In this document: piece after piece, positions 1-64,000 of the stretch
Position numbering within the stretch: the first letter of the stretch is position 1
Layout of the letters: each line of letters begins with the position of its first letter
Origin: Bacteroides sp. AN502(2024)
GTDB taxonomy: Bacteria > Bacteroidota > Bacteroidia > Bacteroidales > Bacteroidaceae
Assembly: GCF_041227145.1 (NCBI RefSeq)
Contig: NZ_JBGFSP010000003.1
Span: forward strand, 310,001-374,000
DNA: 64,000 nucleotides
Direction of reading: 5' to 3'
Notes under the pieces: model-generated
Told to the model about the DNA's origin: nothing
The model's input: the letters and a program-made list of their open reading frames with translations, nothing else
The model's database searches: none
Program-made: the position numbers and the translations under genes

Positions 1-786
1 ACTTTCTCTCAGAATATTATTGATTACTATGAAGAAAACAAGTTACCTTATGATTATCTGAGTGTAACCGGAAAGCCCTTTAACATCCTTCGCGGATATA
101 TTGCAGAAGGACTCTTCTCCAGTAAAGAAGAAATTAACACAAGTGCTGACCAAAGCGGATTCGGCCGCATTCGTCCGGGAGATATCAAATATCGTGACGT
201 AAACGGAGACGGTATTATCAATGCCGATGACAAAGTACCTTTGTCCTATTCCAACCAACTCCCTCGGGTGATGTATGGATTCGGAGCCGATTTTCATTGG
301 AAAGACTTAACCCTCAGCTTTCTTTTCAAAGGTTCGGCAAAAGTAGACTACTATCGTTCGGGACTCGGTAATGACGCAGGATGGATTCCCTTCTATAACG
401 GAGAACTCGGCAACATTATCAAGCTGGCCAACAATCCTAAGAACAGATGGACGCCCGCATGGTATTCAGGCACTACCGATACGGAAAATCCACATGCGGA
501 ATTTCCACGTCTCTCCTACGGAGGCAATACGAACAACTCCCAGCTTTCATCTTTCTGGAAACGGAACGGTTCTTTCCTGCGCTTTCAAGAACTCAGTCTG
601 AAGTACAACCTGAAGACCTCATGGATAAAAAAGACAGGACTATCTTCTATAGATCTGGAGTTTGTTGCCAACAACCTCTTTACTATCGACAAAGTGAAGT
701 ATTTTGATCCGGAACAGGCATCTGCAAACGGAGCCGCTTATCCGATACCGGCAACTTATACGTTCCAGATTTATCTTAAATTCTAA
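1..786 (+). CDS. SusC/RagA-family TonB-dependent receptor, C-terminal part
   Basis: The reading frame is open from base 1 and ends in TAA at 786, so only the C-terminal 261 residues are present. It contains aromatic, alternating beta-strand stretches and ends in LKF, a terminal pattern usual for outer-membrane barrels. A calcium-loop-like segment (DVNGDGIINADDK) near residue 70 is typical of the end of SusC proteins. SusC forms the outer-membrane pore that imports oligosaccharides or glycopeptides with energy from TonB. The SusD gene follows 18 bases downstream, which supports the call. The substrate cannot be read from this fragment. Confidence 0.93.
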   Translation, partial: TFSQNIIDYYEENKLPYDYLSVTGKPFNILRGYIAEGLFSSKEEINTSADQSGFGRIRPGDIKYRDVNGDGIINADDKVPLSYSNQLPRVMYGFGADFHWKDLTLSFLFKGSAKVDYYRSGLGNDAGWIPFYNGELGNIIKLANNPKNRWTPAWYSGTTDTENPHAEFPRLSYGGNTNNSQLSSFWKRNGSFLRFQELSLKYNLKTSWIKKTGLSSIDLEFVANNLFTIDKVKYFDPEQASANGAAYPIPATYTFQIYLKF

Positions 787-804
787 AAATAATACAGAAC
801 ACTC

Positions 805-2856
805 ATGAAAAAATTATTCAAAATAATATTAGGAGCAACAGTAGGAAGTACACTACTACTCAGTTCCTGCAATTTTCTGGATGTAGACCCATACTTCGAA
901 GCGACTTTCAAAAAAGACTCCATCTTTCACAGCAAGAAAAATGCTGAAGGTTATCTCTGGAACACTCCGAAAGGTTTTCCCGACGCAGGAGCCATCTGGG
1001 GAAATTCCTGGAATCCGGGGGAATCTGCTTCGGACGAAATAACACTTAAATATCAGACAAATGAATTTTGGGGACTGCAATTCTCCGTAGGTACCATCAA
1101 CAGCAGAAATCTGCCTATCCAAAACCAATGGTACAACATGTATGTTATTGTAGCAAGATGTAACAAAATGCTTAAAGAAGTCTACAATGTGCCTGATATG
1201 AACGAAATGGACAAAAGACGCTATATCGGATATGTTCACTTCATGCGTGGGTACGCTTATTATCATCTTTTGATGAACTGGGGACCGTTGATTATCGTGG
1301 GCGATGAAGAACTGAGCACCTCCGAACCTGCCGAATATTATAATCGCGAACGGGCTACCTATGATGAGTCTGTAGATTATATATGCAATGAATTCCGCCT
1401 GGCAACTCGAGGTATCTATTCGGCGGATGAACAAAGCGTCAACTATTATCAACGTCCGACCAAAGGAGCAGCCATGGCACTCATCGCCCGTTTGCGTCTC
1501 TTTCAGGCTTCACCGCTTTTCAATGGCGGAGCTGCAGCCCGTAAATGTTTCGGGACCTGGAAACGTAAAAGCGACGGAGCCTACTATGTCAATCAAGAGT
1601 ACGATCCTATACGCTGGGCCGTTGCAGCAGCTGCCGCCAAACAGCTTACCCAAATGGGATATGAGCTACATACAGTGGAAGCTGATGCCCAGAATCCATA
1701 TCCTTTAGCCTCCAATGTTCCTACTGCGAACTTCCCTGACGGAGCAGGCAATATCGATCCTTATCACTCCTACTCCGATATGTTCACAGGAGAAGGTATC
1801 ATACAGACTAATAAAGAATTCATTTGGGCGATGGAATCCGGTAACGTCACTAATTATACTCAGCACTCATTCCCTGTTAAGTTTGGCGGATGGGGTTCAA
1901 TGTCTGTGCCGCAGAGGGTAATCGATTGCTATCTGATGGCAGATGGGCGGACTATTCATAATTCATCGACAGAATATCCATATGAGCCGGACTTTAGCAA
2001 ACTCACCGGTGTATCCAAAAAACTGGGAACATACCTACTGAGGGAAAACGTACCTATGATGTACGCCAATCGTTCGGCACGTTTCTACGCCTCGATAGGT
2101 TTTCCGGGACGCTATTGGACGATGAGTTCAGCTTCTACCGACGCCTCCTACGTCAATCAGCAATTCTGGTATTCTCACGATGATACCAATGCCGGAATTG
2201 CCGGTGCCGGAAATAACGTAAACGACTACTGTATCAGCGGTTATATTCCCGTCAAATACATTCATCCGGACGACTCATGGGCTAACGGCAAAGGGAATGT
2301 AAAAGGCGCATTCGTCACCAATCCTAAACCGTTCCCTATCATTCGTTATGGTGAAGTGCTACTGGAATATGTAGAAGCATTGAATCGTGTAGAAGGTACA
2401 GTGACCGTAGAAGTATCCGACAATACAGGTACGCTTATTGAGGAAACCGTTAGCCGTGATCCAGCAGAAATGGCTAAATATTTCAACATGATACGTTATC
2501 GAGTCGGCTTGCCGGGAGTAGATATTAACGACATGACAGAAGCTGACAATTTTGAGAAAATCATCCGCAATGAACGTCAGGTAGAGCTCTTTAATGAAGG
2601 ATACCGATACTTCGATACGCGCAGATGGGGAACCTATCTGGACGAAGATGCCAACAGCTCCAACTGGAGAGGACTGGATGTTACAAAAGACCGTACAAAT
2701 GCCAACGGTAATGAAGGATTCTGGAATATCGTGACGATCAATACACAAAACGTGCGAGACCGCATTGCACTGCCTAAAATGGTATTCTTACCGCTCCGCC
2801 ATGATGAATTGCTGAAGGTTCCCAATGCCGACCAAAATTTCGGATGGGACAGATAA
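805..2856 (+). CDS. SusD/RagB-family outer-membrane lipoprotein
   Basis: This 683-residue protein begins with a lipoprotein signal (MKKLFKIILGATVGSTLLLSSC), with Cys22 as the predicted lipidated residue, followed by NFLDVDP, the classic start of mature SusD. The C-terminal part has the family pattern NERQVELFNEGYRYFDTRRW and ends with LRHDELLKVPNADQNFGWDR. SusD proteins sit on the cell surface as a lid over the SusC pore and bind the ligand. It is longer than the common 500-600 residues. It is co-transcribed with SusC (18-base gap) and with the lipoprotein genes that follow. Confidence 0.95.
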   Translation: MKKLFKIILGATVGSTLLLSSCNFLDVDPYFEATFKKDSIFHSKKNAEGYLWNTPKGFPDAGAIWGNSWNPGESASDEITLKYQTNEFWGLQFSVGTINSRNLPIQNQWYNMYVIVARCNKMLKEVYNVPDMNEMDKRRYIGYVHFMRGYAYYHLLMNWGPLIIVGDEELSTSEPAEYYNRERATYDESVDYICNEFRLATRGIYSADEQSVNYYQRPTKGAAMALIARLRLFQASPLFNGGAAARKCFGTWKRKSDGAYYVNQEYDPIRWAVAAAAAKQLTQMGYELHTVEADAQNPYPLASNVPTANFPDGAGNIDPYHSYSDMFTGEGIIQTNKEFIWAMESGNVTNYTQHSFPVKFGGWGSMSVPQRVIDCYLMADGRTIHNSSTEYPYEPDFSKLTGVSKKLGTYLLRENVPMMYANRSARFYASIGFPGRYWTMSSASTDASYVNQQFWYSHDDTNAGIAGAGNNVNDYCISGYIPVKYIHPDDSWANGKGNVKGAFVTNPKPFPIIRYGEVLLEYVEALNRVEGTVTVEVSDNTGTLIEETVSRDPAEMAKYFNMIRYRVGLPGVDINDMTEADNFEKIIRNERQVELFNEGYRYFDTRRWGTYLDEDANSSNWRGLDVTKDRTNANGNEGFWNIVTINTQNVRDRIALPKMVFLPLRHDELLKVPNADQNFGWDR

Positions 2857-2865
2857 TATCAAAAC

Positions 2866-3903
2866 ATGAATAACAGACTGAATATGAAAAAGAAATTTAA
2901 TATAATGTTCTGCGCCCTTATAAGCGCATTGAGTGCTTGCAATGAATACGATTTCAACCAAGAACAATACCGGAACGAAGTAGGCTTACTCAGTAATTCG
3001 AGTCTGATCTACGACCGGCAGGTAGCTAATATAGGACAAGAAAAAGATACGGTCTATCTGGTTGCCACGGTTAGCGGCTCACAAATAAGCCCTAACACAC
3101 ACCATGTAGCTCTTCTGGAATCGGACTCTTTGCTGAAAGCATACAACAAATCCAACTTTGATATAGAAAAAGAAAAATTTGCCAAACTGCTTCCCGATGA
3201 ATGCTATGATTTTCCCAATAAGGAACTGGATATTCAGGCAGGCACTTCCAAAGTAATGTTTCCGATCTATCTGAAAAATCTGGAAAGGATTTCACCGGAT
3301 TCCATTTATTTTCTGGATTACAAGATAGATCCGGACAAAACACCTAATTATAATCCGGATAAAAGTCATGTATTATTGCGTATCTATAAAGAAAACTATT
3401 ATGCAACGACAAAGACTTCTACCTACTACAATTATACAAGCAGTACGATTGTAATTCCTAACCCTAGTGGTAGTCCCGAAGTCCGTAGACCGACAAATGC
3501 CAATCAAGTATTCCCGATCGGTGCCAATTCGGTACGCATGATGGCAGGTGATGAAGATCTTGGCGATTATAAGACAGCAAGAAGCAGAATTGTATCTAAG
3601 AGTATCATTCTGGAAATTGGCGAGCAGCAACCGGAGAATCCTCAGGCCAGAGAACTTACCATCAGAGCGCATGACAGAGTTAATGATGTGGAAGTGGACC
3701 CGGTCGATGTAGTACAACTTACTCCAATCGATGATTACGACAACACATTCCTGTTAAACGCTATCCGTACTCCCGACGGACGTGCCACTTATTACAAAGA
3801 GTTCCGTCTGCATTATAAATATCGCCTGGAATCCACCGCCCCTTACCGGGAAGTGAAAGCCAAACTGCGATATGAATTTAACCCAAGAGTAGATAACTTG
3901 TAA
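2866..3903 (+). CDS. Surface lipoprotein of the SusCD locus (DUF4361/DUF1735-like)
   Basis: The 345-residue product has a lipobox (LISALSAC) and then an N-terminal beta domain, where VGLLSNSSLIYDRQV and KDTVYLVATVSGS resemble the DUF1735-type domain of Bacteroides surface glycan-binding proteins. Translation may really begin at the second Met (2884), which gives a cleaner signal peptide. It lies 10 bases after susD. Proteins in this position are usually surface glycan- or glycoprotein-binding lipoproteins. The family assignment is from memory of sequence style, so the binding role is inferred from context. Confidence 0.7.
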   Translation: MNNRLNMKKKFNIMFCALISALSACNEYDFNQEQYRNEVGLLSNSSLIYDRQVANIGQEKDTVYLVATVSGSQISPNTHHVALLESDSLLKAYNKSNFDIEKEKFAKLLPDECYDFPNKELDIQAGTSKVMFPIYLKNLERISPDSIYFLDYKIDPDKTPNYNPDKSHVLLRIYKENYYATTKTSTYYNYTSSTIVIPNPSGSPEVRRPTNANQVFPIGANSVRMMAGDEDLGDYKTARSRIVSKSIILEIGEQQPENPQARELTIRAHDRVNDVEVDPVDVVQLTPIDDYDNTFLLNAIRTPDGRATYYKEFRLHYKYRLESTAPYREVKAKLRYEFNPRVDNL

Positions 3904-3912
3904 TCAAATCAA

Positions 3913-5757
3913 ATGAGTATGAAAAAAAATATATTAATCATCGGGCTCGCAAGCATATTCGGAATTGCTTCCGGACTTATCTCTTGTTCGCCCGATTACG
4001 AAACCGAGTTTAAAGTAGAAACGCTGGTAGTTCCTGATAAAAGTCAGGCACCTATCACTTTCCCACTTCTGGGAGGAGAACATGAAATTGAAGTGCAGAC
4101 CAATGTACCACTCAACAGGTGGAATACCCGGTCCAATGCAGAATGGTGCAAGGTAGTACAACACGAGGGCAAAGTAGTCGTATCTGCCAGTGCAAACAAT
4201 ATATACAAACAACGCCGGGCGGAAATCACTGTAGCCTATGGCCATCAAAGCTATTCCATCACTGTCTCGCAGTTTGGTAAAGAACCGGCCATCCTGATAG
4301 GTGACAAGCTACAACAGGAAGGATATGTAAAAATAATAGATGCAGAAAGAGAAACATTGACAATTCCTGTAGCGACCAACCTGAATCTGGATAATATCAT
4401 TATACCAGACACTTGCAACTGGATACGTCTGGCAGAGCAACCTGCCACATTTGATGCAAAGACGCGTGCAGCGGAAGACGTAAACAAACAGGAACTGAAA
4501 TTTACGCTGGATAAAAGCACCGAGACTGACGTACGTTATTGTACGATTATCCTCCAGTCTTCCCAGAATTACAGCTATACAGCTTCTTTCCTGATAAAAC
4601 AACAACCCAGAGGTTATATAGTCGAAATCGATAAAGACAAGAAGATCTATGAAGTGAAAGCAATGGGAGAAACAATCACTATTCCTTTCAAAGTAAATTC
4701 TCCTGCCGGTGAAGTGTCATATACCTATGAAGTCGAAGAATCCGCCCAATCCTGGATCACTCCAGTATCATTACCCGCTTCAAGAGCACTGCGTGATGTC
4801 TCCGAAAGCTTTATCATTAAAGCCAACACTGAAGTTGAGAATCAACCTCGTGAAGGAAAGATAACCTTCAAGAGTACCAATAGCACCGACAAAGTACCAA
4901 GTCAGTTCGTAGTCACAGTAAAACAGGCCGGATTTATCGCGACCCCTCCTTTAAATGTGATCAATGCTGCTGCTACTCCGGGAACCGGAAGTATTCAGCT
5001 GCAATGGGCGATACCTGAAGATGTAGACTTCAACAAGATAAAGATTACCTATTACGATAAAGTCACGAAAGAAAATAAAGAGATCTTGATAAATGACTAT
5101 AAGACAACATCCTATATCATAGATGATACTTACCAATGTGCAGGTGAATACTCATTTACTATCAACACCTATGGTCCGACTGGTATGGAGACAGATAGTC
5201 CGGTAACAATAACAGGCATTTCCAGCGAAGCTTCCGAAATGGAACGTGTTACTCTTACTATCGATATGCTTTCCGACAATGCTAATCATGTCGGAGACGG
5301 AGGCGGTTTACCGGCATTGATTGACGGCAAAGTCAGTACTTATTATCATACCAAGTGGAATGCTCCTGTTACAACAGAAGCACATTATGTCCAGATCAAA
5401 CTGAACAAACCATTAAAAGACCTTTGTTTTGAATATGATGCACGTCAGAGCGGAGTAAATAATGGAGGTGACGTAAAAACCGCAACGATATATGGAAGCA
5501 TGAACGGTGAGTTCTTTGAAAGTATGGGTAATGAAGAATTCAATCTGCCGACAACAAACGGTGGCCATGCCACAGCTAAAAACAATGTGAGTGGAAAGCA
5601 AGCTTACAACTATATCCGATTTACTCCTACGGCTCGACGTGACAAAGATCCATTGAATTATACTGTTGCAGGCAGCGCATGGTGGAATATGTCTGAAATC
5701 CACCTTTACAGAATAAGGTATGATGAAGCCTGGGCAAGAAAACAACTAGGCATTTAA
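3913..5757 (+). CDS. BACON / F5/8 type C surface lipoprotein
   Basis: This 614-residue protein has a lipobox (GLISC, about residue 25) and several BACON-type repeats. Each carries a W(I/C)-containing core and a T.SQ.G or K.QP.G ending, at roughly residues 45-125, 130-230 and 235-345. A fibronectin type III-like segment (residues about 345-435, SIQLQWAIPED) and a C-terminal discoidin (F5/8 type C) domain (about 450-605) follow. BACON and F5/8C domains are carbohydrate- or mucin-associated in Bacteroidetes. The most likely role is surface binding of glycoprotein substrate for the SusCD pair and the M60 peptidase downstream. No catalytic motif is visible. Confidence 0.8.
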   Translation: MSMKKNILIIGLASIFGIASGLISCSPDYETEFKVETLVVPDKSQAPITFPLLGGEHEIEVQTNVPLNRWNTRSNAEWCKVVQHEGKVVVSASANNIYKQRRAEITVAYGHQSYSITVSQFGKEPAILIGDKLQQEGYVKIIDAERETLTIPVATNLNLDNIIIPDTCNWIRLAEQPATFDAKTRAAEDVNKQELKFTLDKSTETDVRYCTIILQSSQNYSYTASFLIKQQPRGYIVEIDKDKKIYEVKAMGETITIPFKVNSPAGEVSYTYEVEESAQSWITPVSLPASRALRDVSESFIIKANTEVENQPREGKITFKSTNSTDKVPSQFVVTVKQAGFIATPPLNVINAAATPGTGSIQLQWAIPEDVDFNKIKITYYDKVTKENKEILINDYKTTSYIIDDTYQCAGEYSFTINTYGPTGMETDSPVTITGISSEASEMERVTLTIDMLSDNANHVGDGGGLPALIDGKVSTYYHTKWNAPVTTEAHYVQIKLNKPLKDLCFEYDARQSGVNNGGDVKTATIYGSMNGEFFESMGNEEFNLPTTNGGHATAKNNVSGKQAYNYIRFTPTARRDKDPLNYTVAGSAWWNMSEIHLYRIRYDEAWARKQLGI

Positions 5758-5765
5758 GTAAAACA

Positions 5766-5831
5766 AAGACTGACGAAGAGCCAACAAGAGCAAATTAGGC
5801 ACATTTTCTTATCAAGCTCTTTGCCAGTCTT
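5766..5831 (+). terminator. Inverted repeat, possible attenuator/terminator
   Basis: AAGACTG (5766-5772) and AAGAGC (5776-5781) pair with GCTCTT (5816-5821) and CAGTCTT (5825-5831) around a long AT-rich loop. The structure fills the 110-base gap between the SusCD-lipoprotein genes and the last two genes of the locus, so it may lower read-through. There is only a weak U-rich tail, so full termination is uncertain. Confidence 0.4.
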
Positions 5832-5867
5832 ACTCTTTATCAGATTGGATTATAAAGAATTATAAAT

Positions 5868-6566
5868 ATGAGACCCAAGAAATTAAGCCTTTTATTAACT
5901 ATCTTGCCAATGATTATTACAGCCGCAGGTTGTCATACCCGGCAAGAGTCTGAAGTAAACATCACTCCTCATCGTATCAATCTTCAGGCAGACAGCCTCT
6001 ACCAGCAAGCAATAGCCTTGATGGAATCTTCCTATGATGTGGACTCCGCTCAAAAATGCATCCGTTTTTTGGATAGTGCGCTAGTCATTGATAGTTTAAA
6101 TCCTGACTATTACGGTGTGAAAGCCAAACTTTTATCTGAAATGGGAGAACTAGACTCCGCCCTATACATACAAACACTTGCTGTGGAGAAAAAAGCGATT
6201 ACCGGTGAGTATCTGTTCCAACTGGGACTACTTCAAGCTGCCAAAGATATGCACACTGAAGCACACGAAAGTTTTGGAAAAAGCAAGTTACTCCTTCAAG
6301 CAGTATTAAAACAATATCCTGACAGCTTGGGAGCTTTTATTCTGGCAGAAGCCGCCAATTCTCTCTACCAAGATAAAGATTCACTTTTCATGAGAAATAT
6401 AGATGAAATTCGTAGACGCTTTCCCGAAAGGTTGCTGGAAATTGAGATAATCCGAAGGGTGAAACCGCATTCGTTAGTGAAGCAAATCAAAAAGATTCAT
6501 ATTGAGAACAAATATAATATTGACTTCGATTTAGACAGTCTGGTTAACGAAACGGGAAAACAATGA
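5868..6566 (+). CDS. TPR-like lipoprotein
   Basis: The 232-residue protein starts with a signal peptide and lipobox (MIITAAGC, Cys about residue 22). The rest is alpha-helical, with repeats of TPR character such as LDSALVIDSLNPDYYGVKAKLLSEMGELDSA and a second unit of similar length. TPR lipoproteins usually act as scaffolds for protein-protein contacts in the periplasm or at the surface. It overlaps the start of the M60 gene by 4 bases (ATGA), so the two are translationally coupled and probably work together. The exact function is not recognised. Confidence 0.7.
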   Translation: MRPKKLSLLLTILPMIITAAGCHTRQESEVNITPHRINLQADSLYQQAIALMESSYDVDSAQKCIRFLDSALVIDSLNPDYYGVKAKLLSEMGELDSALYIQTLAVEKKAITGEYLFQLGLLQAAKDMHTEAHESFGKSKLLLQAVLKQYPDSLGAFILAEAANSLYQDKDSLFMRNIDEIRRRFPERLLEIEIIRRVKPHSLVKQIKKIHIENKYNIDFDLDSLVNETGKQ

Positions 6567-9500
6567 AAAATAAAAATATAAATACTATGTTACTGGATAA
6601 AATGAAACACATACGATGTATTTCTCTTATTTTGCTGGTGGGAGTCACTGCTCTATATGCCTGCAAGAGTGATGACAAGGAGTTGCAGGGAGAACCAGTG
6701 CTGCAAGTACAAAAATCCATTGGATTCAAGAATGGAGGTGGGAAAGTGACAGTACCTGTCAAATCGAATCGGGAGTGGAATGCATTGGTAACCGAAGGAA
6801 AAGAATGGCTGACGGCAAAGAAGGCATCGGACACAGAACTGACGATTTCGGCAATCTCCAGTCCGGAAAAAGGAGTCAGAGAAGGAAATATTACTATCAC
6901 CAATAATGCATTGACTGCTAAACTCAGAGTTGTGCAGACAGGCGGCGACCTAATCATTAAAGTGGCTGAAGAGAACCGTGTCATTCAGGTGGCGGGAACA
7001 GGAAACAATCATATACAAATTAATTTGCTTTCCAATACAGATTATGAAGTAGTTATTCCGGAGGAAGCCAAAGACTGGATTACCGAGAAAGAAGTACCTG
7101 ATACAAGAGCCGATCTGGTATCCAGTACACGAATATTCTCCATTGCTTCCAATCCTCTGAGTGCAGAAAGGAATACCACGATCAAGTTTGTATCCAAAGA
7201 AAATACCAACATTTATAACCAGTCGAAAATCAAACAACAAAAGAAGTCGAGTGATATTACGGGGGTGAATCCGGAGAAGGATGTAAAGCTGAAAGTTACC
7301 GGCGGATACGACACCGACCATCAGCCGGGGCAGGATATATCAAAGTCTTATGACGGTCAGTTCGGCGGAATCTGTTATCATTCCACGTGGAGTCAACCAG
7401 CTAAATTCCCCGTTACTCTTGAATATCAATTCGATCAGAATCAGCTTACACTGGACTATATCCTGTATCACACCCGAAATGGTAACGGCAATTTTGGAGT
7501 ATTCGAACTTTACATCAAGCCCCAAGGAAGTGCAGATTTTGTTCATATACAAGATTATGATTTTAAAGGAGCAGGAGGAAGTCACAGGATAGTGCTGAAA
7601 GATCCGGTTGTACCTGCGGCTGTTCAATTCAAAGTTAAAAGCGGATTAAATGATTTCGTCAGTTGTAACGAGATGGAATTTTTCCATGCTACGGAAAATC
7701 CGTTTGACGAACAACTGGCAACTGTATTCACCGACCGTTCATGCTGTGAACTCCTCCCGAACGTTTCCGACGAAGCTATTAACCAGCTTCCAGCATTCTT
7801 TAATGTGCTGGCAAAGTCTTTGCAGAGCAACACTTATCCCGAAGCGGAAAAGAGATTCAGGATACAGTCTTATCAGGCATACAGCATGCCCGAATATTGG
7901 GGAGATAAATTGAGAACCAATTACTACTCGCCTCTCTGCAACCCTACCGGTATCATAACGAATGTGGGGGAAGAGATGATTGTGTTAGTGGACGGCATAC
8001 CGAAAGGTGAATCCGTTTCACTAAGGTGTTGTTCGGATCTGGGACCCTACGGTGAGGAACGATTCCTGAAAAACGGAATCAACAAGTTTTCTTTCTCACG
8101 TGCGGGGAATCTATTTGTCATCTATCAGAAACTTGATCCCCGTGGCATGCCGGCTGTGAAAATACATTTTCCTCCCCAATATGTGGAGACAACGGAACAT
8201 GCGCGTGTAGGCTTCAATGTATGGGATCTGACTGTGGATAAAACCGATGATCTGTTCCGTGAATATATCCGGAAGGCAAAATCCATCACTCTGGACGGAT
8301 CTGATAAATGTGTATTTGTACTGAAAGGCAGGAAGATTCTGTTTACAGCATTGAAAGATTTGCTGCAAAATCAGGACAACTTCAAACAATATGGGGTAGT
8401 AAGGGGAATAGAACGATGGGATAACCTGATGGATTGGGAGCAGGAACTGGCTGCCATCGATACCTATTCGAATACGGGAGAATTCAATTCACTGATGCAT
8501 GTCACGACTTTCACCGACGGACTTTATGCAACCAATTATTACATTAACATGGCAGCTGGTGATGTAAGTAGAAAAGACGGATGGGGGTTCAAAAACAACT
8601 TCGATCCGCGCGATATGGACAAGAATCAGGACAATGAATGGGGACCAGGACATGAACTCGGACATATGCATCAGGGAGCCATCAACTGGCCCAGCACTAC
8701 GGAATCGAGCAATAATCTCTTTTCTAATTATGTGGTATACAAGATAAACCAGTGGGGATCACGTGGTAGTTCCGTCGGGACATTAGCTGCTTACCGATAT
8801 GCACCTCCGACCCCTTGGAGCAGATTCATGCATCCGCGTGATCTGAACACGTTGGCATTTACCCCTCAGGACATGACATCTGATGATGCCAACAAATACG
8901 GATTATATCAAGGAGAAGCCTCCGAGATGCATATGCGCCTCAACCAGCAATTGTGGACATATTTCGAACGTATCGGCAAGAAACCGAATACCATTCGTAA
9001 GATATTCGAGCAAGGACGTACCCCTGAATTTTGGTTACCTTTCAATGACCCGGGAGCAGCACAACTGATGTATGCACGCAATGTAGCAAAAGCCGCGAAC
9101 ATGGATATGACCGAATTTTTCGATGCCTGGGGGTTCTTTATTCCGGTCAGTTTCAAGTTGTATGCTTACGGAAGCTTTTCATATATCGTGACACAGGATA
9201 TGATTAATCAGACGCTGGCTTATATGAAAACATTCCCTACTAAATGTCCGCCTATTGAATACATTGAAGATCGAAGATATCAGGTAGGAGCCAAAGGCAA
9301 CCAAAAGGGTATATCCGAAAATGGAGGAGATGTAGGGTACTTCGAAACATTTCAGAACAATGTAAAAATCACCAAGACTGTAAGTTATACCGTTGCCGGA
9401 AGAACATACACTGTAACTAATGGCGAACAGGCGGTTGCTTTCGAATTAATCAAGGGTGGCAAAAAAGTATGGTTTGCCAATCGATTTGTATTTACCGTAC

Positions 9501-9577
9501 CTGCCGAAGCAGACATTGAAGGAGCAGAACTGTACGCTGTTCAGGCTGACGGGCAACGTATTAAGGCTAAGAAATAA
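6563..9577 (+). CDS. BACON-F5/8C-M60 (enhancin-like) metallopeptidase, exported
   Basis: The frame encodes 1004 residues, and the real start may be the Met at 6602, which opens a clean lipoprotein signal (LLVGVTALYAC). Domains in order are two BACON-like units (about 45-125 and 125-220), an F5/8C or CBM32-like domain (about 235-370) and an M60 catalytic region (about 380-900). The zinc motif HELGH is at residues 697-701 and the third ligand Glu is 13 residues on at 714, giving the M60 pattern HExxH-x(12)-E. M60 peptidases of gut bacteria cut O-glycosylated mucin proteins. In this locus it would release glycopeptides for the SusCD system. Confidence 0.9.
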   Translation: MKNKNINTMLLDKMKHIRCISLILLVGVTALYACKSDDKELQGEPVLQVQKSIGFKNGGGKVTVPVKSNREWNALVTEGKEWLTAKKASDTELTISAISSPEKGVREGNITITNNALTAKLRVVQTGGDLIIKVAEENRVIQVAGTGNNHIQINLLSNTDYEVVIPEEAKDWITEKEVPDTRADLVSSTRIFSIASNPLSAERNTTIKFVSKENTNIYNQSKIKQQKKSSDITGVNPEKDVKLKVTGGYDTDHQPGQDISKSYDGQFGGICYHSTWSQPAKFPVTLEYQFDQNQLTLDYILYHTRNGNGNFGVFELYIKPQGSADFVHIQDYDFKGAGGSHRIVLKDPVVPAAVQFKVKSGLNDFVSCNEMEFFHATENPFDEQLATVFTDRSCCELLPNVSDEAINQLPAFFNVLAKSLQSNTYPEAEKRFRIQSYQAYSMPEYWGDKLRTNYYSPLCNPTGIITNVGEEMIVLVDGIPKGESVSLRCCSDLGPYGEERFLKNGINKFSFSRAGNLFVIYQKLDPRGMPAVKIHFPPQYVETTEHARVGFNVWDLTVDKTDDLFREYIRKAKSITLDGSDKCVFVLKGRKILFTALKDLLQNQDNFKQYGVVRGIERWDNLMDWEQELAAIDTYSNTGEFNSLMHVTTFTDGLYATNYYINMAAGDVSRKDGWGFKNNFDPRDMDKNQDNEWGPGHELGHMHQGAINWPSTTESSNNLFSNYVVYKINQWGSRGSSVGTLAAYRYAPPTPWSRFMHPRDLNTLAFTPQDMTSDDANKYGLYQGEASEMHMRLNQQLWTYFERIGKKPNTIRKIFEQGRTPEFWLPFNDPGAAQLMYARNVAKAANMDMTEFFDAWGFFIPVSFKLYAYGSFSYIVTQDMINQTLAYMKTFPTKCPPIEYIEDRRYQVGAKGNQKGISENGGDVGYFETFQNNVKITKTVSYTVAGRTYTVTNGEQAVAFELIKGGKKVWFANRFVFTVPAEADIEGAELYAVQADGQRIKAKK

Positions 9578-9634
9578 GGCACTATTTACACAATAGTTAG
9601 GAGCATAAATAAACTTTGTTCTCTTCCAAGCTCA

Positions 9635-9653
9635 TTGGTCGGGGATCGACCAA
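9635..9653. repeat. Short perfect inverted repeat TTGGTCG/CGACCAA
   Basis: The seven-base arms at 9635-9641 and 9647-9653 flank a five-base loop in the gap after the M60 gene. There is no U-tract, so it could be an operator or a weak RNA hairpin rather than a terminator. Nothing else recognisable lies between 9578 and 9770. Confidence 0.35.
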
Positions 9654-9774
9654 CACTAATGTTTACGAGCCCCAAAGTAAGTATTTATGAATAGACAACT
9701 ATAAAATAGAAGCTATCAAACAGGCCTTAAATTCATAAAATTTGGCACTATAAAATATTTTGTGTAAATGGGAA

Positions 9775-9816
9775 ATGAGGCTGTGTCGTAATTAAGGTTT
9801 TACGGCATAGCCTCAT
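9775..9816. terminator. 17-bp stem-loop with T-rich tail after the M60 locus
   Basis: The arms 9775-9791 (ATGAGGCTGTGTCGTAA) and 9800-9816 pair over 17 positions with two G-T wobbles and an 8-base loop. The sequence TGCTTTT follows, as in an intrinsic terminator for rightward transcription. The arm sequence also resembles IS or MITE ends, and the adjacent ABC gene is truncated just here, so a mobile-element scar is an alternative. Confidence 0.5.
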
Positions 9817-9855
9817 TGCTTTTATAAGAATACCCCAGAAGGTAGGCACCTAAAG

Positions 9856-10848
9856 GTGGACAATGCTAATTCTGAATTGTATATCAGTACATTGAGTAGT
9901 ATATTTTCAATCATGGCAATCTTGTTGAGCTCGTACTATGCAACCATAGACCGAATTCAACTGGGAGCCTTATTTGCTATAGTAACAATATCAACCATGA
10001 TCATTCAAGCATCAATCAAAATATCTTTCTACATAGTAGATATACAGGAAACCAGGGTTACGTTTGAATGTTCTGCCTTTATTTTACTTATGAAAGAAGG
10101 AAATACCGTCCCACATCCATGTTCTCAATTAGGGCTTGAATGTCGCAATGTATCATTCAGATATCCCTGACAAATGGCACTATTAGAATATCTGAATATA
10201 AAGGTAGGAATTGAGAACTTCATTTCTATTTTTGGTAGTGTCGGTTCAGGAAAGACGACTCTTACCGACTTATTGCAAAGAAATTATGTACCCTCTTCGG
10301 GAGAGATCTTATTTAAGGGAACAGACATTAAAAACTACCAGTTGTCACAATGGCGTTCATACCTTGGAATCGTGCCACAATACACTAAAATATTTATAGG
10401 AACTGTGACGGATAATATAACAATGTTTCAGTCGATTCTTGTTGAGGATGTTTTGATCTTTTGTAAGAAATTAGGGCTAGAACAATTTTTGCAAGATGAT
10501 AATTTAAGCCTGTATCACATATTGGATGAAAACGGGAATAATCTCTCAAGAGGGCAAAGACAGCTAATTGGTATTGCCAGAGCATTATATAAATCACCGG
10601 AAATTCTGATAATAGACGAATCGACAGCATCTATGGATAAGGTAAATGAAATGCAAGTTTTAAACCTCTTGCAAAGACTAAAGAATAGAATGGCTATATT
10701 AATGATTACCCATAAACCGGAAATTGCTTGAATGACGGATTGCATATACGTTCTGGACCAAAACACTTTCTTGCATCATGGAGATCATTATAACTTAATG
10801 AAATCTACGAATTTGTATAGTAGAGCATATGAGTCATTGTTTATGTAA
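9856..10848 (+). pseudogene. Decayed ABC exporter (permease end plus ATPase domain)
   Basis: One continuous frame reads the last membrane helices and then a full ABC ATPase: Walker A GSVGSGKTT, signature NNLSRGQRQ, Walker B ILIIDES and the switch His in ITHK. Two in-frame TGA codons interrupt it, at 10168-10170 and at 10729-10731. Each sits where relatives have an ordinary residue, and the second fits an Arg codon CGA changed to TGA. The N-terminal half of the exporter is missing, ending near the stem-loop at 9816. The layout fits a peptide or bacteriocin exporter of the fused permease-ATPase type. It is probably non-functional. Confidence 0.8.
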
Positions 10849-10867
10849 CAGAACAATCAGAGGAAAT

Positions 10868-11503
10868 TTAAAAGCTAAAACGGATGCATGAATTCCAAAC
10901 CCACTCCCAACGTTTATAAATATTGTTATACTGATATTCAATTCCAGTTTTCAACTGCAGTTTTTTATTGATATTATAAGAAAAGCCCGTGCCAATATAA
11001 TATTGAGTAGGCGTAGTTGGCAAATATTACAGTCCGGTTTTTATCAATGCTATAACCGCCATAAACATGATAATTTAAACGGTTAGTAAGTCCAAAGTGA
11101 GTGTCGGTATGTCGTTTTATTAATACCCTGGAATTTCCTGTATCCAACAAGAAGTTTATAAATAACCGCTTATGAACAGAGGAATTTGCATAGAGAGTGG
11201 ATCTTGCCATATAATTAATTCATTGACTTTAAAGGTTGATATGGAATATTTTTTTGCGAAAAAGGTAGGTTGGGGCAATTGTAAATCTTCAATAAATAAA
11301 ATCGCGGAGTGAGAGTCTTGCAGACGTTTTTGGGGAAAGAACGCTTTGTTAAGATCCCTTAACGCCTCTTTGTTCATCTGAATTTCAGTTTCTCCCTCCA
11401 ATAGTTTCTTTAATTTTAAAGAGCCATTTGATGTCCACACATCTTGTCCTTGCATAACCAAAGGTAGAAACAAAAGAGATATGATAATCAATATGAATTT
11501 CAT
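10868..11503 (-). pseudogene. Frameshifted outer-membrane protein (DUF4858-like)
   Basis: The first 115 codons (11503 to 11156) encode a signal peptide and a soluble segment with the pattern LLEGETEIQMNKEALRDL, which I associate with DUF4858 proteins. The homologous sequence then continues in a second frame (KRHTDTHFGLTNRLNYHVYGGYSID, about 11130-11020). It returns to the original frame for the barrel end (YYIGTGFSYNINKKLQLKTG to a stop at 10868-10870). Two compensating frameshifts plus the stop at 11156 mark it as broken. The function of the family is unknown. Confidence 0.6.
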
Positions 11504-11883
11504 TTTATCCTATCAAAAGCTGAAAACTATTAATAATCCGTTATATTTCTTATCCTTTATGCCATGAGTGGATAAGTTGCTTTAAAGTACTATAATCATA
11601 ACGTGAATATGTAATATTTTCCCTATGTACCTCCTTGATATTTAACATCAATAAACACATGTTTACAAGAGTTCTCTATCAAGGGATATTCAAAAACTTA
11701 TTAATTCTATAGACGTCTACTCATAATGTTTTTCTTGGACTGTAAAAGGTCTTTGTCTTTTGGTAGGATAGCTTCAATGCTTTTGCATACCGACACCTCC
11801 TGTTTACATCCTGATTAATAAGAAGCAATTATGAGGCATGAAAACATTTTATATCCCGTAATCGATAATCACTAATCTATCTC
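11504..11883. other. AT-rich gene-free stretch
   Basis: About 380 bases separate the broken outer-membrane gene from fecR. I see no open frame with coding character, no convincing terminator and no clear TAnnTTTG box for either neighbour here. It may hold leftovers of further decay. Confidence 0.5.
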
Positions 11884-12876
11884 TTATTTCTTTACCAGCC
11901 GGATAATCCGTCCGTCTTTCTCATAAGAGAAATGATTAGTATGCGTTAGTACATTCAATATCTCGTCCGGCATACTATCGGTAGAGAATTCACCGGTAAA
12001 CCGTTCTGATTTCAATGCTTCATCCTTATAAACAAATTTGATATCGTATAACTTCTCCATAATATTGGTTATTTCCAATAAAGAATGTTGCTTAAATTCC
12101 AACTTGCCATTAATCCAAAGAAGCACATCTGTAGGCTGGTTATATTCTATCAACTCTGCCTGATAAGTATCTGTATTCACATTCAATGTCTGTCCAGGTT
12201 TCAGCAAATAACCGTTTTCCTTAGTTCGCGGAGAATCTACCCGAACCAACCCTTGAAGTAAAGTAGTCACTACCCTATTCTCTTCTTCACGTGCACGCAC
12301 ATTAAACTTAGTACCCAACACACAGGTCTTGATCTGCTTACTATTTACTATGAACGGAGCATGCTTGTCATGAGCCACTTCAAAATAAGCCTCACCTGAT
12401 AAGTCGATCTCACGATCCGAAGTCCAAAAAGAAGTATGATAAACCAGTTTCGAAGACGCATTCAGCCATACCCTACTACCATCCGGTAACACAGTCTGCG
12501 CTCTTTGTCCGGCAGCAGTTATCACCTCATAATCCGAAAGCTTATTAGAAAGTAATCCCCAGCCAATTCCACCGGCAAAAACGAGTCCGACAAGAAAAGC
12601 AGCCGCCACAGTAGCATAACTTCCCCAACGGATCGAGAGACTTTTCCGCTTAGCCTTTTTCTTCTTTTCTCTGATAGCTGATTTAAATTGCTCCAACGAC
12701 ACCTCTGTATCTACAGCATTCATTACCACCATACGCTCACCCACAAAAAGAGTGTAATAAAGTTGCTCCAAAATTTTCCGGTTTTCTGGTACTTCTTCGC
12801 ACCAAGCCTCCACCCGAGCAGCTTCTTCATCGTTACATTCACCCTGCAGATAATTCACCAAAATAGTTTCATCCAT
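11884..12876 (-). CDS. FecR-family anti-sigma factor
   Basis: The product is 330 residues, the normal length for Bacteroides FecR proteins. A cytoplasmic N-terminal sigma-binding region (residues 1-80) is followed by one membrane helix (about 86-110), the periplasmic FecR domain (about 117-215, with LPDGSRVWLNASSKLVY) and a C-terminal DUF4974/secretin-TonB-short-like domain (about 255-328). Such proteins hold an ECF sigma factor until a TonB-dependent receptor signals that substrate is present. The sigma gene is divergent, 158 bases away. The SusCD locus to the left is the obvious candidate partner, but the separation by decayed genes leaves this unproven. Confidence 0.92.
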   Translation of the reverse strand: MDETILVNYLQGECNDEEAARVEAWCEEVPENRKILEQLYYTLFVGERMVVMNAVDTEVSLEQFKSAIREKKKKAKRKSLSIRWGSYATVAAAFLVGLVFAGGIGWGLLSNKLSDYEVITAAGQRAQTVLPDGSRVWLNASSKLVYHTSFWTSDREIDLSGEAYFEVAHDKHAPFIVNSKQIKTCVLGTKFNVRAREEENRVVTTLLQGLVRVDSPRTKENGYLLKPGQTLNVNTDTYQAELIEYNQPTDVLLWINGKLEFKQHSLLEITNIMEKLYDIKFVYKDEALKSERFTGEFSTDSMPDEILNVLTHTNHFSYEKDGRIIRLVKK

Positions 12877-12934
12877 GTCTTTTATCTTTTTACAAAAAAA
12901 CTATAATATCTTTATAATAATACAGTTGTAAGTA

Positions 12935-12942
12935 CAAATATA
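12935..12942 (-). promoter_or_regulatory. Putative fecR promoter -7 box
   Basis: The minus strand reads TATATTTG here, a perfect match to the Bacteroides -7 consensus TAnnTTTG, 58 bases before the fecR start codon. The -33 element is not clear. Confidence 0.5.
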
Positions 12943-13005
12943 CTAAAGAGAAAAAGAAAAAAATATTTTTCTCGCATTTTTATTTTATTTATCTACTTCT
13001 TTCCC

Positions 13006-13013
13006 TATTTTTG
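13006..13013 (+). promoter_or_regulatory. Putative sigma-factor promoter -7 box
   Basis: TATTTTTG matches the TAnnTTTG consensus exactly, with a T-rich -33 region near 12983. It lies 21 bases before the ATG at 13035, so the leader would be short. It forms a divergent pair with the fecR box. Confidence 0.5.
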
Positions 13014-13034
13014 TCTTACATAAATAAAAAAAGA

Positions 13035-13643
13035 ATGTCACAATCTCCGATATATTTGGATATTAATAATAACAAGTCCGTTATCACTGCCCTAAAAGCA
13101 GGAGAAGAAAAAGTTTTTGACTTCGTCTACAGACATTATTTCCGTAGACTATGTGCTTTTTGTTCCCAATATGTAAGTGAGCAGGAAGAAGTAGAGGAGA
13201 TTGTACAAGAAACAATGATGTGGCTATGGGAAAATCGATGCACTCTTTTAGAAGATCTTACACTCAAAACACTTCTTTTTACGATTGTCAAGAACAAAGC
13301 CCTCAACCGTCTTTCCCATTTTGAAATCAAACGAAAAGTACATCAGGAAATCGTTGATAAATATGATAGTGAGTTCAATAACCCGGACTTCTATTTGAGT
13401 GATGAACTTTTCCGTTTATATGAAGAAGCACTAAAAAAACTTCCGAAAGAATATCTCGAAGCATACGAGATGAACCGCAATCAACATCTGACGCATAAAG
13501 AAATTGCTGAGAAGCTAAATGTATCTCCACAAACAGTTAATTACAGGATTGGACAAGCCTTAAAGTTATTACGAGTAGCTTTAAAAGACTATCTCCCTTT
13601 ATTCATACTTATTTTCGGACCCAACTTTTTTAAACAATCATGA
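13035..13643 (+). CDS. ECF-type RNA polymerase sigma-70 factor
   Basis: From the ATG at 13035 the protein is 202 residues. A longer frame opens with TTG at 13011, but that triplet is part of the promoter box. Region 2 (VFDFVYRHYFRRLCAFCSQYV with EEVEEIVQETMMWLWENR) and region 4 (KEIAEKLNVSPQTVNYRI) are both clear. The hydrophobic tail LPLFILIFGPNFF is usual in Bacteroides sigma factors of this type. It should be held by the divergent FecR protein and, on release, transcribe a SusCD-type locus. Confidence 0.93.
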   Translation: MSQSPIYLDINNNKSVITALKAGEEKVFDFVYRHYFRRLCAFCSQYVSEQEEVEEIVQETMMWLWENRCTLLEDLTLKTLLFTIVKNKALNRLSHFEIKRKVHQEIVDKYDSEFNNPDFYLSDELFRLYEEALKKLPKEYLEAYEMNRNQHLTHKEIAEKLNVSPQTVNYRIGQALKLLRVALKDYLPLFILIFGPNFFKQS

Positions 13644-13665
13644 AATCAAACTCTTAAACAGAAAC

Positions 13666-16600
13666 ATGAGCGAACTTTTAGTCTATAAAGCCTCCGCAGG
13701 TTCAGGTAAAACATTTACCTTGGCAGTAGAATATATCAAACTGTTAATTCTCAATCCCCGCGCCTACCGGAGAATTCTCGCTGTCACCTTTACCAATAAG
13801 GCTACAGCAGAAATGAAAGAACGTATTCTTAGTCAGCTTTACGGCATACAGATAGGCGATAAAGATTCCGAAGCCTATCTCAACCGAATTAAAGAAGAGA
13901 CAGGAAAATCCGAACGGGAGATACAGGAAACGGCAGGTGTTGCCCTTAGTTATATGCTGCATGATTACAGCCGATTCAGGGTAGAGACTATCGACTCATT
14001 TTTTCAATCTGTCATGCGCAATCTCGCGCGGGAACTGGAACTTAGCCCGAATCTGAATATCGAGTTAAATAATACCGAAGTTCTTAGTGACGCTGTAGAT
14101 AGTATGATCGAGAAACTGGACTCCACTTCTCCCGTCCTCGCATGGTTGCTAGATTATATCAACGAGCGAGTTGCCGATGATAAACGTTGGAACGTATCGG
14201 ACGAAGTGAAAAGTTTCGGACGCAATATTTTCGATGAAGGTTATATTGAAAAGGGAGAAGGACTCCGGCAACGGTTACGAAATCCGGATACCATCAAAGA
14301 GTATCGCAAACAACTGAAAGCTTTGGAAACGGAAATACTGGAACAGATGAAAGGATTCTACGACCAATTCGAAGGAGAACTGGATGGCCACGCGCTAACT
14401 GCCGATGACCTGAAAAACGGTTCACGCGGAATCGGAAGTTATTTCCGTAAACTTAATAATGGTGTTTTAGGCAATGATATCCGTAATGCCACTGTAAAAA
14501 AATGTCTGGAAGACGCAAAAAACTGGGCAACTAAGACTTCTCCCCGCTACGCGGATATCATTCGTTTAGCCAACTCCAGCCTCATGCAAATTCTGAAAGA
14601 TGCCGAAAAGTTGCGTTCCAAGAATAATTTGTTACTGAATAGTTGCCGATTATCCCTGCAACACCTCAACAAAGTACAACTTCTCGCCAATATCGATGAA
14701 GAAGTACGTCAGTTGAATCATGACAACAATCGTTTTCTATTATCAGATACAAATGCCCTGCTCCATCAACTGGTGAAAGACGGTGACTCCTCTTTTGTAT
14801 TCGAAAAGATAGGAACCAATATTCATAACGTCATGATAGATGAGTTTCAGGATACCAGCCGGATGCAATGGGGAAATTTCAAATTGCTCTTACTTGAAGG
14901 ATTATCTCAAGGAGCAGACAGTTTGATTGTAGGAGACGTTAAACAATCCATTTATCGTTGGCGAAATGGCGATTGGGGAATTCTCAACAGCCTGAATGAT
15001 CACATCGAACATTTCCCAATCCGCGTCAAGACCTTGGCTACCAACCGGAGAAGTGAAACCAATGTGATCCGGTTTAATAACCAAATCTTCAAAGCTGCTG
15101 CCAACTATCTGAACGGAGTATATAAACAACAGTTGGGCAAGGATTGTGAAGATCTGCAAAAAGCCTATGCCGACGTTGTACAGGAGTCTCCCCGAAATAC
15201 AGAAAAAGGATATATAAAAGTCTCTTTTCTCGAACCCGATGAAGAACATGATTATACCGAACAAACATTAATCAGTCTGGGAGAAGAAGTAAAACATCTC
15301 CTCACTTCCGGAGTACGACTCAACGACATAGCCATCTTAGTACGAAAAAATAAGAGTATTCCCCGAATCGCCGATTACTTCGATAAGGAGCTACACTATA
15401 AAGTGGTATCAGACGAAGCCTTCCGTCTGGACGCCTCTCTTGCCGTTTGTATGATGCTGGATGCGCTGCGATTTCTTTCCGATGAAAACAATAAAATAGC
15501 ACGTGCCCAACTGGCCGTAGCCTATCAAAACGAGGTTTTACAGAAAGGACTGGATTGGAATACTCTCCTACTACTCCCTGCCGAGAATTATCTTCCCGCA
15601 GCTTTTCTTGAAAAGATAAAGGAACTAAGGCTAATGCCTCTCTATGAGCTTTTAGAAGAACTTTTCAGCATATTCGGGATGAATCTTATCAAAGATCAGG
15701 ATGCTTATTTATTTGCCTTCTTTGATGCTGTAACCGATTATCTGCAAAGCAATTCTTCCGAGCTGGACGGATTCATCCGGTATTGGGACGAAACATTATG
15801 CAGTAAAACAATTCCAAGTGGAGAAGTAGAAGGCATCCGGATTTTCTCCATACACAAATCCAAAGGACTGGAATTCCATACCGTGCTCCTTCCTTTCTGT
15901 GACTGGAAGCTGGAAAATGAAACCAATAATCAGCTTGTATGGTGTGCCCCACAAACAGCGCCGTTCAATGCATTGGATATTCTGCCTATTAACTATTCTA
16001 CCCAAATGGCTGAATCGATTTATGGTAACGACTACCTGCAAGAACGCCTTCAACTTTGGGTAGATAACCTCAATCTACTATACGTTGCTTTTACCCGTGC
16101 TGGGAAAAACCTTATGATCTGGAGTAGAAAAAGCCAAAAAGGCACCATGTCCGAACTATTGGCAAACACGCTCCCGATAGTAGCGCAAGAAGAAGGGATT
16201 GAGTGGGAAGAAGACTGTTACGAGCAAGGGCAACTGTGCCCTTCCGAAGAAGAAAGAATCAAGACATCCATAAACAAGCTCACTCAGAAACCAGAGAAAC
16301 TCCCTATCCGGATGGAATCCATACGACATGATATTGAATTTCGTCAGTCCAATCGTTCGGCGGACTTCATTCAGGGCATTGAAGAAGAAGATTCGGACGA
16401 CCGCTTTATCAACCGCGGGCGTATGTTACACACCCTATTTTCTGTTATCGAAACAGCAGACGATATAGATCCGGCCATTGAACGGCTTATTTTTGAAGGA
16501 GTTATCAGAAATGATGAGAAAGAGAAGGTGGCTCGTGAGGTTACAAAGAAAGCTTTTTCTTCTCCTGAAATTCAGGATTGGTATTCCGGAAAATGGACGC

Positions 16601-16836
16601 TGTTTAATGAATGTGCTATTATCTATAAAGAAAAAGGAATTTTGCAAACCCGTCGTCCGGACCGTGTAATGATGAAAGATGATCAGGTTGTTGTAGTCGA
16701 TTTTAAGTTTGGTAAGGAAAATCCTAAATATAACAAACAAGTGAAAGGATATATGCAACTTCTTACCAAGATGGGATATAAAAATATCACCGGCTACTTG
16801 TGGTATGTGGATGAAGAAAAAATAGAAAAAGTATGA
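13666..16836 (+). CDS. AddA/RecB-like UvrD-family helicase-nuclease
   Basis: This 1056-residue protein has Walker A ASAGSGKT at residues 9-16, Walker B IDEFQDTS and the UvrD motifs FSIHKSKGLEF and YVAFTRAGK. It ends in a PD-(D/E)XK nuclease core (VVVVDFKFG) followed by the Q-containing YMQLL motif. It is the helicase-nuclease half of a double-strand break end-resection enzyme that also degrades foreign DNA ends. The AddB-like subunit follows 50 bases downstream in the same direction, so the pair should form one complex in the cytoplasm. Confidence 0.9.
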   Translation: MSELLVYKASAGSGKTFTLAVEYIKLLILNPRAYRRILAVTFTNKATAEMKERILSQLYGIQIGDKDSEAYLNRIKEETGKSEREIQETAGVALSYMLHDYSRFRVETIDSFFQSVMRNLARELELSPNLNIELNNTEVLSDAVDSMIEKLDSTSPVLAWLLDYINERVADDKRWNVSDEVKSFGRNIFDEGYIEKGEGLRQRLRNPDTIKEYRKQLKALETEILEQMKGFYDQFEGELDGHALTADDLKNGSRGIGSYFRKLNNGVLGNDIRNATVKKCLEDAKNWATKTSPRYADIIRLANSSLMQILKDAEKLRSKNNLLLNSCRLSLQHLNKVQLLANIDEEVRQLNHDNNRFLLSDTNALLHQLVKDGDSSFVFEKIGTNIHNVMIDEFQDTSRMQWGNFKLLLLEGLSQGADSLIVGDVKQSIYRWRNGDWGILNSLNDHIEHFPIRVKTLATNRRSETNVIRFNNQIFKAAANYLNGVYKQQLGKDCEDLQKAYADVVQESPRNTEKGYIKVSFLEPDEEHDYTEQTLISLGEEVKHLLTSGVRLNDIAILVRKNKSIPRIADYFDKELHYKVVSDEAFRLDASLAVCMMLDALRFLSDENNKIARAQLAVAYQNEVLQKGLDWNTLLLLPAENYLPAAFLEKIKELRLMPLYELLEELFSIFGMNLIKDQDAYLFAFFDAVTDYLQSNSSELDGFIRYWDETLCSKTIPSGEVEGIRIFSIHKSKGLEFHTVLLPFCDWKLENETNNQLVWCAPQTAPFNALDILPINYSTQMAESIYGNDYLQERLQLWVDNLNLLYVAFTRAGKNLMIWSRKSQKGTMSELLANTLPIVAQEEGIEWEEDCYEQGQLCPSEEERIKTSINKLTQKPEKLPIRMESIRHDIEFRQSNRSADFIQGIEEEDSDDRFINRGRMLHTLFSVIETADDIDPAIERLIFEGVIRNDEKEKVAREVTKKAFSSPEIQDWYSGKWTLFNECAIIYKEKGILQTRRPDRVMMKDDQVVVVDFKFGKENPKYNKQVKGYMQLLTKMGYKNITGYLWYVDEEKIEKV

Positions 16837-16886
16837 ATTATGTTCCGGGCACAATAAATATATGAATTAGAAAAAACTGAATCAAT

Positions 16887-19766
16887 ATGCAATCATTTCT
16901 CCAACTAGTCGCTCATGATTTATATACCAAGATAGGAAACGACCTGTCACGTACAGCACTCATTTTCCCTAATAAACGTGCTAACTTGTTCTTCAATGAA
17001 TATTTAGCAGGAGAATCCGATCAACCGATCTGGTCACCGGCTGCCATGAGCATCAGCGACCTGTTTCAGAAACTATCCATACAGAAAAGCGGTGACCCTA
17101 TTCGATTGGTCTGCGAACTTTATAAAGTATTCAAAGAGGAAACACAGAGTCAGGAAACATTGGACGATTTCTACTTCTGGGGAGAGTTGTTGATTAGTGA
17201 TTTTGACGATGTGGATAAGAATATGGTCGATGCCGACAAACTATTCAGTAATCTACAAGATTTGAAAAATCTGATGGATAACTATGAATTCCTCAATAAA
17301 GAGCAGGAAGAAGCCATACAACAGTTTTTTCAGAATTTCTCCATTGAAAAACGGACCGAACTAAAAGAAAAATTTATTTCCCTTTGGGACAAGCTAGGTA
17401 CTATCTACCATCGTTACCGGACCAACCTGACAGAGTTAGGCATTGCTTACGAAGGCATGCTCTACCGGAACGTGATCGAACAACTCGATACTGACCGACT
17501 CCAATACGACAAATACATATTTATCGGTTTCAATGTATTGAACAAAGTAGAAAATGATTTTTTCAGAAAACTGAAAGATGCGGGCAAAGCACTCTTCTAT
17601 TGGGACTATGATATTTTCTACACCCAACAAATTAAAAAACATGAAGCCGGAGAATTCCTGAGACGTAATCTTGAGGAATTTCCAAACGAACTCCCGGAGA
17701 ACTTTTTCAACACCTTTAAAGAACCGAAGAAAATACGTTGTATTTCCGCTTCTACCGAGAATGCCCAGGCACGTTTCCTTCCCGAATGGATTAAGGAGAT
17801 AACAAACGTTCATTCACAAATTGCCGTAGAAAAGGAAAAAGAGAATGCCGTAGTGCTTTGCAATGAAGCTCTGCTTCTCCCCATGCTTCACTCCATTCCG
17901 CAGGAAGTGAAAAATGTCAATATCACCATGGGATTCCCATTGGCCCAAACTCCTGTTTATAGCTTTATCAATGCCGCAATGGAACTACAAACCAATGGTT
18001 ACCGCTCCGACACCGGCCGATTCACTTACGAGACAGTATCTGCGATATTGAAACATCCCTATACTCGGCAACTATCATCCCATGCCGGTCCCCTGGAACA
18101 TGAACTGACCCAAACCAACCGTTTTTATCCACTTCCATCGGAACTTAAACAGGATGATTTTTTAGCTACCCTCTTCACTCCCCGTAATGGTGTAAGAGAG
18201 CTATGCGATTATCTGATTGAATTAATCAAAAATATTTCAACCATTTATCGCAAAGAAGGAGAATACAATGATATTTTCAATCAACTATATAGAGAATCTC
18301 TCTTTCAAAGCCATACCAAAATCAACCGTCTCTACAGTTTGATTGAAAGCGGAGAACTAAATATACGCACCGATACTCTGAAACGACTGATTACCAAAGT
18401 ACTGACATCTTCCAATATTCCTTTCCACGGAGAACCGGCTATCGGGATGCAAGTCATGGGAGTATTGGAAACACGGAATCTGGACTTCCGGAATCTTATT
18501 ATATTATCTCTCAATGAAGGACAACTTCCGAAATCCGGAGGAGAATCCTCTTTCATTCCCTATAATCTCCGGAAAGCATTCGGCATGACCACTATCGAAC
18601 ATAAAAATGCAGTATATGCCTACTACTTCTATCGACTGATACAACGGGCAGAGAATATCACGCTACTTTACAATACCTCCTCGGATGGTCTCAATCGTGG
18701 AGAAGAATCCCGCTTCATGCTGCAATTACTCGTGGAAGGTCCGCATGATATCACTCGCGAGTACCTGGAAGCCGGACAATCTCCACAAAGTACCCAAGAA
18801 ATACGGATAGAAAAGACACCTGAAGTACTAAGACGAATCTATCGTGCTTATGATAGCACTCATCCTAATTCAGTGATTCTCTCTCCTTCTGCCCTTAATG
18901 CTTATCTGGATTGTCGGTTGAAGTTCTACTACCGGTATGTGGTGGGCTTGAAAACACCGGACGAAGTTAGTGCAGAAATTGATTCTGCATTATTCGGAAC
19001 CATTTTTCACCTCTCCGCCCAATTAGCATACACCGATCTGACTGCAACCGGAAAAACGATACAGAAAGAAGATATCGAACGCTTATTACGCAATGAAGCA
19101 AAGCTGCAAAGCTACGTTGACCAAGCCTTCAAAAAAGAATTATTCAAGGTCTCTCCCGAAGAAAAACCGGAATATAACGGCATACAACTTATCAACTCCA
19201 AAGTAATTGTTTCCTATCTGAAACAATTACTACGCAACGACCTTTCATATACTCCTTTCGAAATGGTCGCTATGGAAGAAAAAGTTTCAGAAGAGATAAC
19301 CATACAAACAGGACAAGGACCGTTCACTCTCCGTCTGGGTGGCACAATCGACCGCATGGATGCTAAAGAAAGTACTCTGCGGATTGTCGATTACAAGACA
19401 GGAGGAAGTCCTAAAACACCTGCTAATATCGAACAACTGTTCACCCCATCGGAAACACGACCGAACTATATCTTCCAAACTTTTTTGTATGCTGCTATCA
19501 TGAGCCGGAAACAACCGTTAATGGTAGCTCCTGCCCTACTTTACATCCACCGGGCAGCATCGGAAAGCTATTCGCCTGTTATCGAAATGGGAGAACCCCG
19601 TAAATCCAAAATACCTGTAAATAACTTCGCCTTCTTTGAAGATGAATTCCGTAAACGCCTGCAAGCATTATTAGAAGAAATATTCAGCGAAGAAGAGCCT
19701 TTCACGCAGACAGAAGACACTAAAAAATGTTTGTATTGCGATTTTAAGGCTCTCTGCAAACGATAG
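16887..19766 (+). CDS. AddB-like PD-(D/E)XK nuclease subunit
   Basis: The 959-residue protein has an inactive helicase-like N-terminal part and a C-terminal RecB-family nuclease (LRIVDYKTGGS). Four cysteines fit the AddB iron-sulfur staple: one in LNAYLDCRLKFYYRY and three in KKCLYCDFKALCKR at the very end. With AddA it would unwind and trim broken DNA for RecA loading. The Bacteroides pair is more divergent than the Bacillus proteins, so the subunit name is by architecture rather than close similarity. Confidence 0.88.
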   Translation: MQSFLQLVAHDLYTKIGNDLSRTALIFPNKRANLFFNEYLAGESDQPIWSPAAMSISDLFQKLSIQKSGDPIRLVCELYKVFKEETQSQETLDDFYFWGELLISDFDDVDKNMVDADKLFSNLQDLKNLMDNYEFLNKEQEEAIQQFFQNFSIEKRTELKEKFISLWDKLGTIYHRYRTNLTELGIAYEGMLYRNVIEQLDTDRLQYDKYIFIGFNVLNKVENDFFRKLKDAGKALFYWDYDIFYTQQIKKHEAGEFLRRNLEEFPNELPENFFNTFKEPKKIRCISASTENAQARFLPEWIKEITNVHSQIAVEKEKENAVVLCNEALLLPMLHSIPQEVKNVNITMGFPLAQTPVYSFINAAMELQTNGYRSDTGRFTYETVSAILKHPYTRQLSSHAGPLEHELTQTNRFYPLPSELKQDDFLATLFTPRNGVRELCDYLIELIKNISTIYRKEGEYNDIFNQLYRESLFQSHTKINRLYSLIESGELNIRTDTLKRLITKVLTSSNIPFHGEPAIGMQVMGVLETRNLDFRNLIILSLNEGQLPKSGGESSFIPYNLRKAFGMTTIEHKNAVYAYYFYRLIQRAENITLLYNTSSDGLNRGEESRFMLQLLVEGPHDITREYLEAGQSPQSTQEIRIEKTPEVLRRIYRAYDSTHPNSVILSPSALNAYLDCRLKFYYRYVVGLKTPDEVSAEIDSALFGTIFHLSAQLAYTDLTATGKTIQKEDIERLLRNEAKLQSYVDQAFKKELFKVSPEEKPEYNGIQLINSKVIVSYLKQLLRNDLSYTPFEMVAMEEKVSEEITIQTGQGPFTLRLGGTIDRMDAKESTLRIVDYKTGGSPKTPANIEQLFTPSETRPNYIFQTFLYAAIMSRKQPLMVAPALLYIHRAASESYSPVIEMGEPRKSKIPVNNFAFFEDEFRKRLQALLEEIFSEEEPFTQTEDTKKCLYCDFKALCKR

Positions 19767-19814
19767 GTTGAAAACACCTCTTAAAATGCTATTTACAATC
19801 GAGGAAGTTACAGA

Positions 19815-20357
19815 TTATAAGGTCTTGCGTTCTGTTTCCGTAGGGGGCACCTCATCCGGAATACTGAATTCGCGATTGGCAAACAGATCGGCAAGTCCTG
19901 AGATTTGTTTCAGGCGCAGCAATTCATCACGATCCATTCCGATATTTTTCATAATCCATTGATCGGACATACCCGCCCTGTCAAGCTCTGCAACAATGTT
20001 ACACATCAATTCAATGTTATGCATTCCACGGGCACGGTTGTGGCGGATTGTCGAACTCATGCGATGAGACAAATCCTTGTCAATCACCACAACCGGCAAT
20101 AAGCCGTTTTCACGCTTATAGATTCGTTGGGAGGTTTTCAATACAGTATAACGATGATAGCCATCCACCAAGATATAGCGATCTTCATCTTTATCATAAT
20201 AACAGACACATGGCATTGTAAAGCCATCTTCCCAAATAGAAAGTTCTAACAACTTCATCTCAGGCGGTGCAACGACATTCGGATTATAATCGTTTGCATA
20301 TACTTTTTCTACGGGTACCGCTTTTACCTCGTAAACAGGGCTTTTATATACACTCAT
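19815..20357 (-). CDS. ParB/Srx-fold protein (IbrB-like)
   Basis: The 180-residue protein contains a ParB N-terminal (sulfiredoxin-like) fold with VDGYHRYTVLK and a conserved RHNRARG segment, then a helical tail (QWIMKNIGMDRDELLRLKQISGL). IbrB-type proteins are always found beside a PAPS-reductase-like partner, and the two genes here overlap by 4 bases. The biochemical role is not settled. ParB-fold proteins of this group may be CTP-dependent or nuclease-like, and IbrA/IbrB act as expression regulators in some Escherichia coli. Confidence 0.8.
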   Translation of the reverse strand: MSVYKSPVYEVKAVPVEKVYANDYNPNVVAPPEMKLLELSIWEDGFTMPCVCYYDKDEDRYILVDGYHRYTVLKTSQRIYKRENGLLPVVVIDKDLSHRMSSTIRHNRARGMHNIELMCNIVAELDRAGMSDQWIMKNIGMDRDELLRLKQISGLADLFANREFSIPDEVPPTETERKTL

Positions 20358-21658
20358 GATACTATGATTCTATATTGCTCCATAATTTGACTTCTTTTAC
20401 TCATCTCCTCCTTCGTTGGTGAAAAACCCATATATTTACAAGCATGGTCATTCTTGAGAATACAGATACACATCCGCTTATACGTGGGTATTTCCTTGAA
20501 CTCAGGAATATCAATATCATCCAGATATTCCATACGCACCGGTTTCTTCAACGTTTTGTAGTTACTGTTGTCCATAACAATAATCGGCACTTTCGCATCA
20601 ATCAGCTTTTGGATGGTGGCGTCACTCAGACACCCTCCCCTTGTCCGCCAGAAATTCACACTCACAGAGAGTTTTCGGAGATAATTTTTCCTCGCCCGTT
20701 CCGGCAAAGTAGACAATAGGAAATACATAAACTCGCGCCATGTATATCCTTCCGGAAGTTTCACCGACTGCCATCCCATTGCATGAGTCCCCCCATACAT
20801 ACCGGTAAAGTTCACTCCGTTCACCCTTCCCACCATTTTCCCCCAAGTATTCGGATCCAGTACCCGGTAAAGTTGCAGACTCTCTTGTGCCTCATTAATA
20901 AAAGGACTCGCTACACGCTGACGCTCCAGATTGACTCCGGCACGATAATAAAGATCGTACAAAGTATTATAATCCCATTGGAATTTTCCATTAGCCGTCC
21001 ATACATCCGTCGTCTTCCAGTCATAAATAGGATAAGCATTATAAATGTCATTCCCCACTTTCGAAGTCCATTTATATGTATGATACATCTGAAATTTGCG
21101 GCTCATATAGATACATCTCCACCGATTAAAACTCTCCTGTGTACGAATCCCGATCAGGCAACAAGTGCGCACTGCATCCTTCTTAGAATGTATCCATTGC
21201 GCAAAACGCATCTGGAATTCGTAATCCCACATGGTTGTATTATAAAAAGGAAAATCCTCCTTGGTCATTGCCTTTTTAGGCATGGAACGAACCCATATAT
21301 TTTTCTTGCTATCTTCCCACGGACGCCAGAAAGATTGATACATCGAAGTGCAAGTAGCCACACGGAAAGGGATGCATACCCGGTATACGTCCAGAATATC
21401 CTTATTAGCCTCCAGCATCCGGTCCACATAGTCAATAGTCATCTTATACTGGATTTCATAATCCATATGAAAAACACCCAGGCGTATCTTCAGATTATTC
21501 TTCCGGATATAATCGATACACATATTCAGCAATACCCCACTGTCCTTGCCTCCGGAGAATGACACATATATATTATCAAATTCATTAAATATAACCTTTA
21601 ATCGTTCTTGTGCCAATTCATATACATTCTTTGTGCCTGCTATTTTCTTTTTCGCCAT
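20354..21658 (-). CDS. PAPS-reductase-like PP-loop protein (IbrA-like, DUF3440)
   Basis: The 434-residue product has an N-terminal PP-loop motif SFSGGKDSGVLLNM (about residues 33-46), as in phosphoadenosine phosphosulfate reductases and other adenylating enzymes. A long family-specific region with many aromatic residues follows. It starts 3 bases after the GNAT gene and ends overlapping the ParB-like gene, so the three form one operon. It lacks the partner genes of sulfate assimilation, so a role in nucleic-acid or protein modification or in regulation is more likely than sulfate reduction. Confidence 0.85.
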   Translation of the reverse strand: MAKKKIAGTKNVYELAQERLKVIFNEFDNIYVSFSGGKDSGVLLNMCIDYIRKNNLKIRLGVFHMDYEIQYKMTIDYVDRMLEANKDILDVYRVCIPFRVATCTSMYQSFWRPWEDSKKNIWVRSMPKKAMTKEDFPFYNTTMWDYEFQMRFAQWIHSKKDAVRTCCLIGIRTQESFNRWRCIYMSRKFQMYHTYKWTSKVGNDIYNAYPIYDWKTTDVWTANGKFQWDYNTLYDLYYRAGVNLERQRVASPFINEAQESLQLYRVLDPNTWGKMVGRVNGVNFTGMYGGTHAMGWQSVKLPEGYTWREFMYFLLSTLPERARKNYLRKLSVSVNFWRTRGGCLSDATIQKLIDAKVPIIVMDNSNYKTLKKPVRMEYLDDIDIPEFKEIPTYKRMCICILKNDHACKYMGFSPTKEEMSKRSQIMEQYRIIVS

Positions 21659-21661
21659 AAT

Positions 21662-22069
21662 TTATCTATACATTTTAACATATCGTGTCCACTTCTTGTC
21701 CATGGATACAAATTCAAATCTTTCAAAGATTTCTTTATCCTGCATCAGCGTGATCGAATTGAGTAACCAACTTTCAGGTCCGAATTCCTCAATGACGGCT
21801 GGTAATAAACGCGACAAGATTTCCTCCCGTCCGGCACCTTCCGCCTTCACATAATAATTATTGATGATAGCTCTCTTCTGGCTTTTCTGTTCTACCGGAA
21901 CAAAGCCCACCACTTCTTTATCTTCAATCGCTATGAACCACACATATTCCTCACCCGTTTTGAAGGGGTAATTATTGTTTGCTCGTATCACTTCAGGATC
22001 CATTACCATCGGTGCTAAAAGCTGATATAAGTGTTTGTCTTTTCCTTTTAATTGTATTATCTGTATCAT
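21662..22069 (-). CDS. GNAT-family acetyltransferase-like protein
   Basis: The frame is open from 22090, but the Met at 22069 (MIQIIQLKGKD) gives a more natural start and a 135-residue protein. The central strand WFIAIEDKEVVGFVPVE and the segment INNYYVKAEGAGREEILSRLL correspond to the acetyl-CoA-binding part of GNAT enzymes, although the R/Q-x-x-G-x-G/A loop is weak. It is the first gene of the trio with the PAPS-reductase-like and ParB-like genes. Its acceptor substrate is unknown. Confidence 0.75.
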   Translation of the reverse strand: MIQIIQLKGKDKHLYQLLAPMVMDPEVIRANNNYPFKTGEEYVWFIAIEDKEVVGFVPVEQKSQKRAIINNYYVKAEGAGREEILSRLLPAVIEEFGPESWLLNSITLMQDKEIFERFEFVSMDKKWTRYVKMYR

Positions 22070-22273
22070 ATCATTCAAAAATGGACACACAAAAATAAAG
22101 AAAAAATATCAAACTCGTCATTTCTGCACCTAAAACATTTGTTTTTCACACTATTATCTCTATATTTCGATATTTTTGATATTCTTGAAATCACCCATAC
22201 GCCATCCCTTTTCACGTTTAAAGTAAGGCATTAAAGCTTCACAAGTTTATTTGAAAAGCACAAAACATCTGCC

Positions 22274-22368
22274 ATCTGCAACAAAATCATGCTACATCAC
22301 TGAATACAAGAAACTTATATTGTTGCAGATACCTATTGCAAATAGTTGCAGATAGCTTTATCTGCAAC
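22274..22368. repeat. Cluster of GTTGCAGAT motifs
   Basis: GTTGCAGAT or its complement occurs at 22274-22282, 22322-22330, 22345-22354 and 22359-22368. The last two copies face each other with a 4-base gap and form a 10-bp palindrome. A degenerate copy (ATTGCAAAT) is at 22335. Such clusters are typical of binding sites for a regulator or for a recombination directionality factor. Confidence 0.5.
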
Positions 22369-22417
22369 ATACTATTCAAATACCGGATTAGTACAGTTTT
22401 TACCTATATTCACACAA

Positions 22418-22447
22418 TGTTTCAAGCAATTGAAACATCTTGAAACA
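22418..22447. repeat. TGTTTCAA/TTGAAACA repeat cluster
   Basis: TGTTTCAA (22418-22425) faces TTGAAACA (22430-22437), and a third copy TTGAAACA follows at 22440-22447. It lies next to the GTTGCAGAT cluster in the same gene-free region. Confidence 0.45.
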
Positions 22448-22467
22448 AATCGCTGATAAAGAAAAAA

Positions 22468-22505
22468 CACCCGGAAAAGTGGATAACGGGATACTTTTCC
22501 GGGTG
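22468..22505. terminator. Strong bidirectional intrinsic terminator
   Basis: A perfect 13-bp stem CACCCGGAAAAGT / ACTTTTCCGGGTG (22468-22480 with 22493-22505) is flanked by an A-tract on the left and CTTTTT on the right, so it can stop transcription from both sides. Confidence 0.8.
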
Positions 22506-22540
22506 CTTTTTACGAAACTTCCTTATTATAAATGTTATAT

Positions 22541-22562
22541 GCGGTGCGTACGGGACTCAAAC
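22541..22562 (-). other. tRNA 3'-end-like fragment, possible attachment site
   Basis: On the minus strand the sequence GAGTCCCGTACGCACCGC looks like the T-loop, T-stem 3' strand and acceptor 3' strand of a tRNA. The 5' strand of the T-stem is absent, so it is not a tRNA gene. Fragments of this kind are left by integrative elements that use tRNA 3' ends as attachment sites. Confidence 0.35.
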
Positions 22563-22667
22563 ATGATCTCTAATTCCCTTTGCATCAAAATTTTCAAAGT
22601 CCAACGTTTAATCCAACGTACATAGTTCGCTGTTCTGCTTCGCTTTTGATAGCTGATTGAAACGGTA

Positions 22668-22675
22668 CAAAGATA
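22668..22675 (-). promoter_or_regulatory. Orphan promoter -7 box
   Basis: The minus strand reads TATCTTTG, a perfect TAnnTTTG, pointing leftward into the att-like fragment with no clear gene behind it. It could be the remnant promoter of a lost integrase gene or drive a small RNA. Apart from this and the repeats above, 22091-22783 holds no gene that I can support. Confidence 0.35.
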
Positions 22676-22783
22676 CTGTTTCTCTTTTGAATAGAAAAAC
22701 GGTATTGCATTTAATTGCACAATACAAATATAGAACGACTTTTTTCCCATATAAGACTTTCCACTATCGAAATACTAGTAACC

Positions 22784-23161
22784 CTATACATTACAGAAAG
22801 GACAATATATTTCCAAACCATTAGGAACATCTGGGTGGCTGGTATTTAATAAATTGCCTCTATCACCACCAAAATCATGATAATTTTTGCATTCTTTAAT
22901 GTATGCTTCTGTCGAAGTATCTGCATAACTGAATTTAAAGTATTCATACTGCCACATTTTTGGATTTGTTCTTCTATCTGCTAGCCCATGCTTTATTCGG
23001 GTGCGCAAATCCGTATCAGAACGCCCGACATATCTTACAACAAACGCACCTTTGTCATTCAAGTATCCAAATGCGTAATTACCAATTTTATCAGATTCTA
23101 TATTAGCATTTATTTCGTCATCAGTCAATCTGTAAGGTCCGACCATATTCAGTGATGCCAT
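22784..23161 (-). CDS. GIY-YIG-like nuclease domain protein
   Basis: This 125-residue protein carries a GIY-YIG-type core: GNYAFGY, then VVRYVGRSDTDLRTRIKHGL with the conserved Tyr, Gly and Arg, and a later Glu in AYIKECKNYHDFGGD. The C-terminus has a CPFC pair that could bind metal. It is the last gene of a five-gene leftward operon, 4 bases after the preceding gene. Stand-alone GIY-YIG proteins often cut DNA in mobile elements or defence systems. Its target cannot be read from sequence. Confidence 0.75.
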   Translation of the reverse strand: MASLNMVGPYRLTDDEINANIESDKIGNYAFGYLNDKGAFVVRYVGRSDTDLRTRIKHGLADRRTNPKMWQYEYFKFSYADTSTEAYIKECKNYHDFGGDRGNLLNTSHPDVPNGLEIYCPFCNV

Positions 23162-23165
23162 AGTA

Positions 23166-23672
23166 TTACCATTTTAATTTTTCTTTCAATTTATCCTTCA
23201 TTTGATTTGGTGTGATTTTATGTTCCTCTTTGTATTTTTCGAGTAACTTTTTCACCTCACTGGCAGAACAGTTTTTTCGATTATTTTCATCTTTAGCAAG
23301 TTTGGTCAAGTGTTCCGCAAGATATCCAAGTCGCCAATAATCCAAATCTATTAAATCACGATGTTTAATCAAAATTTGACTATCCAATCCGGCAGCAACA
23401 CCAACCTGCTTATCAGAAATTTTGATTTCTATCTTATACAAGTCCTCTTCTTTCAGAAAAAAGTAACTTAATTTACTCACAGAATCCCTACTAAGAGCCA
23501 ATGCAACAATGGCATCGTTTATATCTTCTTGAGTATCTGCTTTCCAGACACTCAATTTATTATCAGTGGTACGCAAATCACTAATGGCATCGCCGCAAAT
23601 ATAAGCATCCTTTCGATTAACAACCTTTGAGCCATCCCATTTGCTTATCCCGGAAATCATTCTTATTAACAT
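23166..23672 (-). CDS. Unknown protein, fourth gene of GIY-YIG operon
   Basis: The 168-residue product is not recognised. It starts with MLIRMISGISKWDG and has a mixed alpha-beta N-terminal half and a charged helical C-terminal half (KKLLEKYKEEHKITPNQMKDKLKEKLKW). There is no signal peptide and no membrane segment, so it should be cytoplasmic. It overlaps the upstream gene by 7 bases and leads directly into the GIY-YIG gene, so the proteins probably act together. Confidence 0.65.
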   Translation of the reverse strand: MLIRMISGISKWDGSKVVNRKDAYICGDAISDLRTTDNKLSVWKADTQEDINDAIVALALSRDSVSKLSYFFLKEEDLYKIEIKISDKQVGVAAGLDSQILIKHRDLIDLDYWRLGYLAEHLTKLAKDENNRKNCSASEVKKLLEKYKEEHKITPNQMKDKLKEKLKW

Positions 23673-24112
23673 GACAGTATTTCTTTCTTTAATTCTGATT
23701 TAATTTGTTCTGCATAGTCACGAATCCAAGAAGAAGTAAAAGTTGGAGCTGTTTCTATGATTGCCAAACAGTTCAGTGTCCTCCATTGCTCTATCACCAT
23801 CAAGGCTGCTTCTTGCGTTTGGGAATGAGGATCGGACAAACCGGCTTTTACCATTGTCAGCAACATATCCGTATCATCATTTTCCACTGTCATTCCTATA
23901 ATACGTAATAATCCCGCCAGAACATCAACATCTTTCTGATTATTTGAATAGATAGTATGCAACCATAGATAAGTTACAAATTTATTCGTCCTAATATAAC
24001 TTTCTACTTCCTTAATTATGTCATTTTCTACACCATCTTCAAAATCCGTATGTTTCAATGTCCATACAAATGTTCTGAGTTCGCTTTGATAATGATGAAT
24101 AAAATTCTTCAT
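23666..24112 (-). CDS. HEAT-repeat-like helical protein
   Basis: The 148-residue protein is nearly all helical, with repeated helix pairs of about 35 residues, including HSQTQEAALMVIEQWRTLNCLAIIE, which resembles a HEAT unit. It is predicted cytoplasmic. Its start lies 74 bases inside the preceding gene in another frame, which is unusually deep for an operon overlap and suggests coupled translation. The function is unknown. Confidence 0.6.
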   Translation of the reverse strand: MKNFIHHYQSELRTFVWTLKHTDFEDGVENDIIKEVESYIRTNKFVTYLWLHTIYSNNQKDVDVLAGLLRIIGMTVENDDTDMLLTMVKAGLSDPHSQTQEAALMVIEQWRTLNCLAIIETAPTFTSSWIRDYAEQIKSELKKEILSC

Positions 24113-24476
24113 TCATTCGATTCATATCTGCACTATTTGTAGAATCTTTAGAAGTCCTTTGTACAATTCGACCGCTTGAAACATCACCACTATTGTCAAT
24201 AGGGACACATTCTTCATTAATTCCATCCTCAGAATCAAGAGTCACATATTGGGAGGATTGAGAAGTTCCTGTTGAAAATGGGTATATGTTTATCCACGAC
24301 AAATCAGGCATTGCAACCTGCTGAATTTCGGTCAATTTTAATAGCTGACTTGACATATTCTCCAAATAGTCCTTCAAAAAGACTGCTGGATATTCAGGAG
24401 TAAGCTGAAACCGTGATTGCAGTTCTGCAAATTGCTTAGTAAAGTCATATAGTGAAGTTACTCCCATAACACTCAT
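24039..24476 (-). CDS. Unknown protein, second gene of GIY-YIG operon
   Basis: The 145-residue product is not recognised. The first 70 residues look helical (LYDFTKQFAELQSRFQLTPEYPAVFLKDYLENM). The rest is rich in Ser, Asp and Asn and probably flexible. Its start touches the stop of the preceding gene and its end overlaps the next gene by 74 bases. No signal peptide is seen. Confidence 0.6.
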   Translation of the reverse strand: MSVMGVTSLYDFTKQFAELQSRFQLTPEYPAVFLKDYLENMSSQLLKLTEIQQVAMPDLSWINIYPFSTGTSQSSQYVTLDSEDGINEECVPIDNSGDVSSGRIVQRTSKDSTNSADMNRMNEEFYSSLSKRTQNICMDIETYGF

Positions 24477-25195
24477 TATTCTTCAAAATACCACGACAGA
24501 AATTCCGAACAGAAACCTGCAGACTTTTCAAAAAAATCATTGACTGCATTGATATCAAAAGAATAAGTAGGATTGACAACCGTATTAATATCAAAATCCA
24601 GCATGTTGACCTCTTGAATGGTATTAATACCATTAGCAACCACCACAGGAGTCGTCACATAGAATTTGGATAAATAGTTTATAACAAAATGCCTATTGCT
24701 AATTTCTTCATCAACACGAAAGACTTGTGAGAAATCACAGTTATCCACAGTGGATTTTTTAAATGTATTCTTTGCGTAAATTATATTTGTAAAATTTTTA
24801 AACAATATTACATCACCAACATATCTAAGCGTAGGAGCAATAGCTAAACGGCTTGCTTTCATTTTTGTCTCCACCATTATTTTTTCAAACACTCGATTAC
24901 ATTCTTTCGTAAGTGTATGAACATTTTCTTGAGTGTATGCCATTTTAGTATTAACGATAATATAGTCTATCTTCTGTGCTTGAAACACTACCCTTACATC
25001 GTCATTAGGAGAAGCCAACATCCAATCTCCAGGAGAGAGCAGCATGCCTTTTATTACTTGTGGAGTATCAGACACAATGGAAGGAATATAATTAGGCAAC
25101 ACTTCTTGCATTACTGAAACAAAATTCCAATTAAACGCTATCTGTGGCATAAACACACTTCCGCGTAATCCATCTATGATAAAATCCATTTTCAT
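24476..25195 (-). CDS. Unknown protein, first gene of GIY-YIG operon
   Basis: The frame is open from an ATG at 25261. I prefer the ATG at 25195 (MKMDFIIDGLRGSVFMPQ) because the promoter box at 25275 would leave almost no leader for the first one. The 239-residue product has the length and alternating strand-helix feel of the TIGR04255-type proteins found in defence islands, but I cannot confirm this. It is cytoplasmic and shares one base with the next gene. Confidence 0.6.
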   Translation of the reverse strand: MKMDFIIDGLRGSVFMPQIAFNWNFVSVMQEVLPNYIPSIVSDTPQVIKGMLLSPGDWMLASPNDDVRVVFQAQKIDYIIVNTKMAYTQENVHTLTKECNRVFEKIMVETKMKASRLAIAPTLRYVGDVILFKNFTNIIYAKNTFKKSTVDNCDFSQVFRVDEEISNRHFVINYLSKFYVTTPVVVANGINTIQEVNMLDFDINTVVNPTYSFDINAVNDFFEKSAGFCSEFLSWYFEE

Positions 25196-25274
25196 AATGT
25201 TTCTTTTATTAGGTTTATATATTTTTTCAAATCTTATTTTTAAGCCATTATCTGCACACATTAATCACCGTATA

Positions 25275-25282
25275 CAAAAATA
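25275..25282 (-). promoter_or_regulatory. Putative promoter of the five-gene operon
   Basis: The minus strand reads TATTTTTG, a perfect TAnnTTTG box, in the 104-170 base gap between the transglutaminase gene and the first gene of the GIY-YIG operon. It indicates that the five genes form their own transcription unit. Confidence 0.5.
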
Positions 25283-25365
25283 CTCCTTTTTGCGGATTTA
25301 GCGCAATATAATAATCATAATGTTCATTTTTTTATTTTTTAATCACTACTCAATATCTATTAAGG

Positions 25366-26826
25366 TTATAATATGATTACTTTGGCTGATTTATTATCCA
25401 TATCCGGCATAGTCATGCCAATAGGCGCGCCAATATACGTGGGGTCACAAACAATATATTTCGTGTTGTTTATTAGGATGTGGTCTCCTTTCACCTCATC
25501 GCCAATCGCAATGGCCGTAGCTAGATGCCCGGGATAATAGACTAACGCACATTTCAGCCCCAATAAATCACGGACAATGCGGGTTAGCAAAATACTACGG
25601 TCCTCACAATCACAATAAGGGTAATACAGTGTTTCATCTGCAAAGAAAGCGCGGTCTGCACCCCACACCTTGTCATCATACTCATAAACAAAAGCCGTCT
25701 GCACCCAATGGCAAAGGATATCAACCGCCTCAGCTAACGGGCGGCCTTTGATAAATTGTTTCAAGGCCGGATAAAGTTCACTCTTTGCCCCGCTACTCAT
25801 GGGAGTATTGGCATACATCGCCCAACGGGTCATAAAGTCCTCACCTATACAGGAAGTAGGATAATCCTTGCAGAACGCCATCAAGTTCTCATCTTCCGCA
25901 ACCGTTGCTTTCAGCCACTCGACATCCGATGATTGCAGAACGCGCTTTGGCGCCACTTCTCTTGATAGAGATTGTTCTTGGGGAATATAAAGGGAAAGAG
26001 CCTGTTCATGAGGGAAAGCCGCCTCACAAAGTTGGATTTTATCAGCATTGCAATTATCCGCATAATAGAATATGCCATCTACTTGCCAACAAGCCTTGTC
26101 GAATATAAAATGTTGGCTGGCATAAAGCATATACAGGCGATTGTACGCCACCGCCAAACGCATCTGATAACCGGACTGGCAATAGATATACGCTTTGAGC
26201 AGTTCCGCCTCATTGCTGTTTTCTCCCAAGAAACCGCTGCACAAGGCATCAAGCATACGCAAATAGCTCCAGTCGCAAAGCTGCCTGCGAATACGTAATT
26301 GCAAACAATCGCGTATCACATTATTATATTTATCCCCTGACAACTGCTCCCATACTTTAGCGATGCTTTCCAGTTCCAGATTGGGCAACCGGAATTTGAG
26401 TGCATCATCCAATCGGACTCGCATTTCCGTGCCATAAAGTGAAAAGGCGAATGATTGTTCCACGGGATGAGGCTGTTCACGGATAGGCGCCACCGGAACC
26501 GGCTGCGGTTGAGGAGTAGGGATGTTTATCTCTTCCTCTATTACAACAAGCCTATCGTCAATAGGTTTCTTTTTATCCTCTTCCCTGATAATCACGGGAG
26601 GCACCTCTTTCTCCTTGGGCTTTGGAACGGCAGGAAGGGTTTTATAAGATAGCCATGCCTGCCGAATAAAATCGGCATATTCCCGATTGGCTTTGTCACG
26701 GAAGTCGTTGTAATCTTGTTTCGCTTGGTTCTTGAACGAATCGTAAGCGGAACGGAAGTCATTGTCCTGAGCGAAAGCCAGGATTGCATTAAATAATAGG
26801 ATTGTCAGAATTAGCGGTTTACTCAT
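25366..26826 (-). CDS. Exported transglutaminase-like cysteine protein
   Basis: The 486-residue protein has a signal peptide (residues 1-19, ending AFAQ), a charged helical stretch (20-60) and a Pro-rich linker (about 65-120). A helical middle and a C-terminal papain/transglutaminase-like core follow. The visible triad is Cys407 in CDCEDRS, His434 in PGHLATAI and Asp461 in VCDPTY. It could crosslink or cleave proteins in the periplasm. It overlaps the AbiGi gene by 4 bases and closes the caspase operon, so it is likely an effector or maturation enzyme of that system. Confidence 0.75.
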   Translation of the reverse strand: MSKPLILTILLFNAILAFAQDNDFRSAYDSFKNQAKQDYNDFRDKANREYADFIRQAWLSYKTLPAVPKPKEKEVPPVIIREEDKKKPIDDRLVVIEEEINIPTPQPQPVPVAPIREQPHPVEQSFAFSLYGTEMRVRLDDALKFRLPNLELESIAKVWEQLSGDKYNNVIRDCLQLRIRRQLCDWSYLRMLDALCSGFLGENSNEAELLKAYIYCQSGYQMRLAVAYNRLYMLYASQHFIFDKACWQVDGIFYYADNCNADKIQLCEAAFPHEQALSLYIPQEQSLSREVAPKRVLQSSDVEWLKATVAEDENLMAFCKDYPTSCIGEDFMTRWAMYANTPMSSGAKSELYPALKQFIKGRPLAEAVDILCHWVQTAFVYEYDDKVWGADRAFFADETLYYPYCDCEDRSILLTRIVRDLLGLKCALVYYPGHLATAIAIGDEVKGDHILINNTKYIVCDPTYIGAPIGMTMPDMDNKSAKVIIL

Positions 26827-27554
26827 TTCTTACGGTTATGGGATTGACCTATAATATCTTGTTCTATTTGACGATGAGATAAAAATGTGATATGGCTTAC
26901 ATCCCTATCGAATAAACCTTTAACATTTTTGAATTGATTACGCTCAGATATTAAGACATATTCAATATCGTTTACATCAAAGCCTAAATCAAAACCCTCA
27001 ACAAAGGTGCTACCTTTAGATTTTTTCAGTCCTTGGTAATCCTCTTCTGAAATGAAAGGTTTCTCATTTTGTCCTACCAAGCTGTTAAAATCGGGAACAT
27101 ATCTTAACTCCCTTTCATCGTAAAAACGATAAGAACTGAATCCGTATTTTTTCAATTCTCCATCATAATTCTTCGTATATGCGATGGAATACCATAAAGA
27201 TTTTTCCGATTCCGTCCATTCTTTACATTTACCACCAAGGTTCTTAAATGAATCCATTTGATTCCGTAAGGACAACGCTTCCACATACCGGTACCACACA
27301 AGTGATAATCCTTTAGATTTTGCCCACTTACTTTTGAATCCAATGGTATACGGTCCGTATTTGCCAAGGTATTCGCCAATATCTGATAATGGAATATCAC
27401 AGAAACTAATCATAGGGAAAGCGATATTTTTCGTTGACCCCTTCCATTTGATGGTTTCAAGACTATATGAACACTTTAGTTTCTTAGATTGAATAATTGC
27501 TTCCAATCCCTTGAATGTAGTTTGATGCCAAACAACATTTGTACTTAATCCCAT
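26823..27554 (-). CDS. AbiGi-family abortive-infection-like protein
   Basis: The 243-residue cytoplasmic protein starts with a pattern I recognise from the AbiGi family: WHQTTFKGLEAIIQSKKLKCSYSLE, then PMISFCDIPLSDIGEYLGKYGPYTIGF, WAKSKGLSLVWY and DERELRYVP. AbiGi is the antitoxin-side component of the AbiG phage-resistance pair of Lactococcus, but most members stand alone and have no known activity. It sits between a caspase gene (6-base gap) and the transglutaminase gene (4-base overlap). This links an exported protease set with a family known from phage defence. Confidence 0.75.
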   Translation of the reverse strand: MGLSTNVVWHQTTFKGLEAIIQSKKLKCSYSLETIKWKGSTKNIAFPMISFCDIPLSDIGEYLGKYGPYTIGFKSKWAKSKGLSLVWYRYVEALSLRNQMDSFKNLGGKCKEWTESEKSLWYSIAYTKNYDGELKKYGFSSYRFYDERELRYVPDFNSLVGQNEKPFISEEDYQGLKKSKGSTFVEGFDLGFDVNDIEYVLISERNQFKNVKGLFDRDVSHITFLSHRQIEQDIIGQSHNRKK

Positions 27555-27560
27555 AGTTTT

Positions 27561-29387
27561 TTATTTTAGTTTCCACGATTTCCAATCATCTCCAATGGTA
27601 GGGGAAGATAAAACTGTAGGAGTTTGAACCTTCTTATTAACCACAACAGATTGCTTCTGTACTCGATCTTGCACATAGTTAAACAAATCTCCAAGTGTAG
27701 TTTCTCCTTTACTTTCTTGCAACTTTTGCATCATATAGTAAGAAAACATTCCATGTTGCTTGTCATCATAAGCTGCTGCCGTTTGGTCTCCTTGAGAAGC
27801 TGAAAATACTACCATATTATTAGCTGGGGTGGTCGCTTTTGTCTTTATGGCAATGCCACGAGCAGAAGCCATCATGCCCCCTTCTCGTTTAGTGCCACTG
27901 AAGCACGCATCCAAGAACACCATTACAGATTTTGAAGGCAATGTCCCTAAGGATTGATAAAGTTTACTCAAACTATAACCAGATGCAGGATCTGTTCCAT
28001 TACCGTCAACAGGTAAAAGCAAAGCGGTCTTTTGTGATTCATCAGGTATCCCATGACCTGCATAATAGAAAATGACACGTGCATCCCCCTTGTAAGCCTC
28101 TATAATTTGTTCCAACCATTTTACAGAATATTTCAAATCATTGTATGTAGCATCCGTAATGTGCTGAATATTTGTATTGGGTACGTTAAGAACATTCCGA
28201 CAAAACAGATTGAAGGACTCTCCATCATTTAACGCATAAGGCACTTTTGATTCATATTTGTAATTCTCATTCGAAATAATCACAACAAATAAGCTTTCAA
28301 CGTGTTGCGACTTTTGGTTAGCACCGGTATTCACACTCAACTCATTCATGTATTGAGTAAAAACCGTATTCTCATTAGCCGCATAATCAGGGCTTAAACG
28401 TTTAAGAATATCCCACGTTTTTATGGCATTTTCCGTATCACCAACTTTCAGAAGCAATTCACCCTTTGTATCATAAAAGTTTGGTTCGTCCGGTTCTATT
28501 TGGATAGCCTTATCAACCAATTCAAAAGCCTTTTGAGTGTTTTTAGGAACTCCTTTACCTTCAAAATAAAGATATGCCATATTGTTGAATGCCCAAGAGT
28601 GATTATTTGCCATAGCCTTTTTATACCATTCTACCGCATTATAATAATTTTGAGCAACTCCCGTTCCTGATGAGTAACAGTAAGCCACTTTATACATGGC
28701 ATCTACAAATCCCTTCTCTGCCGCTTTTTTGCACAAATCAAAGGCTTTTACAAAATTTTGTTTTGCATCGTAAACTAATGCCAATGCAAATTGAGCTTCC
28801 GGATAGCCGTTTTCCGCTGATTTTTCCATCCAATACATAAAATCCGCAAAATTACTTTCCAGTCCCCCGTAACCACTATCATAGCAATAAGACAATTCCA
28901 TTTGTGCTTCCGCGTCACCATTGTTTGATAATTCAAACAATTCTTGCAGTCTTATTTCTGAAGAACTTTTTGCGTTGCTTTGATTGCCAGTCAAAGAGAT
29001 GTCGTTAATATAGAAAGAGTCATTTGAGTAATATCTGATAGATTGTACGTGCTTTGAAATATATTCAAATTCTACAGTAAAGTCCAAACACTCATTTTCC
29101 GCCAAGGCCACCCTTTCCGGTTCCATAGGCAATGAACTATTTACAAAGCCATATTTATGACCTCCCTCTCCCTCCAAATATGCACCGCGAGTCATACATA
29201 CCCACGTTTGAGGCATTCTTGACTTTACACTCCAACAACAAATTGTCTTCGTATCCTGCAGCTCTATTGTCTTTAGAAGAAAAGTATGCTCATGAGTAAT
29301 AATAGATTTATTCACTTGAACAATTTTTGCATTGCCGAGCAATGCAAAAGATAATAGCACGATGACTAAGCACGATATTTTATTCAT
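27561..29387 (-). CDS. Exported Sel1-repeat caspase-like (C14) protease B
   Basis: The 608-residue protein has a signal peptide (residues 1-20), an N-terminal beta-rich domain (about 21-135), Sel1/TPR repeats (about 150-330) and a C-terminal caspase fold (about 365-600). The catalytic dyad is His445 in YYAGHGIPDE and Cys495 in FLDACFSG. The specificity pocket cannot be judged, but metacaspase-like proteins usually cut after Arg or Lys. The C-terminal signature QTPT...W..W.LK is shared with the neighbouring caspase and with the truncated gene at 31.94 kb. It probably acts in the periplasm on a partner recognised through the Sel1 repeats. Confidence 0.88.
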   Translation of the reverse strand: MNKISCLVIVLLSFALLGNAKIVQVNKSIITHEHTFLLKTIELQDTKTICCWSVKSRMPQTWVCMTRGAYLEGEGGHKYGFVNSSLPMEPERVALAENECLDFTVEFEYISKHVQSIRYYSNDSFYINDISLTGNQSNAKSSSEIRLQELFELSNNGDAEAQMELSYCYDSGYGGLESNFADFMYWMEKSAENGYPEAQFALALVYDAKQNFVKAFDLCKKAAEKGFVDAMYKVAYCYSSGTGVAQNYYNAVEWYKKAMANNHSWAFNNMAYLYFEGKGVPKNTQKAFELVDKAIQIEPDEPNFYDTKGELLLKVGDTENAIKTWDILKRLSPDYAANENTVFTQYMNELSVNTGANQKSQHVESLFVVIISNENYKYESKVPYALNDGESFNLFCRNVLNVPNTNIQHITDATYNDLKYSVKWLEQIIEAYKGDARVIFYYAGHGIPDESQKTALLLPVDGNGTDPASGYSLSKLYQSLGTLPSKSVMVFLDACFSGTKREGGMMASARGIAIKTKATTPANNMVVFSASQGDQTAAAYDDKQHGMFSYYMMQKLQESKGETTLGDLFNYVQDRVQKQSVVVNKKVQTPTVLSSPTIGDDWKSWKLK

Positions 29388-29400
29388 AACAATATATTTA

Positions 29401-31083
29401 TCATTTCAAATTCCATTGTTTCCATTTGTCGCCAAGCAATGGAGAAGATGCAACAGCCGGTGTTTGAGACTTTTTGTTTTGAACCAATGATTGTTGAGAG
29501 ACCTGCTCTCTCACATATTCATATAAATCTCCCAATGTTACATTGCCCTTTTCCATTCGTAGTTTCTTCAACAGAAAATAAGTAAACATGCCATGTTTCT
29601 GCTCCTCGTATGGATATGCGGTTTCATCTCCCTGCGCCGCAGAGAGTACAACCGTATTTCCTTTAGGTGAACCTTTTTCTACTTTGATAGCTACCCCTCG
29701 CGACATCGCCATCATACCCCCTTCTCGTTTTGTACCACTAAAACAAGCATCCAACAATACTAAAACCGATTTCGTGTTTAGTCCGCCTAACGTATCATAC
29801 AATTTCGACAAGCTATATGCCGTTTCCACATCAGCCCCAAAGCCATCCACTGGAAGCAAATATGCAGATTTGTCCGTTTCATCAGGAATGCCATGCCCGG
29901 CATAATAGAAAATAATTTTAGCCTCTCCATTGTATGCTTTTACAATTTGGACTAACCAATTTATACTTTGCCGGATGTCATTCAGAGAAGCATCATTGAA
30001 AATTTGGATATTCTTCTCAGGAATACCAATCGTCTTTTTGCAATATTCGACAAAAACTGCACCATCGTTATGCGCATGAGGTACCCCGGCTTCACGCCTG
30101 TAGTTTTCATTGGCTATAACCACAACAAATGTCTTCTCGGAAATGGTCGTAGAAACAGGTATGTTTACATCTATGTTTCCTGCCATATATGTTCTCATTG
30201 TTTCACAAAATTCTCCATCCATGTTTTCCGTATAGCTCAAATCTATTTCTTGCATCTGTTGCCATATTTTTACCGCCATATCCATTTTACCTTCTTTGAG
30301 ATAGATTAAACCGTCATTACCCAATAAGCCTACCAAAGGGGCAAACTTTTTAATCCCTTTCCCGCTTCTCATCATATCAATGGCTTCTTGTATGGTTCTA
30401 TGGGCTTCTTCATATTTCCCTTGATTGGATAATATGAAAGCCAACATATCATATCCATCTATATAATTCCCCTCAATAGCTTTACGGGCATGCTCTTCTG
30501 CTTTTGGAATATCACCAATCAAGGCATACGAAACCGATAAACCAATATTAGCTCCAACGAAACCGTTGTCTACAGCAACTTGATAATACTTTCTTGCCTC
30601 AAATACATTTTGCTCAACTCCTTTACCAAATCTCAAGCAATCGCCCACATTATCAAGTGCCATCAAATAGCCTTGGTCTGCCGACATTTTATAATATTTA
30701 TACGCCAGTTGAGGATTACCCCCTTTATAGCCATGGTCATAAAAATACCCCAAATACTGTTGCGCGGGAGCATAGCCATTATCAGCGGATTTCTCCAACC
30801 AAGAGATTGCAAAGTCCATGTCTTTTTGAGCCATATAAATTTTGAATATCAAGAACTGCGCTTCTCTATTATTACTCCCATCGGATGCCATCTTGAAATA
30901 CTCCAAGGCTTTCTGATTATTTTGAGGAATACGATACGATTTATCGCCATTCAGGTATGCTTTTCCCAAATACATTTGAGCTGTTTCATCGCCTAATTCT
31001 GCTGAATGAATCAATGCATCAAATTGCGCATAAGAAACTTTACATGAGGCTATCAATAAAATTATCAATACTATACGTTTCAT
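29401..31083 (-). CDS. Exported Sel1-repeat caspase-like (C14) protease A
   Basis: The 560-residue protein begins with a signal peptide (residues 1-20, ending SYAQ). Sel1/TPR repeats run from about 22 to 285, and a caspase fold runs from about 315 to 555. The dyad is His397 in YYAGHGIPDE and Cys447 in LLDACFSGTKREGG. It is clearly paralogous to the next gene, with the same C-terminal QTP...W..WNLK end, but lacks the N-terminal beta domain. The genes are 13 bases apart, so they are co-expressed. Two or three paralogues side by side suggest a cascade or a family with different binding partners. Confidence 0.88.
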   Translation of the reverse strand: MKRIVLIILLIASCKVSYAQFDALIHSAELGDETAQMYLGKAYLNGDKSYRIPQNNQKALEYFKMASDGSNNREAQFLIFKIYMAQKDMDFAISWLEKSADNGYAPAQQYLGYFYDHGYKGGNPQLAYKYYKMSADQGYLMALDNVGDCLRFGKGVEQNVFEARKYYQVAVDNGFVGANIGLSVSYALIGDIPKAEEHARKAIEGNYIDGYDMLAFILSNQGKYEEAHRTIQEAIDMMRSGKGIKKFAPLVGLLGNDGLIYLKEGKMDMAVKIWQQMQEIDLSYTENMDGEFCETMRTYMAGNIDVNIPVSTTISEKTFVVVIANENYRREAGVPHAHNDGAVFVEYCKKTIGIPEKNIQIFNDASLNDIRQSINWLVQIVKAYNGEAKIIFYYAGHGIPDETDKSAYLLPVDGFGADVETAYSLSKLYDTLGGLNTKSVLVLLDACFSGTKREGGMMAMSRGVAIKVEKGSPKGNTVVLSAAQGDETAYPYEEQKHGMFTYFLLKKLRMEKGNVTLGDLYEYVREQVSQQSLVQNKKSQTPAVASSPLLGDKWKQWNLK

Positions 31084-31086
31084 AAT

Positions 31087-31890
31087 TTACCGTTTTGTCA
31101 TTTCTGCAACTTTAATTTGTGCCTTCACATGTCCTTGAGCCGCAGCCGCTTTAAAATAATCTAACGCTTTCGTGGTGTCTTTAGAGAATGTGGGGCATTC
31201 GTCACAACCGCTGTTTTCTTTTAGCTTATCCGAACCATCCAAATACCAAAGTCCCAAAGTGTATTGAGCATTTCTATCTCCTAAATCCGCGGCTCTCCTA
31301 AACCACTGAAATGCTAAAATCAGATTTCTTTCAACACCAACACCACCTTTAGCGTATATCATGGCAATGTTATTAGCAGATGCACTTAGTTTTTCGCCAT
31401 CTACAGCTTTTTCATACCAATAAATTGCTTTTTTATGGTCTTGTGCAACTCCTTCTCCCTTATGATAAGCCAGTCCTAAGCAATGTGCACCTAAAGCATC
31501 TCCTGCATTTGCCGCCTTTTCATACCATTTTACCGCATCCTGAAAATTCTGTGCAACGCCTATGCCTTCGTAATAGATATGCCCCATCTCAACATAAGCC
31601 CTAGAGAACTCATGCATAGCTGCTCGTTGCATCCATTTAGAATACTCCTGCATATTCGGTTGACACCCTTGTCCTTCATAATAACACATCGCTATTTCCC
31701 ATTCTGCCATGGCAAATCCGTCCTTCGCAAGAATCATATATTCATCAAAAGCCTCTTTATACTTTTTATTATACTTGTATCGAGTACCGTTATTATAGTG
31801 TTCTGCTATTTGTTCCTTCGACAGCTTATTCTGAGAATAGACCGTGGCAAAAAACAATCCTGCCACAATAACAAAAATTATCCGTTTCAT
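31087..31890 (-). CDS. Exported Sel1-repeat protein
   Basis: The 267-residue protein has a signal peptide (residues 1-19, ending VYSQ) and about five Sel1 repeats of 36 residues, with patterns such as GIGVAQNFQDAVKWYEKAA and GEGVAQDHKKAIYWYEKAV. It has no enzyme domain. It precedes the two caspase genes by 3 bases and has the same repeat type as their N-termini, so it may be a scaffold or a regulator competing for the same partner. Confidence 0.88.
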   Translation of the reverse strand: MKRIIFVIVAGLFFATVYSQNKLSKEQIAEHYNNGTRYKYNKKYKEAFDEYMILAKDGFAMAEWEIAMCYYEGQGCQPNMQEYSKWMQRAAMHEFSRAYVEMGHIYYEGIGVAQNFQDAVKWYEKAANAGDALGAHCLGLAYHKGEGVAQDHKKAIYWYEKAVDGEKLSASANNIAMIYAKGGVGVERNLILAFQWFRRAADLGDRNAQYTLGLWYLDGSDKLKENSGCDECPTFSKDTTKALDYFKAAAAQGHVKAQIKVAEMTKR

Positions 31891-31939
31891 ATATTTTCAA
31901 TTTTCAATGTTTCTTCGTATTAACAAGCACTTCTACTAA

Positions 31940-32025
31940 TTATTTTAATATCCATCTTTTCCATGTTTCTACTTTGTTTTTCGGAAAGTATATTGTAGGA
32001 GTCTGCTTCTTTCCCATATATAATC
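31940..32025 (-). pseudogene. Last codons of a third caspase gene, cut by the prophage
   Basis: The leftmost 26 codons of a leftward frame read KKQTPTIYFPKNKVETWKRW and end ILK-stop. They match the C-termini of both caspases (QTPTV...WKSWKLK and QTPAV...WKQWNLK). Beyond about 32.02 kb the frame runs into phage end sequence. The rest of this gene should lie to the right of the prophage, outside the window. It was the gene immediately before the Sel1 gene (50-base gap). Confidence 0.75.
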
Positions 32026-32030
32026 CGCAA

Positions 32031-32086
32031 AACGAAATGTTCGCACGATTTGGATCGAAGCGTTCTTCAGCGTAAAACGAAACGTT
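32031..32086. repeat. Three 22-bp-spaced terminal repeats, likely transposase sites
   Basis: AACGAAATGTT (32031-32041), ATCGAAGCGTT (32054-32064) and AACGAAACGTT (32076-32086) stand in the same orientation with starts 23 and 22 bases apart, about two helix turns. They lie exactly at the phage-host junction. Mu-family transposases bind several ordered sites of this spacing at each end. Confidence 0.6.
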
Positions 32087-32116
32087 ACTGAAAAACTCAT
32101 TTTCAAAAAATATTTT

Positions 32117-32179
32117 CGACCGGCTTCGCCGGTATTTGAACTTTGCTAAAACGGGATTCGGACACCATCCGAATCCCGT
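32117..32179 (-). terminator. Two hairpins after the receptor-binding protein gene
   Basis: On the minus strand a perfect 12-bp stem (32179-32168 with 32162-32151, five-base loop) is followed by TTTT. A second stem ACCGGC/GCCGGT (32119-32133) is followed by an AT-rich run with six T. Together they should stop the long leftward late transcript before it enters the host operon. Confidence 0.65.
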
Positions 32180-32217
32180 TCGTTTTGTCGCTTCGCTCCC
32201 GCTTTGACGCTTTGCGC

Positions 32218-35200
32218 TCACGCGACCTCGACCATCGCTTTGAACGCCGCCACGCTTTGCGCCCGGACGATTTTGCCGCGGAAGGCCAGACGCGAGCCGA
32301 CAACCGCACTCGTGACCGAAGCATCGACATACGCACTCGCATACGACACACCGCCATACGCATTCGCATAGCTGAACCCGCGAAAGACCACACGGCCTGC
32401 AGCGGTGTTTATCCAGTATTTATCACAGTAGTGGGTGCTTGACGAGCCGTTCACGCTGCCGACAGGTATTACATCCATGTACTTGCCATGGGCCACGGCG
32501 GTTGTCCACTGGTCACTCGCGGTCTTGCCTTTTACCCACCTTATGCTGCCGTCAGGCATCCAGATCCGCCATTTGCCTTGGTTACCTGACGTGTTGGGCA
32601 AATCCACACCGTCCATCATGTCGTATTTATTACCGAAAATATCCTCGTAGCCAAGGCAGCAGCTGTTGTTTACCTGTGTGACCGTGACACCGCCGTAATC
32701 GTCCTCGCCACGGTACCAGGCATACTGGTGGACAAGATTGTCGATTAGACTGTTCGTGATGTTGGCGTTCACCGTCTTTGCCTCCTCGTAGCCTATCGTA
32801 TCCGTCATGCCGTGGCTTGCCGTGCCGCCCGTCACGCGGTTGTTCGTGTGCTGGCCGGCTCCGCACTGTTCCTGACTGTCCCTGCGCCCGTACCGTGCAT
32901 AAAACAGGTTCGCTATCCGTGAATGCATCAGCGCATCTATCTGCTGCATTCCGCGTTGTACCGAGTAATAGTGTAAATCCGTCCAGCTCATGCTCGCGGT
33001 GGTACTGCCGCCGGTGGTACAGGCGCGCAGCTTGGAACCTACAACTGAACTGCCAACAACCGCGCACAGATGCTCGTCATTGGGCACCCAGTCGGGTTCC
33101 ATGTCCTCTATTTTATCGCTGTTGGAAAGAACTACGACATCAAATTCCGCCGTGTTAAGCACGGAAAAGTGTAGGGCGGTAGCACCGGCCGGGACATCGG
33201 CAACAAGATACATGCCGGCCTCGAACTTGTTGCTGAGCGTGGGGACAACAATGGAACTGACAATGCCGCCGGATTCATCCGTGAACACGCTGCCGACAAG
33301 GTTCGTGCCGGGAACGCTCGGGAAGCGTACACGCTTGTAGCCGGATACGTTCACCTTACACACCGAATATGCGCCGTCCGTACTGTAGCTGTTCGGCAGC
33401 GTGTCCTTGCCGCTCATGATTTTCCGACCGCGGAGGTAGCCGCCACTCGTGCCTTTAATATCGTCCAGCGTCAGCACCGCGGCTTCGGGGGTGGCTGGCA
33501 TATTATCTCTGCCGTTACTGCTGTAGCAGCTGTAATGTTTCCCATTCAGGTAGTCGTTGATGCCCTTGCTCCAGAAGAAAGGTTCGTACATCATCCAGTC
33601 GCCTTCCGTACCGTCTAACTTGGCAGCGCTGCCGTCCGCGTACTTGTTGCTGTCCGTATCGTCCAACGGGTAGCAGGTCATCTCGCCGTCAAGGTTGTTC
33701 ATGACGGTATCGACGTTCGCGATGTTCACGTTGCGGGTCGTGGGTTTCTTTGTCATCTTGGCGAGCACGCGGTGCCGTTGTTTCAGGATAGCGGCGATAT
33801 GGCCGCTCGCCACGTATGCGTTGCCGTATTTGTATCCGGTCCTGTTGTCGAGGTTGCTGACGTTGGCGTCATCCGCCACGTCATCGTCGAACTCAATCAT
33901 CGTGTAATCCGGCTGGAGGATGTTCAGTTCCGGGAAGTGAGCTTTCAGAACCGTGTACTTTTCGTCATCCATATAGTGCGTCAGGCGCACTGTGCCGACC
34001 AGTCCGCAAGTGTCGGTGGCGTTGCCCTCGGCGTCCACGCCGCCCATGTTTATAAACTTGTTCAGCCACGTGCCGTCATCCTCCCGGTCGATGCCGGTTA
34101 CCCGGATGCGATCAACGTTGGCGCAACGTGACAGCAGGGTTTCCCAATTCAGGCCGGGACAACCGTCCACGATCAGCGTCTTGACATTGCCGTAGCTTTC
34201 CAATGTCAGGCTGCTTGTGGTCAGCTTGCCCAAGTATTCTAACTTAAGCACGGTCAACGTGCCGGGGAGCAAGGCTCTCGTCAGCGGCGCACCCTTGGCG
34301 AAGGTCACGCTCTGAACCCGCGTGCCGCGGGCATCCAGTTCCTCCAGTTTCGTCTGGTTACTGAAGTCGAGTTCCGTACTGGTGTTGCTCCCGGTCTTAG
34401 CCTGTGCCTGGTTACGCACGTTCACCTTCCTTAGTTGGCGGCAGCTGCCGATGTTCAGCCACCAGCCCGTGCTGCCCGTACCAGAGGACTGCAGGTTTAA
34501 TTCGCGCAGGACGGTACACTTGCCCAAATCTAGTCCGTTCTTCAGGTGGTCGGTGGCACCGGTCATGTCGAGCACACGCATGCGGCTCGCGCCGTAGATA
34601 CGCAAGGGGTCATTCACCGTGTAAGCACCCGTGATTTGAAGGACGGCGACCTTTCCTCCTTCCACTATGCCGGTGTTCGCAATGTTGGGGCTGTTGTTCG
34701 TGCCGTAGCCGAAGGCGTACACCTCGCTCGACGTTATCTTCACCACGTCGGCACTGTCGGAGGCGGCACGCGCCATATAGAGGTCGATGTTGTCGCTCGT
34801 GAAGTTACTCGTGCCGTACTTGGCGTCCAGAAGGGCGAAGCGGTTGCGCACGAAATAGCTGCGGTGCGCCGCGTTGCTTCCCTGAAGGGCGTAGATGAAC
34901 GGCCACTTCTTCCCGTAGACCTCCTCCATGTTCGGACGGATATACTTCAGGTAACCGCTCTTGTTATACGCCCGGTCGCTCCAGTTGCCGGCCTGTTCCC
35001 CGTCAAGCATCGACAACACCCTGTCCACGGTCATCTTGGAACGGTACTCCGCCGCACAGGTCTTCAGCTCATCCCGTAGGTTGGCCAGCACAAGGTTCCA
35101 AAGCCAGCTTTCCCTGCCCTCGAAAGCGTATTTGCCGGCCTCCGCGTCCCATGTGTCGCGGTCAAGCGTGTAGTCATAGGCGAGGAAGCAGTCGTTCCTC

Positions 35201-38200
35201 TTGCCCAGCTGCGTGTCGCCGTCATAGTAGGTCAGGTACCAGACAAGACCGTCCCATGTACGCAGAAGAATGTTCTTCGCGCGCTGGTCTACGCTCGCGA
35301 AGTAGTCCGTGTGGATGTAGTAGGTCAGCAGGTGCTTCACATCGAAGTACTGGCTGACCTCGCTCTTGAACTTTTCACTCGCGAAGGTGGAGAGATCGCC
35401 CGCCGTGGCGTTTGCCGGGACGCACGCCCTTATCCAGCCGTACAGGCGTTTAAGGGCTGTCTGCTGCGTAGCGCTCAATCCGGCCCATTTCACGTCATCA
35501 GGCCAGTTAGTCTCCAGTCCGGCATCGAAACTGGAGGCGAGGTCGGTATCGCTCGAACTTTGGAAAAGGCACACTTTCTCGCCGTTGTTCAGCGTCTCAA
35601 GCGTCATCGGACATTCCGGTGCGTAGCCGGACACTCCTTCCATGCCGAACAACTTCCCGCTTTTGCTCTTCTCGTTGTTGAAGTTGTACTGCCCGTAATA
35701 GGTACTCTCGCCGTCGGCGGTCTCCGCACTGAACACGTCGATGGGGAAGCCGTCAATGCTCTGACGGATTCTGACGGCGTTCAGGTCGCCACCCGCCTGC
35801 TCATACTGGTAGCGTTGCGGTGGAGTCAAGAGACCCAGTTCCAGCATCACGTCGTTGTACAGTTTAGCCACACCCGTGTTCAGGGACATGGACGAGTCGG
35901 AATAGTCTGACTTCATGCAAAACAGGTTCATCGGGATACTTCCGGGACGCATCGCGTAATTGCCGCCCACCTGCGCCACGCCGTTTATCTCGAAACTGAG
36001 GTTGGCACCGCCCTTGCTAAAGTAGACGCGGATGTTCTTGCTCGGGTATTTCGTGGAACTGGTGCCCTGAATGCGGATGTAGCAGTCACGCAGGACGAAG
36101 TCATATTCCTTGCCGAACGGGCTGTAAAAGTACACGTCGGACATGAAGTCGGTCTTCTTGTTGTTCGTCTCGTTCACCTCGTCAAGGCCGCCCACGCGCA
36201 CGATGCGCATCACGCCCTTACCCTTGGAGCGCAGCCTGTCGATGTCCACGTCACCCGTGTCGCCTAAGATGTCGTTCTCCTCGTACAGGCGCATCATGTC
36301 ATCCGTGCTGCCGGCGTCCACCATACGGTTCTCCAGTATCTCGTCATCCGTCAGGGCGCGGTCGTAGATACGGATGGTCTTCAGCTCCACGTCGGCCATG
36401 CCGCTGTCGATGGTGATGCCCGCCGGATGGTCCTGACGGAAATAGTAGCTGTTGTCATAGATGTCCGCACCAGCGCGGTTGCCGTTCACGTACAGTTCCA
36501 TCAGGCGGCCTTCCGTGCGCCTGCCTATCACGAAGGCGACTTTCAGCCACTCTCCGGGAGCGAACTTGGTGCCTATCTTGATCTCGCGGCTCGCGTCCTC
36601 TCCGTCCTCGTTCGTGTAGTGCAGGAGCGTACCGGTCTTGATGCTCGCCTCCTCGGTTGTCACGCTCAGGCCCTTGCCGCCGTCCATGCAGCTGATGACT
36701 TCCGCTCCGCGCTCGACCACGTTGCCCACGCGAAACTCTATCTCGATGGTCGCGCCGGAAGCTCCGGCATCGTCTTTGAACAGCTGATACCCGATGACGG
36801 CCTTCGCGCCATTGGTGAGCCTCAGGCTGTCGCCCGTCCAGCCGTTGCTACTCCAATCGAAGCCCTCGAACACGGTATTCACCCCGTTATATTCCCATCG
36901 GGCGGGGTCGCTCTCGCCGTTGCTGCGCCCGGACGGGCTCAGCTTCACCTGTAGCCCGTAAGTGGCCTCGCTGATGTCGATGCCGCTCTCGGACACGTCG
37001 ATGTAGAAGCTGTAGGTGGTGGGGCCGACTTTCAGCTGCATACGCTGCCGCCCCTGTTCCGTGAAACGGTTCCGGTAGGTCTGCGCCGTCCTCGGCACGC
37101 TCACCGTCTGGAGCAACGTGCCGTTCCGGTAAACACCCACGCTCGCGGGGGTGGTGCCTGGGTCATAGGCGGCGAACCTGAACTCGCAGCTCTCGTACTG
37201 TCCCACCTCAATGACAGGGATGAGATGGTCGGCACCGGTAAGGATACGCCCGTCCCGGTGGGTAATCATCAGCCCTACGTGGGGCGCACCGCTGCCGCTC
37301 TTCAGAATGTCGATGTAAACGCTCTCGCTTTTGAGCGTCAGGCCGTCTCCGGCCTCCATCTCGGCCACCATCTGCACCGTGTGGCGGCCCACCGACAGTC
37401 CGCTCATCGGTATGCTGAAGCTGCCGTTGGTCGTGCCGCTGCGGGTCACTGTGTGGGCTTCCTTCTGCCTGCCGTCCACGTACAATGTCACCACCTTCGT
37501 GCCTGTGCCGCTCACGGCGTAGGGGATGGCGGCGGTCTCCTGAGAGCCGTAACCGCCGGAGTTTAGTCCGGAGGCGATGTTGTAGCCGCTGGAAAGTGCA
37601 AGCGTCACGCTCCTCACGCTCACGTAAGCTTGTTTCTTCTGCGCCTTCCCCGTGGTCGGGTCGGAGGTCTCGGCTATCACGTAGATGTCGCTCGTGCCCG
37701 CAAGCAGATATTTCGTAAGGTCAAGCGTGTAGGTGCCCTTGCTCACGTCCTGCGTCGTCTCCGAGTAGGTGGTGGTGGCGCCACGCCTTACCTGGACGGT
37801 AATCCTCGCTTTCTGCCCGGTGCTCTCGCCCTTTCCATCGCCGCTGCCGTACTGGTGGTCGTAGGTATAGGTCAGGCGAACCGCGTCGCCCTCCTTGACA
37901 GTGGGCTTGTCAACGCTCGCACCGAGGACGATCTTCGTGGTGTTTCCGCCGTCTCCGCCACCGCCGCTGCCTGCCGGGAGGTCGACGGCCACCACCTCGA
38001 CGCCGCTCTTGTTCGTAAGGGTAAGGCGCACGCTCGTCTCGTCGTCGCTCAACTCGGCGTTCGCGCCGAAGATGGTGTTGGCGTCCAGCTCACCCAGCTT
38101 CGCCGCCACGGCACGGTTCTCCACGGGGTTCGTGCTTTCGGCGTTCAGGCTCCCGTCAATCTCCAGTTTCTCGATGGTCAGGCTCACGTTGCCCTCCGCA

Positions 38201-39147
38201 TCGGGTGTCTTTTTCTCACCGTTTACGGTCAGGCTCTTCATCGTGCCCGCACCACCGAAGTCCTCCCAACTCGCCGGCTGCTCCCATGACGTCAGGCTCG
38301 TCCCTGTAAACTGCTTGGTCTCCCACTTGCCCTGCGACACCTCGTAAGTGATACAGCGTCCCTTGCCGCGCAGTCTCTCGTCAACGGCGGCGACGGCGGT
38401 CGCAAGGGTATGATAACCGCTGGATAGGGGACTTGTCTCCGTCACGTTCAAAATGTTTCCTCCGCCGCTACCGCTGATTTCAACAAGATCGTTCTCTTCA
38501 TCGCTCCACACGTACAGGCTGCCGCCCATCATGTAGACCTTGTCTTTCCGAAGGGAAAGATCATCGCCGTGGTAAAGCGTGGCAGGAGGAACTCCGTCCA
38601 CGTTCCAGTTGTTATAACACATTCCGTTGAGCTCATACACGAAATCATGCACACTGCGCAGATACACGACACGGCCACCCGGCGCCACGGCTGACTGCCA
38701 CTTCACTATACCGGTTTCCACGATGGCCTCAAAACGGGCCGTGGCACCTTGCAGGGCGGCTTTTGCCGTACTCTCGTAATTTGACTTCACGTCATTGGCA
38801 TCCGTCACGGCTTTATTGGCATTGTTGGCGGCGGTCTGTGCCAGCCCGGCCTTCTCGTTTGCCGTGGCGGCCGCACTGTTGGCTACATTAGCGGCCTCTG
38901 AAGCCCTGCCTGTGGCCGTATCCGCTCTCGTGGCGGCAGCGTTGGCTATCGCGGCAGCGTCTGTGGCCGGTTTGCCCAGCAGGGACAAGGGGGCGCTCAC
39001 CACCTCGTTCCCCCGCAGGGCGGGAAGGCTCTTGACGTTGTCCAGCGAGGTAACCTCGGCCAGTTCGTCAACGCCCTGGCTCTCGGCCTTGATGGCGTTC
39101 AGGATGTCTTTCTTCAATTCGGTTTTTTCCGCGTCTGTCAGTGCCAT
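32218..39147 (-). CDS. Giant tail/receptor-binding protein, DGR target
   Basis: This 2309-residue protein is the last gene of the leftward late block. Regions seen in order are an Ala-rich coiled coil (about 60-140), Gly/Ser-rich and Ig-like beta segments (about 390-640) and a concanavalin/LamG-like domain (about 760-990). A region with CotH-like features (about 1040-1400) and a leucine-rich-repeat-like stretch (about 1520-1720) follow. The C-terminal domain (about 2070-2309) has WRIWMPDGSIRW, which I take as the C-type-lectin/formylglycine-enzyme fold used by DGR variable proteins. Residues about 2250-2290 are the variable region. It probably binds the host surface at the tail tip. Domain limits are approximate. 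Confidence 0.88.
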   Translation of the reverse strand: MALTDAEKTELKKDILNAIKAESQGVDELAEVTSLDNVKSLPALRGNEVVSAPLSLLGKPATDAAAIANAAATRADTATGRASEAANVANSAAATANEKAGLAQTAANNANKAVTDANDVKSNYESTAKAALQGATARFEAIVETGIVKWQSAVAPGGRVVYLRSVHDFVYELNGMCYNNWNVDGVPPATLYHGDDLSLRKDKVYMMGGSLYVWSDEENDLVEISGSGGGNILNVTETSPLSSGYHTLATAVAAVDERLRGKGRCITYEVSQGKWETKQFTGTSLTSWEQPASWEDFGGAGTMKSLTVNGEKKTPDAEGNVSLTIEKLEIDGSLNAESTNPVENRAVAAKLGELDANTIFGANAELSDDETSVRLTLTNKSGVEVVAVDLPAGSGGGGDGGNTTKIVLGASVDKPTVKEGDAVRLTYTYDHQYGSGDGKGESTGQKARITVQVRRGATTTYSETTQDVSKGTYTLDLTKYLLAGTSDIYVIAETSDPTTGKAQKKQAYVSVRSVTLALSSGYNIASGLNSGGYGSQETAAIPYAVSGTGTKVVTLYVDGRQKEAHTVTRSGTTNGSFSIPMSGLSVGRHTVQMVAEMEAGDGLTLKSESVYIDILKSGSGAPHVGLMITHRDGRILTGADHLIPVIEVGQYESCEFRFAAYDPGTTPASVGVYRNGTLLQTVSVPRTAQTYRNRFTEQGRQRMQLKVGPTTYSFYIDVSESGIDISEATYGLQVKLSPSGRSNGESDPARWEYNGVNTVFEGFDWSSNGWTGDSLRLTNGAKAVIGYQLFKDDAGASGATIEIEFRVGNVVERGAEVISCMDGGKGLSVTTEEASIKTGTLLHYTNEDGEDASREIKIGTKFAPGEWLKVAFVIGRRTEGRLMELYVNGNRAGADIYDNSYYFRQDHPAGITIDSGMADVELKTIRIYDRALTDDEILENRMVDAGSTDDMMRLYEENDILGDTGDVDIDRLRSKGKGVMRIVRVGGLDEVNETNNKKTDFMSDVYFYSPFGKEYDFVLRDCYIRIQGTSSTKYPSKNIRVYFSKGGANLSFEINGVAQVGGNYAMRPGSIPMNLFCMKSDYSDSSMSLNTGVAKLYNDVMLELGLLTPPQRYQYEQAGGDLNAVRIRQSIDGFPIDVFSAETADGESTYYGQYNFNNEKSKSGKLFGMEGVSGYAPECPMTLETLNNGEKVCLFQSSSDTDLASSFDAGLETNWPDDVKWAGLSATQQTALKRLYGWIRACVPANATAGDLSTFASEKFKSEVSQYFDVKHLLTYYIHTDYFASVDQRAKNILLRTWDGLVWYLTYYDGDTQLGKRNDCFLAYDYTLDRDTWDAEAGKYAFEGRESWLWNLVLANLRDELKTCAAEYRSKMTVDRVLSMLDGEQAGNWSDRAYNKSGYLKYIRPNMEEVYGKKWPFIYALQGSNAAHRSYFVRNRFALLDAKYGTSNFTSDNIDLYMARAASDSADVVKITSSEVYAFGYGTNNSPNIANTGIVEGGKVAVLQITGAYTVNDPLRIYGASRMRVLDMTGATDHLKNGLDLGKCTVLRELNLQSSGTGSTGWWLNIGSCRQLRKVNVRNQAQAKTGSNTSTELDFSNQTKLEELDARGTRVQSVTFAKGAPLTRALLPGTLTVLKLEYLGKLTTSSLTLESYGNVKTLIVDGCPGLNWETLLSRCANVDRIRVTGIDREDDGTWLNKFINMGGVDAEGNATDTCGLVGTVRLTHYMDDEKYTVLKAHFPELNILQPDYTMIEFDDDVADDANVSNLDNRTGYKYGNAYVASGHIAAILKQRHRVLAKMTKKPTTRNVNIANVDTVMNNLDGEMTCYPLDDTDSNKYADGSAAKLDGTEGDWMMYEPFFWSKGINDYLNGKHYSCYSSNGRDNMPATPEAAVLTLDDIKGTSGGYLRGRKIMSGKDTLPNSYSTDGAYSVCKVNVSGYKRVRFPSVPGTNLVGSVFTDESGGIVSSIVVPTLSNKFEAGMYLVADVPAGATALHFSVLNTAEFDVVVLSNSDKIEDMEPDWVPNDEHLCAVVGSSVVGSKLRACTTGGSTTASMSWTDLHYYSVQRGMQQIDALMHSRIANLFYARYGRRDSQEQCGAGQHTNNRVTGGTASHGMTDTIGYEEAKTVNANITNSLIDNLVHQYAWYRGEDDYGGVTVTQVNNSCCLGYEDIFGNKYDMMDGVDLPNTSGNQGKWRIWMPDGSIRWVKGKTASDQWTTAVAHGKYMDVIPVGSVNGSSSTHYCDKYWINTAAGRVVFRGFSYANAYGGVSYASAYVDASVTSAVVGSRLAFRGKIVRAQSVAAFKAMVEVA
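32278..32398 (-). repeat. DGR variable repeat (VR)
   Basis: Read on the minus strand, this segment aligns without gaps to the template repeat at 58753-58873. In the safely aligned 118 bases there are 18 differences, and all are at template adenines; 12 template adenines are unchanged. The GC-rich block TCGGCTCGCGTCTGG near the end is identical in both and fits an initiation-of-mutagenic-homing site. The last bases (32278-32285) are less certain. It encodes the tip of the lectin-like domain. Confidence 0.93.
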
Positions 39148-39150
39148 AGT

Positions 39151-39441
39151 CTATTCCTCCTTTTTAGTGTCATGTTTGATGTCCAATTGCTCATAGAGTC
39201 CGTCGATGAAGCCGGGAAGGCAGAAGCTCTCCGCCACGCGGCGGATGATGGCAACCTCCTCGTCGCTGTATTCCTCCTCGCCTGAGCTCCCGTAAATCCT
39301 GAACGCCAGAGCATGCGCCTTGATACCGCCTGCATAGCGGTATATCAGATCCGCAAACTCCTCGCGGGCGTCGCCCGTCTCCTTTTGTCGCCGGCGGATG
39401 CCGGTGTACTTGCTGAAATGCTTGAAATCCAACTTTGTCAT
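39151..39441 (-). CDS. Small phage protein of unknown function
   Basis: The 96-residue acidic and helical product lies 3 bases before the giant tail protein gene and 11 bases after the hub protein gene. No motif is recognised. By position it could be a chaperone or connector for the receptor-binding protein. Confidence 0.65.
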   Translation of the reverse strand: MTKLDFKHFSKYTGIRRRQKETGDAREEFADLIYRYAGGIKAHALAFRIYGSSGEEEYSDEEVAIIRRVAESFCLPGFIDGLYEQLDIKHDTKKEE

Positions 39442-39452
39442 ATAGTATCGTT

Positions 39453-42400
39453 TTAACTTGAATGGTTCAATATCTGGTAGCGGAAACCGTCAACCTTGCT
39501 GATGAGCACCGTCACGGAATCCCCGGGGAACATCTCGTAGTTCGTCAGTCCCTCGTTATGGTTATAAATGCCTTTCAACGTGATTTTCTTTGAGCCGGAT
39601 CTTACCCTGAAGGTCACTATCGCGGCAAAATCCTCCGGAAGGGTACTCAAACCGAACTGACTCGCCACGGAATGTTCACTCGGTAGCTCCACTTCCGTGC
39701 CGCCGTAATCCGGTTGGTTGTAATACATCAGTATGATATTGTGCTGTGAAAAATCGACTTTGTAGTTGCCGCCGCCGAAAGTCAGCAACTTGGCCTTCGT
39801 GTTAATGAAGGCGGGAGCCATCAGTGCGGCATTGCTGCTGATGCCGTAGTTCTTCGTGCCGCCGCTCACGTTGATAAACAGGCCGTAGTTCGCCTGATCG
39901 AATCCGTATGAGCCGAAAGTGTTGGGATGCTCGTTGACGATACGCCCCACAGCGGTAAAAGCCCCTCCGGCAGTAGACGGTATCACATCGTTGCCGAACA
40001 TCACGTAACCCTCGTTTCCGCCCACGCGGAAAAAATCGTCATAAATGGCAAGCCCACCGCCAGAACCCTGAGCTGTGGCGATTGAGCCGATACGCCCGGA
40101 ACCTATCTCGAAACCGCCGATTTTTCCCTTGTCGCTGTCTATCTCGCCCGTGAACTTGCCGTTCTTCGCCTCGATACTCCCGTCCTCCAGAATCTTGAAG
40201 TTCTCGTTGGCCGTCACGAGCCCCTCCAGCCTGATGTGGTCTCCGGTCAGCTTCACGACGCTGATGTGGTTGCCGTCCGCATCCGTCTCGTCAACGGAAA
40301 CCCCGATAAGCGCCAAATTCCCGTCAGCGTCTTGAGCATAGATGCCGGCACCTTCAGGCTTCACCACAAGACCGGTCTCCTTTAGCATGTTCTCGTCCCT
40401 GTCAAAGACGGCCGCCGTTATCTTCACCAACCGTTCGCTTTGCTCAAACAAGGTCTTATAGCGGTGGGCGAGGCTCTCCACCTTATCAGTCGACAGGACA
40501 AGCATATACAGGTAGATGTCACCGGTAAAGGACAGCTTGAAGTCGCCTGTGCCGTTCCAGAGACCGCTGCAGCTATACTGCACGTAACCGCTGGTGGCTG
40601 CCAGTTCTTCCTCCACATCTATGCTGTTGAAGTTGGCGAAACCGGTCTTGTCCACGTTCTCGAAAACCACGTGCAGGGTGCCGGATTGAGCACAGCGGTA
40701 GAAAAAGGTAAGGAATACAGGAACCGCCTCCTTCTCCCCTTCAACATTCACAGGGAAAGAAGGCACGCTTTTCAGGTCCGCACGTTTCTGGAGAATGTAC
40801 TTGTTACGGATGCGCACCACTGTCCGGCCATCATCAACCGTCACGCTCGCGCCGTCGCCCTTTTTAGTCAGTACGTTGTTGTTCGTCCAGATCCACCGGT
40901 TCCCCGCGAGGAAGAAGACGGTCTCGTTCTCCGTGTTCCACCTCTCCAAACCGTCATCAAAGGCGGGGTTGTTCAGGAAGCCTTTATCCGTGGCGAAATC
41001 ATGGCGCAGGGCGGTCACCGCGCTGGTGATACGTCCCTCGACAATCTCGAACTTGGTCTTGATGTCCTCACCCGTTACTAAAAGGAACGTGCCACGCAGA
41101 TAGGCGTTGTCGCTGTAAAGGCCGTTGCCGCGCGGCTGGTTATCGGCGGGGAACCAGTCGTCGCTGATGCCGTCTAAGTTACCCAAGCGCGCACGGAGAC
41201 AGCCGGTGAGGTTCTTCGCCTTCACGCCGTCCATCACGTCCATACGGGGCTGCCCGTCCTCGGTGGCGGATATGAGTATCAGGTTCTGGCGCAGCGGATT
41301 CTCCGTGTTGCCCATCAGCACGCACTCGTCGCCCGTCTCCGGAAGGGAGGTTTCAAACTCATTCTCACCCACGAGGATTGAATTTTCCTCCACGCCGGCA
41401 ACTTCCACCCAGTAGCTTTTCAGGCTGCCGCCGCTGAACGTGGCGCAACGCATCAGGTCATGCGCCACGAACGTGTTGTCCTGCTCGAACGTAATCTTGT
41501 AGAATCCGTCCTGTTTCTCGACCGCCTTTATCTTGCCGTTGGCGGCACTGACGCAGAGCTGACCGCCCACGCTGCGCACTTTCTCAATAAGCATTTCCAG
41601 CACCACCATGACCTGACGGACCGTCAGTTTGTCAATGGTAAGGTGGGACTGCGCATTCTCCATCCACAGCCTCCAGCCCTCGCCGAAAAGACCGTCCACA
41701 AATTTCGGGCTGCGCAGCAGGGTCTTCACGACCAGCGTCAACAGCTCGGCATTGCCCTTGTCATCGATATTGGCGTTCTCCTCCATGCCGAAGGACGCAC
41801 CTTTCTCAAAGGCGATTTTACCCTTTGCACGGTCGTTCTTTTTCTTGCTCAGGTGCTCAGCCTGGCTCCGGCGGGCGGAAAAGAGGTTGTTGTCGGTCGG
41901 AAGCGTGTTGTCCCAGCTGCGGATGATGTCGGGAAGCCCGATTCCCTCGGTCTTCGCCTTGGTATAACTTTTCAGTTCTCCGATACTGTCGTTTACCTTG
42001 TCGAGTGCCCCTTGTTGTAAGGCGTCACTGATTTCGATGTCCATCCAGCTTGGGAGGTTCACTTTCCGGGTTATCTTCGTGATGCGGCTCTGCCGGAAGC
42101 CTGTTTCCGGAAAGTATTTCTCACTCTCCAGCTTTACCCGCCGCCCCACGTACAGGCTCACGTGGTTATCCTCTATCCAGACATGGTCGGTAGGAGCCTT
42201 ATACACGCTGATGTCCTGCCAGTGTTCCCGATTGTACTGTTCCACCGCTGTCAGGAGCTCCTCCTCGGCTATCGGGTAGTACTCGTCCGGCATGCGCACG
42301 TTCCAAAGAATGTAATGGTCGCCTGGCTTCGGGACAAGGTTACCGCCCGGGAGCTGGGCATCATCGTCATACGGCCAGATGGTGATTATCTCGAATTCCC

Positions 42401-43412
42401 TCGTGTCGCTGTCGTAGCTCACCTCGAAATAGTGGTCGTCATCCATGCCTAATCCGGCCAACTCACCATTTTGGAACGACACGCGCTTGGTCTGCTCCGC
42501 CAGTTCATAGTCGTTAGGGTCGAACGTCAGCGTGTCATCACGGAAGTAATATATCGTGAAAGGATTTCCATCCTCGTCTTTTACCTCCTCACTCCGCACG
42601 CTGCTCACCAGTCCCGTTCGGCGCGGATAGATGCCGCTGAAGGCTTCTTTCTCGTAATGGTCGTGGATGCCGTACTCGTCTGTGTGCAACTCGACATATT
42701 TCTGTCCGCCGGGAAGCATGAGGCGGCTGTGGCCGTATTTCTCCGGGTCAAGGTTCCTCGTGCTGCCTATCGGGAAAAGGCGGGTATAGAATTTTGACGT
42801 GTTACTTGTGTCACGCTCTATCTCCGTCAGTCCCTTGCCATAACCCAGCGTGATTTCCTCCCCGTGTTCGCAGCGGCACACGTTCACCGTCTGTCCCTCA
42901 GTCCACCACTCGGCCTTGCCGCCGATCTTTCCGGCAATCTCTTTCAGGGCTTCGTCGCAGTACTTGCCCTCGTAGTCGATGACGATGAGTTCCATGCCGT
43001 CCACCTGCCCCACTTTCCAGTCGGTGGTGTGGCCCATGCCGTCGTTGATGCATTTCACGATCATGGCCACGTGCTCCCTTGGCGTGGCGGTCAGCGTGAA
43101 CACGGGATCCGAATCCCCGTCCGTGGTCTCCAGCACGAGGAAACGCTTGATGAGGCTCTCGATACCGTACAATTTCAGGTCATATACCCATTCGCCCTCA
43201 CTTTTCTGGGACGGAGCGTATTTCTCCGTCAGCCAGTAACGCTCACCCATGAAGTCCGTGTAGGCGTTCACGTCCAAGGCGATGTACTCGTAATGGGTGA
43301 AGGAAAGGGTCAGCACGTTGTCGCCCTGCACCTCCTTCTGCTGGGTACTACTGTCGTCAGCCGCTATCTCTGCCATAGCCTGGCCGTATCTGTCGTATAT
43401 CGTTAGAAGCAT
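39453..43412 (-). CDS. Tail hub / tail-tip (Tal-like) protein
   Basis: The 1319-residue protein has an N-terminal part of the phage hub type (MLLTIYDRYGQAMAEI onward, with a segment EWWTEGQTVNVCRCEHG). A long middle follows, and then a carbohydrate-binding-like beta domain near residues 810-960 (NPAFDDGLERWNTENE, typical of CBM-like modules). A fibre repeat region carries DGSIEAKNGKFTGEIDSDKG. It follows the distal-tail-like gene in the usual siphovirus order of tape measure, distal tail, hub. No clear peptidase motif is seen. Confidence 0.75.
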   Translation of the reverse strand: MLLTIYDRYGQAMAEIAADDSSTQQKEVQGDNVLTLSFTHYEYIALDVNAYTDFMGERYWLTEKYAPSQKSEGEWVYDLKLYGIESLIKRFLVLETTDGDSDPVFTLTATPREHVAMIVKCINDGMGHTTDWKVGQVDGMELIVIDYEGKYCDEALKEIAGKIGGKAEWWTEGQTVNVCRCEHGEEITLGYGKGLTEIERDTSNTSKFYTRLFPIGSTRNLDPEKYGHSRLMLPGGQKYVELHTDEYGIHDHYEKEAFSGIYPRRTGLVSSVRSEEVKDEDGNPFTIYYFRDDTLTFDPNDYELAEQTKRVSFQNGELAGLGMDDDHYFEVSYDSDTREFEIITIWPYDDDAQLPGGNLVPKPGDHYILWNVRMPDEYYPIAEEELLTAVEQYNREHWQDISVYKAPTDHVWIEDNHVSLYVGRRVKLESEKYFPETGFRQSRITKITRKVNLPSWMDIEISDALQQGALDKVNDSIGELKSYTKAKTEGIGLPDIIRSWDNTLPTDNNLFSARRSQAEHLSKKKNDRAKGKIAFEKGASFGMEENANIDDKGNAELLTLVVKTLLRSPKFVDGLFGEGWRLWMENAQSHLTIDKLTVRQVMVVLEMLIEKVRSVGGQLCVSAANGKIKAVEKQDGFYKITFEQDNTFVAHDLMRCATFSGGSLKSYWVEVAGVEENSILVGENEFETSLPETGDECVLMGNTENPLRQNLILISATEDGQPRMDVMDGVKAKNLTGCLRARLGNLDGISDDWFPADNQPRGNGLYSDNAYLRGTFLLVTGEDIKTKFEIVEGRITSAVTALRHDFATDKGFLNNPAFDDGLERWNTENETVFFLAGNRWIWTNNNVLTKKGDGASVTVDDGRTVVRIRNKYILQKRADLKSVPSFPVNVEGEKEAVPVFLTFFYRCAQSGTLHVVFENVDKTGFANFNSIDVEEELAATSGYVQYSCSGLWNGTGDFKLSFTGDIYLYMLVLSTDKVESLAHRYKTLFEQSERLVKITAAVFDRDENMLKETGLVVKPEGAGIYAQDADGNLALIGVSVDETDADGNHISVVKLTGDHIRLEGLVTANENFKILEDGSIEAKNGKFTGEIDSDKGKIGGFEIGSGRIGSIATAQGSGGGLAIYDDFFRVGGNEGYVMFGNDVIPSTAGGAFTAVGRIVNEHPNTFGSYGFDQANYGLFINVSGGTKNYGISSNAALMAPAFINTKAKLLTFGGGNYKVDFSQHNIILMYYNQPDYGGTEVELPSEHSVASQFGLSTLPEDFAAIVTFRVRSGSKKITLKGIYNHNEGLTNYEMFPGDSVTVLISKVDGFRYQILNHSS

Positions 43413-43435
43413 ATTATAACCGCATTAAAATGGCA

Positions 43436-43900
43436 TTATATGATAGGGACAGGCTCACGGAATTTCACCTTGAACCGTCCGGCATGAACCCCCTCTTTCC
43501 AGATATAGGTCAGGGGCGTGAACTTCGTGCTGTCCGAGTATTTCACGTGCAGCGTCAGATCAAGCTGCGGGAAGCTGATGGCTATCCATCCCCCGTTGCC
43601 CTGTTTCAGGAAATTGATGAATGCAAAATAGTTCTTCAACCATCCTGCCTGCGTCTTGTTGTACAGGGCGAAGCAGAGCGTCACGTCCCGCGGCTCGTTC
43701 CTCGGGGTCAATGTGGAGGAGTATTTTTCGCCCTGTTCTTCCCTTATGTTGACAGCCGTGTCCTTCTTCGCCTTACTCGGCGTCAGTATCGCCGTCAGGT
43801 TATCCATACCGCCGCGCTTCTCCTCGGCAAGGAACGCTCCGTATTCCGTCCAGATGTCCGTACCGTTCATCAAAACAAGTCCGCTCAATATCTTGTCCAT
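43436..43900 (-). CDS. Distal-tail-like protein
   Basis: The 154-residue product lies directly after the tape measure gene (1-base gap) and before the hub gene, the place of the distal tail (Dit) protein in long-tailed phages. Strand-rich segments such as RDVTLCFALYNKTQ and LTLHVKYSDSTKF fit a Dit-type N-terminal ring domain. The call rests mainly on gene order. Confidence 0.55.
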   Translation of the reverse strand: MDKILSGLVLMNGTDIWTEYGAFLAEEKRGGMDNLTAILTPSKAKKDTAVNIREEQGEKYSSTLTPRNEPRDVTLCFALYNKTQAGWLKNYFAFINFLKQGNGGWIAISFPQLDLTLHVKYSDSTKFTPLTYIWKEGVHAGRFKVKFREPVPII

Positions 43901-43901
43901 G

Positions 43902-46900
43902 TCACTTCACTTTTAATCCGTCACGTATGATTTTAACCATGTTTTCCGCTATCTTTTCCAGATGCCCCGCACTTTTTCCGGTGTTCTCCTCAATCTTCGC
44001 CAGATGGTTCTCGGCGGCGTTCATCTTCTCCGACACGTTCTCCATCTTCTCGTCCATGCTGCTCCAGTGCTGCAGCCCACTCGTGAACATGCCTTCCAGC
44101 TTGGTGCCCTGATCCTGCGTCATGGCGGAGAAACCGCCGGCTTTCGCGCTTTGGCTCGTTCCTCCGTCTCCGTCCGGGTCATAGCCTGTGGCGGCGGCCA
44201 AATTGTCGCGCAACTTGATAGCCTCGTCCACGTACTTCATGTATTCGTCCGCCAATGCCTTGCGCTCCGCTTCCGTCAGGTCGTTGTCCTCCATCGCCTT
44301 GCCGAACTTCTCCCACCATTCCTTCAGCTTGTCGCTGTACATCTCGCCTATCTTATTGGAAAGCATCGCCCGCATGAAGTATTCAGAGATGTCCTCGGCT
44401 GCTGCCTTGGCATCGTACTTCATATTCATCAGGTTGTCAATGAAGCTGCCGTACATGCCATCGAACGAGATACCGGTTAACCCCTCGTACAGCTGGTTGG
44501 TCAGTTCTTCAAGTTTCCCGGCCTGATCGATATAGTCATCCAGCTTTTCCGCAACACTGCCGCCATAACCGCCCTTACCGGTATTCTTTATCTTCTCCCA
44601 CATATCGACATTTGAACGCAGCATTTTCATTTCCTCCGGGCTCAAGTCCCATAAGCTGCCGTTCCACTGACGACCTATTTGCTGGCTCAGACGGTTTTTC
44701 TGCTCATCTGAAAAGTCGCTCCAATAGTAATTGAAGGAGTGATGGGCGCTGTGATATCCGGCCTGCGCCTGCGCCATTTGCAGGTAGTTGGCGTTCGTCT
44801 CCTGCTGATATTTATAAGCGTCCCGGTAAGCCGCCACGCTCTTCGTGCCCTTGCTCGCCTTGATTTCGTCCGTAAGGTCTTCGATGGCGGTCTGCAGCGT
44901 CTCGTTGCGGTCGGTAAGCCGGTTGATGGTCTCCTGTACCTCTTTGGCGTTGCTGGAGTCGAACCACGAGGAAAAACCGCCGAAGGTAATGGCGTCAAAT
45001 ATCCCGCTGACACCGTTGACTATGGATTTGCCGATGGTCGCTAACAAGTCACCAGACAGGACATCGGAGAGGATGCCGCTCACGGCGTTGAATACGGCAT
45101 CGAGTATTCCGCCGATAACGATGCTCAGTCCGTCCTTGAACAGGTCGATAATTTGCACGATCCAGCCGATAATAGGTACATCATCTAAGGCGTCAGCCAC
45201 TTTACCGAAGGCTTTTCCGAGCTTGCCTCCCATCTTCTCTGCCGAATTGCCGAACTTGATGAGACCCTCGTAAGCCCCGCTCAGGCTCCCCGAAGCGATT
45301 TGCCGCAAGCCGTCCACCACACCGTCCATACTCGACTTGAGCGTGGCAGCCGTGTCGGTCATAGCACGCTGCGCCTCGGAGGCTACAGCCTGTATCGATG
45401 ACACGTTCTCGGCGGCGGCATCGGCTTGTCGCTGTGCCGTGTCAAGGGCTGCTTTGGAGAGGTCCTGCTCCTCCTTCGTGCCGGACTGCACGGCTCGGAT
45501 ATAATTCTGTTGGGCTTTGGAGAGGTCCGTATAGGTACTTTCGTAATCGTCCTGCGCTTTTTTTAGGTCTGAAAGGCTTTTCTGGTAAGCGGTAATCTCT
45601 ACGCCCAGTTTCTTAAAGCTGACTTTGTCCGTACCACCCAGAGTCTGTTCCATCTGCCGGATAGCACTTACCAGTGTCTCCTGACTCTCGTGGTCGGCGT
45701 TACGGAACTCGTCTGTCTGCATATAAGCCTTTGCCTTCTCCACTTCCGGGGCTATGAGGTCATGGAACATACCGCCGAACTCACCGAAGACCACGCTCCA
45801 ATCGATATTCGCCTTCAGTTCCTGCGCTTCCACACCGGCAAGGAGACTGTCACGCTCCACACCCAGATAACGCTTTTCACTCTCGGAAGAGGCTTTCCGG
45901 ATTTTCTCGGCATATTCTTCGGTTATGGCGAGCTTCTGCTGCTGGTACGTCCCGTAGGCACGGAGATGTTCCTGAATGACAACAAATTCCTCCCGGTACG
46001 CTTCCGCAACGGCTCTTTGCCGCTTGGCCTCGTTCAGTTCATTGGCGTTGTTGATGGCTGACTGCTGCTCATCCGACAGATCCCCGCCACGGCCTGATTC
46101 CTTATTTTTCCGTTTCCAATCGGATTTCTGCTTATCGATTTCATTCTTCCGGGCCTGATAGTCGTTGTCTATCTGACGCAATTTCTTCTGCAGGCCTTCA
46201 TCCATAGCCTCTATCTCGGCGGCATCGTTCTCGCGTTGCAGTTCCGCAAGTTCCTGTCCCAGTTTCTCGGACACCTGCTTGCGCTTCTCTGCTTCACGGG
46301 CGGCCTTCTCCGATGTCTTACGGATTCTTTCCGCGCCGCTGTCCGTACCAGGCTTCACCTTGTCGTATTCCTTCTTGGCGGTGTCCACCGCGTCTTTCAG
46401 CTCTTTCGCCTTCTTCTCAAACTCCTCCCGTGTCAGGTCGTTGGAGGTATCCTTGATGAAATCATTGTAGGCTTTGAGAGCGGCTTGGTATCTTTTCCGG
46501 GTGGAAGCGACCCAGTCGGAACTGGAATCCGTCGGAAGGTTACGCCGGTTTCGTTCGGATTCCAGCTTGTTAAGCTGGTATTGCAGCTCATCACGGGAAT
46601 AGGTGCCGGTCAGGTTCTTGTCCCCGTATGTTATCTTGCCGTACTTCTTCTCCTGCATCGTCATCCGCGCAAGCAGGGTCTCGCGATGCCTGATTTGTTG
46701 CGCAAGGGTCTCGTTACTTACACCGGTCAGGTTCTCGAAATAAGCGTTCACCTCGTTCTTGCGGATTTGATCTTTCAAACCTTTGCGCTTCCCGTACAGG
46801 TTCTTTAGTTCCGCCTCTTCATCCCTTGTACGTGCGGATTTCAGGACATTGCGCGCCCTGTGCCGCCCGTAACTGTCCTGATAGTATTCGGTCGCCCATC

Positions 46901-48299
46901 TTGTCTTGCCTTCAAGTTCCTTTATCCTGTCTTCCACGCCTTTCAGTTCATTGGCAGGATTCGTGATGGATTTTCGTCCGTCGAGCGCGGCTATCTCCTC
47001 CTTGATTTTCTTGATGTTTTTCAACTTCTCGTACTCGGTGTCGTATTTGGCGAATATATCCGGGTATTTCTGCTCCAGCCTGTTCAACGCCTCGCGGCGT
47101 GTGTCCGTACTGACCGCCTCGTCCCCGGCGATGGAGCACAGCTCCTCCATCTTACGCCGGTGTTCCTCCTCCGCCTCTATGACTTTCTGCTTCTGCGCCT
47201 CGTAGGCTTCCTCCGCCTCTTTCAGACGCTCAGTTTCTGTCTTCATGCTCACCATTGCGGCCACCACCCCGGCAATGGCGGTAGCTACCAATACATACGG
47301 GTTGGCAAGCATGGTGGCGTTGAGCATCTTCTGCGCCTTCTCCACCAACAACAGCCAGTTGTAATGGAGCATCTCGGCGGCGGTGGCCCAGCTCTTTGCG
47401 GCAGCCACGGTCATGACGGCAGTCCTGTAGACGCCGTAGGTGCCGACAAGACCAAGCAGGATACGCCCGAAACGCTCGTAATGCTCGATAACGTATGAAA
47501 CACCGGAAAGGGTCGTGTTGATGACGCCTTCGCTCCGCTGTCCAAGTTCGTTGAACATCATTGAGATGGCGTCCTCAATATTACTGATCTGCCCGGTGAT
47601 GGTCTTGCTCTGCGCTTCCATAAGGCCACCGAACTTGCCGCCCTCGTCAGTCAGGTTCTCTATCACTTTCTGCACCTCCGGGAAGCCGACCTTACCGGCT
47701 TCCACAAGTTCCTTCACCTTGCTTTCGGCCACACCGAACTGCTTGGCAAGCTCGCCTATCATCGGGATACCGCGCCCGGTAAACTGATTCAGGTCTTGTG
47801 TATAGAGCCGTCCTTGCGCCATCGTGGTGCCGTACAAATACACAAGGTCGTTCAACGGCATGGAAAGTCCGGCGGCAATGTCGCCCAGCCGGATAAGGGT
47901 TTCGTTCACTTTCTCCGCCTCGAAACCATAGGCGAGCAGTTGCTTGGCACCCTGTGCCACATCTTCCAGTCCGAACGGGGTCGTGGCCGCGGTACGTGTC
48001 AGCTGCTGCATCAGCGCGTCAGCCTGCTCTGCGCTGCCGAGCATGGTCTTGAACGCCACCTCCAACTGCTGGAACTCGCCGCGCACGGTGGCAATCTTCG
48101 ACACGAGCTCTTTCATGGCGAAAGCGGAAGCCAAACGGCCTATGGTCTTCTGCAGGGACTGCCCGCTCTTATCAAGCTCCTGCACTTGCCGGTTGGCCTG
48201 CGCGGTCTTACCCGTCATCTGCTCCATCTTGTTCACGGCCTTGTCAAGCCTGGCGCTCAACTTGTCGACCATGAGGAATTCTATTCGTACCGGTTCCAT
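43902..48299 (-). CDS. Tail tape measure protein
   Basis: The 1465-residue protein begins with a coiled region and the tape-measure domain pattern (LEVAFKTMLGSAEQADALMQ, TPFGLEDVAQGAKQLLAYGF, LGDIAAGLSMPLNDLVYLYG). Hydrophobic helices lie near residues 280-350. Long charged coiled coils (about 360-900), an Ala-rich stretch and further helices to the end follow. It sets tail length and passes into the host envelope with the DNA. It is preceded by the frameshifted chaperone gene, as expected. Confidence 0.93.
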   Translation of the reverse strand: MEPVRIEFLMVDKLSARLDKAVNKMEQMTGKTAQANRQVQELDKSGQSLQKTIGRLASAFAMKELVSKIATVRGEFQQLEVAFKTMLGSAEQADALMQQLTRTAATTPFGLEDVAQGAKQLLAYGFEAEKVNETLIRLGDIAAGLSMPLNDLVYLYGTTMAQGRLYTQDLNQFTGRGIPMIGELAKQFGVAESKVKELVEAGKVGFPEVQKVIENLTDEGGKFGGLMEAQSKTITGQISNIEDAISMMFNELGQRSEGVINTTLSGVSYVIEHYERFGRILLGLVGTYGVYRTAVMTVAAAKSWATAAEMLHYNWLLLVEKAQKMLNATMLANPYVLVATAIAGVVAAMVSMKTETERLKEAEEAYEAQKQKVIEAEEEHRRKMEELCSIAGDEAVSTDTRREALNRLEQKYPDIFAKYDTEYEKLKNIKKIKEEIAALDGRKSITNPANELKGVEDRIKELEGKTRWATEYYQDSYGRHRARNVLKSARTRDEEAELKNLYGKRKGLKDQIRKNEVNAYFENLTGVSNETLAQQIRHRETLLARMTMQEKKYGKITYGDKNLTGTYSRDELQYQLNKLESERNRRNLPTDSSSDWVASTRKRYQAALKAYNDFIKDTSNDLTREEFEKKAKELKDAVDTAKKEYDKVKPGTDSGAERIRKTSEKAAREAEKRKQVSEKLGQELAELQRENDAAEIEAMDEGLQKKLRQIDNDYQARKNEIDKQKSDWKRKNKESGRGGDLSDEQQSAINNANELNEAKRQRAVAEAYREEFVVIQEHLRAYGTYQQQKLAITEEYAEKIRKASSESEKRYLGVERDSLLAGVEAQELKANIDWSVVFGEFGGMFHDLIAPEVEKAKAYMQTDEFRNADHESQETLVSAIRQMEQTLGGTDKVSFKKLGVEITAYQKSLSDLKKAQDDYESTYTDLSKAQQNYIRAVQSGTKEEQDLSKAALDTAQRQADAAAENVSSIQAVASEAQRAMTDTAATLKSSMDGVVDGLRQIASGSLSGAYEGLIKFGNSAEKMGGKLGKAFGKVADALDDVPIIGWIVQIIDLFKDGLSIVIGGILDAVFNAVSGILSDVLSGDLLATIGKSIVNGVSGIFDAITFGGFSSWFDSSNAKEVQETINRLTDRNETLQTAIEDLTDEIKASKGTKSVAAYRDAYKYQQETNANYLQMAQAQAGYHSAHHSFNYYWSDFSDEQKNRLSQQIGRQWNGSLWDLSPEEMKMLRSNVDMWEKIKNTGKGGYGGSVAEKLDDYIDQAGKLEELTNQLYEGLTGISFDGMYGSFIDNLMNMKYDAKAAAEDISEYFMRAMLSNKIGEMYSDKLKEWWEKFGKAMEDNDLTEAERKALADEYMKYVDEAIKLRDNLAAATGYDPDGDGGTSQSAKAGGFSAMTQDQGTKLEGMFTSGLQHWSSMDEKMENVSEKMNAAENHLAKIEENTGKSAGHLEKIAENMVKIIRDGLKVK

Positions 48300-48326
48300 T
48301 TACTTCAATTTACTTCAATTTACTTT
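48299..48326. repeat. Period-10 tandem repeat between chaperone and tape measure genes
   Basis: The ten-base unit TACTTCAATT occurs twice followed by a partial third unit. It spans the stop region of the chaperone extension and the start of the tape measure gene. It could change the spacing by slippage. Confidence 0.5.
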
Positions 48327-49019
48327 GATAAAATCCTGCTATCTCCCGTGCCTCATCCTCTGCGCTTTTATCCGTTTTCTCCCTCACATAGCGGGGAGCA
48401 TCGCTCAACATCATGATCAGCGTCTGGTAGTTCACACCGTTCAGGATGTAATCCACGCTCCAGCCCGTGGCGTCCGCTATCTGCCACACAAACCCGAAAG
48501 GGCTATGGGAGCCTTCGTAACGGCTCTTTAACTCCCCTTCCTTTTTTGGCTCAGTCTCAGCTTCATCGGATTCGTCATCTCGGCTGATCTGATAATAGGT
48601 ATAAAAGGGTCCGTGCCCATCAAGCTCACAAATCGCTTGACGGCCCCCACGAGGTACTGCTGCTCCATGAAGTTGCGCACGAACCATGCTGTCGGCCAAA
48701 GAAGCAGGTGACGACTCCACCACCCGCGACATATCGTGTAGGCAATCATGCGGCCGAGTTCTTTGCCATGCCAGGCAATGAAATTCATCTCTTCCTCCTT
48801 TCCGAAGTTCCACATCTGCTCGCTCGTGACTCCAAGAGACAAATATGTCCGGGCAAAACGGATCTGCCCGGACAAATAAGGTCGTTTCATGGTCACGCGC
48901 AGCACCACGGGATTCTTCCTGAACGGGAGGCGAAACGCTTTCAAGGGAACGCTCACGCCCACGTCCAGCAGGGCATCCGCCCCTTCTCGCTGTATCTGCT
49001 TGATGACATTCTCATCCAT
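48310..49019 (-). CDS. Frameshifted tail assembly chaperone (G-T-like fusion)
   Basis: A second frame, -1 relative to the first chaperone gene, is open from that gene's end to a stop at 48310. It adds about 75 residues with coherent sequence (HSPFGFVWQIADATGWSVDYILNG, EDEAREIAGFYQSKLK). The two frames meet at a run of six A on the minus strand (48542-48547), where P-site AAA can re-pair in the -1 frame. This is the lambda G/GT arrangement, in which the long form binds the tape measure protein. The longer ATG-initiated version of this frame from 48813 is unlikely to be real upstream of the overlap. Confidence 0.6.
48528..49019 (-). CDS. Tail assembly chaperone, short form
   Basis: The 163-residue protein lies between tail tube and tape measure genes, the standard chaperone position. 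It has a helical, charged composition without recognisable enzymatic motif. Its last codons (QKRKGS-stop) contain the slip site used to make the long form. Confidence 0.7.
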   Translation of the reverse strand: MDENVIKQIQREGADALLDVGVSVPLKAFRLPFRKNPVVLRVTMKRPYLSGQIRFARTYLSLGVTSEQMWNFGKEEEMNFIAWHGKELGRMIAYTICRGWWSRHLLLWPTAWFVRNFMEQQYLVGAVKRFVSLMGTDPFIPIIRSAEMTNPMKLRLSQKRKGS

Positions 49020-49022
49020 AGG

Positions 49023-49523
49023 CTATGCTCCTGTCTCCTCCGGGGTATCAAACACTTCATAAGGAGCACCACCGTCCTCTGGCATGTTCGCCGTAAGCTG
49101 GCACTCTATCTTCGACACTTCCGTCAATGTCAGTTTCCCGCCGAGGTTTGCCATCATCGTGGCATTAGCCATACGCACGGTCTGCCCGCTGACCAAGTCT
49201 ATCTCGCACTTATCACGCAGCTCCACAAGGTTCGTGGGGGCTTTCCATCCCGTGTACGCACCAGTAGTGCCCACGAGTGTGCCTCCCAAGGCGAGATGCA
49301 GGTTCTCGTAGTCCAGCTGGATAAGATTGAAGGTCGGCGATATGGTGCCGTTCTTCTGCATCAGTGTCAGCACGGGAGCCGTCGGCACCTGCTCCGCTTC
49401 CACGTTTGTCTTCTCCGGTTTCGTGCCACCCCAGTCCCAACTGCCTTTCTCGATGTAGCCGATTACCTTCTCGCCGAAGCGCACCTCGCCGATGCCGTAC
49501 ATGAATTTCTTATTCTTTGCCAT
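49023..49523 (-). CDS. Major tail tube protein
   Basis: The 166-residue product has the beta-rich composition of tail tube proteins (FGEKVIGYIEKGSWDWGG, TPTFN-like strands, TGAYTGWKAPTN) and is followed by the chaperone and tape measure genes. It should polymerise into the flexible tail tube. It overlaps the spanin-like gene before it by 14 bases. Confidence 0.7.
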   Translation of the reverse strand: MAKNKKFMYGIGEVRFGEKVIGYIEKGSWDWGGTKPEKTNVEAEQVPTAPVLTLMQKNGTISPTFNLIQLDYENLHLALGGTLVGTTGAYTGWKAPTNLVELRDKCEIDLVSGQTVRMANATMMANLGGKLTLTEVSKIECQLTANMPEDGGAPYEVFDTPEETGA

Positions 49524-50010
49524 TTTGTTTCTTGATTTTTATGGTTATTACTATGCCGGCAAAAAGTCCGGCCGTCAATGCTGTTAATATCTTCCACCAC
49601 ACGCACATGGGTTTCTTCTCCTCCTTCACTTCCTCTGTCCGGCTGTCAAGGGCCGCCTTGTACTCGCCGACCTGCCGTTCGTAGTATTCCAACAACCTCT
49701 GTAGGCTGTCGCACGAGGCGTACACCACGATGGTACCCGCTTCCGCGCCTTTACTTACGTCAAGGTTCGCCCGACCGCTTCTCACGTGGTACGACGCGCC
49801 AGCCGGAAGATCAAGGAGGCTGTCCGTCTTCAGGGTCAGGCTCACTTCCGACATCGGTACAGGCACCATCGCCACACGACGCACCTTGTTCACGGTGCTG
49901 TCCCTTGCCTCTGTCCGTACCACCTCTTTCGCAGCCACGGTCTTTCGGCTGCTCGCGCAACCGGTCAAGGACAGGGCAACCGTCACGATGCTCGCAACTA
50001 TTAGCACCAT
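49510..50010 (-). CDS. Spanin-like lipoprotein with C-terminal membrane helix
   Basis: From the ATG at 50010 the product is 166 residues. It opens with a lipoprotein signal (VTVALSLTGC, Cys about residue 18), has an ectodomain of roughly 110 residues and then one C-terminal membrane helix (LTALTAGLFAGIVITI). A lipidated N-terminus plus a C-terminal inner-membrane helix is the layout of unimolecular spanins such as T1 gp11, which fuse inner and outer membrane at lysis. It starts inside the preceding gene in another frame. The frame is open from 50103 but that start would spoil the signal peptide. Confidence 0.65.
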   Translation of the reverse strand: MVLIVASIVTVALSLTGCASSRKTVAAKEVVRTEARDSTVNKVRRVAMVPVPMSEVSLTLKTDSLLDLPAGASYHVRSGRANLDVSKGAEAGTIVVYASCDSLQRLLEYYERQVGEYKAALDSRTEEVKEEKKPMCVWWKILTALTAGLFAGIVITIKIKKQNGKE

Positions 50011-50296
50011 CAAGTGCCTTCCTGAGACGGGCCATCTCGCGTGTGTTGCGGGCCAGTTCCTTCTTCGTTTCCACAAGTTCTTCCTTTGTCTCATTGAATT
50101 CATCTTTCAAAGGTTTCACGATATTGTCCACGAGGATGCGGGTGGCATGTTCGGCGTTGTCTATGCGCACCGTCTCGGCATCGGCCTCCGCCTTCACTGC
50201 TTCCGCTTTCGCTTTTCTGGCGGTCGAACGCAAAGTAACGATAGTCCCTATAAGCCCGCCGCCGAGAATGATGTTCAAGATTTCACTGAGTTCCAT
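49811..50296 (-). CDS. Small membrane-anchored coiled-coil protein (i-spanin-like)
   Basis: The 161-residue product has an N-terminal membrane helix (ILNIILGGGLIGTIVTL), then a long charged coiled coil (RKAKAEAVKAEADAETVRID to ARLRKALDG), then a polar tail with several Cys. The layout is that of Rz-type inner-membrane spanins, and the lipoprotein gene overlaps it by 200 bases in a different frame, exactly as Rz1 does in Rz. It lies beside the endolysin gene. A holin-associated role is an alternative. Confidence 0.65.
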   Translation of the reverse strand: MELSEILNIILGGGLIGTIVTLRSTARKAKAEAVKAEADAETVRIDNAEHATRILVDNIVKPLKDEFNETKEELVETKKELARNTREMARLRKALDGANSCEHRDGCPVLDRLREQPKDRGCERGGTDRGKGQHREQGASCGDGACTDVGSEPDPEDGQPP

Positions 50297-50309
50297 GCCA
50301 CTCGCTTTT

Positions 50310-50780
50310 TTATTGGTTTATACCTATTGATTTCAACCACTTCTGCACATCGAAACTCGGACAGGCTTTTGCTGCCAGTTCGTTGTGCCCGATGATTCTC
50401 ACTTTCGGAAATCGCTTGTGAAAATCCTTCACATAGCGTTCCAATGCCGTCCGTTGGGCGTTCGTGCGCGTGTCCTTGGCTGTTTTTCCGTCTTTGGAAC
50501 ATCCGCCACTGTAAACCACATGACGACTCACCGAATTATAACCGGCTGCACCGTTGGTTATCTCCCAGTCGTCCACCCAAGCGTCCTCGTTGTTGCCCGC
50601 AAGCCGCTCCACCGTCCCGTCCAGATGGAAAAGGTCGGTGTAGCCCACTTGCTTCCAGCCACGTCCGCCCTTGCTCACGGGAGAGGTGTGCCAGCGGCGG
50701 ATGTCCGCAGCCGACACCTCACGTCCCTCCGGGGTGGCGGTGCAGTGGATGACCAGATATTTCAGTTCACGCCTTGCCAT
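50310..50780 (-). CDS. Endolysin, N-acetylmuramoyl-L-alanine amidase
   Basis: The 156-residue enzyme matches the T7-lysozyme-type amidase fold (Amidase_2). Zinc-ligand motifs are IHCTATPEG near the start, SRHVVYSGG in the middle and GHNELAAKACPSFDV near the end, the last with the paired His and Cys ligands. It cuts between MurNAc and L-Ala in peptidoglycan to release phage. It lies between the capsid gene (3-base gap) and the spanin genes. Confidence 0.92.
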   Translation of the reverse strand: MARRELKYLVIHCTATPEGREVSAADIRRWHTSPVSKGGRGWKQVGYTDLFHLDGTVERLAGNNEDAWVDDWEITNGAAGYNSVSRHVVYSGGCSKDGKTAKDTRTNAQRTALERYVKDFHKRFPKVRIIGHNELAAKACPSFDVQKWLKSIGINQ

Positions 50781-50783
50781 ACG

Positions 50784-51842
50784 TTACGCCGACTGGTATC
50801 CGCTCATCATCACCACGCCTGCGTCCGCTTTTTTAAACATGCAGATGAAGTAGTGGCGGAAGTTAATCTTATTGCGCTGGTATTCCGGGTCCTTCTGGGC
50901 CTCGCTGAAATACATCTTCGTGCTTCCGGTGGCCTTGAACACACGGGGTGTGTAGAAAGCGAACGAGCACTGGAACTCCCCGGCCGCGGCTGCAGCTCCG
51001 ACTGCCTTCTTCTTTCCCGCGGTGGTGTACACGGGGTTGTTGCCATACTCGTAAATCTGGAAGCCGTACAGGTTGCCCACCTTGCCGGTATTGCGGTCGA
51101 TGTTGTACTGCTCGCGGAACCGCTGGTCCACAAGGAGCAGGTCGTTCACGTGATCCGGGCACAGCACCAACCTACGGTTCCCGGAAGGCACTTTCAGTTT
51201 GTCCAGAGCACGCTTCATCTCCACGAGGTCGTTCGGGGTAAGTCGCTTGCGTCCCGTCTCCGTATCGGCCTCGCCGCTCGTCTTCAGCACTGGGGTCTTG
51301 GCCGTGTTCTCGGTCGCGCACAACGCGTGTGCCGCCTTGGCGAATTTCGCATCGTTGATGGCGTTTCCGTGGGCCTCCTTCACACGCGCCATCTTGTCGT
51401 AGCTGATAGCGTACAGCTCATCGTCCGTGATGGGTGTTACTTTTGACTGGAACTTGTCAAGGGAGATGGCGATGTCCTTATCGTCCAACGCCTGCAAGGG
51501 TATCGGGTAGGTCGTGTTGTTGATAAGTACGTCAGGATCCACGCCCACCTCCACAAGGTGGATGACATCGTTGTTGACGATGCTCGACTGGTCGGGCACT
51601 CCGTCCAGCCACGAGCCCTCAAGTCCGCTCCGCAGGACTTTCACCAGTTCGCCCGTCCAGATTTCCGTGTAAACACCGGCACGCAGCACGGGTGCTTCCT
51701 GACACCCCATGCCCATGAGGACACCCACGGCATTCATACCTATTGCGCCGACTTCGGGCGAGAAACCGACCGCGGCGGCAATCGTGGCTCCTGTCACCGT
51801 GTTAAACAGGAGCGCGGTTAAAAGCATTACGATTTTGCTCAT
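50784..51842 (-). CDS. Major capsid protein
   Basis: The 352-residue protein follows the protease/scaffold gene and has the composition of HK97-fold coat proteins (LCPDHVNDLLLVDQRFREQYN, VFKATGSTKMYFSEAQKDP near the end). The N-terminal hydrophobic part up to residue about 45 could be a propeptide. A 12-base leader AACCCTTAAAAC lies 9 bases before its ATG and recurs before the internal scaffold start. It forms the head shell. Confidence 0.8.
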   Translation of the reverse strand: MSKIVMLLTALLFNTVTGATIAAAVGFSPEVGAIGMNAVGVLMGMGCQEAPVLRAGVYTEIWTGELVKVLRSGLEGSWLDGVPDQSSIVNNDVIHLVEVGVDPDVLINNTTYPIPLQALDDKDIAISLDKFQSKVTPITDDELYAISYDKMARVKEAHGNAINDAKFAKAAHALCATENTAKTPVLKTSGEADTETGRKRLTPNDLVEMKRALDKLKVPSGNRRLVLCPDHVNDLLLVDQRFREQYNIDRNTGKVGNLYGFQIYEYGNNPVYTTAGKKKAVGAAAAAGEFQCSFAFYTPRVFKATGSTKMYFSEAQKDPEYQRNKINFRHYFICMFKKADAGVVMMSGYQSA

Positions 51843-51867
51843 TTCTGTTTGGTTTTAAGGGTTGATA

Positions 51868-52320
51868 CTAAATTTCGCATTCCATGCCGTACTCGGCCTT
51901 ATACAGACGCTTGTACTCGTCCGGCTGTTGTTCACGCATTTCCGCGAGCTTGTCGCCGGGAACCTCGCTCAACTTGGAATAGGTGACTGTTATCTCCGGC
52001 TTCGCGGTTCCATGCTGTCCGAGGATGGTCGAGAGTTTCACCTGTGGTGACATGGCTGCGAATACTGATGAGAGCTTTTCCGCACCGATTTCCTTGCCGA
52101 GGCTGACGAACTCGTCTTTCTTGTCGGCCCCGATACGTTTCTCTCCGATGGCTTTCTCCACAAGCGATGTGATGCTTGCCAAGGTCAGCACAGCCTTTTC
52201 CTTTTGGAGTTTCGCATTCTCTTCCTTGGCCAGTTTGAATTCACCGAGCTTTTCTGCTATCTCGGCATCTGTCGCCGTCTCCGGCAAGCCCAGTTGAAGG
52301 GCAATGGCTTTACTTTCCAT
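51868..52320 (-). CDS. Internal in-frame scaffold start (Mu Z-like)
   Basis: A Met at codon position 52320 inside the protease gene starts a 150-residue helical product (MESKAIALQLGLPETATDAE...). The same 12-base leader AACCCTTAAAAC seen before the capsid gene lies at 52332-52343, 11 bases upstream of this ATG. In Mu, scaffold gene Z is the in-frame 3' end of protease gene I. The separate product is inferred. Confidence 0.5.
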   Translation of the reverse strand: MESKAIALQLGLPETATDAEIAEKLGEFKLAKEENAKLQKEKAVLTLASITSLVEKAIGEKRIGADKKDEFVSLGKEIGAEKLSSVFAAMSPQVKLSTILGQHGTAKPEITVTYSKLSEVPGDKLAEMREQQPDEYKRLYKAEYGMECEI

Positions 52321-52812
52321 TTGATGTTCTTGTTTTAAGGGTTTATTATTTGTCAGTTCCGGCAAAGGACACTCGCCGTCCCTGCCTAATGTGATTCGTT
52401 TGCCGTCCTTTTTCAGCACGAGGGCGTCATCGTTGGCGCCGATGTCCACCACCGAGACCTCGAATAGTTTGCTTTTGGTGATGGTCGGACTGGTCTGCCC
52501 GGCCACGAGATACTTGCTGTCCTCACTCAACTCTATGATGTCAAGCCCGGCACTGACCATCTTCAGGCTGCCGAACTCGAACTGTCTCTTGCAGCGTTTG
52601 CTCAACTCCGTAGCCTCGTCGAACACCAGCTCGCCGGTCACCTCGTCGTTCTCCACTTTCACGTCCTTCACGTAACCTATCACGTTGCCGCGCTCGTGCA
52701 TGTAGAGCAGCACCGGATTCCGGCAGTATTGCTCCACGTTCATGCCCGCCGTCAGGACGCGTGTCCCGTAACTGTTCAGGCTGTTGTTTGAAATGCGTAC
52801 TCGTTTGCTCAT
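51868..52812 (-). CDS. Head maturation protease with scaffold C-terminus (Mu I-like)
   Basis: From the ATG at 52812 the product is 314 residues. The first about 160 residues resemble prohead serine proteases (NPVLLYMHERGNVIGYVKDV with its His, and LKMVSAGLDIIEL with a Ser). The rest is a charged helical scaffold (KLAKEENAKLQKEKAV). It processes the head during assembly. It is the first gene of the leftward late operon, next to the divergent regulatory region. Confidence 0.8.
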   Translation of the reverse strand: MSKRVRISNNSLNSYGTRVLTAGMNVEQYCRNPVLLYMHERGNVIGYVKDVKVENDEVTGELVFDEATELSKRCKRQFEFGSLKMVSAGLDIIELSEDSKYLVAGQTSPTITKSKLFEVSVVDIGANDDALVLKKDGKRITLGRDGECPLPELTNNKPLKQEHQMESKAIALQLGLPETATDAEIAEKLGEFKLAKEENAKLQKEKAVLTLASITSLVEKAIGEKRIGADKKDEFVSLGKEIGAEKLSSVFAAMSPQVKLSTILGQHGTAKPEITVTYSKLSEVPGDKLAEMREQQPDEYKRLYKAEYGMECEI

Positions 52813-52875
52813 TACTCTGTTTTTTTGCGTTTCGCACTGCAATATTACTGGCTAATCCACTCTCCGCCAAAAAAG

Positions 52876-52912
52876 TATGAAACCATTGCACACTTCTATG
52901 AAACCGCTGCAC
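52876..52912. promoter_or_regulatory. 21-bp-spaced direct repeats in the divergent late-gene region
   Basis: TATGAAACCATTGCAC (52876) and TATGAAACCGCTGCAC (52897) match in 14 of 16 positions with starts 21 bases apart, on one face of the helix. They sit between the leftward protease gene and the rightward terminase gene, so they are a likely activator site for both late promoters. Confidence 0.5.
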
Positions 52913-52968
52913 TGTTTTTTGGCAAACGCCGCGAAACACGGCAATTTTGCATCTGCGACACCGTGTAT

Positions 52969-52989
52969 GCAGGCGTTTTCAACGCCTGC
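52969..52989. repeat. Inverted repeat GCAGGCG/CGCCTGC
   Basis: Seven-base arms at 52969-52975 and 52983-52989 surround a seven-base loop, 28 bases before the small terminase gene. It could be an operator or a leader hairpin. No T-tract follows. Confidence 0.4.
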
Positions 52990-53016
52990 TATGTGTAACT
53001 ATAAACTTTATCATAT

Positions 53017-53481
53017 ATGACAAAGGCAGAAACAGAGAAAAAGAAATCACTCGCCAAGTCACTGTACATGGCGGGCATGGAGCAGCAGGAGATCGCCGAG
53101 AAGGTGGAGGTCTCCCGCGTCACCGTTTCCAAGTGGTGTAACGCCGAAGGGTGGAAGGAGGCAAGGGCGGCGAAGAACGTAACACGCCCGGAACTGGTCA
53201 ACAAGCTGCTGCTCACCATCGACACGCTCATCACGCAGGTCAATGAATCCAATGACCCGACGCTCATCGCCGGACTGGGCGACAAGCTGGCCAAGCTGTC
53301 GTCCGTCATCGAGAAGCTCGACAAGAAGGCAAACGTGGTCGACGCCATCGAGGTGTTCATGGCGTTCTCCAAATGGATAGAGTTCCGCTCGTCCATAGAC
53401 CCGGAAGTGACACCAGAACTCATCAAGGCGATCAACAAGTACCAAGACCTCTATATCACTGAACAGATGGGAATAAAGTAG
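53017..53481 (+). CDS. Small terminase subunit-like HTH protein
   Basis: The 154-residue protein has an N-terminal helix-turn-helix (MEQQEIAEKVEVSRVTVSKW) and a helical C-terminal part, like DUF1804 and other small terminases of Mu-like phages. It recognises phage DNA for packaging. It is one base from the large terminase gene. Confidence 0.8.
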   Translation: MTKAETEKKKSLAKSLYMAGMEQQEIAEKVEVSRVTVSKWCNAEGWKEARAAKNVTRPELVNKLLLTIDTLITQVNESNDPTLIAGLGDKLAKLSSVIEKLDKKANVVDAIEVFMAFSKWIEFRSSIDPEVTPELIKAINKYQDLYITEQMGIK

Positions 53482-53482
53482 T

Positions 53483-55042
53483 ATGGCAACGGCAGCAGAG
53501 AAAAAACAGGCTTACGAGCAATGGAAGGAACATTGCAAGCGAATTCAATCCATCACGAACACCGCATTGCTCGCAAACGAGCCCCCGGCTGAGCGCGACA
53601 GTCGCATCGCCCGGCTGCGGTCCAACTACGCCGCCTTTTGCGAGTATTACTTCCCGCATTTCCTCACGCTGCGCGACAAGACCACCGGCGAGGTAATACG
53701 GACTATCCACAATGCACCGTTCCACAACGAGGCGGCACGAAAGATACGTTCCACGCCCGACCTCAAAGCGGTGTTCATGTGGCCGCGCGGCCACGCCAAA
53801 TCGACGCACATGGACATCTTCGTCCCCCTGTGGCTGATGTTCCAGACAAAACGGCTCATCAGCTTCATGGTCGTGGTCGGAAAGAGCGAGGACAGCGCCG
53901 TCCGCCTGCTCGGAGACATACAGGCGGAACTGGAACATAACCAGCGCATCATCGCCGATTTCGGGAAACAGCGGGCGTCGGCATCGTGGCAGGAGGGCGA
54001 GTTCAAGGCGGCAAACGGGGTAAAGTTCCTCGCTTGCGGGCGCGGGCAATCGCCCCGAGGGTTACGGGACCGAGAGGCACGACCGGATTACATCGTCATC
54101 GACGACCTCGATGATGACGAGCTATGCCGCAACGAGAAACGCGTGCATGACCTCACGGACTGGGTGAAGGAGGCACTCTTCGGTTCGCTCGACGTGGGAC
54201 GGGGACGCTTCATCATGGTGGGCAACCTTATCAGCAAGACCTCCGTACTCTTCAATATCTCGCGCACGAAGGGCGTGTTCCTCTCCAAAATACAGGCGGT
54301 GGACAAAAACGGCGAACCGGTATGGAATGAGAAGTGGACGAAAGAAGAAGCGCAACTCTACCGGGACTTCGTGGGATACCGGGCATGGGAGAAGGAGATG
54401 ATGCACAACCCCATTGTGGACGGAACCATCTTCCGCGCGGACTGGATACGCTACAAGAAAATATCCAAGCTCGCCAAATACGACATGCTGGTATGCTACA
54501 CCGACCCGTCGTTCAAGTCAACCACCTCCAACGACTACAAGGCATGCCGCCTGTGGGGAAAGCTCGGGACGGAACTACATCTCATCGACTGTTTCGTGCG
54601 CCAGGCAACCGTAGGCGAGATGGTACGCTGGCTGTATGACCTCTACGAACGCACCCGTGATACTGCGGCCGTATCATTCTTCATGGAAGCGAACTTCATG
54701 CAGGACGTCATACTGGACGAGTTCGCCGTGGAGGGCAACCTGCGCGGCTACCAGCTGCCCATCATGCCGGACAAGCGAAAGAAGCCGGACAAGCTCCAGC
54801 GCATTGAGGCGGTCAGCCCGCTATGGGAGCGTGGGTTCGTATGGTACAACGAGAAGCTGAAGGATGCGCCGGACATGCAGGTGGGCATCGAGCAGACGCT
54901 GGCATTAGAGCGCGGAAGCCGGGTGCATGACGATGCGCCGGATGCGGACGAGGGAGCGATATGGATCCTGCAACGGAACACGAGACAGGAGAGTTTTCAA
55001 CCGGTGTTCGGCAAAAGGCCGACCGCCAAAAATATATGGTAA
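53483..55042 (+). CDS. Large terminase subunit
   Basis: The 519-residue motor has a Walker A-like motif (WPRGHAKST, near residue 100), Walker B (YIVIDDLDDDEL, near 203) and a nuclease Asp in VCYTDPSFKST (near 339). It cuts and pumps DNA into the prohead through the portal encoded downstream. Length and motif order are normal for Mu-like phages. Confidence 0.93.
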   Translation: MATAAEKKQAYEQWKEHCKRIQSITNTALLANEPPAERDSRIARLRSNYAAFCEYYFPHFLTLRDKTTGEVIRTIHNAPFHNEAARKIRSTPDLKAVFMWPRGHAKSTHMDIFVPLWLMFQTKRLISFMVVVGKSEDSAVRLLGDIQAELEHNQRIIADFGKQRASASWQEGEFKAANGVKFLACGRGQSPRGLRDREARPDYIVIDDLDDDELCRNEKRVHDLTDWVKEALFGSLDVGRGRFIMVGNLISKTSVLFNISRTKGVFLSKIQAVDKNGEPVWNEKWTKEEAQLYRDFVGYRAWEKEMMHNPIVDGTIFRADWIRYKKISKLAKYDMLVCYTDPSFKSTTSNDYKACRLWGKLGTELHLIDCFVRQATVGEMVRWLYDLYERTRDTAAVSFFMEANFMQDVILDEFAVEGNLRGYQLPIMPDKRKKPDKLQRIEAVSPLWERGFVWYNEKLKDAPDMQVGIEQTLALERGSRVHDDAPDADEGAIWILQRNTRQESFQPVFGKRPTAKNIW

Positions 55043-55044
55043 TC

Positions 55045-55296
55045 ATGATTCAACTTATCAAACGTATCATCTTCGCTTGGCACTTCAAACGTGCCGTCAA
55101 GAGGGCGAACAAACTGTCCCGGCTGTTCGGGATGAAGTATTTTGTGATCAGCCTGAACGGGGGACTGAAGGTCGTACCGAAACAGACCATCCGGGAACTG
55201 GTGGCAAGACACCGTTTCCGTAAAGGCGTGACGGTCGCCGATATTGAAAAGAGGGCATTGTACATCGCGGACGGAAGGAGGATGCCATGTTCATAA
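55045..55296 (+). CDS. Small basic phage protein of unknown function
   Basis: From the ATG at 55045 the product is 83 residues, basic and rich in hydrophobic residues (MIQLIKRIIFAWHFKRAVKRANKLS). Longer frames run back inside the terminase gene and are not needed. It overlaps the gp36-like gene by 10 bases. No function is recognised. Confidence 0.6.
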   Translation: MIQLIKRIIFAWHFKRAVKRANKLSRLFGMKYFVISLNGGLKVVPKQTIRELVARHRFRKGVTVADIEKRALYIADGRRMPCS

Positions 55297-55706
55297 CGGA
55301 AGAGGATTACAGAGTGGTCATCGGGGATGCGGCACTGAAGGTCATATCGCAGGTCAGCGAGGAAAACCGGGCGAACGCCGAGGCGGAGGCAAGGGAGGAG
55401 ATTTCCGGCTACCTCCGCCCAAAATACGACTGCGGGGCGGTGTTCGCCGCGGAAGGTAACGACAGGAACCGGCTTGTCGTCATGTACACCTGCGACATTG
55501 CGCTATACCACATGAGCGCGGCCATGCCGCAGAAAATGGGAAGCGAAATAAGGGAGGAACGCTACAAACGGGCCATCGAATGGCTGGAGAGTGTACAGGC
55601 GGGCAAAATAATCCCTGATCTCCCGCTTGCCGTGGACGGGAACGGGACACCGACCGGGGACACGTTCGTGTACAGCTCCCAGACGAAACTCAGGCATAAC
55701 TGGTAA
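55287..55706 (+). CDS. Mu gp36-like protein (DUF1320)
   Basis: The 139-residue protein fits the DUF1320 family: MFITEEDYRVVIGDAAL at the start, EEISGYLRPKYD in the middle and MPQKMGSEIREERYKRAIEWLE near the end. Mu gp36-like proteins are head-tail connection components. Its position just before the portal differs from Mu itself. Confidence 0.8.
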   Translation: MFITEEDYRVVIGDAALKVISQVSEENRANAEAEAREEISGYLRPKYDCGAVFAAEGNDRNRLVVMYTCDIALYHMSAAMPQKMGSEIREERYKRAIEWLESVQAGKIIPDLPLAVDGNGTPTGDTFVYSSQTKLRHNW

Positions 55707-55710
55707 TACT

Positions 55711-57036
55711 ATGGATATAAGGAATTTTTTCAGCGGCATTTTTCCGCAGAAGACGGGGAACATGCTGCATACACCACACGGGGACTTCAATCTCGCGAAG
55801 GAGGAAGACCGCAAGCGGATGCGGAAGATGGTCATCGAGCTGCAGCGCACGACAGACGCGCTCACGCGCAAGGACATCAAGGACTGGCGCGATGCATGGC
55901 AGATGGCCATCAACGTGGACAGCCCCAACAGGCAACGCCTGTATGACATATACAGGGATGTGGAAATCGACCTGCACCTGTCCGGATGCGTCGAGCAGCG
56001 CAGGGGCTTCGTCATGGCAAAGTCATTCAAAATCGTAAACGAAAAAGGGGATGAGGACGAAGAGGCATTACATTACTTCGACCAGTCTTGGTTCAAGCAA
56101 CTGCTGCGCTATGCGCTGGAGGCGAACTTCTGGGGACACTCGCTCATCGAATTGGGCGAACTCACCACGGACGGCGACGGCTGCCTGTGCTACTCCGATG
56201 TCACCCTGCTGCCGCGCAAGCACGTCATACCGGAATACGGGCGTGTCATCACCGACCTCGGACAGGACTGGACTACCGGAATCAATTACCGGGAAGCCCC
56301 GTTCTCATACTGGCTCATCGAAGCCGGACGCCCCGATGATCTCGGACTGTACCTCAAGGCCGCTACGCAGACCATACCCAAGAAAAACATGCTGGCGTTC
56401 TGGGACACCTTCGGGGAGATTTTCGGGATGCCCATGCGCATCGCACGGACGACCTCACGGGACAAGAAGGAGATAGACCGGCTCGACCGTATGTTACGGG
56501 AAGCCGGGGCAAGCCTCTCGATGGTTGCCGGACAGGACACGGAAATCGAGTTCGTGGAGAGCGGGAAAGGGGATGCATACAATGTCTATGACAAACGTAT
56601 AGACCGGGCGAACTCGGAGCTGTCGAAGCTCGTCATCGGGCAGACCATGACCATAGAGGACGGCAGCAGCCTCTCACAGTCTGAAACGCACCTTGAGGTG
56701 TTCCAGAACCTCGTGGAAAGCGACTGCGACATACTGCGCGACATCGTGAACAACCAACTCATCCCGCGCATGGCACACCACGGTTTCCCGGTCAAGGGAC
56801 TGCGATTCGAGTGGGACGACGCAGTGGACTACACACCGGAGCAGCAGAAGGCTTACGAGGAGATGGTCCTGCAACACTACAAGGTCCAGCCACGGTATTT
56901 TGAGGACAAGTATGGTATGCCGTGCGAGGAAAAGCCGGAACCGGCCATACCATCGGGAGGAAACGACGGCAACGGCGAAGAGAAACCAAAGGACAATAAA
57001 AAACAACGGAACGCCCTGTCCCGTTTTTTCGACTGA
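55711..57036 (+). CDS. Portal protein (Mu gp29-like, DUF935)
   Basis: From the ATG at 55711 the protein is 441 residues with typical DUF935 stretches: SGCVEQRRGFVMAKSF, SLIELGE-type segments, PRKHVIPEYGRVI and GQTMTIEDGSSLSQSETHLEVF. It forms the dodecameric DNA channel of the head. Its last codons contain the slippery heptamer T_TTT_TTC (57024-57030), four codons from the stop, and the -1 frame leads into the Mu F-like gene. Confidence 0.92.
   Translation: MDIRNFFSGIFPQKTGNMLHTPHGDFNLAKEEDRKRMRKMVIELQRTTDALTRKDIKDWRDAWQMAINVDSPNRQRLYDIYRDVEIDLHLSGCVEQRRGFVMAKSFKIVNEKGDEDEEALHYFDQSWFKQLLRYALEANFWGHSLIELGELTTDGDGCLCYSDVTLLPRKHVIPEYGRVITDLGQDWTTGINYREAPFSYWLIEAGRPDDLGLYLKAATQTIPKKNMLAFWDTFGEIFGMPMRIARTTSRDKKEIDRLDRMLREAGASLSMVAGQDTEIEFVESGKGDAYNVYDKRIDRANSELSKLVIGQTMTIEDGSSLSQSETHLEVFQNLVESDCDILRDIVNNQLIPRMAHHGFPVKGLRFEWDDAVDYTPEQQKAYEEMVLQHYKVQPRYFEDKYGMPCEEKPEPAIPSGGNDGNGEEKPKDNKKQRNALSRFFD
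57024..57030 (+). promoter_or_regulatory. Canonical -1 slippery heptamer at the end of the portal gene
   Basis: The portal codons read CGT TTT TTC GAC TGA, so T_TTT_TTC stands in the correct phase for tandem -1 slippage. After the slip the frame is open through to the Mu F-like protein without a stop. Confidence 0.5.
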
Positions 57037-57101
57037 GCCCCTCCGACTACGAGGGGCTGCACCGACGTTATGCCGAATGGCTGGGAAATACGCCGCAGCC
57101 G

Positions 57102-58349
57102 ATGCTGCTCTCCAAAGAGCGGGAGGATGAAGTCCGCAGGGAACTATCATCGCTTTTCGAAGGCATGATGAAGACACTGTACTCGCAGGGCGGCTCGGAA
57201 TTCCGTATCGAGGTGATTGCCGAACCGAAGGTGCAGGAGTTTATAGAGGCGCACGCCTCGGTGTTGGATTCCGGGTTCCGACAGGTGGAGATGTCCGAGG
57301 CCATGCGGCACCGGCTGACACGCTCCGATTACATTTTCTCTGGCATGAAGACGTTTCATGAACTGAACGAGGCGTTCCCGTCCCTGCTGGACGAGAACGG
57401 GAAAAGAAAACCGTTCGAACGGTTTTTGAACGATGTCCGTAAGATAGACGAGACATATAATTCCAACTATCTCCGGGCGGAGTACAACTTCGTGCAGTCA
57501 TCCGCTGAAATGGCGGCCAAGTGGGAACAGTTCGCGGAGGATGGCGACCGCTATTATCTCCAGTACCGAACGGCTCATGACGGCAAAGTGCGACCGGAAC
57601 ACGCCGCGCTGCACGGGGTAACACTCCCCATGAGCGACCCGTTCTGGGAGGAATTCTACCCGCCGAACGGGTGGAACTGCCGCTGCACGGTAGTACAGGT
57701 GCGCAAGTCAAAATATCCGGAAACGCCGCACGACGAGGCGATGGCACTCGGAGAGGAAGCCCTGCAACGGGATTCAAAAGGGATATTCCACTTCAACGCC
57801 GGGAAAGAGCAGAAGACCATGCCGGACTACAACCCGTACACCATACGCCACTGCCGGGACTGCGACATTGCCAAAGGAAAAATCGAACTGGCATTTGTTC
57901 CGGATAACGAACTTTGCGCAGCATGCAAGTTATTGAACAGGTGTGCCGGGGACAGGACAAAGACACAGCGGGCAATCGAGCGAATCCACTACCTCCACGA
58001 GATGGAGCCGCTGCTAAAGAAATCCGTGATGAAAACCGCCGGGGACAAGAACCTGAACGTCGGATTCACGAAATACGGGAACAGCCACTTGTTTTCCGAC
58101 ACGTTCGGACGCTCGCACGTACTATCAAAGGAGGATTTGAAAGATTTGGGCGATGTACTGAGTGCGGCTTCATTCATGGAGGACTCACCGCTGACACATC
58201 CGAGAACGGACGGCATCGAACATTTCTACTATTTCAAAGCACAGATACGGGAGCAATGGGTAAGGCTGAACGTGGCAAAACAGGTTTATCACAGGCCAAG
58301 CGGACAGATTGAGATACGCTATTTCATGTACTCAATCAACGACATATAA
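57102..58349 (+). CDS. Mu F-like minor head protein
   Basis: The first ATG in frame gives 415 residues, with the Mu F core LQYRTAHDGKVRPEHAALHG and FYPPNGWNCRCTVVQV near residues 165-210. Extra Cys pairs follow (HCRDCD, CAACKLLNRCAG). Between the portal stop and this ATG the same frame encodes LSPSDYEGLHRRYAEWLG, which looks like real protein but has no ATG or GTG start. The true N-terminus therefore probably comes from -1 frameshifting out of the portal gene or from CTG at 57033. Mu F-like proteins sit in the head beside the portal and may be ejected. Confidence 0.88.
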   Translation: MLLSKEREDEVRRELSSLFEGMMKTLYSQGGSEFRIEVIAEPKVQEFIEAHASVLDSGFRQVEMSEAMRHRLTRSDYIFSGMKTFHELNEAFPSLLDENGKRKPFERFLNDVRKIDETYNSNYLRAEYNFVQSSAEMAAKWEQFAEDGDRYYLQYRTAHDGKVRPEHAALHGVTLPMSDPFWEEFYPPNGWNCRCTVVQVRKSKYPETPHDEAMALGEEALQRDSKGIFHFNAGKEQKTMPDYNPYTIRHCRDCDIAKGKIELAFVPDNELCAACKLLNRCAGDRTKTQRAIERIHYLHEMEPLLKKSVMKTAGDKNLNVGFTKYGNSHLFSDTFGRSHVLSKEDLKDLGDVLSAASFMEDSPLTHPRTDGIEHFYYFKAQIREQWVRLNVAKQVYHRPSGQIEIRYFMYSINDI

Positions 58350-58415
58350 AAAACGGAGCATCAAGAGCGGCTATTAGGTCTCAATTGCCAGTACGCCATT
58401 CTCTCAAAACTCCGT
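58349..58415 (-). ncRNA. Candidate small structured RNA, antisense strand
   Basis: A perfect promoter -7 box TACCTTTG lies on the minus strand at 58419-58426. A transcript from about 58413 would start ACGGAG and end CTCCGT followed by six U (58353-58348). Its ends pair, and an inner helix (UGAGAG with CUCUUG) extends the stem. The gap between Mu F and the holin-like gene holds no protein frame. Existence of the RNA is inferred from these signals only. Confidence 0.4.
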
Positions 58416-58454
58416 ATGCAAAGGTAACAACAAAATTTCAAAACACATCAAGTT

Positions 58455-58688
58455 ATGAACAAATTTATCTCTTTTCTTAAACAAAGTAACCGCTACAAGC
58501 ACCTTGTGGGTGGTTTTATCGTCGGAATCTGCGCTTTATCTCCTTGGTGCGCACTGTACTCAGCCGCCGTGGTTGCCTCATGCCTTGAACTCAAGGATGT
58601 GCTGCATGGTTGCCGATGGGACTGCCTCGACTGGCTCGCCATGGTCGCCGGAGGAGGATTTGCCGCACTCTTATGGCTGTTTATCTGA
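58455..58688 (+). CDS. Small two-helix membrane protein, holin-like
   Basis: The 77-residue product has two hydrophobic helices (residues about 17-42 and 62-77) around a polar loop LELKDVLHGCRWDCLDW. Size and topology fit a phage holin, and phage proteins of this LELKD...WDWxDW style are common in Bacteroides prophages. It is separated from the endolysin gene, which is across the divergent region. The role is inferred. Confidence 0.6.
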   Translation: MNKFISFLKQSNRYKHLVGGFIVGICALSPWCALYSAAVVASCLELKDVLHGCRWDCLDWLAMVAGGGFAALLWLFI

Positions 58689-58718
58689 CTGTCTTTCAAA
58701 TAAACGGCTTTTTATGAG

Positions 58719-58726
58719 TACCTTTG
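58719..58726 (+). promoter_or_regulatory. Putative promoter of the template-repeat RNA
   Basis: TACCTTTG is a perfect TAnnTTTG box with a TTTC at 58694-58697 in the -33 area. The start point would be near 58732, about 20 bases before TR. This would give the DGR its own promoter. Confidence 0.5.
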
Positions 58727-58752
58727 TACCCGGAAAGGCGGAGCTTCCCAAT

Positions 58753-58873
58753 AGGCCGTGTGGTCTATCGCGGGTACAACAATGCGAATGCGAATGGCGG
58801 TGTGTCGAATGCGAATGCGAATAACGATGCTTCGAACACGAATGCGAATGTCGGCTCGCGTCTGGAAATCAAA
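58753..58873 (+). repeat. DGR template repeat (TR)
   Basis: This adenine-rich segment is a run of AAT/AAC codon-like triplets (translated in the VR frame: YNNANANGGVSNANANND). It aligns gaplessly to VR at 32398-32278. It has 30 adenines in the 118 well-aligned bases, 18 of them changed in VR, and no other base differs. It lies 243 bases before the RT start. It is not itself a protein gene. Confidence 0.93.
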
Positions 58874-59115
58874 CAATCGGCGTACAGCACAGGGGACGTG
58901 TCCCCGGAGCGGTGCCGAGGGAGGCAAGCCCCAGCAAAAGCAATTCATTCCAATGTTGCAAGAATTGGAAAGTTTTGGAAAGCTGAAAAATCACGCGTCG
59001 GGTGGAGTTTGGTAGGACGGCAACGTCTCGAAAAAGTCAGGCCCGGAGGAAGGAAGGCCTTTACCTTCCACTATTAAACCAATGACCGAAGCCTATGCGC
59101 AGAGAAGGACATATC
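58874..59115 (+). other. TR-RT spacer, part of the DGR RNA
   Basis: This stretch has no credible gene. It contains a perfect hairpin GGGGAC-GT-GTCCCC (58892-58905) and G-rich segments. In studied DGRs the RNA between TR and RT is needed for cDNA priming. AGAAGGA just before ATG 59116 is a good ribosome site. Confidence 0.55.
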
Positions 59116-60396
59116 ATGGAGGAGGTCATCGAATACCACAACATGTCGGAGGCATTCGATACCGTGCTGCGCGGCTCCAAACGGAAAAAGTCACGGCAGG
59201 GACGTGAGCTGCTTGGAAACAGGGAAAAAGTCATTGCCGAACTTACAGCCGCCTTGGCAGACGGTTCTTTCCGGCTTGGGGGATACCACGAGAGGGACAT
59301 CGAGGAATACGGCAAGAAACGCCGGCTCCAAATACTCTCCATGAAAGACCGTATCGCGGTGTTCGCCGTGATGAACGTCGTGGACAGACACCTGCAGAAA
59401 CGGTATATCCGGACCACGGGGGCGAGCATCAAGGGACGCGGCACGCACGACCTGATGAAGTACATACGCACGGACATACAGGGCGATCCCGAAGGCACAC
59501 GGTACGCCTACAAGTTCGACATCAGGCATTTCTATGACAACGCGCAGCAGGATTTCGTGATGTGGTGCTTCCGCAGGGTGTTCAAGGACGAAAAACTGCT
59601 GGCCATACTCGGCAGGTTCGTCACCATGCTGCCAAAGGGCATCAGCTTCGGGCTGAGAAGTTCTCAAGGAGCGGGCAACCTGCTCCTGTCTGTATTTTTA
59701 GACCATTACCTGAAAGACAGGTACGGGGTCTGTCATTTCTACCGTTATTGCGATGACGGCCTTGTACTCAGTAGAACGAAAGCGGAACTATGGGTGATTC
59801 GTGACATCATCCACGGGCAGATGGAAAAAATCGATCTGGAAGTCAAACCCAACGAAAGGGTGTTCCCCATAGAGGAGGGTATCGACTTTCTCGGATATGT
59901 CATCCATCCTGATTATGTAAGACTGCGCAAGCGCATCAAACAGAAATTCGCCCAGAAGATGCACGAGGTAAAATCGAGAAGAAGGAGGCGTGAACTGGTA
60001 GCGTCCTTTTACGGGATGGCAAAACACGCCGACTGCAATAAGTTGTTTAACAAATTAACAGGCAAAGAAATGAGATCATTTAAGGATTTGAATGTCGCTT
60101 ACAAGCCGGAGGACGGCAAGAAGCGATTTCCCGGAACCGTGGTGAGCATCCGGGAACTGGTGAACCTGCCCATCGTGGTAAAGGACTTCGAGACGGGCAT
60201 AAAGACGGATCAGGGCGATGACCGCTGCATCGTGTCCATCGAGCAGAACGGCGAGCCGAAAAAGTTTTTCACCAACAGCGAGGAGATGAAGAACATCCTC
60301 GCACAAGTGAGGGAGATGCCGGACGGGTTCCCGTTCGAGACCACCATCAAGACGGAGACTTTCGGCAAGGGACGCACAAAATACATATTCACATGA
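59116..60396 (+). CDS. DGR reverse transcriptase with C-terminal extra domain
   Basis: I chose the ATG at 59116 because AGAAGGA stands at the right distance; another ATG is at 59095. The 426-residue enzyme has the active site YCDD (residues 211-214) and the DGR hallmark GxxxSQ as GLRSSQ (179-184). The thumb region ends near residue 310. A C-terminal segment of about 100 residues (VVSIRELVNLPIVVKDFETG to FGKGRTKYIFT) is extra compared with ordinary DGR RTs and resembles a small nucleic-acid-binding phage fold. It copies TR RNA with errors at adenines and directs the cDNA to VR 26.8 kb away. Confidence 0.95.
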   Translation: MEEVIEYHNMSEAFDTVLRGSKRKKSRQGRELLGNREKVIAELTAALADGSFRLGGYHERDIEEYGKKRRLQILSMKDRIAVFAVMNVVDRHLQKRYIRTTGASIKGRGTHDLMKYIRTDIQGDPEGTRYAYKFDIRHFYDNAQQDFVMWCFRRVFKDEKLLAILGRFVTMLPKGISFGLRSSQGAGNLLLSVFLDHYLKDRYGVCHFYRYCDDGLVLSRTKAELWVIRDIIHGQMEKIDLEVKPNERVFPIEEGIDFLGYVIHPDYVRLRKRIKQKFAQKMHEVKSRRRRRELVASFYGMAKHADCNKLFNKLTGKEMRSFKDLNVAYKPEDGKKRFPGTVVSIRELVNLPIVVKDFETGIKTDQGDDRCIVSIEQNGEPKKFFTNSEEMKNILAQVREMPDGFPFETTIKTETFGKGRTKYIFT

Positions 60397-60878
60397 GAAG
60401 AGTGGAAGGAAACACAGGGGTAAGGCTGCTGGAATGCACAAGCCCCGTAAGGGACAAATGGCGCGTCCGCTGGGACGTGCAAGTGAGGGAGGACGGCTCC
60501 GCCTCCTACATGGAAGAAGAATTCGGGCACAAGCCGACTGGCGAGGAAATACGCTCCACGGTCATGGCGTGGTACAACGGAGAAACGGACACAGCCATTC
60601 TCTCTGGGTTCCGCTACAATGACGTGCCGGTATGGCTGTCCCAAGAAAACCAGTTCAACTACAAGTCGGCATACGACCTCGCCGTGCAAACCAACGGCGG
60701 CACGCTACCCGTAACGTTCAAGTTCGGGACGGACACGGAGCCGCACTACCGCACGTTCGAGACGCTGGAGGAACTGACGGACTTCTACACGAAAGCCATG
60801 AGCCACATCCGGACGGCACTCGCTGAAGGGTGGAAGAAGAAAGACGCTTTCGACTTGGAGGTATACCAAGTTGGATAG
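60393..60878 (+). CDS. RT-coupled phage protein of unknown function (DUF4376-like)
   Basis: The 161-residue protein overlaps the RT stop by 4 bases, so it is translationally coupled to it. The C-terminal half (VPVWLSQENQFNYKSAYDLA, TLEELTDFYTKAMSHIRTALAEGW) recalls DUF4376 domains of tail-fibre-associated proteins. No accessory protein of the Avd type is visible, so this could be the DGR accessory factor or a chaperone for the variable protein. I cannot decide between these. Confidence 0.7.
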   Translation: MRRVEGNTGVRLLECTSPVRDKWRVRWDVQVREDGSASYMEEEFGHKPTGEEIRSTVMAWYNGETDTAILSGFRYNDVPVWLSQENQFNYKSAYDLAVQTNGGTLPVTFKFGTDTEPHYRTFETLEELTDFYTKAMSHIRTALAEGWKKKDAFDLEVYQVG

Positions 60879-60908
60879 CTGAAAGAATCCCATTCGGGGG
60901 AGGGATAG

Positions 60909-61052
60909 AAAAAAGCCCCCGGCCTGTTAAATAGTCGTCTCACTTACTATTAAACACAAAATACCACTTACTGGCACGACCGGGGGCATATACCCTCGCC
61001 GCCAGTAAGCGGTATTTTTTGTGTGCGCACGTGGCGCATAAATAAGTGAGAC
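60909..61052 (-). ncRNA. Candidate 140-nt structured RNA in a large inverted repeat
   Basis: The arms GTCTCACTTA/TAAGTGAGAC (60937-60946 with 61043-61052), ACACAAAATACC/GGTATTTTTTGTGT and CTTACTGGC/GCCAGTAAG form a nearly 116-base hairpin. A perfect minus-strand -7 box TACTTTTG (61057-61064) would start RNA at the base of the stem. It would end with CCGGGGGC and six U at 60914-60909. The apical loop holds GCCCCCGG, complementary to that terminal block. The same hairpin followed by T6 (61015-61020) can also terminate the rightward RT operon. Confidence 0.45.
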
Positions 61053-61079
61053 GGTACAAAAGTACAAAAATTATTGGAA

Positions 61080-61322
61080 ATGAAAGTGATTGAGATACTG
61101 AAATTGAACAGGGAACTGCTGAAAATCTGCATGGACGTGGGTATCCGTGTGGATGACGTGCAATATATCGAGCTGTACAACGACTATAACAGGCTGCTCG
61201 CCGATGGAGAAAAAGTGTCATACATTGTAGCCATACTCTCCGAGCGTTATGGGGTATGTGAGCGCAAAGTTTACGCACTCATCAAACGGCTGCAGACCGA
61301 CTGCAACCTGTGTGCAGTGTAA
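61080..61322 (+). CDS. Small HTH protein, possible Mor-like regulator
   Basis: From the ATG at 61080 the product is 80 residues. The C-terminal half reads VSYIVAILSERYGVCERKVYALIKRL, a helix-turn-helix pattern like that of Mor/C-type activators of Mu, though the protein is shorter than Mor. It starts beside the structured RNA and could control late transcription. The name stays open. Confidence 0.6.
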   Translation: MKVIEILKLNRELLKICMDVGIRVDDVQYIELYNDYNRLLADGEKVSYIVAILSERYGVCERKVYALIKRLQTDCNLCAV

Positions 61323-61360
61323 TTGACGTGCAACAACATTATGGAGGAAGTGTCGTGTGC

Positions 61361-61368
61361 TACCTTTG
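61361..61368 (+). promoter_or_regulatory. Putative promoter of the TS-fold/Dam operon
   Basis: TACCTTTG is a perfect TAnnTTTG box, 24 bases before the ATG at 61393. No clear -33 element is seen. Confidence 0.45.
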
Positions 61369-61392
61369 CACCGTATTCAAAAGTAGCACATT

Positions 61393-62031
61393 ATGAATAA
61401 ATACTATCAAATCTTAGGCAGGGTGCTCGCATCAGGAAAGACGCAAGCAAACAGGAAAGGGAACATCCGCTACCTCCTGAACGAACGACTCACGCTCACC
61501 CCTGCCGACCTCCTCGACATCTTCGAGGGACATCCCATAGCGCGAAAAAAACTCAAAGACGAGCTGCAGCTCTTCATGCAAGGCGAGCGCAACGTGGAGA
61601 GATACCGCGAGGCGGGCATCAACTGGTGGGACTACTGCGGTTCCATACTCGTGAACAGTTATCCGACATACCTTGAAAAACTCCCGCCGCTTATCGAACG
61701 GATCAACAGGGAAAAACGGAGCAGCAAGAACTACGTGCTGTTCCTTGGCTCGACAGATGCGGAGAGCAATCAGGCGCCGTGCCTGAGCCTCGTGCAGTTC
61801 CAGATCGAGCAAGGGGAACTGGTGATGACGGCTTACCAGCGGAGCAGCGATGCCAACCTCGGACTGCCTGCCGACATCTACCATCTCTACCTCATGGCCA
61901 GACAGATTGAGCTGCCACTGAAGTCCATCACGCTCAACCTCGGTAACGTGCATATCTACGAGAACAACATCAGCCGGACGGAGCAGCTGCTTGCCGGGAA
62001 CGGGAACATCAAATTTGAACTGAACGTATGA
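61393..62031 (+). CDS. Thymidylate-synthase-fold enzyme, possibly dCMP-specific
   Basis: The 212-residue protein has the C-terminal thymidylate synthase core: catalytic Cys130 in APCLSLVQFQ, the phosphate-binding QRSSD, LGLPADI and the H-x-Y motif NVHIY (His187). The residue equivalent to Asn177 of E. coli ThyA is Asp161, 31 residues after the Cys, as Asp179 follows Cys148 in T4 dCMP hydroxymethylase. That exchange marks preference for dCMP over dUMP. The N-terminal part is shortened and atypical. It overlaps the Dam-type gene by 4 bases. Confidence 0.75.
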   Translation: MNKYYQILGRVLASGKTQANRKGNIRYLLNERLTLTPADLLDIFEGHPIARKKLKDELQLFMQGERNVERYREAGINWWDYCGSILVNSYPTYLEKLPPLIERINREKRSSKNYVLFLGSTDAESNQAPCLSLVQFQIEQGELVMTAYQRSSDANLGLPADIYHLYLMARQIELPLKSITLNLGNVHIYENNISRTEQLLAGNGNIKFELNV

Positions 62032-62870
62032 GCAGAAAGATGTATATGTCCGCACCGCTTCCTTTCGTGGGGCAGAAACGAATGTTCGCCAAGGAGTTTA
62101 TAAAGGTGTTGGAGCAGTTCCCGAAAAACACGGTGTTCGTGGACCTGTTCGGCGGTTCAGGCCTGCTATCGCACATTGCAAAATGCCAAAAGCCAGACGC
62201 TACCGTGGTGTACAACGATTTCGACAACTACCGCCGCAGGTTGGCACATATACCACAGACAAACGACCTTATCGCCGACATCCGCAACATGGTGGGAGAT
62301 GCTGTACCGCGACACAAGCCAATTATCGGGGAACTTCGGGAGCGTATCTTCAGACGCATCGAACAGGAGGAACGGACGGTCGGATACGTTGATTTTATCA
62401 CGCTCTCCTCATCGCTCATGTTCTCCATGAAGTACAAACTGTGCGTCACGGAGATGCGAAAGGAAGCCCTCTACAATAATATCAGGAAAGCGGACTACCC
62501 GGAATGCACAGATTATCTGGACGGGCTGGAAATCGTGTCGTGCGACTACAAGGAGATATTCGAGAAGTACAAGGATACGCCGGGCGTGGTATTCCTCGTC
62601 GACCCGCCATACCTGTCCACTGATGTAGGGACTTACAATATGTATTGGCGTATGTCGGATTATCTCGACGTGCTGAACGTGCTTGCCGGACACTCTTTCG
62701 TCTATTTCACCTCGAACAAGTCATCCATCCTCGAGCTGTGTGAATGGATAGGCAAAAACCGGAACATCGGAAACCCCTTCGAGAAATGCATACGTGTGGA
62801 ATTCAACGCGCACATGAACTACAACGCGTCATACACAGACATGATGCTTTACAAGAAAGAGGCTGTCTGA
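62028..62870 (+). CDS. Dam-type DNA adenine N6-methyltransferase (D12 class)
   Basis: The 280-residue enzyme has the D12-class order of motifs: PFVGQKRMF at the start (SAM-binding region X), VFVDLFGGSGLLS (motif I) and the catalytic DPPY at residues 192-195. It methylates adenine in DNA, and phages use it against restriction or for regulation, as Mu does through GATC methylation at mom. Its target sequence cannot be read from the protein. Translation is coupled to the TS-fold gene. Confidence 0.92.
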   Translation: MSRKMYMSAPLPFVGQKRMFAKEFIKVLEQFPKNTVFVDLFGGSGLLSHIAKCQKPDATVVYNDFDNYRRRLAHIPQTNDLIADIRNMVGDAVPRHKPIIGELRERIFRRIEQEERTVGYVDFITLSSSLMFSMKYKLCVTEMRKEALYNNIRKADYPECTDYLDGLEIVSCDYKEIFEKYKDTPGVVFLVDPPYLSTDVGTYNMYWRMSDYLDVLNVLAGHSFVYFTSNKSSILELCEWIGKNRNIGNPFEKCIRVEFNAHMNYNASYTDMMLYKKEAV

Positions 62871-62882
62871 CGGCGTTTCTTT

Positions 62883-62952
62883 GCCCCCTGTTGGAACGGA
62901 AAGCCCCCGGCGGTAACTTGTCCGCCGGGGGCTTTCCGTTCCAACAGGGGGC
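62883..62952. terminator. Perfect 31-bp inverted repeat between convergent genes
   Basis: The arms 62883-62913 and 62922-62952 are exactly complementary over 31 bases with an 8-base loop TAACTTGT. The inner part, AAAGCCCCCGGCGG and its complement, is a usual bidirectional terminator, and the outer arms lengthen it far beyond need. It separates the Dam gene from the leftward gene whose stop is at 62955. Confidence 0.8.
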
Positions 62953-62954
62953 TA

Positions 62955-63395
62955 TTATTGAAGCCGCTTGATTGCCACGCACGAATAGACCTCGATGTTC
63001 TCCACGATGTCCTCATGGTTGTGGTTCGTCTGGCTCTCCACCAAGTCAAACACCTTGAAGGTGTCGCCCTCCATGCAGGACAGCCGTTCATGTATCAACT
63101 CCGGCAGGTCGAAGACTTCCAACGCCTCTTCTCGGAACGGGCTGCTCTCGCTTGCCGCGCCTTTCCAGTCCGTAACGATATGCAACTTCACTTCAGGCTC
63201 GGCACGGTATTCCACACCGTTCACTATCGCTTTCCAACGTATCGGACAGAACTCCACGAACACCGCCGGGCGTTCCCAGTTCTCCTCCTGCTCGATGAAC
63301 TCCACGTTGTGGTTCCACAGGTCGATGTGCCTGATGATGCCACCGCCTACCTCCTTCAACTCCTTGCAGAGCAAATTGTACAGTTCCTTTCTCAT
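62955..63395 (-). CDS. Head-tail joining/tail completion-like protein
   Basis: The 146-residue protein is located directly after the Mu G-like gene with a 4-base overlap. Its mixed strand-helix sequence (PAVFVEFCPIRWKAIVNGVEYRAEPEVKLHIVTDW, DLPELIHERLSCMEGDTFKVFDLVESQTNHNHEDI) is like tail terminator or Mu gp37-type proteins. The call is by neighbourhood and style only. Confidence 0.55.
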   Translation of the reverse strand: MRKELYNLLCKELKEVGGGIIRHIDLWNHNVEFIEQEENWERPAVFVEFCPIRWKAIVNGVEYRAEPEVKLHIVTDWKGAASESSPFREEALEVFDLPELIHERLSCMEGDTFKVFDLVESQTNHNHEDIVENIEVYSCVAIKRLQ

Positions 63396-63949
63396 TTTCG
63401 TTTGATGTCAAATTCCACATTAAAATATTCCGTTATGTTCTCCTCGATGATTTCCCTGACCGCCTGCTCCACTTCGGGAGATGTGCCAAGGAACTGCCGC
63501 CGGGGGATCTTTATCGTACTGCCTTCCTTCTTCAATGCCATGAACTTCCAAAACTCCGCCTCAGTGGTCAGCTGCACGGTGTGCTTGTCCTTGCGCAACG
63601 TCCCGTCCTTCCTGCGCCCGAAAGAGCCGGTAGCTTCGTAGTACTTGTGCCAGAAGTACCGCTTCATCTTCTTCGTCACCTTGATTTCACCGCCCTCGTT
63701 ATGAATGGCGGCGTAGGGCAAGGTGGTGTAAAAGATGATGCTGTCCTCCGTTGTCCGGCTGCCGATGCTCTTGCGAAGGTTACCAGTATCTATCAGGATG
63801 GAACCACCCGGACGGGTCGGACTTTTATGCCGCGCCCACGCCTCGCTGAAAAACGCCTGCCGCTCGAAGTTCCGGTCGAACTCATCGCCCATCTCCACCC
63901 TGATGTCCTTCAGTATCCTCCGGATGATTTTCCGCACGTCGTCATTCAT
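63392..63949 (-). CDS. Mu G-like virion morphogenesis protein
   Basis: From the ATG at 63949 the product is 185 residues. The segment ILIDTGNLRKSIGSR, then YAAIHNEGGEI and IPRRQFLGTSPEV near the end are the pattern of the Mu G/phage tail-S family, needed for joining tail to head. The preceding gene ends at 63942, overlapping this start by 8 bases, so the module continues to the right. Confidence 0.85.
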   Translation of the reverse strand: MNDDVRKIIRRILKDIRVEMGDEFDRNFERQAFFSEAWARHKSPTRPGGSILIDTGNLRKSIGSRTTEDSIIFYTTLPYAAIHNEGGEIKVTKKMKRYFWHKYYEATGSFGRRKDGTLRKDKHTVQLTTEAEFWKFMALKKEGSTIKIPRRQFLGTSPEVEQAVREIIEENITEYFNVEFDIKRK

Positions 63950-64000
63950 AATCCTCGTCATTAAAGAGTAAAAGCTGGCGGATGTCATCATCGTCAGCTA
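63942..64000 (-). CDS. C-terminal end of a further phage gene, partial
   Basis: A leftward frame open to the window edge reads ADDDDIRQLLLFNDEDYE and stops at 63942-63944 (TGA), overlapping the start of the Mu G-like gene. The acidic tail and tight overlap support a real gene. Its identity lies outside the window. Confidence 0.5.
   Translation of the reverse strand, partial: ADDDDIRQLLLFNDEDYE

Follow-up and report, generated by a model that had tools for sequence, protein, structure and literature searches.

The window analysed here, a 64,000-nucleotide stretch of Bacteroides DNA, very likely contains a Hankyphage-type diversity-generating retroelement (DGR) housed in a transposable Mu-like prophage and driven by a remote cassette that would act in trans. 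The identification as a DGR, already made in the initial annotation, is upheld by three features: a template repeat (TR) and a variable repeat (VR) that differ only at adenines, a reverse transcriptase (RT) of the DGR type, and a VR that falls within the C-terminal end of a tail protein. The coordinates also bear out that the TR and RT lie far from the VR (~26 kb) and on the opposite strand, an arrangement termed remote below, as distinct from the adjacent layout in which both repeats neighbour the RT. The kind of DGR is known; the remote layout as a lineage trait is new, and the apparent writing of one prophage's VR from the TR of another is the main reason to follow the system further.

Organization of the prophage

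The prophage spans 32019–73258 and is flanked by a 4-bp duplication, CATA, at 32015–32018 and 73259–73262. Its ends were set by comparing the close remote prophages of Mediterranea massiliensis and Parabacteroides massiliensis, which are 98% identical to each other over 6.7 kb on the left and 94% over 0.6 kb on the right and are flanked by the duplications CATT and TAAA. The target duplication of Mu itself is 5 bp. The features of the prophage are as follows, with p00 denoting Hankyphage p00.

32019–64000: portion of the prophage that falls within the window, from shared end sequences
32218–39147, minus strand: target tail fibre/tail tip protein, 2309 aa (phrog_14959; Pfam matches to Laminin_G_3 and, barely, CotH)
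32281–32398, minus strand: VR, close to the 3' terminus of the target gene, located by TR/VR alignment and own-genome search
39453–43412, minus strand: minor tail protein, 83% to p00 across the portion that matches
43902–48299, minus strand: tape measure protein
50784–52842, minus strand: two ORFs, for the major capsid protein and a probable head maturation protease
53017–53481, plus strand: probable terminase small subunit
53483–55042, plus strand: terminase large subunit (phrog_38)
55627–57036, plus strand: Mu-type portal protein (PF06074)
57102–58349, plus strand: Mu F-like minor head protein, MuF (PF04233)
58455–58688, plus strand: 77-aa small protein (phrog_38535), which precedes TR-RT in many relatives of both layouts
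58753–58870, plus strand: TR, 118 bp with 30 A; 18 A-only mismatches to the VR
59095–60396, plus strand: DGR-type RT, 433 aa (PF00078, RVT_1; phrog_1423), 73% to the p00 RT
60393–60878, plus strand: DUF4376 protein, overlapping the RT by 4 bp; labelled Avd in a Hankyphage record
61080–61322, plus strand: hp44 homologue, 65% to p00; part of the moved block
61393–62031, plus strand: thymidylate synthase-like protein (ThyA); part of the moved block
62028–62870, plus strand: DNA adenine methyltransferase-like protein (MTase); last gene of the moved block
63392–63991, minus strand: neck/tail completion protein, where the early side begins
About 67.2–68.0 kb, beyond the window: MuB homologue
About 68.1–70.1 kb, beyond the window: MuA homologue

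Read along the prophage, the order is MuA, MuB, early genes and neck, then MTase-ThyA-hp44-DUF4376-RT-TR in reversed orientation, MuF-portal-terminase, capsid, tail and finally the VR, which lies ~260 bp inside the right prophage end. With MuA and MuB homologues, a Mu portal, an F protein and a short 4-bp target duplication, the element is a Mu-like transposable phage, as had been proposed from the sequence. The ORF that follows the tail gene (31940–32221) runs across the prophage boundary and probably does not represent a gene. Beside the right end, 27561–31890 on the minus strand encodes Sel1-repeat proteins; the one at 29401–31083 has a caspase-like (Peptidase_C14) domain, and 27561–29387 resembles it by eye.

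Template repeat, variable repeat and target protein

The best ungapped TR/VR segment is 118 bp long and contains 18 mismatches, all of them at the 30 TR adenines, while none of the 88 non-A positions differs; the chance of all 18 mismatches landing on 30 of 118 positions is 1.1e-13. This recomputation agrees with the gapless, adenine-only alignment described initially. The 121-bp interval first assigned to the repeats has 21 mismatches, again all at TR adenines (33 A) with 0/88 non-A differences, and its last 3 bp are flank outside the repeat. A DNA search of the host's own genome with the TR returned no copies beyond one TR and one VR. The distance from the TR end to the RT start is 224 bp in the window and 191–209 bp in 16 remote relatives. 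A simple stem scan of 140 nt after the VR (stem of at least 5 bp, loop of 3–8 nt) detected no hairpin comparable to the GC-rich one of BPP-1, and the same scan over a shorter stretch of p00 detected none either. Among relatives, the TR of L013 and L015 (the same as G418_a) carries three A-to-G changes relative to the otherwise near-identical TR of L011, which indicates that the template itself can lose adenines.

The target tail protein shares 70% amino acid identity with the p00 tail fibre, and the VR occupies the 3' end of its gene, corresponding to the C-terminus of the protein. The AlphaFold model of this C-terminus has a pLDDT under 30 over the VR, a structure search with it yields only weak carbohydrate-binding-like matches (best E 4e-3), and neither a Pfam match nor a convincing PDB match was obtained for the region. 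The earlier description of the target as the lectin-like tip of a 2309-residue tail protein therefore stands as to the protein and its C-terminus, while the term lectin-like, in the sense of a C-type lectin fold, is not confirmed by the low-confidence model over the VR and these searches.

Reverse transcriptase and cassette-side proteins

The RT reading frame contains the YCDD and GLRSSQ motifs reported for it, and SQ in motif 4 marks DGR RTs. The top-scoring chain in a PDB search with the RT is 8ub7 (E 1.1e-15), which we take to be the BPP-1 DGR RT, and one RVT_1 protein was found in the host's own genome. The partner protein Avd, which many but not all DGRs have, is a helical bundle. The predicted model of the DUF4376 protein is mixed alpha/beta and confident (pLDDT 94.9), it has no PDB match at E 0.001, and its predicted fold does not appear Avd-like. 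Moreover, the Avd family has no match among the ~7 cassette-side proteins scanned, and the initial description of the DGR as complete is unsupported to that extent.

Two layouts among related phages

The classifier input comprised 137 loci with related RTs (the viral part being the best 80 of 86) and two named phages; 134 loci were examined, and five with too little sequence before the RT were left out. The layouts are adjacent at 63 loci (including the two named phages), remote at 50, remote by the downstream side only at seven and unclear at 14. A TR/VR pair is present within the locus at 55/63 adjacent and 0/57 remote loci in a scan reaching at most 10 kb on each side. In 17 of the 30 remote records searched, the VR-bearing tail C-terminus was located 25.4–26.7 kb from the TR on the opposite strand, and the contig of an eighteenth, G015, stops just before the VR. 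The other 12 (nine virus contigs of 11–33 kb, the whole genomes G008 and G012, and contig G021) returned only a TR-like match or a scrap; within this set, the 85-kb remote contig L139 (G021) has no tail-fibre match and counts against the rule.

The remote layout is a lineage trait and one of two common layouts in the phage group. The gene-order comparison recommended in the initial annotation thus assigns the window to one of these two. A strict correspondence between layout and head type was rejected, since L017, L024, L026, L043 and L050 combine window-type heads with the adjacent layout. L115, counted as remote, has MuF and neck genes of the p00 type that precede the cassette on the strand of the RT, and is perhaps a third layout.

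Remote TR/VR pairs align in 16 of the 18 cases tested, one of which (L142) is a contig with two cassettes, and eight pairs show no non-A mismatch. The remaining eight aligned pairs carry 1–8 non-A mismatches, of which a foreign TR explains only those of L023 and L059, and these mismatches indicate that some remote VRs have gone without recent rewriting by their own TR. Over a fixed core, VRs lacking any non-A mismatch number 6/11 in remote and 27/34 in adjacent phages, a count that excludes rows with cores of differing length, duplicates and rows without a core; there is no clear difference, and lower homing in remote phages accordingly receives no clear support from it.

Adjacent phages carry their VR and TR as direct repeats. 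A motif count over the 1.3 kb available gives a single repeat before the RT at four adjacent loci (L036, L050, L061 and L071), which also lack a TR/VR pair in the locus scan, and the short adjacent contig L100 has a single repeat before the RT as well. Such loci may reflect either deletion between the direct repeats, leaving TR and VR fused and the DGR probably dead, or assembly collapse. The inverted remote layout would be immune to loss by direct-repeat deletion, which would be an advantage.

Layout history and cassette movement

The RT tree of 128 rows shows 12 layout changes and a more careful tree of 53 rows shows nine, the latter built without unlabelled or near-identical rows and without seven that were long or divergent, and carrying a warning from the tool of long branches meeting. 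At least seven changes are forced by well-supported branches in both RT trees, and a single remote clade is rejected on the RT tree (p-AU 4e-6). For window-type heads, the 44-row portal tree shows three changes, at least two of them forced; a single origin of the remote layout is allowed by the quick portal tree and rejected by the careful one (p 0.003). The difference between at least seven changes on the RT tree and two to three on the portal tree indicates that cassettes move between phages, and our reading of these trees is that RT cassettes switched phage more often than backbones switched layout. Additionally, among 12 adjacent phages RT identity tracks that of the tail fibre (r 0.75), whereas in 13 remote phages it tracks the portal (r 0.60) and not the tail fibre (r 0.05, rising to 0.39 once L087 is dropped). 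These correlations hint at co-inheritance of the RT with the tail fibre in adjacent phages and with the portal in remote ones.

Variable repeats probably written by co-resident prophages

In five bacteria that harbour two or three prophages, 5/11 VRs match the TR of another prophage at non-A positions and do not match their own. This count leaves out P. clara, G386 (with one and the same outcome for its two TRs), G135 and G420. Parabacteroides massiliensis SN4 combines an adjacent prophage A with a remote prophage B. Over a 108-bp core, VR_A has 13 adenine mismatches and no others to the TR of B, but 13 adenine and 13 other mismatches to its own TR; reciprocally, VR_B differs from the TR of A at 11 adenines and no other position, against 15 adenines and 10 others for its own TR. 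Mediterranea massiliensis carries nearly the same remote phage together with a different adjacent phage and displays the same reciprocity: its adjacent VR shows 8 A and 0 other mismatches to the remote TR (9 and 6 to its own), and its remote VR shows 9 and 0 to the adjacent TR (10 and 4 to its own). The fifth case, one VR of Phocaeicola plebeius, shows 8 and 0 to the TR of the other prophage over 86 bp before an assembly gap, versus 11 and 5 to its own, while the second VR of this genome fits its own TR (6 and 0).

Two genomes count against cross-writing. Both VRs of Bacteroides finegoldii keep their own TR type (13 and 0, 9 and 0), and all VRs of G312, which has three prophages, fit their own TR type when deleted bases are allowed; two of the G312 TRs are identical, so the copy that wrote those two VRs is indistinguishable. 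The tail VRs of the three prophages (L273–L275) of G312, a two-contig genome of the window's own genus, have base deletions, 21/23 of them at TR adenines in an alignment scored to favour gaps at A. The pattern looks as if a consensus caller had dropped bases variable in the culture, and would mean either active diversification or a sequencing artefact. The remote VR of P. clara agrees with the TR of its own prophage (11 and 0), and the adjacent phage has lost its TR.

A related situation exists within one contig free of N, IMGVR_UViG_2921101260_000002 (L142/L144/L150), where an adjacent and a remote cassette surround one tail gene whose VR shows 5 and 0 mismatches to the remote TR and 6 and 13 to the adjacent one. 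The remote TR core is identical in this contig, M. massiliensis and P. massiliensis, and the VRs are therefore what changed. Outside these genomes, TRs of other loci fit better than the own TR for the VRs of L076 (12 A and 1 other versus 12 and 5), L114 (13 and 0 versus 13 and 2) and L075 (11 and 0 versus 11 and 1). The double lysogens derive from a search of 399 genomes of the family, seven of which have at least two RTs; the RTs of G420 are 41–43% identical, and the second RT of G135 is 44% identical. No further double lysogens were found in 393 genomes of the order, 158 of the window's own genus, where G862 is judged from coordinates to be a second copy of M. massiliensis, and 61 of the genus of G418. 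No report of DGR exchange between prophages occurs among the matches listed in a mainly open-access literature.

Foreign TR signatures in VRs fit homing in trans between prophages, and retrohoming probably did the swapping. The swap is reciprocal in two genomes, as a double crossover would leave it, and M. massiliensis has a 44-nt identical run after its tail genes, downstream of the VR; both observations would suit ordinary recombination or gene conversion between two tail fibre genes. We nevertheless regard such an origin as unlikely, because the exchanged stretch in P. and M. massiliensis is the repeat alone and the upstream flanks stay with their own tail genes. Over the 150 bp upstream, the longest shared exact run is at most 17 nt in P. 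massiliensis and 11 nt in M. massiliensis, and 20–21 nt are shared across the 3' edge of the repeat, lengths that are short for RecA-type exchange. With two possible last writers for each VR, reciprocity itself has a 1-in-4 chance in any one genome.

The non-A mismatches in some remote pairs would also agree with the window DGR being a relic, its remote cassette no longer reaching the VR and its adenine-only pattern being old; this is improbable given 0/88 non-A differences in the window, an intact RT with YCDD and the retention of the remote layout across many divergent phages. Assembly errors between similar prophages are an improbable source of the swaps: the genomes are drafts, probably short-read, both reciprocal cases apparently come, to judge by strain name, from one laboratory group and the P. 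plebeius case enters an assembly gap inside the VR, but a 5' chimera would need joining within 9–11 shared bases with differences 1–3 nt away (P. and M. massiliensis), and a single contig without N also has a VR that agrees with the more distant of its two TRs.

Proposed mechanism and significance

In the trans-acting model favoured here, the RT would copy TR RNA from the plus-strand cassette, inserting random bases at adenines, and the cDNA would take the place of the VR close to the right prophage end. The tail protein tip would thereby be recoded, probably altering receptor choice. Any VR whose ends match could be targeted in trans by the TR and RT, so that distance and strand would matter little. 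In this phage group the block TR-RT-DUF4376-hp44-ThyA-MTase occupies either the position just behind the tail fibre gene, as in Hankyphage, or, turned over, a position between neck and MuF ~26 kb off, and cassettes have moved between these two kinds of phage. A cassette working in trans implies that co-resident prophages can overwrite each other's VRs, and on the sequence evidence co-resident cassettes seem to compete for them. Diversification may be ongoing in the window's strain and could then affect host range.

More broadly, we consider it likely that DGR cassettes of gut transposable phages are trans-acting pens shared by all related prophages of a cell, that receptor-binding tips pass from one phage backbone to an unrelated one without tail-gene recombination and that a cassette need not adjoin its target. 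Surveys that seek a VR near the RT miss the remote class, and the available part of a global survey says so of remote targets (PMC8144416). The window offers a DGR whose only found target is 26 kb off, and its comparison with adjacent relatives constitutes a natural experiment on cis versus trans action. If prophages do write each other's tips, tail-tip diversity would be a shared resource of the lysogen.

Comparison with known systems

The closest described system is Hankyphage p00 (BK010646; PMC6199706, PMC12135933, PMC12629997), which in the accessible portions of these sources is, like the window element, a transposable Bacteroides phage with a DGR aimed at the tail C-terminus. The p00 tail protein is ~2250 aa and that of the window 2309 aa, and the two phages share the RT, DUF4376, hp44, ThyA and MTase genes (65–82% amino acid identity). 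They differ in layout: the VR and TR of p00 are 255 bp apart on one strand, whereas those of the window are ~26 kb apart on opposite strands. Relative to p00, the block TR-RT-DUF4376-hp44-ThyA-MTase is relocated and turned over. A late-region inversion was rejected as the origin of this difference, a moved and turned right-end cassette block being the simplest reading. The large tail genes and DGR block are 65–83% identical to p00 and some small tail genes 48–55%, while head and early genes are mostly 27–39% identical (50–52% for two small early genes) and the p00 capsid and protease genes have no match in the window prophage, a pattern that points to a mosaic. The best single place of any phage record covers 40% of the 22-kb query at 76.5% identity, and no phage record covers 80% of it in one place. 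Membership of the genus Hankyvirus is given as intergenomic similarity over 70% to p00 in the accessible part of PMC12135933; with coverage as a proxy for that similarity, the window prophage appears related to p00 and outside the genus. According to the same part of that source, Hankyphage VRs diversify in B. thetaiotaomicron culture.

The DGR of Bordetella phage BPP-1 shares adenine-specific rewriting of a tail protein tip, and as described in the available part of PMC3240598 it has an adjacent layout, Avd and a hairpin after the VR, none of which was found in the window DGR. A VR far from the RT is also described, in the sections accessible, for Quimbyvirus (PMC8008677), Bacteroidota phages (PMC12629997) and Trichodesmium (PMC8867640), with the far VR of Quimbyvirus on the other strand as in the window (PMC8008677). 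In those systems, as far as these sections go, the far VR is additional to one close by, whereas the sole VR found in the window is far.

In a reconstituted E. coli DGR, the accessible text of PMC12875486 reports that a cassette carried on a plasmid edits targets at numerous sites in the chromosome, which establishes trans action of a DGR, and that target orientation relative to replication has an effect. That is a laboratory system, described in this text without exchange between natural prophages, whereas the relatives of the window are natural prophages. To this published trans action the present comparison adds that layout does not tie a cassette to its target.
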